Below are positions 1 to 39,107 of a stretch of 39,107 nucleotides of DNA, piece after piece. The stretch covers positions 1 to 39,107 of the forward strand of contig JAUSDK010000240.1 in assembly GCA_030650875.1 (NCBI GenBank), in the 5' to 3' direction. The stretch is from Polaromonas sp. (GTDB taxonomy: Bacteria; Pseudomonadota; Gammaproteobacteria; Burkholderiales; Burkholderiaceae_C). The translations under genes and the position numbers were made by a program. The notes below the pieces were generated by a model, which was not told the origin of the DNA, made no database searches, and saw only the letters and a list, made by a program, of their open reading frames with translations. How positions within the stretch are numbered: the stretch's first letter is position 1; every line of letters starts with the position of its first letter.

Positions 1-588
1 GCCCATTTTGAGCAAGTCACCCATCCCGACCTGGCCGTCGCCGTCCTGGTCCAGCAGGCTGCCCAGCAAACCGCCGCCCAGGCCACCCTGCTGCTGCACC
101 CGCTCACGCTCCTGACCCAGCGTCTGCCCCAGGCTGCCGGCGTCCATGCCGCCGGCCTGCACGCGCTGCGCCAGAAAGGCCATGACGATGGGCGCCAGCA
201 GCTTGAGCAATTGGCCTGCGTTGGCGCCCAGCCCGGTGGCCTGGCCCAGACCGGTTTCAGCGCGCTGCTGGTTGCCTCCAAAAATGTGGCCGAGGATGGC
301 GGCGCCGTCGGGTGCGCCGGCACCGCTATCCCCGCTGCCGCCCAGCAGACCGCCCAGGTCAAAACCGCCGCCCGCGTGGTGGTCGCGCTGCAGCGCGCCC
401 AACAGGGCATCAGCGCCCTGCGGCTCGGCCGCGTTCTGGCCCATGGCGCCCAGCATCAAGGGCAGCGCGGCCGCCACGGCCTGCTGGGTCTGCTCAGTGC
501 CGGTGCCCAATTGCTGCGACAGCTGCTGCAGCGGCGCACCCTGGAGTTGCGCCATCAAGTCATCGGCAAGGGAGGAAGAAGATGTCAT
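1..588 (-). CDS. DUF937 / YidB-like protein, 3' end cut by the window
   Basis: The minus strand is open from an ATG at 586-588 to the window edge, giving 196 codons without a stop, so the C-terminus is missing. The start has a good Shine-Dalgarno (AAAGGA, 7 nt upstream). The protein begins MTSSSSLADDLMAQLQ. It is rich in Ala, Gly, Gln and Leu, with amphipathic helical stretches, Gly-rich linkers and the repeated LGGLLGG / GGGLLGSLLD pattern typical of DUF937 proteins. Near residues 181-192 it carries DQDGDGQVGMGD, which fits a calcium-binding EF-hand loop (D-x-D-G-D-G). The function of the family is unknown. It is divergent from the nitrate assimilation operon and is probably unrelated to it. 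Family assignment is from sequence style only. Confidence 0.75.
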   Translation of the reverse strand, partial: MTSSSSLADDLMAQLQGAPLQQLSQQLGTGTEQTQQAVAAALPLMLGAMGQNAAEPQGADALLGALQRDHHAGGGFDLGGLLGGSGDSGAGAPDGAAILGHIFGGNQQRAETGLGQATGLGANAGQLLKLLAPIVMAFLAQRVQAGGMDAGSLGQTLGQERERVQQQGGLGGGLLGSLLDQDGDGQVGMGDLLKMG

Positions 589-696
589 GGTCAATCCTTT
601 CGGTGGTTAAGACAACTGCCTGAGTCAGGCTTTCATGATAGCGCTGGCAAGCCCTGCGCAGTCGCCCTGGTGCCATGCACAACATCAAGGCATGCA

Positions 697-713
697 TGCA
701 CCACAGCGGTTCT
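697..713 (+). promoter_or_regulatory. possible NtrC-type enhancer site
   Basis: TGCACC-N5-GGTTCT matches the NtrC consensus TGCACC-N5-GGTGCA fully in the left half and in 4 of 6 bases in the right half. It lies about 115 nt upstream of the sigma-54 promoter at 813-828, a normal distance for an enhancer. This is a single imperfect site, so the call is tentative. Confidence 0.3.
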
Positions 714-812
714 TTGCAGACCGCAAGACACTATTTTTTTTATAGCTACTAGCGGCCACGCAGTATGAGCCAATGGCTTTTTCTATTTAAATTTTAAGTA
801 ACAAAAAAGATC

Positions 813-828
813 TGGCACACCCTTTGCT
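813..828 (+). promoter_or_regulatory. sigma-54 (-24/-12) promoter of the nitrate assimilation operon
   Basis: TGGCAC-N5-TTGCT matches the sigma-54 consensus TGGCAC-N5-TTGCW without a mismatch. The invariant GG (814-815) and GC (826-827) are exactly 12 nt apart. The upstream flank (about 730-810) is AT-rich. Transcription should start near 838-840, just before the hairpin at 842-855. Sigma-54 control fits nitrogen limitation sensed by NtrBC. Confidence 0.85.
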
Positions 829-841
829 TCAACCATGTGGA

Positions 842-906
842 GGCCAATGCTGGCCGCATGAAGACCCGGTGCAATGGCGGATTGGATCTTCAGGACGATG
901 GCGTCC
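842..906 (+). promoter_or_regulatory. putative ANTAR (NasT/NasR-type) antiterminator leader
   Basis: Two hairpins lie directly after the predicted transcription start. Hairpin P1 (842-855) is GGCC-AATGCT-GGCC, a 4-bp stem closing a hexaloop with A at position 1 and G at position 4, the loop rule of ANTAR-protein targets. Hairpin P2 (893-906) is GGACG-ATGG-CGTCC. Its loop also has A1 and G4 but closes as a tetraloop, so it is an imperfect match. The 3' side of P2 (900-906) is also the 5' arm of the terminator that follows, so the two structures exclude each other. The likely model is that nitrate or nitrite frees NasT to bind P1-P2 and let transcription read into nirB. No nasS/nasT gene is in the window. 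The 399-nt stretch 589-987 otherwise holds only the promoter elements listed separately. Confidence 0.65.
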
Positions 907-964
907 CCACGGATGAGCAGGCTGAAAGGCCTTGCGATCCCGTGTGGACGCCTTTTTTGTTTTT
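900..964 (+). terminator. leader intrinsic terminator upstream of nirB
   Basis: GGCGTCCCCACGG (900-912) pairs with CCGTGTGGACGCC (940-952) over 13 positions with one C-T mismatch. A run of six T (953-958), G and five more T follows. The 27-nt loop holds a small AGGC/GCCT hairpin. It lies before the nirB start, so it must be an attenuator rather than the end of an upstream gene, because the upstream gene points the other way. Confidence 0.85.
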
Positions 965-987
965 GCGAACTGCCTACGGGGGTCATG

Positions 988-3432
988 ATGAAGAAATCCA
1001 GACTGGTGATGATTGGGAACGGCATGGCCGGCGTGCGTGCGCTTGAAGAGCTGCTGAAGATTGCGCCCGAGCTTTACGACATCACCGTGTTCGGTGCCGA
1101 ACCGCACCCCAACTACAACCGCATTTTGCTGTCGCCGGTGCTGGCCGGCGAGCAGACGTTAGACGAGATCGTGCTGAACGACTGGTCCTGGTACTTGGAC
1201 AACCACATCACCCTACACGCCGGCTGGACGGTGAACGAGGTGGACCGCGTGCACCGCGTGGTGCATGCCGTCAACGCCGCTGGCGAAACCCTCAGCGCCG
1301 AATACGACCGGCTGGTTCTGGCCACCGGCTCCAACCCCTTCATGCTGCCGATTCCGGGCAAGGACCTCAAGGGCGTGCTGGCCTACCGCGACATCGCCGA
1401 CACCCAGGCCATGATCGACGCCGCCGTGCTCTACAAGCATGCGGTCGTCATCGGCGGCGGCCTGCTGGGCCTGGAAGCGGCCAATGGCCTGATGAAGCGC
1501 GGCATGGAAGTCACCGTGGTGCATGTGGGCGACTGGCTGATGGAGCGCCAGCTGGACGACGTGGCGGGCAAGCTGCTGCAAAAGTCGTTGGCCGAGCGCG
1601 GCATGAAGTTTTTGATTGGCGCCCAGACGCAGGAACTGATCGGCGGCGACGATGGCCGCGTCAAGGCCGTGAAATTCAAGGACGGCAGCGAAGTGCCGGC
1701 CGACCTGGTCTGCATGGCCGTCGGCATTCGCCCCAACACGGCGCTGGCTGAAAAGATGCGCCTGCATGTAAACCGCGGCATTGTGGTGAACGACACGCTG
1801 CAAACCACCACGGACGCGCGCATTTACGCCGTCGGCGAATGCGCGGCCCACCGCGGCATTGCCTACGGCCTGGTCGCGCCGCTGTTCGAGCAGGGCAAGG
1901 TGCTGGCCAACCACCTGGCGCAGTTCGGCATTGGCCGCTACACCGGCTCGCTCACGTCGACCAAGCTCAAGGTCACCGGCATCGACCTGTTCAGTGCCGG
2001 CGACTTCATGGGGGGCGAAGGGGCCGAGGAAATCATCATGAGCGACCCTTTTGGCGGGGTCTACAAAAAGCTGGTGATCAAGGACGACAAACTGATTGGC
2101 GCCTGCCTGTATGGCGACACGGTGGACGGCAGCTATTACTTCAAGCTGCTACGCGACGGCCGCAGCGTAGCCGGCATACGCGACAAGCTGATGTTTGGCG
2201 AGTCCAACATTGGCGACGTGGGCCATGAAGGTCACAGCAAGGCTGCCAGCATGCCGGACAGCGCCGAAGTCTGCGGCTGCAATGGCGTCAACAAAGGCAC
2301 GATCTGCAAGGCCATCAAGGAAAAAGGCCTGTTCACGCTGGACGAGGTGCGCAAGCACACCAAGGCCAGCGCCAGCTGCGGCTCCTGCACCGGGCTGGTC
2401 GAGCAGATTTTGATGTTTACGGCCGGTGGCGACTATTCGGCCACACCCAAGCTCAAAGCCATGTGCAGCTGCACCGACCACGGCCACCAGGCCGTGCGCG
2501 AGGCGATTCGGGGCAACAAGCTGCTGACCATTGCAGACGTTTACTCTTTTCTGGAATGGCGCACGCCCAACGGCTGCCCCAGCTGCCGCCCGGCCATCAA
2601 CTACTACGTCACCAGCAGCTGGCCCAAAGAGGCCAAAGACGACCCGCAAAGCAGGTACATCAACGAGCGCAGCCACGCCAACATCCAGAAAGACGGCACC
2701 TACAGCGTGATTCCGCGCATGTGGGGCGGTGAAACCTCGGCCAGCGAGCTGCGCCGCATCGCCGACGCGGTGGACAAGTACCAGATCCCGACCGTCAAGG
2801 TCACGGGCGGGCAGCGCATCGACCTGCTGGGTGTCAAAAAAGAAGACCTGGTCAACGTCTGGAAAGACATCGGCATGCCCAGCGGCCATGCCTACGCCAA
2901 GGCGCTGCGCACCGTGAAGACCTGCGTGGGCAGCGAATGGTGCCGCATGGGCACGCAGGACAGCACGCAGATGGGCAAGGACCTGGAGCGCGCGATGTGG
3001 CGCATGTATGCGCCGCACAAGGTCAAGTTTGCGGTGTCGGGCTGCCCGCGCAATTGCGCCGAAGCCGGCATCAAGGACGTCGGCATTATCGGCGTGGACA
3101 GCGGCTGGGAGATGTACATCGCCGGCAACGGCGGCATCAAGACCGAGGTGGCGCACTTTTTTGTGAAAGTCAAAACGGCCGCCGAAGTGCTGGAGTACAC
3201 CGGCGCCTTCTGCGAGCTGTACCGCCAGGAAGGCTGGTACCTGGAGCGCACCGTGCATTTTGTTGCCCGCGTGGGCCTGGACTACGTGAAGAAAAAAATC
3301 CTGGAGGACCATGACGGCCGCAAGGCGCTGTGGGAGCGGCTGCAATTTGCGCTCGACGGCGAGCCCGATCCGTGGTTTGACTTCCAGGAAGCCGCCGTGG
3401 ACACCCGCCAGTTCTCCGCCATTTCAGCTTGA
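988..3432 (+). CDS. nirB: Assimilatory nitrite reductase [NAD(P)H], large subunit
   Basis: NirB reduces nitrite to ammonium in the cytoplasm with electrons from NAD(P)H, using FAD, Fe-S centres and siroheme. The N-terminus (VMIGNGMAG) binds FAD and a second dinucleotide site lies near residue 150 (VVIGGGLLGLEAANG). A BFD-like [2Fe-2S] region begins near residue 429 (CGCNG, later CGSC) and a further Cys-rich stretch follows. The siroheme/[4Fe-4S] ligands are C-x5-C near 646-652 and CPRNC near 686-690. The length of 814 aa is normal. An upstream ATG at 874 lies inside the leader terminator region and is rejected. ATG 985 sits only 2 nt from the GGGGG Shine-Dalgarno, while ATG 988 has 5 nt, so 988 is preferred. 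It heads the operon with nirD, nasA and cobA. Confidence 0.96.
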   Translation: MKKSRLVMIGNGMAGVRALEELLKIAPELYDITVFGAEPHPNYNRILLSPVLAGEQTLDEIVLNDWSWYLDNHITLHAGWTVNEVDRVHRVVHAVNAAGETLSAEYDRLVLATGSNPFMLPIPGKDLKGVLAYRDIADTQAMIDAAVLYKHAVVIGGGLLGLEAANGLMKRGMEVTVVHVGDWLMERQLDDVAGKLLQKSLAERGMKFLIGAQTQELIGGDDGRVKAVKFKDGSEVPADLVCMAVGIRPNTALAEKMRLHVNRGIVVNDTLQTTTDARIYAVGECAAHRGIAYGLVAPLFEQGKVLANHLAQFGIGRYTGSLTSTKLKVTGIDLFSAGDFMGGEGAEEIIMSDPFGGVYKKLVIKDDKLIGACLYGDTVDGSYYFKLLRDGRSVAGIRDKLMFGESNIGDVGHEGHSKAASMPDSAEVCGCNGVNKGTICKAIKEKGLFTLDEVRKHTKASASCGSCTGLVEQILMFTAGGDYSATPKLKAMCSCTDHGHQAVREAIRGNKLLTIADVYSFLEWRTPNGCPSCRPAINYYVTSSWPKEAKDDPQSRYINERSHANIQKDGTYSVIPRMWGGETSASELRRIADAVDKYQIPTVKVTGGQRIDLLGVKKEDLVNVWKDIGMPSGHAYAKALRTVKTCVGSEWCRMGTQDSTQMGKDLERAMWRMYAPHKVKFAVSGCPRNCAEAGIKDVGIIGVDSGWEMYIAGNGGIKTEVAHFFVKVKTAAEVLEYTGAFCELYRQEGWYLERTVHFVARVGLDYVKKKILEDHDGRKALWERLQFALDGEPDPWFDFQEAAVDTRQFSAISA

Positions 3433-3453
3433 TTTCCGTTTGAGGAGCCCCTG

Positions 3454-4257
3454 ATGACCACGACCTTTGCCCCTACCTCTACCTTTTCCCGCCGCCGCTT
3501 TTGCACCGCCACCCTGGCCCTGGCCGCCGTCGGCAGCCATGCGCAGGTGAACAACCTGGGCGACGCCATCAACAAGGCAGGCCGCCAGCGCATGCTGTCC
3601 CAGCGCATGGGCAAGGCCTGGATGGGGCTGGGCCAGGGCGTCGAGGTGGAATCGGCACGCCGCGTGCTGGACCAGTCGATGGCGCTGTTTGACCGCCAGC
3701 TGACCGAACTCAAGGCGTTCGCGCCCGCTGGCGACACCCGCGACACCTATGTTCAGCTGGAATCGGCCTGGTCGGGCTACAAGGCCCTGCTGGTGGGCGC
3801 CGCGCCGTCGCAAGGCCAGGGCAAGCCGCTGCTGGACCAGGCCGGCAAGGTGCTGGCCCTGGCGCACAAAGGCACGGGGCTGTACGAGCAGCAATCGGGC
3901 AAGCCCGGCGCCAGGCTGGTCAATGTGGCCGGCCGGCAGCGCATGCTGTCGCAGCGCATGGCCCAGTTTTACCTGGCCAGCGCCTGGAATGTGGACAGCC
4001 TCGCCAGCCAGCAGGAAATCACCAAGGCCAGGGATGAATTCATTCCGGCACTGGAACTTCTGCGGAGCGCGCCGGAGGCCACCGCCGAGGTCAAGCAGGC
4101 GCTGGCGCTGGCCGATGGCCAGTGGCTGTTTTTTGACCATGCCCTGAAGGCGCGGGTCGGCAGCGCCAAGGCCGCCTCCGATGTGTTTGTGACCAGCGAA
4201 AACCTGCTGCAGGTGATGGACCGGGTAACCAGCCTGTATGCGCGCATTCTTGGATAA
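3454..4257 (+). CDS. Exported protein with two NarX/PilJ-type P-box segments
   Basis: This 267-aa protein is predicted to be exported: residues 12-17 (SRRRFC) form a twin-arginine-like motif, followed by a hydrophobic stretch ending SHA-Q near residue 30. The same 11-residue motif AGRQRMLSQRM occurs at 42-52 and again at 159-169. This motif and the all-helical context match the type IV pili methyl-accepting chemotaxis transducer N-terminal (PilJ) family and resemble the P-box of the nitrate sensors NarX/NarQ. There are no transmembrane signalling helices, HAMP or kinase domains. It sits 21 nt after nirB and 21 nt before nirD, with a good Shine-Dalgarno (AGGAG). A periplasmic nitrate or nitrite binding role is an inference from context and motif. 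Confidence 0.85.
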   Translation: MTTTFAPTSTFSRRRFCTATLALAAVGSHAQVNNLGDAINKAGRQRMLSQRMGKAWMGLGQGVEVESARRVLDQSMALFDRQLTELKAFAPAGDTRDTYVQLESAWSGYKALLVGAAPSQGQGKPLLDQAGKVLALAHKGTGLYEQQSGKPGARLVNVAGRQRMLSQRMAQFYLASAWNVDSLASQQEITKARDEFIPALELLRSAPEATAEVKQALALADGQWLFFDHALKARVGSAKAASDVFVTSENLLQVMDRVTSLYARILG

Positions 4258-4278
4258 CTGGATTACTGGAGAACTGAC

Positions 4279-4680
4279 ATGAACGAATGGAAAAAAATCT
4301 GCCTGGTCAATGACATTCCGGTGCTGGGTGCGCGCCGGGTCGCCCGGCCGCAGGGCATCGCCGTGGCGGTGTTTCGCAGCAGCGACGACCAGGTCTTCGC
4401 CCTGCTCGACCGCTGCCCGCACAAGGGCGGTCCGCTGAGCCAGGGCATTGTCTTTGGCGAGACCGTGGCCTGTCCGCTGCACAACATGACCATCGGCCTG
4501 ACCGACGGCTGCGCCCGGGCGCCCGACGAAGGCTGCACGCCCAAATTTTCCTGCAAGGTCGATGCCGGCGAGGTGTTTCTGGATGCCGTCGAGCTGGCCA
4601 CGCTGGCGCTGGATCTGCAGGCGCCCCGGGCCGGTCCGGGCAGCCAGAACTGTGACGTGCAGGCGCCGCACAGCGCGTGA
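4279..4680 (+). CDS. nirD: Nitrite reductase [NAD(P)H], small subunit (Rieske)
   Basis: NirD is the 133-aa Rieske-type partner of NirB. The N-terminal CLVNDIPVLGAR fits the family. The two Rieske signatures are present: CPHKGG (C-x-H) and CPLHNM (C-x2-H), the ligand set of a [2Fe-2S] centre. The Shine-Dalgarno GGAGA lies just upstream of ATG 4279. It is unusual only in being separated from nirB by the P-box protein gene. The stop codon is 26 nt before the nasA start. Confidence 0.95.
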   Translation: MNEWKKICLVNDIPVLGARRVARPQGIAVAVFRSSDDQVFALLDRCPHKGGPLSQGIVFGETVACPLHNMTIGLTDGCARAPDEGCTPKFSCKVDAGEVFLDAVELATLALDLQAPRAGPGSQNCDVQAPHSA

Positions 4681-4706
4681 AAGTCCCCTCGCCCACTGGA
4701 GCCCCC

Positions 4707-7577
4707 ATGACTGAAACCCGATCCACCTGCCCTTATTGCGGCGTCGGCTGCGGCGTGCTGATTCAATCGCAGGCTGACCAGATCACCGGCATCAGGGGCG
4801 ACCCGGATCACCCGGCCAACTTCGGTCGGCTGTGCACCAAGGGCTCGACACTGGCGCTGACCGCGTCCAGCGCCGTCACGCAGCAAACCCGGTTGCTGCA
4901 CCCGATGCAGCGCCTGCGCCGCCGCGATGCGGCCCAGCGCGTCAGCTGGGACAACGCACTGGACTTCGCCAGCGCAAGCTTTGCCCGCATCATCGGTGCG
5001 CACGGGCCCGACGCCGTGGGGTTCTACATTTCGGGCCAGCTGCTGACCGAGGACTATTACGTCTTCAACAAGCTGGCCAAGGGCCTGATTGGCACCAACA
5101 ACATCGACAGCAACTCGCGCCTGTGCATGAGCAGCGCCGTGGCCGGCTACAAGCAGACCCTGGGCGCAGACGCACCGCCGACCTGCTACGACGACATCCA
5201 GCATGCGCAGTGCATCTTCATTGTCGGCAGCAACACAGCCACCGCGCACCCGATACTTTTCAGGCGCATTGAAGACGCCAAGGCTGCCAACCCGGCGCTC
5301 AAGATCATTTTTTGCGACCCGCGCCGCACCGACACGGCCGAGATCGCCGACCTGTACCTGCCGATTTTGCCGGGCACGGATGTGTCGCTGTTCAACGGCC
5401 TGCTGCACATCATGCTGTGGGAAGGCTGGACCGACAGCGCCTACATCGCTGGTCATACCAGCGGCTTTGAAGCGCTGAAAGCCACCGTGCGCGACTACAC
5501 GCCCGACCTGGTGGCCGACACCTGCGGCCTGAAAAAAGAAGACCTGCTGGCCGCTGCCCGGCTGTTTGCCACCTCGGCGGCCACGCTGAGCCTGTACTGC
5601 CAGGGCCTGAACCAGTCGAGCAGCGGCACCGCCAAAAATGCGGCGCTGATCAACCTGCACCTGGCCACCGCGCAGATCGGCAAACCCGGCGCCGGGCCGT
5701 TTTCCCTGACCGGCCAACCCAATGCCATGGGTGGACGCGAAGTCGGCGGCATGGCCAACCTGCTGAGCGGCCACCGCGACCTGGACAACCCCGCACACCG
5801 CGCCGAAGTCGCCGCGCTCTGGGGCGTGCCCAGCGTGCCCTCAACGCCGGGCAAGACGGCCATTGAAATGTTCCAGGCCGCCGCCGACGGCGAGATCAAG
5901 GCACTCTGGATTGCCTGCACCAACCCGGCGCAGTCCATGCCCGACCAGGCCCTGGTGCGCCGCGCGCTGGAGCGCGCCGAGCTGGTGATCGTGCAGGAAG
6001 CGTTTGCCACCACCGCCACCTGCGATTTTGCCGACCTGCTGCTGCCGGCCACCACTTGGGGCGAAAAGACCGGCACCGTGACCAACAGCGAACGCCGCAT
6101 CAGCCGCGTGCGGCCGGCGGTGGCCGCGCCCGGCGAAACGCGCCACGACTGGTCGATTGCAGTTGATTTTGCAAGGCGGCTGGAACGACTCCTTACGGCA
6201 CGGGCGGATCAAACCCTGTTCGGCTACGACAGCCCTGAAAGCGTCTGGAACGAACACCGCGAATCGACACGCGGCCGCGACCTGGACATCACCGGCATGC
6301 GCTACGACCTGCTGGAAGCGGCGCCGCAGCAATGGCCCATGAAAGAAGGCGAAACCAGCGGCAAAGCCAGGCTCTATGAAGACGGCATTTTCCCCACGCT
6401 GGACGGCAAGGCGCGTTTCGTGAGCACCGTCTACCGGCCCGTGGCCGAACCGCGTGAATCGCGCTTTCCGTTTTCACTGACCACCGGCCGCCTGCGCGAC
6501 CAGTGGCATGGCATGAGCCGCACCGGCACGCTGGGCCGCCTGTTTGGCCATGTGGCAGAGCCCGCGCTCCAGATGAACGCGCAGGACATGGCCCGGCGCC
6601 TGCTCAAAGAGGGCGACCTGGTGCATGTCACGTCCAAGCGCGGCTCCATCGTGGTGCCGGTGCAAGCCTCGCCCGAGGTCGGCATGAGCCAGGCCTTCAT
6701 GGCGATGCACTGGGGCGGCGAATATCTAAGCGGCCAGTCCAGCAGCGGCTTGGCCCTGGCCGGCGTCAACGCGCTCACCACCTCGGCTTTTTGCCCGAGT
6801 TCTAAGCAACCGGAGCTCAAGCACGCGGCAGTCAAGATCCTGAAGGCCGAGCTGCCCTGGTCGCTGCTGGCCATGGCCTGGCTGCCCGAGGGCGAGGCGC
6901 TGGCCGCCCGCGAACAGCTAAAAGCCCTGATGGCCGCATTTCCCTTTGCCAGCTGCGTGCCGTTTTCAAACAACACCCCGCTGGCCGACCGCAGCGGTGA
7001 ACGCACGGGCGTGCTGTTTCGCGCGGCGGGCCATGAAGCGCCGGCCGACGACCTGCTGGCCACGCTGGAGCGCGCCTTGGGCCTGGGCGGCGCGGACACG
7101 CTGCGCTACGCCGACAAGAAAAAGGGCCAGCGCCGCACGGCCCGGCTGGTCCGGGCCGGCGAGCAGACCACCTTGGCCGGCTTCCTGCTCGCGGGCGACA
7201 CCAGCGCAGAAGCCTGGATCAGCACGCTCCTGAAGGAGGCGCTTCCTGCGCAGGCCTACGGCCGCTTGCTGCTGCTGCCGGTCGCCCAGCCGCCGGTGGC
7301 GGTGCAATCGCGCGGCAAGGTCGTCTGCAGCTGCCTCAACGTCACCGACCAGGCGATTGACCAGCACCTGTCGCTGCTGCGCGAAGGCGGCAGCACGATG
7401 GGCTACCTCGGCACGGACGAGCAGCGGCTGGCGTCGCTGCAGCAGACGCTGAAATGCGGCACCCAGTGCGGCTCCTGCGTGCCCGAGCTCAAGCGCCGGG
7501 TGCGTTCTGCGCCCAGCGCCCAGTCGGCGCCAACGCTGCCGCCGCGCCGCGTCATTCCCATCCAGCAGCGGGCTTAA
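4707..7577 (+). CDS. nasA: Assimilatory nitrate reductase, catalytic subunit
   Basis: NasA reduces nitrate to nitrite in the cytoplasm and feeds NirBD. It is a Mo-bisMGD enzyme. C8, C11, C15 and C43 (CPYCGVGCG...C) bind the [4Fe-4S] cluster. C140 in NSRLCMSSA is the expected Mo ligand. The molybdopterin oxidoreductase fold fills the middle, with the dinucleotide-binding domain near 580-710. The C-terminus has a BFD-like [2Fe-2S] domain (C874, C876, then CGTQCGSC near 918-925), as in NasA proteins that take electrons without a separate large flavoprotein. A GTG at 4677 could start the frame, but ATG 4707 has GGAG 5 nt upstream and is preferred, giving 956 aa. There is no Tat signal. Confidence 0.96.
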   Translation: MTETRSTCPYCGVGCGVLIQSQADQITGIRGDPDHPANFGRLCTKGSTLALTASSAVTQQTRLLHPMQRLRRRDAAQRVSWDNALDFASASFARIIGAHGPDAVGFYISGQLLTEDYYVFNKLAKGLIGTNNIDSNSRLCMSSAVAGYKQTLGADAPPTCYDDIQHAQCIFIVGSNTATAHPILFRRIEDAKAANPALKIIFCDPRRTDTAEIADLYLPILPGTDVSLFNGLLHIMLWEGWTDSAYIAGHTSGFEALKATVRDYTPDLVADTCGLKKEDLLAAARLFATSAATLSLYCQGLNQSSSGTAKNAALINLHLATAQIGKPGAGPFSLTGQPNAMGGREVGGMANLLSGHRDLDNPAHRAEVAALWGVPSVPSTPGKTAIEMFQAAADGEIKALWIACTNPAQSMPDQALVRRALERAELVIVQEAFATTATCDFADLLLPATTWGEKTGTVTNSERRISRVRPAVAAPGETRHDWSIAVDFARRLERLLTARADQTLFGYDSPESVWNEHRESTRGRDLDITGMRYDLLEAAPQQWPMKEGETSGKARLYEDGIFPTLDGKARFVSTVYRPVAEPRESRFPFSLTTGRLRDQWHGMSRTGTLGRLFGHVAEPALQMNAQDMARRLLKEGDLVHVTSKRGSIVVPVQASPEVGMSQAFMAMHWGGEYLSGQSSSGLALAGVNALTTSAFCPSSKQPELKHAAVKILKAELPWSLLAMAWLPEGEALAAREQLKALMAAFPFASCVPFSNNTPLADRSGERTGVLFRAAGHEAPADDLLATLERALGLGGADTLRYADKKKGQRRTARLVRAGEQTTLAGFLLAGDTSAEAWISTLLKEALPAQAYGRLLLLPVAQPPVAVQSRGKVVCSCLNVTDQAIDQHLSLLREGGSTMGYLGTDEQRLASLQQTLKCGTQCGSCVPELKRRVRSAPSAQSAPTLPPRRVIPIQQRA

Positions 7578-7620
7578 GCTCATAACAAGCAGTTATCTGC
7601 ATTCGCGGACAATCGCCAAA

Positions 7621-8526
7621 ATGAGCATCAGCCACTACATCAAGGAAATCGGGCGCGGCAAAGACGGCGCACGCCCCCTGTCCCGCGCGCAGGCCGCCGA
7701 CCTGCTGGGCCAGGTGCTGGACGGCACCGTGACCGACCTGGAAATTGGCGCTTTTTGCCTGGCCATGCGCATCAAGGGCGAAACGCCCGAAGAGATGGCG
7801 GGCTTTCTGGACGCCGTGCAGCAGCGCATGCACCACCTGCCCGCCAGCGCCCGCCCCATCGTGGTGCTGCCCAGCTACAACGGCGCCCGCAAACTGCCGC
7901 TGCTCACGCCACTGCTGGCGCTGCTGCTGGCCCGCGAAGGGCTGCCGGTGCTGATTCATGGCACGCCCACCGAATCGACCCGGCTTTTTGTGTCGGAAGT
8001 GCTGCTGGCCCTTGGTATGCCTGCGCAGACGGCAATTCATGCCATAGCACCCGGCGAGCTCGCCTTTGTGCCGACCGAGTTGCTGTGCCCGGCGCTCAAG
8101 CGCCTGCTCGATGTGCGGCGCGTGGTCGGGCTGCGCAATCCGGCGCACAGCCTGGTCAAGATCATGAACCCGTGCCAGGGTAAAAGCCTGGTGCTCAGCA
8201 GCTACACCCATCCGGAATACGCGCTGTCCATGGCGCAAACCTTTGAGCTGACACGCGCCAACGCGCTGCTGCTGCGCGGTACCGAAGGCGAAGTGGTGGC
8301 CGACGCCCGCCGCACGCCCAAGATGGAAGCCTTCGTGAACGGCCAGCGCCGGCTGCTGCAGGAATCGCAAAGCGGAACCCTGGCCTCGCTGCCGGATCTA
8401 CCCCAGGCGGTGGACGCAGCCGGCACGGCGGCCTATATTCGGTCGGTCATGGCGGGCGAGCGGCCTGTGCCCGCGTCAATTGCGAGGCAGGTGGAACACA
8501 TCTTGCATCTGGTCCAGGAATTATGA
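7621..8526 (+). CDS. ybiB: YbiB / TrpD2-like DNA-binding glycosyltransferase-fold protein
   Basis: This 301-aa protein resembles anthranilate phosphoribosyltransferase (TrpD) in fold: an N-terminal helical region (SRAQAADLLGQVLDG) and a phosphoribosyltransferase-like core (VLPSYNGARKLPLLTPLLA, then GLRNPAHSLVKIMNP). E. coli YbiB (TrpD2) keeps this fold but binds nucleic acid and lacks TrpD activity. There is no trp gene nearby. It follows nasA by 43 nt and its stop overlaps the cobA start (ATGA). The coupling ties it to the nitrate/siroheme operon, but why is unknown. Confidence 0.9.
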   Translation: MSISHYIKEIGRGKDGARPLSRAQAADLLGQVLDGTVTDLEIGAFCLAMRIKGETPEEMAGFLDAVQQRMHHLPASARPIVVLPSYNGARKLPLLTPLLALLLAREGLPVLIHGTPTESTRLFVSEVLLALGMPAQTAIHAIAPGELAFVPTELLCPALKRLLDVRRVVGLRNPAHSLVKIMNPCQGKSLVLSSYTHPEYALSMAQTFELTRANALLLRGTEGEVVADARRTPKMEAFVNGQRRLLQESQSGTLASLPDLPQAVDAAGTAAYIRSVMAGERPVPASIARQVEHILHLVQEL

Positions 8527-9314
8527 ACAACGGCAAAGACAACCCAGGCATGAACGGAAAATGCACACTGGTGGGCGCAGGCCCCGGCGATCCGGAACTG
8601 CTCACCCTCAAGGCGCTCAAGGCCATCCAGCACGCCACCGTGCTGTTCGTCGACGACCTGGTCAGCGACGAGATCGTGGCGTTTGCCGCGCCGGACGCCC
8701 GCATCGTGCATGTCGGCAAGCGCGGCGGCTGCAAGTCCACGCCGCAGGCCTTCATTGAAAAGCTCATGGTCATGGCCGCCCGCGAAGGCGAAAACGTGGT
8801 GCGACTCAAGGGCGGCGACCCCTTCATTTTTGGCCGGGGCGGCGAGGAAGTCGAGCACCTGCGCGCCGCCGGGCTGCAGGTTGAGGTCGTCAACGGCATC
8901 ACGGCCGGGCTGGCGGCCGTGACCTCGCTGGGCGTGCCGCTGACGCACCGGGAACATGCGCACGGCGTAGTGTTTGTCACCGGCCATGCCAAACCCGGCG
9001 ACGCGGGCACCGACTGGCCCGCGCTGGCGGCCACCGCCCACAGCGCCCGGCTCACACTGGTGATCTACATGGGTGTCAGCGGCGCTGGCCGCATCCAGAC
9101 CGAACTGCTGACCGGCCTGCCTGCAGCGACCCCGGTGGCCGTGATCCAGAACGCATCGCTGCCCACGCAGCGCCACATCACCTCCACGCTGGGCGCGCTG
9201 GCATGCGCGATTCAGGCGGGCGGCCTGGCCAGCCCGTCCATCATTGTGGTGGGCGACGTGATCGGCAGCCTGGCACTGGCCGCTGCGCACCCGGCAACGG
9301 TTCGCGCCGCCTGA
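8523..9314 (+). CDS. cobA: Uroporphyrinogen-III C-methyltransferase
   Basis: This SAM-dependent enzyme methylates uroporphyrinogen III twice to give precorrin-2, the first step to siroheme, which NirB needs. The family signatures are clear: LVGAGPGDPELLTLKA near residue 16 and VVRLKGGDPFIFGRGGEE near residue 94. It is a single-domain SUMT of 263 aa, not a CysG fusion, so the oxidase/ferrochelatase step must be encoded elsewhere. The ATG overlaps the ybiB stop. It is the last gene of the operon and its stop codon lies in the loop of a GC hairpin. The symbol may also be given as nirE or sumT in other systems. Confidence 0.95.
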   Translation: MNNGKDNPGMNGKCTLVGAGPGDPELLTLKALKAIQHATVLFVDDLVSDEIVAFAAPDARIVHVGKRGGCKSTPQAFIEKLMVMAAREGENVVRLKGGDPFIFGRGGEEVEHLRAAGLQVEVVNGITAGLAAVTSLGVPLTHREHAHGVVFVTGHAKPGDAGTDWPALAATAHSARLTLVIYMGVSGAGRIQTELLTGLPAATPVAVIQNASLPTQRHITSTLGALACAIQAGGLASPSIIVVGDVIGSLALAAAHPATVRAA

Positions 9315-9322
9315 GCGGCGCG
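9303..9322 (+). terminator. GC hairpin over the cobA stop codon
   Basis: CGCGCCGC and GCGGCGCG form a perfect 8-bp stem with a CTGA loop (9311-9314). The loop contains the cobA stop codon TGA. No T-run follows, so it is not a classic intrinsic terminator. It may pause polymerase or protect the 3' end. Confidence 0.4.
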
Positions 9323-9424
9323 GCTACACTTTCACGTTCAAAAAGACGCGGCCTTCGGGCCCCGATCGAAGCACTATACTTTTCATAGTTGCTCATGCCC
9401 GTCTTGTATGGACCAGAGGTTGAT

Positions 9425-10675
9425 TTGACGCATAAATTTGATGTCGTAGTGGTGGGAGCCGGTGCAGCCGGCCTGTTTTGCGCCGGCCAGGCTGGCCAGC
9501 AGGGCCTGAAGGTATTGCTGCTGGACCACAGCGAGAAGGTGGCTGAAAAAATCCGCATCTCGGGCGGCGGCCGCTGCAATTTCACCAACCGGGACGTGGG
9601 CCCGGCCAACTTCCTGAGCGAGAACCCGCACTTTTGCCGCTCGGCCCTGTCGCGCTACAGCCCGCAAGACTTCATGGGCCTGCTGCAGCGCTACGACGTG
9701 CCGTTTCACGAAAAGCACAAGGGCCAGCTTTTTTGCGACCGTTCTGCCGAAGACATCATCAACCTGCTGCTGGCCGAGTGCGCCAAGGGCGACGTCACGC
9801 GCTGGCAACCTTGCAGCATCCAAAGCATCACGGGCCCAGCACCAGAAAGCAATGACGGCTACCTGATCGAGAGCGACCGGGGGCTGATTGAAACGCCCCA
9901 GGTGGTGATCGCCACCGGCGGGCTGTCGATCCCGAAGATCGGCGCGACCGACTTTGGCTACCGCATCGCCAAACAGTTTGGCCTGCGCCTGGTTGAGCCG
10001 CGCGCCGCGCTGGTGCCGCTGACGTTTGACGGCCAGGCCTGGGCGCCTTATGCGCAACTGAGCGGCCTGGCGCTGCCGGTGCAGATTGAAAGCACGCCCG
10101 CGGGCGCCAGTCCCAGGCAACGCAAAAAGGCGGTGGCGTTTTCGGAAGACCTGCTGTTCACGCACCGGGGCCTGAGCGGCCCGGCGGTGCTGCAAATTTC
10201 GAGCTTCTGGCGCGAAGGCCAGCCGATTCGCGTCAACCTGGCGCCGGGCGTGGATTTGCCCGCCCTGCTGCTGCGTGCCAAGGCCACCTCCAAAAAGCTG
10301 ATTGCCAACGAGCTGGCCAGCCTGGTGCCCAGCCGCCTGGCAGACGCCTGGGTCAGCGAAGACCCGGCCTTGCAGCGCCCCATCGTTGACGCCACCGACA
10401 AGGCCCTGCTAAACCTGGCGCAGCGCCTGGCCGACTGGGAACTGACGCCCACCGGCTCGGAAGGCTACAAGAAGGCTGAAGTCACTTTGGGCGGCGTCGA
10501 CACCCGGGACCTGTCATCCCAAACCATGGAGTCCAGGCAAGCGGGCCTGTACTTCATCGGGGAAGTCGTGGACGTGACCGGCTGGCTGGGCGGCTACAAC
10601 TTCCAGTGGGCCTGGGCAAGCGGTTTTGCCTGCGCAGAGGCGCTGGCGGCGCGGCATTTTGCGCGGCCTGTATGA
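9425..10675 (+). CDS. HI0933-family NAD(P)/FAD-dependent oxidoreductase
   Basis: The protein has an N-terminal FAD-binding Rossmann motif (VVVGAGAAGLFCA), the family-specific SGGGRCNFTN segment, and a C-terminal FAD-contact region (GEVVDVTGWLGGYNFQWAWASG). These define the HI0933-like / BaiN-type flavoprotein family (TIGR00275). The family is widespread and its substrate is not firmly known. The start is uncertain. The TTG at 9425 has AGAGG 5 nt upstream and gives MTHKFDVVVVGAG with 416 aa. ATG 9395 or TTG 9389 would add 10-12 residues that do not look like family sequence. It lies 110 nt after cobA and is probably transcribed alone. Confidence 0.88.
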   Translation: MTHKFDVVVVGAGAAGLFCAGQAGQQGLKVLLLDHSEKVAEKIRISGGGRCNFTNRDVGPANFLSENPHFCRSALSRYSPQDFMGLLQRYDVPFHEKHKGQLFCDRSAEDIINLLLAECAKGDVTRWQPCSIQSITGPAPESNDGYLIESDRGLIETPQVVIATGGLSIPKIGATDFGYRIAKQFGLRLVEPRAALVPLTFDGQAWAPYAQLSGLALPVQIESTPAGASPRQRKKAVAFSEDLLFTHRGLSGPAVLQISSFWREGQPIRVNLAPGVDLPALLLRAKATSKKLIANELASLVPSRLADAWVSEDPALQRPIVDATDKALLNLAQRLADWELTPTGSEGYKKAEVTLGGVDTRDLSSQTMESRQAGLYFIGEVVDVTGWLGGYNFQWAWASGFACAEALAARHFARPV

Positions 10676-10701
10676 TCCATGTCAAGCACCGTTTTACGGA
10701 C

Positions 10702-10710
10702 TGCTATAAT
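10702..10710 (+). promoter_or_regulatory. extended -10 promoter of rpsU
   Basis: TGC-TATAAT gives a perfect -10 hexamer at 10705-10710 with the TGn extension. No good -35 hexamer is seen 17 nt upstream. The start would be near 10717, leaving a leader of about 75 nt. That leader contains the palindrome CTGATC-CT-GATCAG at 10742-10755. Confidence 0.6.
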
Positions 10711-10790
10711 CTTAGGCTTTGCTAGCAAACCCGCACCAGACCTGATCCTGATCAGATCACTCACGGTGCATATTTCGGATCAACTCATCA

Positions 10791-11003
10791 ATGACCACCA
10801 TTCGCGTAAAAGATAACGAACCCTTCGACGTCGCGCTGCGCCGCTTCAAGCGCACCATCGAAAAACTCGGCCTGCTGACCGACCTGCGCGCCCGCGAGTT
10901 CTACGAAAAGCCAACCGCCGAGCGCAAGCGCAAGAAGGCTGCCGCCGTCAAGCGCAACTACAAGCGCATTCGCGCCATGCAGTTGCCCAAGAAACTGTAC
11001 TAA
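10791..11003 (+). CDS. rpsU: Small ribosomal subunit protein S21
   Basis: This 70-aa basic protein starts [20 protein letters not shown] and contains the S21 signature ([15 protein letters not shown]). It is a component of the 30S subunit needed for translation initiation. Length and sequence are typical for betaproteobacteria. The extended -10 promoter lies upstream, an intrinsic terminator follows at 11043-11075, and yqeY comes next, the usual order in this group. Confidence 0.98.
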
Positions 11004-11042
11004 TCGGTACCAGCTTCCCTTGCCTTTTGGCAGGCAGCTCAC

Positions 11043-11075
11043 AAGCCCGCAAGAGGACGCTCTGCGGGCTTTTTC
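11043..11075 (+). terminator. intrinsic terminator after rpsU
   Basis: AAGCCCGCA (11043-11051) pairs with TGCGGGCTT (11063-11071) with an 11-nt loop, followed by a T-run. It lies 40 nt after the rpsU stop and before the yqeY Shine-Dalgarno. It should end or attenuate rpsU transcripts before yqeY. Confidence 0.9.
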
Positions 11076-11124
11076 ATTTTTCAGCCCGTCCACAAGATCC
11101 ACCCCGCTTTTTCAGGAGCCTGCA

Positions 11125-11586
11125 ATGTCACTCAAAGAACAAATCACCGAAGACATGAAGAACGCCATGCGCGCCAAAGACAGCGAGCGCCTGGGCACCA
11201 TCCGCCTGCTGCTGGCCGCCATCAAGCAAAAAGAAATCGATGAACGCGTGGTGCTCGACGATGTGGCGGTGGTCGCCATCGTCGACAAGCTGATCAAGCA
11301 GCGCAAGGATTCGATTGAGGCGTTTCAAAAAGCCGAGCGCAAAGACCTGGCCGACAAGGAAGCCGCCGAGTTGCTGGTGCTGCAGGCCTACCTGCCCGCC
11401 CGCCTGAGCGCCGAAGAGGTCGCAGCCGAAGTCAAAACTATTGCCGCCGCACTGGCCGCAGAACTGGGCCGCGCCGTGGGCCCGGCCGACATGGGCAAGC
11501 TCATGGGGGCGGTGAAAGCCCAATTGGCCGGCAAGGCCGACATGGGCCAGGTGTCAGCGGCGGTGAAGGCCGCGCTGGCCGGCTGA
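11125..11586 (+). CDS. yqeY: GatB/YqeY domain-containing protein
   Basis: The 153-aa protein begins MSLKEQITEDMKNAMRAKD and ends with the C-terminal GatB/YqeY helical domain (DMGKLMGAVKAQLAGKADMGQVSAAVKAAL). The family resembles the tRNA-binding tail of the GatB amidotransferase subunit, but this stand-alone form has no proven role. The start at 11125 has AGGAG 6 nt upstream. An in-frame upstream start at 11020 would run through the rpsU terminator and is rejected. Confidence 0.95.
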   Translation: MSLKEQITEDMKNAMRAKDSERLGTIRLLLAAIKQKEIDERVVLDDVAVVAIVDKLIKQRKDSIEAFQKAERKDLADKEAAELLVLQAYLPARLSAEEVAAEVKTIAAALAAELGRAVGPADMGKLMGAVKAQLAGKADMGQVSAAVKAALAG

Positions 11587-11606
11587 ACCAGACATAGACT
11601 ACCTCC

Positions 11607-11785
11607 CCCCACCAGCAGGGGCCGCGGAACCGGCTTCGCCGGGCCGCAGGCGCAACGGCCCCCTCGGGGCTGAAGGCTGCGGCTACGAGTCCGCCTGTGC
11701 GGACTTGGACAGCCGAAGATGCGCCGCCTCTGGCGGCGTGGCGCCCTGCAAGGACAGCGCAGTACGCGAAGCGACAAGCGTGGGG
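11607..11785. repeat. hairpin-rich REP-like intergenic element
   Basis: The space between the convergent genes yqeY and pmbA is filled by a series of perfect hairpins: CCGGC-TTC-GCCGG (11630-11642), GTCCGC-CTGT-GCGGAC (11689-11704) and CGCCGCC-TCT-GGCGGCG (11722-11738). The outer ends CCCCAC (11607-11612) and GTGGGG (11780-11785) are inverted copies. It has no open frame of note. The layout suggests a dispersed intergenic repeat that could also serve as a two-way terminator. No second copy is present in the window, so its repeat status is inferred from structure. Confidence 0.5.
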
Positions 11786-11790
11786 CTTGA

Positions 11791-13200
11791 TTAACTCCCG
11801 GCGACCTTCATGCGGTTGACCAGAATCGAGCCCACCGTCTTGGCGCCGTAGTTGTAGGCGTCGGCGCCCACGGCCTCTATGCCCATCAGCATGTCCTTGA
11901 GGTTGCCCGCAATGGTGATTTCTTCAACCGGAAACGCGATCTGGCCGTTTTCCACCCAGAAGCCCGAGGCGCCGCGCGAGTAGTCGCCCGTCACGTAGTT
12001 CACGCCCTGCCCCATCAGCTCCGTCACAAACAGTCCGCGGCCCAGCTTGCGCAGCATGGCGTCCAGGTCGTCGCCGGCGCGGGTGTGCCGACTGGTCAGC
12101 GTCAGGTTGTGGGAACCTCCGGCGTTGCCCGTGGTGCGCATGCCCAGCTTGCGGGCGGAATAGGTGCTCAGGAAATAGCCCTCGACCCGCCCCGCCTCAA
12201 CCACCTTGCGCGCACTGGTTTTCACGCCTTCTTCATCAAACGGCGCGCTGCCCTTGCCCTTGAGCACATGTGGGTCTTCAAAGATGTCGATGTGCTTGCG
12301 AAAGGCTTGCTTGCCCAGGCTGTCCAGCAAAAACGTGCTTTTACGGTACAGCGCACCGCCGCTGACGGCCTGCACGAAGCCGCCCAGCAGGCCTGACGCC
12401 AGCGGTGATTCAAACAGCACCGGGCACTCGGTGGTCGCAATTTTCCGGCCTTTCAGGCGGGCCAGCGCGCGCTCGGCGGCATAGCGGCCGACGGCTTCAG
12501 GGCTGGCAAGGTCGGCGGCATCGCGCATCGAGCTGTACCAGGCATCACGCTGCATCTGGCTGCCCTTGCCAGCAATCGGGGCCACCGAAATGCTGTGGCG
12601 GGAAGCCGAGTAGCCGCCGCGAAAGCCTTGCGTGTGGGCGCTGAAAAAATGGCTTTGCTGGGCCGACACGCCGGCCCCTTCGCTGTTGGTGATCAGGCGG
12701 GAGGTGCCCAGGGCAGCGGCTTCGCACTTCAGCGCCAGCTGGGCCGCTTCTTCCGACGTGATGGCCCAGGGGTGAAACAGGTCGAGTTCCGGGTGCTCGC
12801 GAGCAATGTCCTGCTCGTCGGGCAGTCCCGAGGTCTCGTCTTCTGCCGTGAAGCGGGCAATATCGTAGGCCGCCTTCACGGTTTGTTCAATCGCGGCCTT
12901 GGAAAAGTCGCTGGTGGCTGCGTTGCCGCGCTTTTTGCCGATGTAGACCGTCACGCCCAGCGACTTGTCGCGGTTGCGTTCCACTGTTTCCAGTTCACCT
13001 TTGCGCACGCTGACCGACAAACCGCTGCCCTCGGACGCTTCGGCCGCCGCATTGGTGGCGCCCAGCTTTTTGGCGTGCGCCAGGGCTTTGTCGACCAGAC
13101 CTTCAAAAAAGTCGCGGTGGTAGCTGAAACCCGCCTCGGGCTGGGGGGTCTTTGCGCGAGAAGAATTCTTGACTGAACGAGCAGGTGATTTTTGAGTCAT
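11791..13200 (-). CDS. pmbA: Metalloprotease PmbA/TldE
   Basis: PmbA (TldE) forms with TldD a cytoplasmic zinc metalloprotease that trims modified peptides and degrades the CcdA antitoxin in E. coli. The TldE subunit lacks the zinc-binding motif found in TldD. The protein has 469 aa. The N-terminal domain has the pattern AAEASEGSGLSVSVRKGELETVE, split here as AEASEGSGLSVSVRKG and ELETVERNRDKSLGV. The C-terminal domain carries GRGLFVTELMGQGVNYVTGD and ends VGSILVNRMKVAGS. Start ATG 13200 is preferred over the longer frame to 13263, which would overlap darP. tldD is not in this window. It is divergent from darP with only 10-25 nt between start codons. Confidence 0.95.
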   Translation of the reverse strand: MTQKSPARSVKNSSRAKTPQPEAGFSYHRDFFEGLVDKALAHAKKLGATNAAAEASEGSGLSVSVRKGELETVERNRDKSLGVTVYIGKKRGNAATSDFSKAAIEQTVKAAYDIARFTAEDETSGLPDEQDIAREHPELDLFHPWAITSEEAAQLALKCEAAALGTSRLITNSEGAGVSAQQSHFFSAHTQGFRGGYSASRHSISVAPIAGKGSQMQRDAWYSSMRDAADLASPEAVGRYAAERALARLKGRKIATTECPVLFESPLASGLLGGFVQAVSGGALYRKSTFLLDSLGKQAFRKHIDIFEDPHVLKGKGSAPFDEEGVKTSARKVVEAGRVEGYFLSTYSARKLGMRTTGNAGGSHNLTLTSRHTRAGDDLDAMLRKLGRGLFVTELMGQGVNYVTGDYSRGASGFWVENGQIAFPVEEITIAGNLKDMLMGIEAVGADAYNYGAKTVGSILVNRMKVAGS

Positions 13201-13210
13201 ATGGGTCGCT

Positions 13211-13831
13211 ATGATACTGACTGCTATGAACATCAAGACTACCAAGGCTATCAAGAGCCCCATTAAAGGCTACTGGTCCAACGGCCGCTTCGTGAAACCC
13301 GAAGAAATCGCACTCGAAGAAGTGGGACCGCCCAGTAAAACCCAGCTCAAGGCCGAGGCCGACGAGAAGCAGGCGCTTGGCGAAGCGCTGCTGACGCTGC
13401 GCGCCGACCTGATGGCGCGCCTGGACCTGCCTGACAAGCTGCTGGACGCGCTGGCCCAGGCCAAACGCATCACCAACTTCGAGGGCCGGCGCCGGCAAAT
13501 GCAGTTCATCGGCAAGCTGATGCGCCCGCTGGACACGGAACCGATCCGCGCCGCCATTGACGAGCAGGCCAACGGCTCGGCCGACCTGACGCTGGCCCTG
13601 CACCTGGCAGAGCAGTGGCGCGACAAGCTGATCGCCTCGGACGATGCGCTGGGCCAGTGGATCACAGCGTACCCCGGCACCGATTCGCAGCAGTTGCGCG
13701 CACTGATCCGCCAGGCCCGCAAGGACATTGCCAAGCCCGAGACACCCGGCGAGGCACCGCGCCACGGCAAGTCTTATCGCGAGATTTTCCAGTTGGTCAA
13801 GCAGACCATGAAGCAGGAGCCCGAGGCATGA
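13211..13831 (+). CDS. darP: Ribosome biogenesis factor DarP (YjgA, DUF615)
   Basis: DarP binds late 50S precursors and promotes peptidyl-transferase centre maturation in E. coli. The central ITNFEGRRRQMQFIGKLMR segment near residues 85-105 is the family hallmark. Length is 206 aa from ATG 13211 or 201 aa from ATG 13226. Neither start has a clear Shine-Dalgarno. The N-terminal part (KSPIKGYWSNGRFVKPEE) is variable in the family. As in E. coli, the gene is head-to-head with pmbA. Its stop overlaps the mog start (ATGA). Confidence 0.93.
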   Translation: MILTAMNIKTTKAIKSPIKGYWSNGRFVKPEEIALEEVGPPSKTQLKAEADEKQALGEALLTLRADLMARLDLPDKLLDALAQAKRITNFEGRRRQMQFIGKLMRPLDTEPIRAAIDEQANGSADLTLALHLAEQWRDKLIASDDALGQWITAYPGTDSQQLRALIRQARKDIAKPETPGEAPRHGKSYREIFQLVKQTMKQEPEA

Positions 13832-14418
13832 GCACCCCGTGCGACGCCATCAAGGTGGGCATCGTGTCGGTCAGCGACCGCGCCTCGGCAGGCATCTACG
13901 AGGACAAAGGCCTGCCCGCCCTGAAAGACTGGCTGACGCGCGCGCTGCGCAACCCGGTCACCTTCGAAGAACGGCTGATTCCGGACGAGCAGGCGGGCAT
14001 CAGCGCCACGCTGGTCGAGCTGGTCGATGCCGGCTGCTGCCTGGTGCTGACCACGGGCGGCACCGGCCCGGCGCTGCGCGACGTGACACCCGAGGCTACG
14101 CGGGCCGTGGCGCACAAGGAAATGCCTGGTTTTGGCGAGCAGATGCGGCAGATCAGCCTGAAATTTGTACCGACCGCCATCCTGTCGCGCCAGATCGCCG
14201 TGATTCGCGACCAGAGCCTGATCCTGAACCTGCCCGGCCAGCCCAAGGCCATTGCAGAGACGCTGGAAGGGCTGCGAAACGAGGCGGGTGAGTCCATCAT
14301 GCCCGGTATCTTTGCCGCTATCCCGTACTGCATCGACCTGATAGGCGGGCCTTACCTTGAAACCGACCCGTTGGTTTGCAAGGCTTTTAGACCCAAACAC
14401 GCCATTCGCGCGGTATAA
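13828..14418 (+). CDS. mog: Molybdopterin adenylyltransferase
   Basis: Mog adenylylates molybdopterin before molybdate insertion, a step needed for the Mo cofactor of nitrate reductase. The motifs are VGIVSVSDRAS at the N-terminus and LTTGGTGPALRDVTPEAT near residues 67-84, which bind the pterin, followed by the late LILNLPGQPKA segment. Length is 196 aa. The start ATG 13828 overlaps the darP stop. It is about 6 kb from nasA, so it is not in the same transcript. Confidence 0.95.
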   Translation: MSTPCDAIKVGIVSVSDRASAGIYEDKGLPALKDWLTRALRNPVTFEERLIPDEQAGISATLVELVDAGCCLVLTTGGTGPALRDVTPEATRAVAHKEMPGFGEQMRQISLKFVPTAILSRQIAVIRDQSLILNLPGQPKAIAETLEGLRNEAGESIMPGIFAAIPYCIDLIGGPYLETDPLVCKAFRPKHAIRAV

Positions 14419-14431
14419 AAGCCAACGTCCC

Positions 14432-14502
14432 GTATTCGTCGCGATGAATACAGGGGGAAAGGCCAGACCGAAAGGCACTGGCATCTTCTGTTTGGTTTTT
14501 TT
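14432..14502 (+). promoter_or_regulatory. two hairpins and T-run between mog and a small exported protein
   Basis: Hairpin 1 is GTATTC-N8-GAATAC (14432-14451). Hairpin 2 is GCCAG, then CC-GAAA-GG with a GNRA tetraloop, then CTGGC (14462-14482). A run of seven T follows at 14496-14502, 13 nt after the second stem. The spacing is too long for a standard terminator. It could be a weak terminator of mog or a structured leader of the gene at 14517. I recognise no known riboswitch. Confidence 0.35.
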
Positions 14503-14516
14503 ACCTGAGTCAACAC

Positions 14517-14882
14517 ATGCACGCATCTTTTCGCACCAGCCTTTCCATCATCGCCTTGGCTGTGGCCTCTTTGACCCTGCCTTCGCTGGCGCACGCCAAA
14601 CGCATGGGTGGCGGCTTTAAAGCCAAGCCGGCCACGGCGGCCCCCGCCAAGGCACCGGCTGCCGCCGCTCCGGCTGCGGCACCTGCAGCCGCCGCCGCAC
14701 CTGCAGCAGCGGGGTCTGGAATGATGGGCACCATGGGTGCCGTGGCCATTGGCGCCGTTGCAGGCTCCATGGCCGGCAGCGCGATGGCCGCGTCTGCAAG
14801 CCCGGAAGAAAAGGAAAAGGCTGCGGCAAAGAAGGCCGCGGCAGAAAAAGCAGCCGCCCCCGCCGTAACGCCCGCCAAATAA
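14517..14882 (+). CDS. Small exported Ala-rich protein of unknown function
   Basis: The 121-aa protein has a clear Sec signal peptide (residues 1-27, ending LAHA). The mature N-terminus KRMGGGFKAKPA is basic and glycine-rich. A long Ala/Pro low-complexity stretch follows, then a glycine-zipper-like hydrophobic segment (GTMGAVAIGAVAGSMAGSAM) and an Ala/Lys/Glu tail. The basic RMGGG segment after the signal peptide resembles the N-terminus of betaproteobacterial Tim44-domain proteins, but the Tim44 domain itself is absent. It may insert in or associate with the envelope. No function can be named. Confidence 0.7.
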   Translation: MHASFRTSLSIIALAVASLTLPSLAHAKRMGGGFKAKPATAAPAKAPAAAAPAAAPAAAAAPAAAGSGMMGTMGAVAIGAVAGSMAGSAMAASASPEEKEKAAAKKAAAEKAAAPAVTPAK

Positions 14883-14945
14883 GGGCCTCGCCGCCCGCAA
14901 GCCATCCGGGGCCAAATATTCAACAGCCCCCAGCGCCTGAAGCGC

Positions 14946-15725
14946 CTACTTGCCCACCAGCTGGTTCAGCTTGTCGGCTTCAAAGGTTTCTTGCAGTGCC
15001 GCATCTTTGGGCACGCAGTCATGGGTGGTGCTGTTGGGCAAGCAGGATAGCTTTTCAATCGCCTGCCAGAGCAGGGCAATCTGGTGTTCCTGCCCGGCGG
15101 CGTTGTCAATCAACCCGCGCATCGCCAGCGACAGCGGGTCGTCGCCTTGCGAGATGCCATAGGCTGAAAACCCCATCTGGCTGGCCGTCTGCTCGCGCTT
15201 CACGTCAGCACCGGCTTCGATCACGCGGGCCGGGTTGCCCACCGCCGTGGCGCCTGCGGGCACCGGCTTGACCACCACGGCGTTAGACCCAATCCGCGCG
15301 CCGTCGCCCACCGTGAAGCCGCCCAACACCTGCGCGCCCGCGCCCACCACCACGCCCCGGCCCAGCGTCGGGTGGCGCTTGGTGCCCTTGTAGAGCGAGG
15401 TGCCGCCCAGCGTCACGCCCTGGTAAATCGTGCAGCCGTCGCCAATTTCAGCGGTTTCGCCGACCACCACGCCCATCGCATGGTCAAAAAACACGCACTG
15501 GCCAATTTTGGCGCCGGGGTGGATTTCAATGCCCGTCAGCCCACGCGCCAGGTGCGAGATAAATCGACCCAGCCACTTGAAGCCGTGGTTCCAGCACCAG
15601 TGCGCGCGGCGGTACAGGATCAGCGCATGCAGGCCGGGGTAGCAGGTCAGCACCTCCCAGGCGGTGCGCGCGGCGGGGTCGCGTTCAAGGATGCAATGAA
15701 TGTCGGAGCGGATTCTGGAAAACAT
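14946..15725 (-). CDS. cysE: Serine O-acetyltransferase
   Basis: CysE makes O-acetylserine from serine and acetyl-CoA, the first step of cysteine synthesis. The N-terminal SATase helical region ([25 protein letters not shown], i.e. [17 protein letters not shown] then AARTAWEV) is followed by the hexapeptide-repeat left-handed beta helix ([36 protein letters not shown]). Length is 259 aa. The tail of about 60 residues after [10 protein letters not shown] is longer than usual. It follows trmJ by 9 nt on the same strand, so the two form an operon. Confidence 0.96.
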
Positions 15726-15734
15726 GGGAGGAGT

Positions 15735-16550
15735 CTACTGTTCGGCTGACGGGTTCGCTGGCGCGGCCGTTTTGCCCGCCGCCCGCAAAGTTTTTTGCGA
15801 CATGGCCTTGGCCACGCCGCGCAGGATGTGGATTTCCTCGGGGCTGAGTTGCGCGCGGTTAAACAGCTGATTCAGACGCGGCATGAGCTTTTTGGGCGAT
15901 GCCGGGTCCAGAAAGCCGATGTCGGTCAGCGCCTCTTCCCAGTGCTTGAGCATGCCGGCCACAGCGGCGGCGTCGGCCAGCTGGGGCTCGGCCGTGGCCG
16001 ACTGCACCGCAAAGCCGCCCAGCGCCTCGCGCCAGTCGTAGGCAATCAGCTGCACCGCAGCGGCCAGGTTGAGCGAGCCAAACTGCGGGTCGCTCGGAAT
16101 GCTCAGGGCCACATGGCAGCGGTACACGTCTTCGTTTTGCATGCCAAAGCGCTCGGAACCGAACAAAAAAGCAATCGAATCGGGCCTTGGCCCATGATCT
16201 ACAGGGGCAGTCAGCTCATTTTTTAATGGCATGTCAGGCGCGCCCAGCAATTCGGCAAAATGGGCGCGCGGCGAGCGGGTGGGCGGGCCGAAGTCGCGCG
16301 GCGTCATGGCCGTGGCGCACAGATGCGCCACGCCGTCCAGCGCTTCGTCCAGCGTTTCCACAATCCGTGCATTATTTAAAACGTCGAGCGCGCCGCTGGC
16401 CCGCTGGATGGTTTCTTCGCGCCTGAGCACATTGGCCCAGCGCGGCGCGACCAGCACCAGGTCGTCAAAACCCATGGTTTTCATGGCGCGGGCCGTGCCG
16501 CCCACATTGCCGGCATGGCTGGTGTTGATCAGGATAAAGCGGGTTTTCAT
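15735..16550 (-). CDS. trmJ: tRNA (cytidine/uridine-2'-O-)-methyltransferase TrmJ
   Basis: TrmJ is a SPOUT-class enzyme that 2'-O-methylates tRNA position 32. Motif 1 is at the N-terminus (FILINTSHAGNVGGTARAMK). Motif 2 (FLFGSERFGM) and motif 3 (SIPSDPQFGSLNLAAAVQL) form the knotted SAM site. The length of 271 aa is normal. ATG 16550 is chosen because the family starts with MKTRFILIN; the longer frame to 16598 adds unrelated residues. It is divergent from suhB. Confidence 0.95.
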   Translation of the reverse strand: MKTRFILINTSHAGNVGGTARAMKTMGFDDLVLVAPRWANVLRREETIQRASGALDVLNNARIVETLDEALDGVAHLCATAMTPRDFGPPTRSPRAHFAELLGAPDMPLKNELTAPVDHGPRPDSIAFLFGSERFGMQNEDVYRCHVALSIPSDPQFGSLNLAAAVQLIAYDWREALGGFAVQSATAEPQLADAAAVAGMLKHWEEALTDIGFLDPASPKKLMPRLNQLFNRAQLSPEEIHILRGVAKAMSQKTLRAAGKTAAPANPSAEQ

Positions 16551-16604
16551 GGATAAAAAAGGCCTCAGGCGCTGTCGGCACGCCAAGTTTCGCGGCAATT
16601 ACGC

Positions 16605-16631
16605 TTGACTCGGAGGGGAAGCCGGTAAAAT
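16605..16631 (+). promoter_or_regulatory. possible suhB promoter
   Basis: TTGACT (16605-16610) and TAAAAT (16626-16631) resemble sigma-70 -35 and -10 hexamers. The spacer is only 15 nt, shorter than optimal. The site is in the divergent trmJ/suhB region. Confidence 0.4.
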
Positions 16632-16693
16632 GAATCTATTGTCGCCTGCCCCCGGTTACCGGTTTGCAGCCCTGCCGCTCTTTCATACCCTCT

Positions 16694-17683
16694 ATGTCCA
16701 GCAATCTACACCCCATGCTCAACGTGGCCGTCAAGGCTGCGCGCGCCGCCGGCGCACTCATCAACCGTGCTGCACTTGATGTTGAGGCGGTCCGCGTCTC
16801 CGCCAAGCAAACCAACGACTTCGTCACCGAAGTCGACCATGCCGCCGAAGCCGCGATCATCGAAACGCTGCTGACCGCCTACCCCGGCCACGGCATTCTG
16901 GCCGAAGAGTCGGGCTCCGAGCATGGCGCCAAAGACTCCGAATTCGTGTGGATCATCGACCCGCTGGACGGCACCACCAACTTTATCCACGGCTTTCCGT
17001 TTTACTGCGTCAGCATTGCGCTGGCCGTGCGCGGCAAGGTCGAGCAGGCCGTGGTCTACGACCCCACCCGCAACGACATCTACAGCGCCAGCAAAGGGCG
17101 CGGCGCCTACGTCAATGACCGCCGCATCCGCGTCGGCAAGCGCACCCGCCTGCAGGAATGCCTGATTTCCACCGGTTTTCCCTACCGCCCCGGCGACAAG
17201 CTCAAGCCCTACCTCAACATGCTCGGCGAAGTGATGAGCCAATGCGCGGGCGTGCGCCGCCCGGGTGCTGCAGCCCTTGACCTGGCCTATGTGGCAGCCG
17301 GCCACAGCGACGGCTTTTTTGAAACCGGACTCCAGCCCTGGGACGTGGCCGCAGGCTCGCTGCTCGTGACCGAGGCCGGCGGCCTGATCGGAAATTTCAC
17401 CGGTGAAGCCGACTTTATCGACCACAGCGAATGCGTGGCCGGCAACCCGCGCATCTACGGCCAACTGGTGGCAACGCTGGGCAAATACAGCAAGTTTGCC
17501 GGCGCGGGCGACAAGGCCACCGTACGCCAGGCCCTGCAGGATTCACAAACTGAAGCCAGCGCGAACGAAGGCAGCGACAGCCCAAAAACAGCCTCGGCAG
17601 CCGGCGAAAAACCCAAGCTCAAGGCGAAACGAATCCAGCCGACGGTTGCGCGCGACACCAGCCCCCCGGACGCCCCCATCTAA
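16694..17683 (+). CDS. suhB: Inositol-1-monophosphatase family protein SuhB
   Basis: SuhB is a Mg-dependent inositol monophosphatase that also binds the NusA/rRNA antitermination complex in E. coli. The metal and phosphate motifs are present: [21 protein letters not shown] and the late [20 protein letters not shown] 16694 ([10 protein letters not shown]) gives 329 aa; a TTG at 16664 and ATG 16715 are alternatives. The core ends near residue 265. The last 60 residues are a low-complexity, probably disordered tail ([20 protein letters not shown], then basic) absent from the E. coli protein. Confidence 0.95.
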
Positions 17684-17740
17684 GCCGATGTTGGCGGTTC
17701 AGCCGCCTCCCTGCAAGCTCCGCTCTGGAAACGCCCCGGC

Positions 17741-17746
17741 TAAAAT
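17741..17746 (+). promoter_or_regulatory. possible -10 element before the polyene cluster
   Basis: TAAAAT in the context GGCTAAAATCAC lies 71 nt before the ACP start. No convincing -35 is seen. It is the best candidate in the 134-nt gap between suhB and the first cluster gene. Confidence 0.3.
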
Positions 17747-17817
17747 CACAAATTTTGGCGCACCTGCACTGGAATTGGGCAATCTGCCATTTACCCCCCT
17801 ATTGAGCAATCCTCTTT

Positions 17818-18114
17818 ATGTCTGAACTGCCCCTCCAAGCTTTGCCTACACCGGCTGATGCGGCCCTGCTGCTTGAAGTCGCCGAACTGGTGGTGAGTGC
17901 CCTGAACCTGGAAGTTGCTGCCGCCGACGTGCAGGCGGACGAGCCGCTGTATGGCGACGGACTGGGCCTTGACTCCATCGACATTCTTGAAATTGCGCTC
18001 GTGGTCTCCAAACGCTACGGCCTGCAGCTGCGCGCAGACCATGACGACAACCACGCCATTTTTCATTCGCTGCGCAGCCTGAGCGACCATATTGCGGCGC
18101 AACGCACCCAGTGA
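17818..18114 (+). CDS. Acyl carrier protein of the aryl-polyene-type cluster
   Basis: The 98-aa protein has the phosphopantetheine site GLGLDSIDILEIAL with Ser53 as the attachment residue. The DSID core is typical of carrier proteins in aryl polyene clusters. It would carry the growing polyene chain. It is the only ACP in the cluster, whereas canonical aryl polyene clusters often have two. It is the first gene of a tightly packed operon. Its TGA overlaps the GTG of the next gene. Confidence 0.92.
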   Translation: MSELPLQALPTPADAALLLEVAELVVSALNLEVAAADVQADEPLYGDGLGLDSIDILEIALVVSKRYGLQLRADHDDNHAIFHSLRSLSDHIAAQRTQ

Positions 18115-18791
18115 CAAGCCAGCTGACGACGCGGTTGATCCAGGCCTGTCGTTGGGGATTTATCGGCCTTCTGGCCGTGGGCTACGCGGCGCTTTCCCAT
18201 CTCACCGCCACATCGACAACGCATGCGCTCCTGGGTGCCCTGGTCGCCGTGACGCCCATGCTGGCGCTGTCATTCCTGCTGGCCTGGCGCTCGGTCCGGC
18301 GCGCGCGCATGCTGGCCCTCTGGCTGGCGGTCTGTACCCTGCTCTATGGCGGCAAGGATTGGCTGATTGCCCATTACAACTGGATTTTCCTGCTGGAGCA
18401 TGCCGGCACCTATTTCATGCTCTGCGCCACTTTCGGGCTGAGCCTGCGCCACGGTGAAACCCCGATGATTTCGCGCTTTGCCCATATCGTGCATGGCGGC
18501 ATGTCGACCGCGCTGATCCGTTACACACGATCGGCTACCTGGGCCTGGACCCTGTATTTTGGCGGTATTGCGGGCATGTCCGTGCTGCTGTTCTGGCTGG
18601 CCCCCGTTAATGTCTGGTCGGCGTTTGCCTACCTCCTGGGCATTCCCTTGCTGCTACTGATGTTCGTGGGTGAATATGCTGCGCGTTGCTACCTGCTGCC
18701 GGCGGCCGAGCGGGCCGGGCCGCTGGAGTCCATTCGAGCCTACCGGAAAGCCTCAGCAGAGGACTCTGCGCGGCCTCGCAGCCAACCATGA
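18111..18791 (+). CDS. COG4648-type inner membrane protein
   Basis: The 226-aa protein has about five or six hydrophobic helices (residues near 14-32, 40-60, 68-82, 93-108, 142-162 and 170-195). It matches the membrane protein found next to the ACP and ligase in aryl polyene clusters (COG4648). The function is unknown. The start is GTG 18111, overlapping the ACP stop as GTGA. The basic C-terminal tail is probably cytoplasmic. Its stop overlaps the ligase ATG. Confidence 0.85.
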   Translation: MTSQLTTRLIQACRWGFIGLLAVGYAALSHLTATSTTHALLGALVAVTPMLALSFLLAWRSVRRARMLALWLAVCTLLYGGKDWLIAHYNWIFLLEHAGTYFMLCATFGLSLRHGETPMISRFAHIVHGGMSTALIRYTRSATWAWTLYFGGIAGMSVLLFWLAPVNVWSAFAYLLGIPLLLLMFVGEYAARCYLLPAAERAGPLESIRAYRKASAEDSARPRSQP

Positions 18792-20158
18792 CCACCTTTC
18801 CGCTCATCACGCATGCGCATGCCGAGGACGTCATCGCCTTCGGCCCTGACCAGCCCATCACCGCGGCGCATTTTCTGGCGGACGTCCGGCAACTTGCAGC
18901 TGCATTGCCAGCCGGCAAGCATGTACTCAATGTCTGCAGTGACCGTTACAGGTTTGCCGTCGGCCTGGCCGCGGCCCTGCTGGCCGACAAGACCAGCCTG
19001 CTGCCACCCACGCTCACGCAGGAGATGGTGCGCCAGGTCAAGGATTTTGCACCCGATGTGTTTTGCCTGACGGACCAGCCGCAAGCCATCGCCCTGCCTC
19101 AATTTTCATGGGTAGATGCCCTGACAACGCCCTCCCCCGCCAGGGCTGGCAAGCCAACAGAAAACCTGGACATTCCCGAGATTCCCGGCTCACGCACGGC
19201 CGCCATCGTGTTCACTTCGGGCTCGACCGGCGCACCTGTGGCGCACCGCAAAAGCTGGGGCGGACTGGTTCATAGCGTGCGCGCTGAAGCGGGCCGTCTG
19301 GGTCTGCTCGACGGGCAACGCCACAGCATCGTCGCCACGGTGCCGCCGCAGCACATGTTTGGCTTTGAATCCTCGGTGCTGATTGCCCTGCAAAGCGGTG
19401 CGGCCATGTGCATGGCGCATCCGTTTTACCCGGCCGACATCTGCTCAACACTGGCGGCGGCGCTCCGCCCCCGTATGCTGGTCACCACCCCGGTGCACCT
19501 GAAGGTGTTGCTGGCATCGGGCCTGGACATTCCCTTGCCCGATCTGGTTCTTTCGGCAACCGCGCCCTTGTTGCCTCAGCTGGCAATGGCTGCCGAGGCG
19601 CGCTTGCAGGCACCGGTTTTTGAGATTTACGGCTCGACCGAAACGGGCCAGATAGCCTACCGCCGCACGACGCAAGCCACTGAGTGGACGCTTTTTCCGG
19701 AAATCATGCTCAGCGCCACTCAGGGCCGCGTCTGGGCTTCGGGCGGTCACCTTGAGCAAGCCACACCCCTGGGAGACGAACTGGAACTGCTGGATGGTGA
19801 GCACTTTCTTCTGCATGGCCGCACCGCCGATCTGATCAACATCGCGGGCAAACGCAGCTCGCTCGGCTACCTGAACCATCAGCTCAACGCCGTGCCGGGC
19901 GTGGTCGACGGCGCGTTTTTCATGCCTGACGAAGGTGATGGTGACAAGGTGACGCGCCTGACGGCCTTTGCAGTCGCCCCCGGCATGACGGCGTCCACGC
20001 TGCTGGCGGCGCTGCGCGAGCGTATTGATGCCGTTTTCATCCCCAGGCCGCTCGTGCTGCTGGAATCACTGCCACGCAACAGCACCGGCAAACTACCGCG
20101 GGAAACGCTTGAGGCGCTGGCGCGCGAGCACCGTAAAAAGGCAGCCCATGCCAAGTGA
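18788..20158 (+). CDS. AMP-dependent acyl/aryl ligase of the polyene cluster
   Basis: This ANL-family adenylation enzyme (456 aa) should activate an acid starter and load it on the ACP. The motifs are FTSGSTGAP (142-150, phosphate loop), YGSTETG (281-287), GRTADLINIAGKR (hinge region) and NSTGKLPR with the catalytic Lys435. It is shorter than acyl-CoA synthetases, as in the aryl polyene and xanthomonadin clusters. The starter may be an aromatic acid such as 4-hydroxybenzoate, but no enzyme making it is encoded here. ATG 18788 overlaps the previous stop. Confidence 0.9.
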   Translation: MTTFPLITHAHAEDVIAFGPDQPITAAHFLADVRQLAAALPAGKHVLNVCSDRYRFAVGLAAALLADKTSLLPPTLTQEMVRQVKDFAPDVFCLTDQPQAIALPQFSWVDALTTPSPARAGKPTENLDIPEIPGSRTAAIVFTSGSTGAPVAHRKSWGGLVHSVRAEAGRLGLLDGQRHSIVATVPPQHMFGFESSVLIALQSGAAMCMAHPFYPADICSTLAAALRPRMLVTTPVHLKVLLASGLDIPLPDLVLSATAPLLPQLAMAAEARLQAPVFEIYGSTETGQIAYRRTTQATEWTLFPEIMLSATQGRVWASGGHLEQATPLGDELELLDGEHFLLHGRTADLINIAGKRSSLGYLNHQLNAVPGVVDGAFFMPDEGDGDKVTRLTAFAVAPGMTASTLLAALRERIDAVFIPRPLVLLESLPRNSTGKLPRETLEALAREHRKKAAHAK

Positions 20159-20483
20159 AGCAAAACTCTTCATTGCGCCAGACCATCCGGCTTTTGCCGG
20201 GCATTTTCCGGGAAGGCCGATTTTTCCCGGCGTGCTGTTGCTCGACGCCGCCGTGCACACCGCGCGGCAAACCCTGCACGCATCCTCATCCGGCGACAGC
20301 GGCGAAGGCGGCGTAAAAAATATCTGCCAGATCAGCTCCGCCAAATTCCTCAGTCCGGTCAGCCCGGGCGAGACCTTGACGATTACCTGCACCACCGCCG
20401 CCTCGGGCAGCATGCGCTTTGACATTTCAAGCGGAAGCCGAAAAGTGGCCACGGGCACGCTGGTGTTGGCACCGGTGCCATGA
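20148..20483 (+). CDS. Hotdog 3-hydroxyacyl-ACP dehydratase (FabZ/ApeI-like)
   Basis: This 111-aa single hotdog domain carries the FabZ-type signature HPAFAGHFPGRPIFPGV, with His19 as the expected catalytic residue. The acidic partner position reads LLLDAAVH, an Asp where FabZ has Glu. It would remove water from the 3-hydroxy intermediate and so build the conjugated double bonds. ATG 20148 lies inside the end of the ligase gene (11-nt overlap). It ends in ATGA with the next start. Confidence 0.85.
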   Translation: MPSEAKLFIAPDHPAFAGHFPGRPIFPGVLLLDAAVHTARQTLHASSSGDSGEGGVKNICQISSAKFLSPVSPGETLTITCTTAASGSMRFDISSGSRKVATGTLVLAPVP

Positions 20484-21451
20484 AAAGGGAAGGCGATACC
20501 CGGGCAATGGGAAGCGCTCAATGGCAACAAAATCCTGAGCGCAGCAACCTGTTCATGCTGCGGGTGATGACCTGGATCTCGTTGCGCCTGGGCCGAAGCG
20601 CGAGCCGCATCGTCCTGTACGCAATTGCGGCCTACTTCCTGGCCTTTGCGCCTGCGGCCCGCGGCACGTCACGCAATTATCTGCGCCGCGTGCTCAAGCT
20701 GCCATCGGCTGCAGCCGTTGGCTGGCGACATCTGTTCCGGCATTTTTTGAGTTTCGCGTCGGCCATCCACGACCGTGTCTATCTGCTCAACGACCGCTTT
20801 GATCTGTTCGATATTCGCGTTCACAACCAGGCGCTTATCGACAAGATCGTGGCCGATGGCCAGGGCGTGTTCCTGATTGGTGCCCACATGGGCAGCTTCG
20901 AAGTGCTGCGGGCCATTGGCCGCAGGCAACCCGGGCTGCGCGTGGCGATGGTGATGTACGAAGAAAATGCGCGCAAGATCAATGCGGCACTGTGCGCCAT
21001 CAACCCGAAAGCGCAGCAGGACATCATTGCCCTCGGTCACATTGGCTCGATGATCCAGGTGCATGAGCTGCTGGCCGAGGGCACCGTGGTCGGCATGCTG
21101 GCCGACCGTTCTCTTGGCAGCGACGACACGCGTCCCGTTGAGTTTCTGGGCGATACGGCCGAATTACCGCTAGGCCCCTTTCGCATGGCCGCCATCCTGA
21201 AGCGGCCGGTCGTCTTCATGACCGGCTTGTACCGCAGCGGCAACCGTTACGACATTTACTTTGAAGCGCTGGCCGATTTTTCAGCACTTCCGCCGCGCGG
21301 TCGTACCCTGGCGGTTGAGGCCGCCATGAGCCGTTATGCTGCACTGATGGCGCAATACTGTTACGTCGCCCCCTACAACTGGTTCAATTTTTTTGACTTT
21401 TGGCGCGCGCCCATGCCGCGAAAAGCAGGACACTCCGCAGAAATCACCTGA
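20480..21451 (+). CDS. LpxL/HtrB-family acyltransferase (COG4261-like)
   Basis: This 323-aa protein belongs to the LpxL-like lysophospholipid acyltransferase group. The HxxxxE catalytic motif is AHMGSFE (His136, Glu141), and a hydrophobic segment near 43-60 anchors it to the membrane. Related proteins in aryl polyene clusters are thought to attach the polyene to a lipid. ATG 20480 overlaps the dehydratase stop; the N-terminal 25 residues are poorly conserved in style, so the start could be Met26. The substrate is not known. Confidence 0.88.
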   Translation: MKREGDTRAMGSAQWQQNPERSNLFMLRVMTWISLRLGRSASRIVLYAIAAYFLAFAPAARGTSRNYLRRVLKLPSAAAVGWRHLFRHFLSFASAIHDRVYLLNDRFDLFDIRVHNQALIDKIVADGQGVFLIGAHMGSFEVLRAIGRRQPGLRVAMVMYEENARKINAALCAINPKAQQDIIALGHIGSMIQVHELLAEGTVVGMLADRSLGSDDTRPVEFLGDTAELPLGPFRMAAILKRPVVFMTGLYRSGNRYDIYFEALADFSALPPRGRTLAVEAAMSRYAALMAQYCYVAPYNWFNFFDFWRAPMPRKAGHSAEIT

Positions 21452-21455
21452 CATC

Positions 21456-22073
21456 ATGATGCCCTCCCTTGACCACCCTATATTTGCAATCCGCTGGGCG
21501 CGCGCCCCGGCATCCCTGGCGATTGGCTTGTTGCTGGCCGCAATGGGGCAGTCCGCCTTCGCCGCCTGGGACCTGCAGCAGCTGATGGATACGCTGGCGC
21601 AAAACAAGTCCGGCCACACCACCTTCGTCGAGAAAAAATATATAGCCATGCTCGACAGACCCGTCGAGTCATCGGGCGAGCTTGTTTACACCGCGCCGGA
21701 CGGGCTCGAAAAACGAACAATCAAACCCAAACCCGAATCCATGGTGATCAACGGCGGAGAGTTATTTATTGAACGCGGGCAGCAAAAACACCGCCTGCAG
21801 CTACAGGCCTACCCGGAACTGGCAGCCTTCATCGACAGTATTCGCGGCACCCTGGCTGGCGACCGCAAGGCGCTTGAACGCAGCTACCGATTGAGCCTGG
21901 AAGGTACAGCCGACCGCTGGACGCTGCAACTGCTGCCACTGAATGAAAAAATGCTGGCTGTCATCAAGCGCATCAGCATCGCCGGTGTGCGCGACCAGGT
22001 CCGCAGCATTGAAATTACCCAGGCCGATGGTGACAGCTCCCTGATGACCATCGAAAAATCGGCAACACCGTGA
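21456..22073 (+). CDS. LolA-like outer membrane lipid/lipoprotein carrier
   Basis: The protein has a signal peptide (hydrophobic SLAIGLLLAAMG, cleavage after SAFA) and a LolA-like domain (WDLQQLMDTLAQNKSGHTTF at the mature N-terminus, then LVYTAPDGLEKRTIKPKPES). It is about 205 aa from ATG 21456. LolA-fold proteins shuttle lipids or lipoproteins across the periplasm. In aryl polyene clusters this type is paired with the MMPL exporter that follows. It starts 4 nt after the acyltransferase stop. Confidence 0.85.
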   Translation: MMPSLDHPIFAIRWARAPASLAIGLLLAAMGQSAFAAWDLQQLMDTLAQNKSGHTTFVEKKYIAMLDRPVESSGELVYTAPDGLEKRTIKPKPESMVINGGELFIERGQQKHRLQLQAYPELAAFIDSIRGTLAGDRKALERSYRLSLEGTADRWTLQLLPLNEKMLAVIKRISIAGVRDQVRSIEITQADGDSSLMTIEKSATP

Positions 22074-24418
22074 TGACGCCAATTCGCCGCCGGGGCCTGA
22101 CCGCCATCGCGCTGTGGCTGGCTTTCCTGCTGGCGTGCAGCGCCATCATCAGCCGCACCCACTTCACCACGGACCTGTCGGCATTTTTGCCGAGCACCCC
22201 CACACCCGAACAGCAATTGCTGATGGATCAGTTGAAGGAGGGATTGACTTCACGCCTTATTCTGGTGGGCATTGAAGGCGCAGATGCGCCCGCCCGTGCC
22301 GGAATCTCCAGTAAGGTCGCCCAGCGCCTGCGCGCCGATCCGGCTTTTGTCAGCATCAACAATGGCGAACCCGTCAACACCGAGCGTGACCGCGCTTTCC
22401 TGTTCAGCAACCGCTACCTGTTGAGCCCTGCCGTCACGCCCGCGCGCTTCACGGAAGAAGGCCTGCATGCCGCCCTGAGCGACAGTATCGATCTGCTCGC
22501 CTCGCCTGCCGGCCTGCTGGTCAAATCCATGCTGCCACGCGACCCGACCGGCGAGATGATGCAACTGCTTGACCAGTTCAACAGCGGCAGTCGCCCCCAT
22601 CTCGTGGATGGCGCATGGGCCTCACGCGACGGCGCGCGTGCCTTGATGCTGATACAAACGCGCGCCGCAGGCTCCGATACAGACGCCCAGCAGCGCGCCA
22701 TGGCGTCCATCCAGCAAGCGTTCGACACGGCCGCCGCCGCAAGCCCTGCCGCCAAACTGGTGATGACAGGGCCCGGCGTGTTTTCGGTGACCTCGCGGGA
22801 CACCATCAAAAGTCAGGTCAGCCGCCTCTCCATCATCAGCGTGGTCCTGATTGCGACGCTTTTACTGCTGGTTTATCGCTCCTTCACCGCACTTGCCTTG
22901 GGCTATTTGCCGGTTATCAGCGGCGTTCTGGCAGGCATCGCCGCCGTCAGCCTGGGCTTTGGGTCGGTGCACGGCATCACCCTCGGATTTGGCACCGCGT
23001 TGATCGGCGAGGCGGTGGACTATTCCATCTACCTGTTCGTGCAATCCGAACAGGATGGCGCAGACCAGCAAAACTGGATCAAGCGCTTCTGGCCCACCAT
23101 CCGGCTCGGCGTTCTGACGTCGATATTCGGCTTTGCTTCGCTGCTGTTGTCCGGCTTTCCGGGGCTGGCACAACTCGGCCTGTATTCGATTGCCGGGTTG
23201 ATCAGCGCCGCCACCGTCACTCGTTTCGTGCTGCCGCATCTGCTGCCGGCGAAGTTTCGAATCCATGATGTATCGGCCATTGGCCGCGTACTGGCCCAAC
23301 TGGCAGGGCGCGCTGCGGCGCTGCGCTGGCCGGCGGCCATGCTGTTGCTGGCGGCATGCATCATCCTGGTCAATAACCGCGCCAGCTTGCTCAATGACAA
23401 GATATCGTCCTTGAGCCCGGTATCGCAGGCCGATGTCGCGCTCGATGAGCGCCTGCGCGCCGATATGGGCGCGCCCGATGTGCGCTATCTGGTAGTAGTA
23501 TCGGGCACCAGCCGGGAAGCTGTGTTGCGCTCTTCCGAGCAAGTCTCAACACTACTGCAATCGCATGTCGACCAGGGTGAACTCGCCAGATTCGAGAGCC
23601 CCAGCCGTTACCTTCCCAGCACCGAGACGCAGCGCGCACGACAGGCCAGCCTGCCACCAACCGCCCAGCTCGAAACACAGCTTGCAAGAGCGGTTCAGGG
23701 CCTGCCAGTGCAGGCAAACCTGTTTACGCCGTTTCTGGCGGAGGTCGCCGCCGCCCGCAGCCAGCCCCTGCTGCAGGCAGCCGACGTCGAGAAGACCTCC
23801 ATGGCCATGGCGATGGATGCCCTGCTCATTCAGCAGGATCAGCAATGGCGTGCCTTGTTGCCGCTGACCGCCGCTGAAGGAATCGATATCAATGCCGGCG
23901 GTATTCGCGCAGCATTGAAAGCGAGCGGTTTGCCCGACGTCCTGTTGGTCGACATGAAGGCCGAATCAGATCGACTGTATTCCGGCTACCTGCATGAAGT
24001 CGTCCTGCTGTCGCTGGGCGGAGTGATGGCCATCATTGCACTGCTGTTGCTGGTTTTTCGCTCGCCCATGCGTGTGGTCCGGATCGTCGTTCCGCTCGTC
24101 GCCGCAGTCATTACCGTCATGGCGGGATTGGCTGTTTTCGGCCAGCAATTGATTATTTTGCACCTGGTCGGTTTTTTGCTGGTGGTCGCTGTCGGCTCCA
24201 ATTACGCATTGTTCTTTGACCGGCCTGATCCGCGCACCCCGATCGCGCCCCGTACGCTGGTCTCGATGTTATTTGCCAACCTCACCACTGTTGCTGGTTT
24301 TGGTCTGCTGGCATTTTCCAATGTTTCCATATTGCAGGCCATGGGCGCCACCGTGGCACCGGGCGTCATACTGGCGCTGATGTATTCAGCCATTTTTTCC
24401 AGGCAAGCCAATGCGTGA
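22073..24418 (+). CDS. MMPL/RND-family exporter
   Basis: A 781-aa inner-membrane protein with the two-fold RND layout. Helix 1 is at residues 8-28, a large periplasmic loop follows, helices 2-6 cover about 240-400, helix 7 is near 430, a second loop follows and helices 8-12 cover about 645-780. It matches the exporter of aryl polyene and xanthomonadin clusters, which is thought to move the lipid-linked pigment to the outer membrane. ATG 22073 shares one base with the LolA-like stop; GTG 22070 is the alternative. It overlaps the deacetylase start by 8 nt. Confidence 0.9.
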   Translation: MTPIRRRGLTAIALWLAFLLACSAIISRTHFTTDLSAFLPSTPTPEQQLLMDQLKEGLTSRLILVGIEGADAPARAGISSKVAQRLRADPAFVSINNGEPVNTERDRAFLFSNRYLLSPAVTPARFTEEGLHAALSDSIDLLASPAGLLVKSMLPRDPTGEMMQLLDQFNSGSRPHLVDGAWASRDGARALMLIQTRAAGSDTDAQQRAMASIQQAFDTAAAASPAAKLVMTGPGVFSVTSRDTIKSQVSRLSIISVVLIATLLLLVYRSFTALALGYLPVISGVLAGIAAVSLGFGSVHGITLGFGTALIGEAVDYSIYLFVQSEQDGADQQNWIKRFWPTIRLGVLTSIFGFASLLLSGFPGLAQLGLYSIAGLISAATVTRFVLPHLLPAKFRIHDVSAIGRVLAQLAGRAAALRWPAAMLLLAACIILVNNRASLLNDKISSLSPVSQADVALDERLRADMGAPDVRYLVVVSGTSREAVLRSSEQVSTLLQSHVDQGELARFESPSRYLPSTETQRARQASLPPTAQLETQLARAVQGLPVQANLFTPFLAEVAAARSQPLLQAADVEKTSMAMAMDALLIQQDQQWRALLPLTAAEGIDINAGGIRAALKASGLPDVLLVDMKAESDRLYSGYLHEVVLLSLGGVMAIIALLLLVFRSPMRVVRIVVPLVAAVITVMAGLAVFGQQLIILHLVGFLLVVAVGSNYALFFDRPDPRTPIAPRTLVSMLFANLTTVAGFGLLAFSNVSILQAMGATVAPGVILALMYSAIFSRQANA

Positions 24419-25214
24419 GTCACGCTGGCAGCCCACGCTGCTGATCCGCGCCTCCGTGGCCCTGCATTTGCTGGCATTCCTGACAGCCATCGCGATGCCA
24501 GGGCAATGGCACTGGGTGCTGGCGGTGGTCCTTATCAATCACCTGCTGATAGCCGGCACAGGCCTGTGGCCGCGCAGCCACTGGCTGGGGCCGAACTGGA
24601 CACGGCTGCCCGCCGCCGCGACCGCCAGAAATGAAATTGCCCTGACCATTGATGACGGCCCCGATCCGGCGGTCACTCCGCAACTGCTCGATATCCTGGA
24701 TCGGTATGCGGCGCAGGCCACCTTTTTTTGTATCGGCGAGAAAGCTGTCCGGCATCCCGATTTGTGCCGGGAGATCGTTCGCCGCGGCCATGCCGTCGAA
24801 AACCATAGCCAGCATCATTGGCACCACTTCTCGCTGATGGGCCCGCGCGCCATGACGCGTGAATTGCAGGCCGCCCAGGACACGTTCGCGTCAATTGCCG
24901 GTCAGCGCCCCCTGTTCTTTCGCGCCCCTGCCGGCTTACGCAACCCTTTTCTCGATCCGGTGCTTCATCGACTCGGACTCACCCTCGCAAGTTGGTCGGT
25001 TCGGGGCTTCGATACCCGGGTCGGCGATGCTGGACGCGTAAAAAGCAAGCTATTGGGGGGCCTTCGCGCGGGCGCCATTTTGCTGCTTCACGATGGGAAT
25101 GCAGCACGCACAGCCGAAGGCCTCCCGGTCATTCTCGAAGTGCTGCCGGCTCTGCTGGAGTCGGCCGCGGCCGCACAATTGCGCACCGTGACCTTGCGGC
25201 AGGCTCTTGCATGA
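24411..25214 (+). CDS. Membrane-anchored polysaccharide deacetylase (NodB, CE4)
   Basis: Two N-terminal hydrophobic segments (about 9-28 and 34-52) precede a NodB domain. Motif 1 is TIDDGPDP (Asp81, Asp82), motif 2 is NHSQHH (His132, His136, metal ligands), motif 3 is FRAPAGLRNP and motif 5 is LLLHDG. All key residues of a metal-dependent deacetylase are present, so it is probably active. CE4 enzymes remove acetyl groups from N-acetyl sugars, but acetyl-xylan and other targets are known. It suggests a sugar on the product or on its lipid anchor. Length is 267 aa. Its stop overlaps the next ATG. Confidence 0.87.
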   Translation: MRESRWQPTLLIRASVALHLLAFLTAIAMPGQWHWVLAVVLINHLLIAGTGLWPRSHWLGPNWTRLPAAATARNEIALTIDDGPDPAVTPQLLDILDRYAAQATFFCIGEKAVRHPDLCREIVRRGHAVENHSQHHWHHFSLMGPRAMTRELQAAQDTFASIAGQRPLFFRAPAGLRNPFLDPVLHRLGLTLASWSVRGFDTRVGDAGRVKSKLLGGLRAGAILLLHDGNAARTAEGLPVILEVLPALLESAAAAQLRTVTLRQALA

Positions 25215-25906
25215 ACGCCCGGCGAACTGATGCTGCGCCATGGTATCGGCAAGCTGCAAAGCTCATCCCCAAACATATCTATCTGAAGAGTATCGGAACG
25301 ACACTATTTATCAGCCTGTTTTTCTGCGCTTATTTCTACGTGCTCAAAAATCCGGCCTACCCGATCACCGTGATGCCAACCACCTTACTGGACAGCCTGA
25401 TCGACTTTCAGCCGCTGGCCTTGCCGGTGTACCTGTCGCTGTGGGTCTATGTCTCACTACCCCCCATATTTTTTGCAACACGAGGCGAACTCTATCGCTA
25501 CGGGATGGCCGCCGCCCTGACCTGCCTTGCAGGACTGACTGTTTTTTATTTCTGGCCCACAACGGCACCAGTGGCCGATATCGACTGGGCCCGGTATCCG
25601 GACATGCTGTTTCTTAAAAACATCGACGCCTCCGGCAATGCCTTCCCTTCACTTCATGTGGCCACAGCCGTTTTTTCTGGCATCTGGTTACATCACTTGC
25701 TGCGCCGACTGGGGGGCCCGTGGTGGATACTCTCGATCAACGGCCTGTGGTGTATCGGCATCGCCTATTCCACTCTGGCCACACGCCAGCATGTTGCCGT
25801 GGACATGTGGGCGGGCGTCGTGCTCGGGGGGCTGGCCGCGTGGCTGTCCTTGCGACATCACCTGAAGACGACAGTTGCCATTAAAGTCAGCCAACCGCTC
25901 ATTTGA
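25211..25906 (+). CDS. PAP2-superfamily membrane protein
   Basis: A 231-aa protein with about five or six membrane helices. PAP2 motif 2 is FPSLH (146-149 for PSLH) and motif 3 is TRQHVAVD (Arg192, His194, Asp198), so the catalytic His pair is present. The motif 1 K-x6-RP is not visible; only DIDWARYP occurs nearby. This pattern fits the inositolphosphotransferase-like PAP2 subgroup better than classic phosphatidate phosphatases. It could transfer or remove a lipid phosphate. ATG 25211 overlaps the deacetylase stop. It ends 45 nt before the ketosynthase. Confidence 0.83.
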   Translation: MNARRTDAAPWYRQAAKLIPKHIYLKSIGTTLFISLFFCAYFYVLKNPAYPITVMPTTLLDSLIDFQPLALPVYLSLWVYVSLPPIFFATRGELYRYGMAAALTCLAGLTVFYFWPTTAPVADIDWARYPDMLFLKNIDASGNAFPSLHVATAVFSGIWLHHLLRRLGGPWWILSINGLWCIGIAYSTLATRQHVAVDMWAGVVLGGLAAWLSLRHHLKTTVAIKVSQPLI

Positions 25907-25951
25907 TGCGGGCTGACTCCCTTCATTTGCCAAATTACAGCCCTACTTAGA

Positions 25952-27169
25952 TTGGTGTTTTCTCTGTACCCGCTCTGGATTTCCCATTTCACCGCGACCA
26001 GCAGTATCGGCCGCGGCTTGCAGCAGACCGTTGCCGCACTGCGTCAGCGCCACAGTGGCCTGCTGCCTTGCGCGTTTGACACCGTAGAGTTGCCCACTTT
26101 TGTGGGCGAGGTTGCGGGGGTGGATGCCGTGCAACTCCCCGCGCATCTGGCCGCCTTTGATTGCCGCAATAACCGGCTAGCCTTGATGGGCTTGATGCAG
26201 GATGGCTTTTCCGAAGCCGTAGCCGCCGCCGCCCGAAAATATGGCGCGCAGCGGGTTGGCGTATTCATTGGCACCAGCACTTCCGGCATTCTGCAAACGG
26301 AGCTGGCCTATCGCAGGCGTGACCCGGTGAGCGGTGCCCTGCCGGCCGATTTCATTTACAACACCACGCACAATACTTTTTCGGTCGCCGATTTCACACG
26401 TCATTATTTTGGCTTGACCGGTCCGGCCGCCGTGGTGTCATCAGCCTGCTCATCCAGCGCCAAGGTATTTGCCTCTGCCCGGCGCATGATGGCCGCAGGA
26501 CTGATAGACGCGGCAGTGGTGGGCGGTGTGGATTCGCTGTGCCTGACCACCATGTATGGCTTCAACTCCCTTGGCCTGATGTCCTCGCAACCCTGCCGCC
26601 CGTTCGACTTGGCACGGGACGGCATTTCCATCGGCGAGGCGGCGGCATTCGCCCTGCTGGAACGCGTGCCGGAGCCGCTGGATGGAAATGCCGTCTTGCT
26701 GCTCGGGGTGGGCGAGTCCAGCGACGCATATCACATGTCCTCGCCCCACCCTGAGGGCCTGGGCGCCCGGATGGCAATGCAGGCTGCACTGGAAATGGCG
26801 CATCTCAACGCAGCCGATATCGACTACATCAACCTGCATGGCACCGCCACGCCAAGCAACGACGCGTCCGAGGCCAAGGCCGTGGCCGCCCTGTTCGGGT
26901 CAAGCACCCCCTGCAGTTCGACCAAAGGCGCAACCGGCCACACGCTGGGGGCTGCCGGCGGCCTGGAGGCGGTGATCTGCGCACTGGCGCTGCAACACGG
27001 GCTGATGCCGGGTGGCGTGAATACGCAGAAGCTTGACCCCGCACTGCCCCTCAATTACCTGCTCGACAACCGTGATCAAGCGGTTTCGTATGTGCTCAGC
27101 AACTCCTTTGGATTTGGCGGCACCAACTGCAGCCTGGTGCTTGGACGAGGCAAGGGAGGCGCCCACTAA
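25952..27169 (+). CDS. Beta-ketoacyl-ACP synthase of the polyene cluster
   Basis: This KAS I/II-like enzyme (405 aa) has the full catalytic triad: Cys166 in VSSACSSSA, His296 in NLHGTATPSND and His330 in GATGHTLGAAGG. It should extend the chain with malonyl-ACP. The start is unclear: the frame opens with TTG 25952 and GTG 25955 (giving VFSLYPLWISHF) and there is no clear Shine-Dalgarno. It is the only complete ketosynthase in the cluster, while canonical aryl polyene clusters have at least two. Its stop is just before the ATG of the chain-length-factor gene. Confidence 0.92.
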   Translation: MVFSLYPLWISHFTATSSIGRGLQQTVAALRQRHSGLLPCAFDTVELPTFVGEVAGVDAVQLPAHLAAFDCRNNRLALMGLMQDGFSEAVAAAARKYGAQRVGVFIGTSTSGILQTELAYRRRDPVSGALPADFIYNTTHNTFSVADFTRHYFGLTGPAAVVSSACSSSAKVFASARRMMAAGLIDAAVVGGVDSLCLTTMYGFNSLGLMSSQPCRPFDLARDGISIGEAAAFALLERVPEPLDGNAVLLLGVGESSDAYHMSSPHPEGLGARMAMQAALEMAHLNAADIDYINLHGTATPSNDASEAKAVAALFGSSTPCSSTKGATGHTLGAAGGLEAVICALALQHGLMPGGVNTQKLDPALPLNYLLDNRDQAVSYVLSNSFGFGGTNCSLVLGRGKGGAH

Positions 27170-27170
27170 C

Positions 27171-27968
27171 ATGCAGACACTCACCGCCTACATCGAGGGC
27201 ATCGGCCTGTCAGGACCTGGCCTGAACGGCTGGCCAGGCAGCCTAGCCATGCTCACCGGACAGCAGCCGTACCAGTTCAGCCCAACGCTGTTGCCGCCGC
27301 CGCTGAGCCTGCCCGCGGCAGAACGCCGGCGCAGCAGCAGCATCGTCAAACTGACCCTGGCTGCCGGCCTGGAAGCGGTTTCAGCCGCCGGGCTAGACGT
27401 GAGCCAACTGCCGATGGTGTTTTCAGCATCCAGCAGCGATGGCTACAACTGCCACGAAATCTGCCAGATGCTGGCCTCCGATGATCGCCAGATATCCCCC
27501 ACCCGCTTTCACAATTCCGTCCACAACGCAGCGGCCGGCTACTGGGGCATTGCCACTGGCGCCATGGCGGCATCGTCGGTCTTGTGCGCGTTTGACGCGA
27601 GCTTCGGCGCTGGTTTGCTGGAAACGCTGGCCCAGGTCGTCGTTGACAACAATGCCTGCCTGCTGCTGGCCTGCGACACCCCTTATCCCGAGCCCCTGCA
27701 TGGCATCCGTCCCTTGCCAGACGCATTTGGCGTTGCAATGGTGCTGGCGCCCCGACAGAGCGACCGGTCATTGGCAAAAGTCAGCGTCAGCCTTAGCGAT
27801 GCAGCCGCAGCGCAACTTGACGACAGCGGACTGGAAGCCTTGCGCACGGCGATTCCTGCTGCACGCAGCCTGCCCTTGTTGCGCCTGGTGGCGAAGCGCG
27901 AGACGGCCCATGTGGTGCTGGACTACCTCGATACCGCGCGTCTGGCCATAGACATAAGCCCATGCTAG
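27171..27968 (+). CDS. KS-like chain length factor (ApeC type)
   Basis: A 265-aa protein of the beta-ketoacyl synthase N-terminal type (PF13723-like) without the C-terminal KS half. The segment FHNSVHNAAAGYWGIATGAM and the stretch SSVLCAFDASFGAGLLET correspond to the KS region around the active site, but the KS Cys-Ser-Ser pattern is absent. In aryl polyene systems such proteins pair with the ketosynthase and set chain length. The start ATG is 1 nt after the KS stop. It overlaps the next gene by 7 nt. Confidence 0.88.
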   Translation: MQTLTAYIEGIGLSGPGLNGWPGSLAMLTGQQPYQFSPTLLPPPLSLPAAERRRSSSIVKLTLAAGLEAVSAAGLDVSQLPMVFSASSSDGYNCHEICQMLASDDRQISPTRFHNSVHNAAAGYWGIATGAMAASSVLCAFDASFGAGLLETLAQVVVDNNACLLLACDTPYPEPLHGIRPLPDAFGVAMVLAPRQSDRSLAKVSVSLSDAAAAQLDDSGLEALRTAIPAARSLPLLRLVAKRETAHVVLDYLDTARLAIDISPC

Positions 27969-28432
27969 ACCACGCCTGGATTGCCGGTCATATTCCCCAC
28001 CAGGGCGCCATGTGCCTGCTCGACAGCGTGGTGCATTGGGATAGCCAGCGGATCCAGTGCCGCGCCAGCAGCCACCGTAGCGCCGCCAACCCGCTGCGTT
28101 CACGCGATCAGCTCAGCGCTGTCTGCGGCATTGAGTATGCGGCGCAGGCCATGGCAGTGCACGGTGCACTGCAGGCCCCTGCCGGCAGCAAACGCCCGGC
28201 GGCAGGCTTCCTGGTCAGCGTGCGCGGCACGAATATGCATGTACCCCGGCTAGACGACATCGATGCCGATCTCGACATCGAAGCCGTGTGCATCAGCAGC
28301 AGCGGTGACCATATCCTCTACCAGTTCAGCCTCCACGCAGCCGGGCGCCTGCTGATGGATGGCCGTGCAGCCGTGGTGGTCAACGCGGAAAGTATCGCCC
28401 CGGCACCACCACCATCAGGAGACACACCATGA
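27962..28432 (+). CDS. Second hotdog dehydratase (ApeP type)
   Basis: This 156-aa protein has the hotdog pattern WIAGHIPHQGAMCLLDSV, which is typical of the second dehydratase of aryl polyene clusters, followed by the helix AVCGIEYAAQAMAVHG. It may form a heterodimer with the other hotdog protein at 20148, as reported for aryl polyene enzymes. The Pro-rich C-terminus (APAPPPSGDTP) is probably unordered. Its stop overlaps the reductase start (ATGA). Confidence 0.86.
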   Translation: MLDHAWIAGHIPHQGAMCLLDSVVHWDSQRIQCRASSHRSAANPLRSRDQLSAVCGIEYAAQAMAVHGALQAPAGSKRPAAGFLVSVRGTNMHVPRLDDIDADLDIEAVCISSSGDHILYQFSLHAAGRLLMDGRAAVVVNAESIAPAPPPSGDTP

Positions 28433-29148
28433 AACACGCACTGGTCACGGGTGGCAGCGGCGGTATTGGCTCCGCCGTCTGCCGGCGCCTGGCAGCTGAT
28501 GGTTGCCATGTTTTCATCCACGCCCACCGCGGCGCTGACGCGGCGCATGCACTGGCTGAAGAGATCACCGCGCAGGGCGGCAGCGCACAGGTGCTGATAT
28601 TCGATGTAACGGACAAAACGGCGACGGCGGACGTACTCAAGCCGCTGCTGGAACAAAACCCCATCCAGATCCTGGTCAACAATGCCGGCATCCATGACGA
28701 CGCGGTATTCCCCGGCATGCGGGCCGAGCAATGGCACAGTGTGATCGACGTATCGCTGCATGGTTTTTTCAACGTTACCCAGCCCTTGATGATGCCGATG
28801 ATCCGAACACGTTGGGGACGCATCATCAACATCACATCGGTGGCCGCCGTGGCCGGCAACCGCGGTCAGGTCAACTACTCAGCCGCCAAGGGCGCGCTGC
28901 ACTCCGCGACCAAATCGCTCTCACTCGAGGTGGCCAGCCGGGGCATCACGGTCAATGCCGTGGCACCCGGCATCATCGCCACGCCCATGAGCCAGGACAC
29001 TTTTGATGCGCCTACCATCGCCCGGCTGGTTCCCATGAAGCGCGCAGGCCAGCCCGGGGAAGTCGCCGATCTTGTGAGTTTTCTGGCGTCCGGGCATGCA
29101 GCCTACATCAGCGGCCAGGTCATTTCCATCAATGGCGGCATGATCTGA
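28429..29148 (+). CDS. 3-oxoacyl-ACP reductase (FabG-like SDR)
   Basis: A 239-aa short-chain dehydrogenase with all key motifs: TGGSGGIG (8-14, cofactor loop), NNAG (84-87), Ser136, Tyr150 and Lys154 (YSAAK) and a C-terminal ISINGGMI. It would reduce the 3-keto chain to 3-hydroxy before dehydration. It is the last gene of the coupled block that starts at 17818. Housekeeping fabG is normally in the fatty-acid cluster, so this copy is specialised. Confidence 0.93.
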   Translation: MKHALVTGGSGGIGSAVCRRLAADGCHVFIHAHRGADAAHALAEEITAQGGSAQVLIFDVTDKTATADVLKPLLEQNPIQILVNNAGIHDDAVFPGMRAEQWHSVIDVSLHGFFNVTQPLMMPMIRTRWGRIINITSVAAVAGNRGQVNYSAAKGALHSATKSLSLEVASRGITVNAVAPGIIATPMSQDTFDAPTIARLVPMKRAGQPGEVADLVSFLASGHAAYISGQVISINGGMI

Positions 29149-29237
29149 AAGCAGGAAAGGCAAGCCCGCACTACGGCAGGCGTTCCCTCCATGGTCCCGG
29201 ACGTTGAGCCCGGCCCCGCTGATGGCACTGCAAACCC

Positions 29238-30560
29238 ATGACCAACACCGCCAACATCGCCGCCCATCAAACCGAAGCACTGTTATTTTTCACGCTGCTG
29301 CAGCTCACCGTGATCGTGCTTGCCGCCCGCATTGGCGGCGAAATCGCGATACGCATCGGGCAATCCGCCGCTGTGGGTGAAATCATCGTGGGCATATTGC
29401 TGGGGCCCTCCCTGTTTGGACTGATCGCTCCAGATACCTTTCAGTACGTATTCCACTCCGGCAGAGCCGAGCCGATGCAGATGCTGTCGCAGATCGGACT
29501 GGTGCTGCTGATGTTTCAGATTGGGCTGGAATTCGATTTCTCCCATCTCAACGAGAAGCGCAACCGCAAGGCGATGTTATGGATCGCAGTTGCCAGCCTG
29601 ATGGCGCCATTTGCGCTGGGCTACACCATCGGTGCGGTCAGCGCCCCCATGCTCTCGCCTGATGCTCACCCACAGGCATCGGCGCTATTCATTGCCACAG
29701 CCTTTTCAATTACTGCCTTGCCGATACTCGGGCGCATCATGATGGAGTTCAATATGACGCGAACGCCGATTGGCGTGATCGCCATCAGCGCAGCGGCCAT
29801 CAATGACGTCGTCGGCTGGTTGCTGCTGGCATTGATCACCACGCTCACCTTGTCGGATTTCAATGGCGCCAGTTTTGCATTGAAAGTGGCACTGGTGGGC
29901 GTGTTTTTTGCGGTGAGCTGGTATGGCGTACGACCGGCAATGAAGCGCATCCTGCATCGCTGCGATGCCCGAAGCGGCGAGCTTTCCAATAACCTGCTGG
30001 GCTGCGTGCTGGCGGCAATTTTTCTGTCCGCCATGACAACTTACCAGCTGGGTATCTTTGCCATTTTTGGGGGTTTCACGATGGGCGTGTTACTGCATGA
30101 TGAACATGCTTTCGTGAAAAGCTGGCGCACGCGCATCAGTCCTTTCGTCATGGTATTTTTTCTGCCCATCTTCTTTACTTACACCGGCCTGCGCACCAAT
30201 ATCGGCAGCCTCGATAGCCCCGCCGCATGGGGCTGGTGCGCATTGATCGTGTTTCTCGCCACGCTGGGGAAATTCGGCGGTTCTTACATTGCGGCGCGGG
30301 CAACCGGTTTGAGCCATATGGAAAGCAAGATTCTGGGCGTCATGATGAACACGCGGGCCTTGATGGAACTGATCGTGATCAATGTCGGCTATGACCTGGG
30401 CGTCATTTCGCAGCAGATGTTCACCATACTGGTCATCATGGCGATTTTCAGCACGGTTATTACCAGTCCACTGCTGCGCCGCTGGCTGCCGTACATCGGG
30501 ATTCCTGTCCCCTCGAACTCAAAGCTGCCCCAGCACGCGCCTCATCAGCAAAACGGGTAA
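29238..30560 (+). CDS. CPA2-family cation:proton antiporter
   Basis: The 440-aa protein has about 12 hydrophobic helices and no C-terminal TrkA-N/RCK domain. The CPA2 landmarks are GILLGPSLFG near 52-61, the discontinuous-helix stretch TAFSITALPILGR near 154-166 and AINDVVGW with Asn189-Asp190, the ion-binding pair. It probably exchanges Na+ or K+ for protons. It follows the reductase by 89 nt and may be a passenger rather than part of the pathway. Its last 42 nt overlap the 3' end of the convergent glycosyltransferase gene. Confidence 0.9.
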   Translation: MTNTANIAAHQTEALLFFTLLQLTVIVLAARIGGEIAIRIGQSAAVGEIIVGILLGPSLFGLIAPDTFQYVFHSGRAEPMQMLSQIGLVLLMFQIGLEFDFSHLNEKRNRKAMLWIAVASLMAPFALGYTIGAVSAPMLSPDAHPQASALFIATAFSITALPILGRIMMEFNMTRTPIGVIAISAAAINDVVGWLLLALITTLTLSDFNGASFALKVALVGVFFAVSWYGVRPAMKRILHRCDARSGELSNNLLGCVLAAIFLSAMTTYQLGIFAIFGGFTMGVLLHDEHAFVKSWRTRISPFVMVFFLPIFFTYTGLRTNIGSLDSPAAWGWCALIVFLATLGKFGGSYIAARATGLSHMESKILGVMMNTRALMELIVINVGYDLGVISQQMFTILVIMAIFSTVITSPLLRRWLPYIGIPVPSNSKLPQHAPHQQNG

Positions 30561-31301
30561 GCGCAGCAGGAAGCCCACGAAAAGCCGGCTGTGCATCCAG
30601 GTGAGCAGCAAGTTGTCGCGCAGGTAGTTGAAATGCGAGACACCACCTGCGTCGGCACGAAAGTAGCGCACGGTCGCGGGCAGGTTGACGGGCTTGACGC
30701 CGCGCCAGCACATGCGCACCACGGCTTCGGGGTCGAAATCGAAACGCCGCATCCAGCGCTGGCCGCGCATGACGCTGCGCAGCGGCTCGATCGGGTAGAC
30801 GCGAAAACCGAACAGCGAATCGCCAATACCTGCCCAGAGCGTTTCGAGATTGGCCCACCAGTTGGACACCTTGCGGCCGTTGACGCGCAGGCGGGGTGCG
30901 TCGGCGGCGAACACCGGCACCCCCAGCACCATCGCAGCGGGTTGCGCGCTTGACGCGGCCATGAAGTCAGGAATCAGCTGAGCCGGGTGCTGGCCATCGG
31001 AATCCATGGTCAGCACATGCGTGAAGCCTTGCGCCGCAGCCAGATCCAGCCCATGCAGCACGGCAGCACCTTTTCCGACGTTGCGCGGAAGAACGAGAAC
31101 ACGCAAACCTTCATCCTGCGCAGCCATGGCCTGCAAGCCCTCGGCGCTGCCATCGGTGCTGCCGTCCACCACCACCCAGACCGGCGTCCACTGCACACGG
31201 GCTGCACGCACGGTTTCATAGACCTTGGGGCCGGGGTTGTAGCTGGGAATGAGTACAAGATGCGTGCAGGACGCACCGGTCGAGAAAGCATTCATCGGCA
31301 T
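30519..31301 (-). CDS. Family 2 glycosyltransferase
   Basis: GT-A fold: LVLIPSYNPG near 15-24, VVVDGSTDGS near 43-52 and the metal-binding DSD of TMDSDGQHP (100-102). The C-terminal part has a short hydrophobic stretch (LFVGFLLRLPVLLM) that may attach it to the membrane. It resembles dolichol-phosphate-mannose-synthase-like enzymes. It may put a sugar on a lipid carrier or on the product. Start ATG 31301 (MPMNAF) gives 260 aa; ATG 31295 is the alternative. Longer frames overlap the upstream acyltransferase. It is the last gene of a minus-strand operon. Confidence 0.88.
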   Translation of the reverse strand: MPMNAFSTGASCTHLVLIPSYNPGPKVYETVRAARVQWTPVWVVVDGSTDGSAEGLQAMAAQDEGLRVLVLPRNVGKGAAVLHGLDLAAAQGFTHVLTMDSDGQHPAQLIPDFMAASSAQPAAMVLGVPVFAADAPRLRVNGRKVSNWWANLETLWAGIGDSLFGFRVYPIEPLRSVMRGQRWMRRFDFDPEAVVRMCWRGVKPVNLPATVRYFRADAGGVSHFNYLRDNLLLTWMHSRLFVGFLLRLPVLLMRRVLGQL

Positions 31302-31338
31302 ATAACGTGAGCAGCAGAAAAAAGACGACAGGTCTGGA

Positions 31339-32154
31339 TCAGTCAGGAGGCGCTGAAACGGGAAACTCGGGTAACTGGGCATGTGCCAGCGCTGACTGGA
31401 AGTATTGCTCAAGCTCGCTGGCAAAGTGCGCGGTATGCGAAGGCGGGTCAAAGCGTTTGCCAAGACGGATTCGGTACGTGATTGGCATTTTAGGTGTCCA
31501 CAGCAGCGACCAGCCTTTGCCGAGAAAACCCGAATCGGTTTCAATGAAGACCGTCTGTACCGGCACGCCGGCATGTTTGGCGATCAGGCCGGTCGTTCCC
31601 TGTATCGGACCGACAGGAAACCGCATGGTGCGAGTACCCTCGGGAAACAGCAGTAAATGGCTACCCTGGCGCAAATCGGCAACCGCTAACTGAACCATGG
31701 TGCGAAGCGGCGTGTTGCGGATGTAAGCGGCCAGCCGGGCACCCGCGCCGAAGAAGACATTGTTCACGATGTCGGCCTTCATAATGCAGGCCGCATTGGG
31801 TAGCCGGGACAAAATCATGACGGCATCAAGCAAGGACGGATGGTTGGGCGCGATGATCATGGCCGGGCCGGCACGCAGCGCATCCAGTTCAGTGAGGTCG
31901 AAGCGACAGGCTCCGATCAAGACAAGCAAGCGCAAATAAAGCCGGAACAGCCTGGCAATCAGCTTGCGGCCTATCCGCTTGCTGTGCGTCCGCGGGAGAA
32001 AGGCGTACATCGGAAGTGCCATCAGCGAGAAGGCCAAGCTAAGCACGCCGAGCAGAATCAAGCCCAGGAGCAGCCTGGCGGTTTGATGCAGGGTCCGGCC
32101 AGCGGTATATAGCCCAAGGAGCTTGTTCAGGACGATATTCAGCTTGTTTACCAT
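31339..32154 (-). CDS. PlsC-type 1-acyl-glycerol-3-phosphate acyltransferase family protein
   Basis: The 271-aa protein has a membrane anchor near 27-52 and the acyltransferase signature NHPSLLDA (His105, Asp110) plus FPEGTR (170-175). These define the PlsC/LPLAT family. In this context the acceptor may be a sugar or glycolipid linked to the pigment rather than lysophosphatidate, but this is inference. Start ATG 32154 is 19 nt after the stop of the halogenase-like gene. It is the middle gene of the minus-strand operon. Confidence 0.9.
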   Translation of the reverse strand: MVNKLNIVLNKLLGLYTAGRTLHQTARLLLGLILLGVLSLAFSLMALPMYAFLPRTHSKRIGRKLIARLFRLYLRLLVLIGACRFDLTELDALRAGPAMIIAPNHPSLLDAVMILSRLPNAACIMKADIVNNVFFGAGARLAAYIRNTPLRTMVQLAVADLRQGSHLLLFPEGTRTMRFPVGPIQGTTGLIAKHAGVPVQTVFIETDSGFLGKGWSLLWTPKMPITYRIRLGKRFDPPSHTAHFASELEQYFQSALAHAQLPEFPVSAPPD

Positions 32155-32173
32155 TGGGTCGGGGTGTGGCCTG

Positions 32174-33526
32174 TCAGATTGCCGCCGACTTGGCATCTTC
32201 AACGATGCGAATGTTGGCCTTTCGCAAGCGCATGGCCTGCCAGGACCGTTTGAAATTCCAGACTGAAGCAATGTAGAAAATACCCTTGAGCGCTGCGATA
32301 GAGCGCCAGATCGGTGTTTTTCCAAAGATATCGCCCGCCAGCATGGACAGCAGCGCCTCCTTCACGCGCCACACGTTGCTGGGATCCATGAACATGTCGC
32401 GCATGGTCGGGTTGGTCACCCGATAAATAAACCACGAGAACTCTTTGGGGCCGAGCCGCACCTGCTGGTCAAAATGCGCCAGCGCCGTGGCGGCCTTGGC
32501 CGGCTCGCGCAAGCAGGTGTCCACCGTCTCGGCGCCGACAAAGCCGCCCTGCATGGCCAGCATGACGCCCGACGAAAATACCGGGTCGATGAAGCCGAAA
32601 GCGTCTCCAATGAGCAGGTAATTGGGGCCGTGCGTGCGGTTGCAGGTGTACGCAAAATTGCCGGTGGCCTCCACATCGGACGACAGCGTTGCCTGGGCCA
32701 GCCTCTCGGCCAATGCCGGGCACATGGCAAGCGTGTCAAAGAAAAAATCCTTCACCGGTTTGCTCCGGCTCTTCAGGTAATGCGGCCAGACCACTGCACC
32801 AATGCTGGTGGCGCCGTCAGCCAGCGGAATGAGCCAGAACCAGCCGTGCTCAAACCAGAAAATCGTGATGTTGCCTTCGTCTTGTCCCGCATGCCGGATA
32901 ACACCGGTGAAGTGGGCGTAAAGCGCCGAACTGTTGTGTCGGGTGTTGCGCCGCTTGATATCCAATTGCTTGCCCAGCACCGTGTCGCGGCCCGAAGCGT
33001 CCACCACAAAGCGGGCGCGCCAGTCCTCGGTGCGGCCATCTTCGTGCTGCGCATGAACGGTAGCGCCGCTGTGGTCAGGCGCAAAAGCCACACCTTTGAC
33101 CCTGCAGCCCTCAATGACTTCAGCGCCCAACTTTGCCGCATTGCGAATCAGGAGTTCGTCAAGCTCTGAGCGCCGTACCTGGTAAGAAAATGGCATGGAT
33201 TTATCCCAGGCATCGCAAAACCTGAAGGTCTGGCTTTTGCTGTCATGCCAGGGCGAGACAAATTCGGCGCCCCATTTCTCCATGCCGATGGCCCTGACGG
33301 CATCAGCCACGCCGAGTTTTTCAAATAGCGGCAAATTGGCAGGCAGCAAAGATTCGCCAATGTGAAAACGCGGATGATGTGCCTTTTCAAGGACGACAAC
33401 CTTGTACCCGCGTTGCGCCAACAGCGCCCCGGCCGTGGATCCTGCCGGCCCACCACCAATCACCAGCACATCGCAGTCACTCGGGGCTGCCGAGGATGAG
33501 GTGGCCAGTGAAATTTGCTCGATCAT
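32174..33526 (-). CDS. Flavin-dependent halogenase-like oxidoreductase
   Basis: This 450-aa protein has the FAD motif VIGGGPAGS (22-30), then FHIGESLLPA (55-63), a Lys at 84 in EKWGAEF, WFWLIP (229-234) and FIDPVFSSG (312-320). WxWxIP and F-x2-P-x2-S-x-G are diagnostic of flavin-dependent halogenases, and Lys84 lies where the catalytic Lys of PltA-type enzymes is found. The related geranylgeranyl-reductase-like flavoproteins share only the FAD parts. Halogenated polyene pigments (xanthomonadins) are known. Start ATG 33526 has AGGA 6 nt upstream; a longer frame to 33664 is rejected. It is the first gene of the minus-strand operon. Confidence 0.88.
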   Translation of the reverse strand: MIEQISLATSSSAAPSDCDVLVIGGGPAGSTAGALLAQRGYKVVVLEKAHHPRFHIGESLLPANLPLFEKLGVADAVRAIGMEKWGAEFVSPWHDSKSQTFRFCDAWDKSMPFSYQVRRSELDELLIRNAAKLGAEVIEGCRVKGVAFAPDHSGATVHAQHEDGRTEDWRARFVVDASGRDTVLGKQLDIKRRNTRHNSSALYAHFTGVIRHAGQDEGNITIFWFEHGWFWLIPLADGATSIGAVVWPHYLKSRSKPVKDFFFDTLAMCPALAERLAQATLSSDVEATGNFAYTCNRTHGPNYLLIGDAFGFIDPVFSSGVMLAMQGGFVGAETVDTCLREPAKAATALAHFDQQVRLGPKEFSWFIYRVTNPTMRDMFMDPSNVWRVKEALLSMLAGDIFGKTPIWRSIAALKGIFYIASVWNFKRSWQAMRLRKANIRIVEDAKSAAI

Positions 33527-33696
33527 TGGGTATCCTTGGTTGGGCGAGCCTGTCGCAAGCTCTCGGCATTCACTTTTGCCGTCGGTAATTTCCACTTGCG
33601 TGTTCAGCTCGGCGATTTTACGTTGGTGGCACAGCATGTTTATTCGAGTTGGCCTTGACACCACCCGTCAAAGCACCGAACTTAAGCCGTGAAAAT

Positions 33697-33987
33697 TCAG
33701 TGACCTAATTCTCCGGCCTGAACGAGCCAACTTCGACGTCTCCACGCGCAAGTCTCAGCCGTATTGATTTTCAGGTGTTCAAGCACCGCCTGATTGTTGA
33801 GGTCGCCGCTGACCACCAAGACAACCCGTAGGCGGCAGCGACGACAAGGGCTTGCCATCACCACCTGGCCCTGTTTCAATTCACACCCGCCGTGGAGAGC
33901 AGGCTCAAGGGTGAGGAATAATGACTGGCCAGCAACTCCGGCCCCTTGCGATCGGGGAACAGTGAGTCCAGGCGCAAGCAGATGACA
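33697..33987 (-). pseudogene. possible decayed transposase tail
   Basis: A minus-strand frame is open from 33987 to the stop at 33697 with no ATG. It encodes CRRC, then LRVVLVVSGDL, then AVLEHLKINTAET and a short basic tail. A C-x2-C zinc-ribbon followed by ILxHL and an AET-R tail is the order seen at the C-terminus of IS91-like (Y2 / zinc-ribbon) transposases. Only the outline matches, so it may be chance. It lies in the 502-nt space (33527-34028) between the halogenase-like gene and mutS. The rest of that space shows no other gene or clear promoter. Confidence 0.3.
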
Positions 33988-34028
33988 TCAAATAACGGCC
34001 GTCAGAAAAGGCCAGGTAACTGAATAGA

Positions 34029-36647
34029 ATGCAAAGAGAAAAAGTTAAAGCCAGCGATGCGCCAGACAAAGCCGCCGGTCATACCCCCATGATGGCCCAG
34101 TACTGGGGCATCAAGGCAGAGTACCCCGACACGCTGGTGTTCTACCGCATGGGCGACTTCTACGAGGTCTTTTATGCCGATGCCGAAAAAGCCGCGCGCC
34201 TGCTCGACATCACGCTGACGCGGCGTGGCCAGTCGGCGGGCGAGCCGGTGGTGATGGCCGGCGTGCCGTTTCATTCGCTTGAGAACTACCTGGCCAAACT
34301 CATCAAGCTCGGCGAGTCGGTGGCGATTTGCGAGCAGGTCGGCGACGTGGCGACCAGCAAGGGGCCGGTGGAACGCAAAGTGGTGCGTGTGGTCACGCCG
34401 GGCACGCTGACCGACACCGCACTTCTCAATGACAAGACTGAAGCCATCTTGCTGGCCGTGCACCAGGGCACGGGCGCCCGCAAAAGCACCTGCGGCCTGG
34501 CCTGGCTCAGCGTCACCCAGGGCGAGATTCACCTGGCCCAATGCCCCGTTGACGAACTGGATGCCTGGCTGGCCCGCATCAACCCCAGCGAGTTGCTGTA
34601 CAACGTCGACGCCGCGCCTGCCTTTGAACTGCGGCTGAAAGCCCAGCGCTGCGCCGCCAGCGCCCGCCCGGCCTGGCAGTTTGATGCAGCACTGGGCGCG
34701 CGGCGCTTGCTGGAGCAGCTTCAGGTGGCCTCGCTGGCCGCGTGGAATGCCGAAGGCCTGAATGAAGCGCATGCCGCCGCATCGGCGCTGCTCGGTTATG
34801 CCGAACACACCCAGGGCCGGGCCCTGTCTCATGTGCAGGGCCTGCAGGTGGTGCGCTCTGGCGAGCTGATTGACCTGCCCTTGAGCACGCGCCGCAACCT
34901 CGAACTGACGCAAACCCTGCGCGGCGAAGATTCGCCCACGCTGTTTTCACTGCTGGATACCTGCACCACCGGCATGGGCAGCCGGGCGCTGAAAAGCTGG
35001 CTGCTGAGCCCGCGCCGCGACCGCGCGCAGGCCGCCAGCCGGCTAGACGCGATTGCGCAGCTGCGCCAGGGCGCGCAGCAAACCCTGCGGACCCAACTCA
35101 AGGGCTGCAGCGATGTGGAGCGCATTACCGCCCGCATTGCGCTGCGCCAGGTGCGGCCGCGCGAGTTGGTGGCACTGCAGCTAACGCTACAAAAAACAGA
35201 GCTACTAACGCCCTTCGACAATGGTCTTGCGTCACTTTTAACCAAAATTCTCGAGGATTTGCAGCCACCTCCCGGCTGCGCCGCACTGCTGGGCCGCTAC
35301 GTGCTGGACGAGCCGGCCGCGCTGATTCGCGACGGCGGCGTCATCAACCACGGCTGCGACGCCGACCTGGACGAGCTGCGCGCCATCCAGACCAACTGCG
35401 ACGGCTTTCTGCTGGAACTCGAAGGCCGCGAAAAGGCCCGCACCGGCATTGCCAACCTGCGCGTGCAGTTCAACAAGGTGCATGGCTTTTACATCGAGGT
35501 CACGCAGGGCCAGCTGGACAAAGTGCCCGACAACTACCGGCGCCGCCAGACCCTGAAGAATGCCGAACGCTACATCACGCCCGAGCTCAAGGCCTTTGAG
35601 GACAAGGCCCTGTCGGCCTCGGCGCGGGCGCTGGAGCGCGAGAAATGGCTGTACGAGCAGCTGCTCGACCAGTTGCAGCACTTCGTCCCACGCCTGAGCC
35701 GGCTGGCGCGGGCGCTGGCCGCGCTCGATGCGCTGTGCGCGCTGGCCGAGCGCTCACTCACGCTGAACTGGTGCGCGCCCGAGTTTGTCGTGGCGCCGTG
35801 CATCGACATCACCGAAGGCCGGCACCCGGTGGTCGAAGCCCGCCTGGCAGAGACCGGCGGCACGGCTTTTATTGCCAACGACTGCCAGCTCACCGGCAAA
35901 AGCCGCATGCAGGTCATCACAGGCCCCAACATGGGCGGCAAATCGACCTATATGCGCCAGGTGGCGCTGATTGTGCTGCTGGCCAGCGTGGGCTCTTACG
36001 TGCCCGCCAGCCGCTGCCGGCTCGGGCCGATTGACGCGATCCACACCCGCATCGGCGCGGCCGACGACGTGGCCAACGCGCAATCGACCTTCATGCTCGA
36101 AATGCTGGAGGCCGCGCAAATCTTGCATGCGGCCACGCCGCATTCGCTGGTGCTGATGGACGAGATCGGGCGCGGCACCTCCACCTTTGACGGCCTGGCG
36201 CTGGCCGGCGGCATTGCGGCCTACCTGCACAACAAGTCCCAGGCCTTCACGCTGTTTGCCACCCATTATTTTGAACTGACCGAGTTTCCGGCGCAGCACC
36301 ATGGGGCGATCAATGTGCATGTCAGCGCGGTCGAGTCGGGTGCCGACATCGTTTTTCTGCACCACATCGAGCCCGGCCCCGCCAGCAAGAGCTACGGTAT
36401 TGCTGTGGCCAAGCTGGCCGGCGTGCCGGCTGCCGTGATCAGCCATGCCCGGCATGCGCTGGCTGCGCTGGAAAATCAGCAGAACGAATCGCGCGCCCAG
36501 ATTGACCTGTTTGCGGCCCCGCCGCAGGCACCCGAGCCCGACGAGAGCGCCGCCTTGACGGCATTGGGTACGATAGACCCCGACGCGCTGACCCCGCGTG
36601 AGGCGCTGGAAGCACTCTACCGGCTGAAAAAGCTGGCGACGGCATAA
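34029..36647 (+). CDS. mutS: DNA mismatch repair protein MutS
   Basis: MutS recognises mismatches and starts repair. The mismatch-recognition Phe-x-Glu is GDFYEVF (Phe44, Glu46). Walker A is GPNMGGKST (632-640) and Walker B is [15 protein letters not shown] near 710-725. The clamp and lever regions are complete, and the C-terminal [14 protein letters not shown] is the tetramerisation tail. The 872-aa length is normal. ATG 34029 has a weak Shine-Dalgarno (AGG about 12 nt upstream). The ATPase motifs are intact, so no mutator allele is suggested. Confidence 0.98.
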
Positions 36648-36711
36648 ATCCGGCCCCAGCCCCGGCCCCTCGTCCCCGAATTTCCATCTCTTAACCTTCC
36701 CGAGCCCTCTC

Positions 36712-37539
36712 ATGACCTATTGCGTCGCCGCCAAACTCAACGCCGGCCTGGTGTTTTTGTCAGACTCACGCACCAATGCGGGCCTGGACAACATCAGCAC
36801 CTTTCGCAAAATGATCGTCTACGAAAAAGCAGGCGACCGCTTCATGGTGCTGCTGTCGGCGGGCAACCTGTCCATCTCGCAATCGGTGCGCGAAATTTTG
36901 CAGATTGAGCAACTCAAGGACCCTGAGGGCGGCGAGCCGATCACGATCTGGAACGCCAAAAGCATGTTTGATGCAGCCCGCGTACTGGGCTCGGCGATTC
37001 GCCGTGTCCACGAGCGCGACGGCGAGGCCCTGCGAAAGGCCGACCTCGATTTCAATGTGGCACTGGTGCTGGGCGGCCAGATCCGCGGCGAAGCGATGCG
37101 CTTGTTTCAGGTCTATTCGGCCGGAAATTTCATTGAAGCCACCGACGAGACGCCCTACTTCCAGCTCGGCGAATCCAAATACGGCAAACCGGTGCTGGAC
37201 CGCGTGCTGACGCCGGAAACGCCGCTGGCCGAAGCTGCCAAATGCGTGCTGGTGTCGATGGACTCGACCATCAAGTCCAACCTGTCGGTCGGCCTGCCAC
37301 TGGACCTGGTGGTCTATGAAGCGGACAGCTTCAAGACCGACAAGATTGTCTGCATTGACCACGACAACCCCTACTACCAGATGATGCACAACAACTGGGG
37401 CCGAAAGCTGCGCGAGGTGTTCGACAGCATTGAGGACCCGGTGTGGGACGACGCGCACACCGACATTCCCATCAAGATGCCGGCCGCCCGCCATGACCTG
37501 CTCAAGAAAATCAGCACGCCACATGAAAAGCTGATTTAG
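36712..37539 (+). CDS. Anbu proteasome-like peptidase
   Basis: This 275-aa Ntn-hydrolase matches Anbu, the ancestral beta-subunit (COG3484). After Met removal Thr is the nucleophile (MTYCVAAKLNAGLVFLSDSR, the family start, with DSRTNAGLDNISTFRK next). Anbu forms large helical assemblies in other bacteria. Its usual partners (alpha-E domain, transglutaminase, ATP-grasp) are not next to it here. It starts 64 nt after mutS and probably has its own promoter, although none is clear. Confidence 0.9.
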   Translation: MTYCVAAKLNAGLVFLSDSRTNAGLDNISTFRKMIVYEKAGDRFMVLLSAGNLSISQSVREILQIEQLKDPEGGEPITIWNAKSMFDAARVLGSAIRRVHERDGEALRKADLDFNVALVLGGQIRGEAMRLFQVYSAGNFIEATDETPYFQLGESKYGKPVLDRVLTPETPLAEAAKCVLVSMDSTIKSNLSVGLPLDLVVYEADSFKTDKIVCIDHDNPYYQMMHNNWGRKLREVFDSIEDPVWDDAHTDIPIKMPAARHDLLKKISTPHEKLI

Positions 37540-37573
37540 CCCTGTTCATCCGATTCACCTCACCCGGGGCCAA

Positions 37574-37593
37574 CCCGCAGCCAGCGCTGCGGG
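37574..37593 (+). terminator. hairpin after the Anbu gene, no T-run
   Basis: CCCGCAG-CCAGCG-CTGCGGG forms a perfect 7-bp stem 35 nt after the Anbu stop. GCCCTTC follows, so the usual T-run is missing. It also lies just before the hydrolase GTG start. Confidence 0.35.
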
Positions 37594-37607
37594 GCCCTTC
37601 AATACCA

Positions 37608-38450
37608 GTGCCCTCCAGCTCCAGACCCCTCATCATTTTTTCCCACGGCAACAGCTTTCCGGCGAGCACCTACGGCGTGCTGTTCCAGAACCTCAAGACA
37701 CGGGGCTTTCAGGTCAAGGCCATTGAAAAATTTGGCCACGACCCGCGCTACCCGGTCACCAGCAACTGGCCCAATCTGGTGCAGCAACTGGCCGACTTCA
37801 CCGCCCGGGAAGTCGAAAAATCCGGCCAGGCGGCATTTCTGGTCGGCCATTCGCTGGGCGGGTTTTTAAGCCTGATGTGCGCTGCCCAGCACCCGGTGCT
37901 GGGTGGCCAGCCGGTGCGCGGCGTGCTGATGCTTGACTCGCCGATTTTGGGCGGCTGGCGCGCCACTGCTCTGAGCGTGGCCAAGCGCGCGCAACTGGTG
38001 GGTTCGATCTCGCCCGGCGCCATCAGCCGCAAGCGCCGGCAGCAATGGCTGGGCCGCGATGAAGTGCTGGCGCATTTCCGCAGCAAAAAGGCCTTTGCGC
38101 GCTGGGACGAGCAGGTGCTGCGCGACTATATCGAGCATGGCACGCATGATGAAACCAGCTCGGGCCAGGGCCAGCGCCTGCTGAGCTTTGACCGCGACGT
38201 GGAAACCGCCATTTACAACACCCTGCCCGACAACCTGGAGCGTCTGCTCAAGGCCCATCCGCTCAAATGCCCCGTCACCTTCATTGGCGGGCGCCAGTCG
38301 GTCGAGATGAAACAGGTGGGCATGGCCATGACCGAAAAAGTCACCAAAGGCCGCATCATGATGCTGGACGGCAGCCACCTGTTTCCGATGGAAAAACCGC
38401 TGGCCACGGCGGCCGCCATGGAAGCCGCGCTGCTGAACATGATGGGCTGA
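37608..38450 (+). CDS. Alpha/beta hydrolase
   Basis: The protein has 280 aa. The oxyanion loop is HGNSFP (13-18), the nucleophile elbow is GHSLGG with Ser82, and the catalytic His is probably His257 in GSHLFPMEKP. It has no signal peptide. The start is GTG 37608, since no ATG lies before the HGNSFP strand. The substrate is unknown. It is divided from Anbu by 68 nt. Confidence 0.88.
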   Translation: MPSSSRPLIIFSHGNSFPASTYGVLFQNLKTRGFQVKAIEKFGHDPRYPVTSNWPNLVQQLADFTAREVEKSGQAAFLVGHSLGGFLSLMCAAQHPVLGGQPVRGVLMLDSPILGGWRATALSVAKRAQLVGSISPGAISRKRRQQWLGRDEVLAHFRSKKAFARWDEQVLRDYIEHGTHDETSSGQGQRLLSFDRDVETAIYNTLPDNLERLLKAHPLKCPVTFIGGRQSVEMKQVGMAMTEKVTKGRIMMLDGSHLFPMEKPLATAAAMEAALLNMMG

Positions 38451-38495
38451 GCCAGGCCGGCCTGGCCCCGGTCAAGTCAGCCGGCACAACCGGCT
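38451..38495. terminator. two hairpins between convergent genes
   Basis: GCCAGGCCGGCCTGGC (38451-38466) is a perfect 16-nt palindrome directly after the hydrolase stop. AGCCGG-CACAA-CCGGCT (38479-38495) is a 6-bp stem. Both lie in the 53-nt gap to the convergent uppP stop, where a two-way terminator is expected. There is no T-run on either strand. Confidence 0.4.
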
Positions 38496-38503
38496 ACACC
38501 GCT

Positions 38504-39107
38504 TCAGTCGGCCCAGACCACCATGCCGCTCCAGGCCGTGGCCAGCACCACGATGCCAAACGCGATGCGGTACCAGGCAAACGGCACAAAGCTGTGGGTG
38601 GCGATGTAGCGCAGCAGCCAGCGAATGCACAGCCAGGCGCTGATAAAGGAAAACAGCAGTCCCACCCCGAACATCGGCGCGTCGGCCAGGGACAGCAGCG
38701 CACGGTCTTTGTACAGGCTGTAGGCACCAGCACCTATGAGCGTGGGAATGGCCAGATAAAAAGAAAAATCGATCGCCGCCTGACGCGACAGCCCCAGCAG
38801 CATACCGCCAATAATGGTGGCGCCACTGCGGCTGGTGCCCGGAATCATGGCCAGGCACTGCACCAGCCCGACCTTGAGCGCGTCCATGGTCGTCATGGCC
38901 TCGACCGTGTGAATGCGCGTAACCGCCGGGTTGCGCAGCTGCCGCCGTTCAGCCCACAAAATAATAAAGCCGCCAATGATGAAGGTGCTGGCCACCACCA
39001 CCGGTGTGAACAGGTGCGCCTTGATGGCCTTGCCAAACAGCAGCCCCAGCAGCACGGCGGGGATAAAAGCCACCAGCACATTCAGCGCAAACTGCTGCGC
39101 CTGCTTT
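38504..39107 (-). CDS. uppP: Undecaprenyl-diphosphatase UppP (BacA), 5' end cut by the window
   Basis: UppP removes a phosphate from undecaprenyl diphosphate in the inner membrane and so recycles the cell-wall lipid carrier. The frame is open to the window edge ([14 protein letters not shown]...), so about 70 N-terminal residues are missing. The family signature [13 protein letters not shown] is present, along with several hydrophobic helices. Internal GTG 39079 is not the real start. Confidence 0.95.

Follow-up and report, generated by a model that had tools for sequence, protein, structure and literature searches.

The question raised by this locus is what kind of product its genes make in a Polaromonas-like bacterium, and in particular whether a pigment from it would carry a halogen, as an earlier note had predicted. 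Within the window, that is, the whole stretch of 39,107 nucleotides that was analysed, open reading frames together with Pfam and NCBIfam profile matches delimit a 17-gene type II polyketide synthase (PKS) cluster of the aryl-polyene kind at positions 17818–33526. The cluster very probably belongs to the arc/pig (arcuflavin/xanthomonadin) type of aryl-polyene pigment clusters and would work by the pathway proposed below. The genes named in the earlier note were recovered as ORFs at its coordinates, mostly with agreeing families, and its reading of an aryl-polyene (xanthomonadin-type) core accompanied by a halogenase-family enzyme and by lipid and sugar tailoring genes is supported by the family matches.

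Gene content and order were read directly from the DNA, and all 17 reading frames are open in the translations of the window. Fourteen genes lie on the plus strand. The series starts with an acyl carrier protein (ACP; 17818–18114; PF00550, and NF006617 with 132.9 bits over a cut-off of 70) and continues with a membrane protein (18111–18791) without a Pfam or NCBIfam match; the ORF proposed earlier as a COG4648 protein is present, and its COG4648/ApeG-like name comes from its position and from the E. coli cluster, where apeG is the COG4648 protein (PMC8253772). Next come an AMP-binding ligase, a putative aryl:ACP ligase (18788–20158, likely start ATG at 18788; PF00501, 82.9 bits), a FabA/FabZ-like dehydratase (20148–20483, likely start 20148; PF07977, 44.9 bits), an LpxL-like acyltransferase (20480–21451; PF03279, Lip_A_acyltrans, 40.4 bits), a LolA-like carrier (21456–22073; PF19574, LolA_3, 90.5 bits; NF053544, LolA2_flexi, 67.3 bits, under the cut-off of 125), an MMPL/RND exporter (22070–24418; PF03176, 52.1 bits), a CE4 polysaccharide deacetylase (24411–25214; PF01522, 100.4 bits) and a PAP2-family membrane protein (25211–25906; PF01569, 42.8 bits, and PF14378, 40.5 bits).

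The same strand then carries a ketosynthase (KS; 25952–27169; PF00109/PF02801; NF006618, 574.6 bits, cut-off 407) with a CSSS motif in its translation, a half-length CLF-like KS partner (27171–27968, from an inferred start; PF13723, 85.7 bits), a second, ApeP-like dehydratase (27962–28432) and a FabG-type ketoreductase (KR; 28429–29148; PF00106, 186.2 bits; NF004200, 371.9 bits, cut-off 273). Of the two dehydratases claimed earlier, the first stands on its PF07977 match, and the second scored only 16.8 bits with PF22817, below the cut-off of 27; if it is counted nevertheless, 16 of the 17 genes have a Pfam match. The last plus-strand gene, which the earlier note had missed, encodes a Na+/H+ antiporter (29238–30560; PF00999, 192.8 bits). 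Convergent to these are three minus-strand genes, for a GT2 glycosyltransferase (30519–31295, likely start 31295; PF00535, 72.5 bits), a PlsC acyltransferase (31339–32154, likely start 32154; PF01553, 49 bits) and a flavin-dependent halogenase-family protein (32174–33526; PF04820, Trp_halogenase, 103.5 bits).

The assignment to aryl-polyene type II PKS in the wide sense follows from the CSSS-motif KS adjoining the half-length CLF-like protein, a kind of pair described in PMC3691225, from the ACP, AMP ligase, KR and two dehydratases (the second below its Pfam cut-off), and from the presence of both export genes (LolA-like and MMPL/RND) and of the acyltransferases. In the narrow sense of xanthomonadin/arcuflavin clusters, PlsC and GT2 genes do stand beside the halogenase gene, and a XanB2-type chorismatase is missing. 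Clusters of this type have been described before, with a gene set largely known from elsewhere among bacteria, which makes the find mostly ordinary.

All reactions, the aryl starter, the halogenation and the anchor are deduced from protein families and published relatives. The ligase would load an aromatic acid, probably a hydroxybenzoate, onto the ACP, and a conjugated polyene would be built on the ring by KS/CLF, KR and the two dehydratases. The halogenase-family flavoprotein may act on the aryl or polyene intermediate while this is bound to the carrier, provided that halide is available. PlsC, the LpxL-like acyltransferase and GT2 would join the acid to a membrane lipid, possibly trimmed by CE4 and PAP2, and transfer to the outer membrane would proceed via MMPL and LolA. 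That the anchor is a glycosylated, deacetylated lipid is a fair guess; among the literature matches listed, nothing on an aryl-polyene anchor was found, and a brief literature search gave no report of an aryl-polyene product from Polaromonas.

The conservation of the cluster was seen directly in 80 related halogenase loci, many of which end early at contig ends or at the 10 kb flank limit. Neighboring matches were found for PlsC in 75, GT2 in 74, KS in 55 and the second dehydratase in 53 of them; a PAP2 match occurs in 28 (17 of the 22 loci of the window's clade) and a protein similar to the COG4648-like one in 13. With the cluster genes grouped in so many related loci, their co-occurrence is not due to chance. 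The gene order recurs in many of these loci and is kept within the window's clade. In one clade locus, L050, halogenase, PlsC and GT2 are present with no KS in the 8 kb available downstream. Twenty-one of the 80 loci have a methyltransferase, which the window lacks. Not every member of the genus has the cluster: the one other genome of the same genus listed among those drawn (G099) gave no halogenase match.

As for the source of the ring, a XanB2-type chorismatase lies beside the halogenase in none of the 22 clade loci, as against 49 of the 58 other loci (49 of 80 overall). Searched genome-wide, the chorismatase had no match in the window's own genome; among 18 clade genomes, one gave a weak partial match (20.2 bits, E 3.9e-4) and the other 17 gave none. 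The same search found four out of four controls, one of them being the source of the query. PF21168 and TIGR04444 were also without a match in the own genome, which is 87.55% complete, so that absences in it alone are weak. On the halogenase tree, a quick tree with 11 of its 110 rows lacking a chorismatase label, the presence of the chorismatase requires at least nine changes, either gains or losses. The missing XanB2-type chorismatase is thus one modest difference of the window's clade.

In a cluster without a chorismatase making 3-hydroxybenzoate, the starter may be 4-hydroxybenzoate or may come from another source. UbiA was present in all nine genomes searched, which suggests that 4-hydroxybenzoate is probably made. 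Chorismate lyases had no match as PF04345 in 19 genomes (the own and 18 of the clade) or as PF01947 in 20 genomes (eight shared with the former set), the own genome again giving none. In a mixed set of 52 genomes, halogenase-bearing or not, 43 likewise gave no PF04345 match, so that its absence is not peculiar to the cluster. No candidate lyase was seen near UbiA in nine genomes, within about 1.5 kb on each side and with the neighbors judged by eye. An aromatic ammonia lyase was rejected as the ring source, PF00221 being without a match in the own genome.

The halogenase-family protein has the FAD-binding GxGxxG, the catalytic lysine and the WxWxIP motif, the last two of which are hallmarks of flavin-dependent halogenases. 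K86, W231, W233, I235 and P236 (residue 1 being the codon at 33532) are invariant in 110 of 110 alignment rows; 80 of these rows were collected by searching with peptide patterns covering both the lysine and the tryptophan stretch, so the invariance is partly built in, and 29 rows were found otherwise. Of the 15 solved sequences that matched with an E value of 1e-10 or lower, 11 carry the name halogenase, including 8zop (215 bits), 3e1t, 5buk and 5dbj (PltA), and 3nix and 3oz2 are not so named. ChlB4 and the alkylhalidase CmlS, also among these matches, are halogenases as well. K86 and WxWxIP align with their counterparts in all four printed alignments to solved sequences. None of the best 25 of 106 matching NCBIfam models reached its cut-off; the curated families CmlS (186.2 against 900 bits) and QhpG, a monooxygenase (171.6 against 240 bits), both stay under theirs. 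With the lysine and WxWxIP kept, the protein can be a halogenase, a role that is plausible and unproven on its residues.

A halogenated product would agree with the chlorinated pigments that Cao et al. (2018) are reported to have obtained by expressing the Xanthomonas pig cluster in another host. According to PMC3691225, Xanthomonas clusters with the halogenase gene give pigments with zero to two bromines, whereas Lysobacter has neither the gene nor a bromine isotope pattern; xanthomonadin is likewise called brominated in PMC11021962. These cases, the invariant residues (with their search bias) and the predominance of halogenases among the closest solved sequences speak against the protein being a flavin monooxygenase or a redox or proofreading protein here, with a non-halogenated pigment. 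That reading is rather unlikely, and draws on the QhpG match, QhpG having a halogenase-like fold according to PMC7876137, and on arcuflavin, which is proposed to be non-brominated although arcA, an annotated halogenase, is in its cluster (PMC3949708). A halogenated product therefore does not follow from the gene, the enzyme may lie silent or have another role, and the earlier prediction of such a product was overstated.

That the chain starts on some ring different from 3-hydroxybenzoate, with 4-hydroxybenzoate as the likeliest, is a serious possibility, held somewhat below even; it gains from the chorismatase distribution and from UbiA, and loses from the lack of either lyase family in the genomes searched and from the chance that 3-hydroxybenzoate arrives from outside or through an enzyme not yet known. 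A decaying or silent cluster yielding no pigment in this lineage seems improbable. The window's lack of both chorismatase and methyltransferase would fit it, as would locus L050; the open frames, the kept gene order and the invariant halogenase signature argue against it. Returning to the arc/pig-type pigment cluster as the preferred reading, its boldest form is speculative and doubtful: Polaromonas-type clusters would produce a halogenated aryl polyene whose ring is not 3-hydroxybenzoate, with a hydroxybenzoate source outside the chorismatase and chorismate lyase families searched, the halogenase and its active-site signature having been retained through gains and losses of the usual ring supplier.

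With this locus a widespread pigment family gains a Polaromonas branch, and the halogenase is seen to be accompanied by PlsC and GT2 whether or not a chorismatase is there. Knowledge of the ring source or of the halogen would help to settle the role of the halogenase-family protein in clusters like the one in Azoarcus, for which a bromine-free pigment is proposed.

The ape cluster of E. coli CFT073 (PMC8253772) has in common with the window the ACP, COG4648 protein, ligase, dehydratases, KS, KR, LolA-like protein, RND exporter and acyltransferases. In its Table 1 there is no halogenase, CE4, PAP2 or Na+/H+ antiporter, all present in the window; conversely, it has two ACPs, a methyltransferase, a thioesterase and three KS-type genes. 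As described in PMC3691225, the Xanthomonas pig (xan) cluster combines a type II PKS with a halogenase gene as the window does. In Xanthomonas, 3-hydroxybenzoate is supplied by XanB2. The acpP2 cluster of Ralstonia solanacearum is already in print as a pig-like cluster without xanB2, like the window, in passages of PMC9542644 that name no product.

A close parallel by annotation is found in the arc loci of Azoarcus sp. BH72 (PMC3949708), a strain whose arcK and arcT insertion mutants were colourless. Table 1 of that work lists the halogenase arcA, the acyltransferases arcD and arcR, the glycosyl transferase arcE, the Na+/H+ antiporter arcG and the PS-deacetylase arcN, as well as ACP, ligase, two dehydratases, LolA, exporter, KS, a KS-domain protein and reductase. 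Matched by annotation, not by sequence, 15 of the 17 window genes have named counterparts, the antiporter corresponding to arcG, and the earlier statement that no described pathway has this exact set largely fails. The COG4648-like protein could, by position, be the hypothetical arcU; PAP2 is without a named counterpart, with one hypothetical protein, arcO, left over. In Azoarcus the genes are split between two unlinked loci and include regulators, a methyltransferase, a MipA-type protein and arcB, the chorismatase of XanB2 type, none of which the window has; the window's genes form a single locus, with a PAP2 gene among them.

Contig C56, the window, belongs to a draft genome of 3.23 Mb (291 contigs, 87.55% complete). 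The cluster consists of 17 genes, flanked by a suhB-like gene (16664, PF00459) and by a gene recognized as mutS-like by eye and not by family search (34029). Fourteen are located on the plus strand (17818-30560). The remaining three, encoding a flavin-dependent halogenase-family protein (32174..33526), PlsC (31339..32154), and GT2 (30519..31295), run convergently to them on the minus strand (33526-30519), and the ends of the two groups overlap by about 40 bases. Family profile searches showed that the protein families are those of an aryl-polyene cluster. Two names are weak, that is, the second dehydratase, which scores below the Pfam cut-off, and the COG4648-like protein, for which these searches gave no family match. 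The gene list of the earlier note was correct as far as given, but it omitted a Na+/H+ antiporter (29238-30560), placed inside the cluster as arcG is in Azoarcus. The PAP2 gene (25211-25906) lies between CE4 and KS.

The closest named relatives of the halogenase protein are found in Polaromonas genomes (89% identity, locus L039). When named genomes were scanned with this protein, a relative was encoded in 446 of 459 candidate stretches. The best 80 of the 446 loci, bounded by 10 kb or contig ends, were kept and searched with the window proteins (tblastn, E 1e-4). Among these best 80, PlsC was found in 75 loci and GT2 in 74, followed by KR (57), KS (55), the second dehydratase (53), CLF (52), CE4 (48), MMPL (47), the Na+/H+ antiporter (29), PAP2 (28), LolA (23), the LpxL-like acyltransferase (17), ACP and the COG4648-like protein (13 each), and the ligase and first dehydratase (12 each). 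As judged from these sequence matches, the window cluster is a recurring unit.

The window's clade is composed of 22 loci (L039-L060), 19 of them titled Polaromonas. PlsC and GT2 are present in all 22, KS in 20, PAP2 in 17, and the Na+/H+ antiporter in only 2. The exceptions for KS are L046, which ends before this gene, and L050 (Polaromonas sp. A23), with the halogenase, PlsC, and GT2 but no KS core within 8 kb downstream. The latter may represent a minus-strand trio without core, or its core may be placed elsewhere. A ubiE-type methyltransferase family occurs in 21 of the best 80 loci, including 13 of the clade's 22 (e.g., beside KR in L078, 15271-16056, minus strand), and was not found in the window.

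From 200 genomes drawn from the window's family, 35, including the window's own, match the halogenase at E 1e-60 or better; G099, the single further congener among the genomes listed in the draw, gave no match. PlsC accompanies the halogenase in 15 of 29 family loci, each with flanks of about 1.5 kb or less. Five (L024, L026, L030, L032, and L035) have neither another cluster gene nor a chorismatase within these flanks. The linkage of the halogenase to the cluster is thus not universal.

In most relatives outside the clade, a chorismatase (FkbO/Hyg5/XanB2 kind) separates the halogenase from PlsC. Its representative in L102 matches PF21168 and stays below the TIGR04444 cut-off (246.7 of 325 bits). 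By tblastn, a chorismatase was detected in 49 of the best 80 loci and in none of the clade's 22. With the L102 protein as query, whole-genome searches gave no match in the window's own genome, in 17 of 18 clade genomes, or in the Herminiimonas genome of L118; the 18th clade genome showed a weak partial match (E 3.9e-4, 20.2 bits). All four positive controls, one being the source of the query, were recovered, and the genome of L098 matched even though the locus itself did not. PF21168 was found in 21 of the 34 other halogenase-bearing genomes of the family and in none of 15 hand-picked family genomes without a halogenase match. In a quick halogenase tree (99 of 110 rows labelled), chorismatase presence changes at least nine times through gains or losses. 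The absence is real but of a known kind, because the pig-like cluster described for Ralstonia solanacearum has no xanB2 either (PMC9542644).

As for the source of the ring, family searches of the window's own genome gave no match to PF00221, PF04345, or PF01947, and UbiA was found. In a mixed set of 52 genomes, 43 lack PF04345, so its absence is nothing special to this cluster. The window's genome and 17 of 19 others (18/20) had no match to PF04345, the XanB2-type chorismatase, or PF01947, three known families leading from chorismate to hydroxybenzoate; in this count, G200 gives one weak partial match to the chorismatase. UbiA was above cut-off in all seven of those 18 genomes that were searched. 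Either these 18 genomes obtain 4-hydroxybenzoate for ubiquinone from a source outside these three families, or they possess a PF04345 member too divergent for the search.

At E-values of 1e-10 or below, the window halogenase matched 15 solved sequences, 11 of which are named halogenase. In the four printed alignments, the lysine of MEKWGAEF is aligned with the template lysine and WFWLIP with the WxWxIP motif. Invariant across 110 aligned rows (the window and 109 loci; 108 different) are this lysine, the four fixed residues of WxWxIP (W, W, I, P), and five residues of a DPxFSSG stretch (D, P, F, the first S, G). Eighty rows were collected by peptide patterns containing the lysine and tryptophan stretches, hence the 29 rows from the family draw are the freer sample. 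The lysine and WxWxIP residues mark halogenases, and invariance among close relatives is no test of activity. CndH, PltA, and Mpy16 use carrier-bound substrates, and the Xanthomonas pig cluster, expressed in Pseudomonas by Cao et al. in 2018, reportedly yielded chlorinated pigments. The QhpG profile is nearly as close to the window protein as that of CmlS, and QhpG is described as a monooxygenase whose fold resembles that of halogenases (PMC7876137). Arcuflavin is proposed to be a non-brominated aryl heptaene, though its cluster includes the halogenase gene arcA (PMC3949708). Both points count against a simple prediction of a halogenated product. The window protein has the sequence features of a halogenase and may be one; that the pigment carries a halogen is a prediction only.

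In the Escherichia coli polyene system, ApeD and ApeJ are proposed to attach the polyene to a lipid and RND and Lol-like proteins to export it; the anchor is called still unknown, and the lipid of Xenorhabdus doucetiae is reported as solved in a preprint (all as given in PMC8253772). A lipid or glycolipid anchor, with putative sugar, deacetylation, and phosphatase steps, would be consistent with the presence of GT2, PlsC, the LpxL-like protein, CE4, and PAP2.

The earlier note had predicted a halogenated polyene on a glycosylated, deacetylated lipid anchor, and knew of no described pathway with that exact gene set. The genes were confirmed and the interpretation held in part, but the novelty was largely not borne out. 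Azoarcus sp. BH72 has two unlinked arc loci (PMC3949708, Table 1), which list a halogenase, chorismatase, MipA-type protein, acyltransferases, glycosyl transferase, Na+/H+ antiporter, reductase, and dehydratases, together with KS, a KS-domain protein, methyltransferase, PS-deacetylase, exporter, LolA, ligase, and ACP. By annotation, this table names counterparts for 15 of the 17 window genes. The COG4648-like protein could pair by position with the hypothetical arcU, and PAP2 is without a named counterpart there. Similar clusters are reported from Dechloromonas, Variovorax, and Sideroxydans (PMC3949708). As described in PMC3691225, KS has a half-length CLF partner, and the halogenase gene is present in Xanthomonas clusters and absent from Lysobacter. 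With likeness to the Azoarcus and Xanthomonas clusters judged by annotation and not by sequence, the window cluster is of a described type and adds to the aryl-polyene class a new member, from a clade without the usual 3-hydroxybenzoate supplier.
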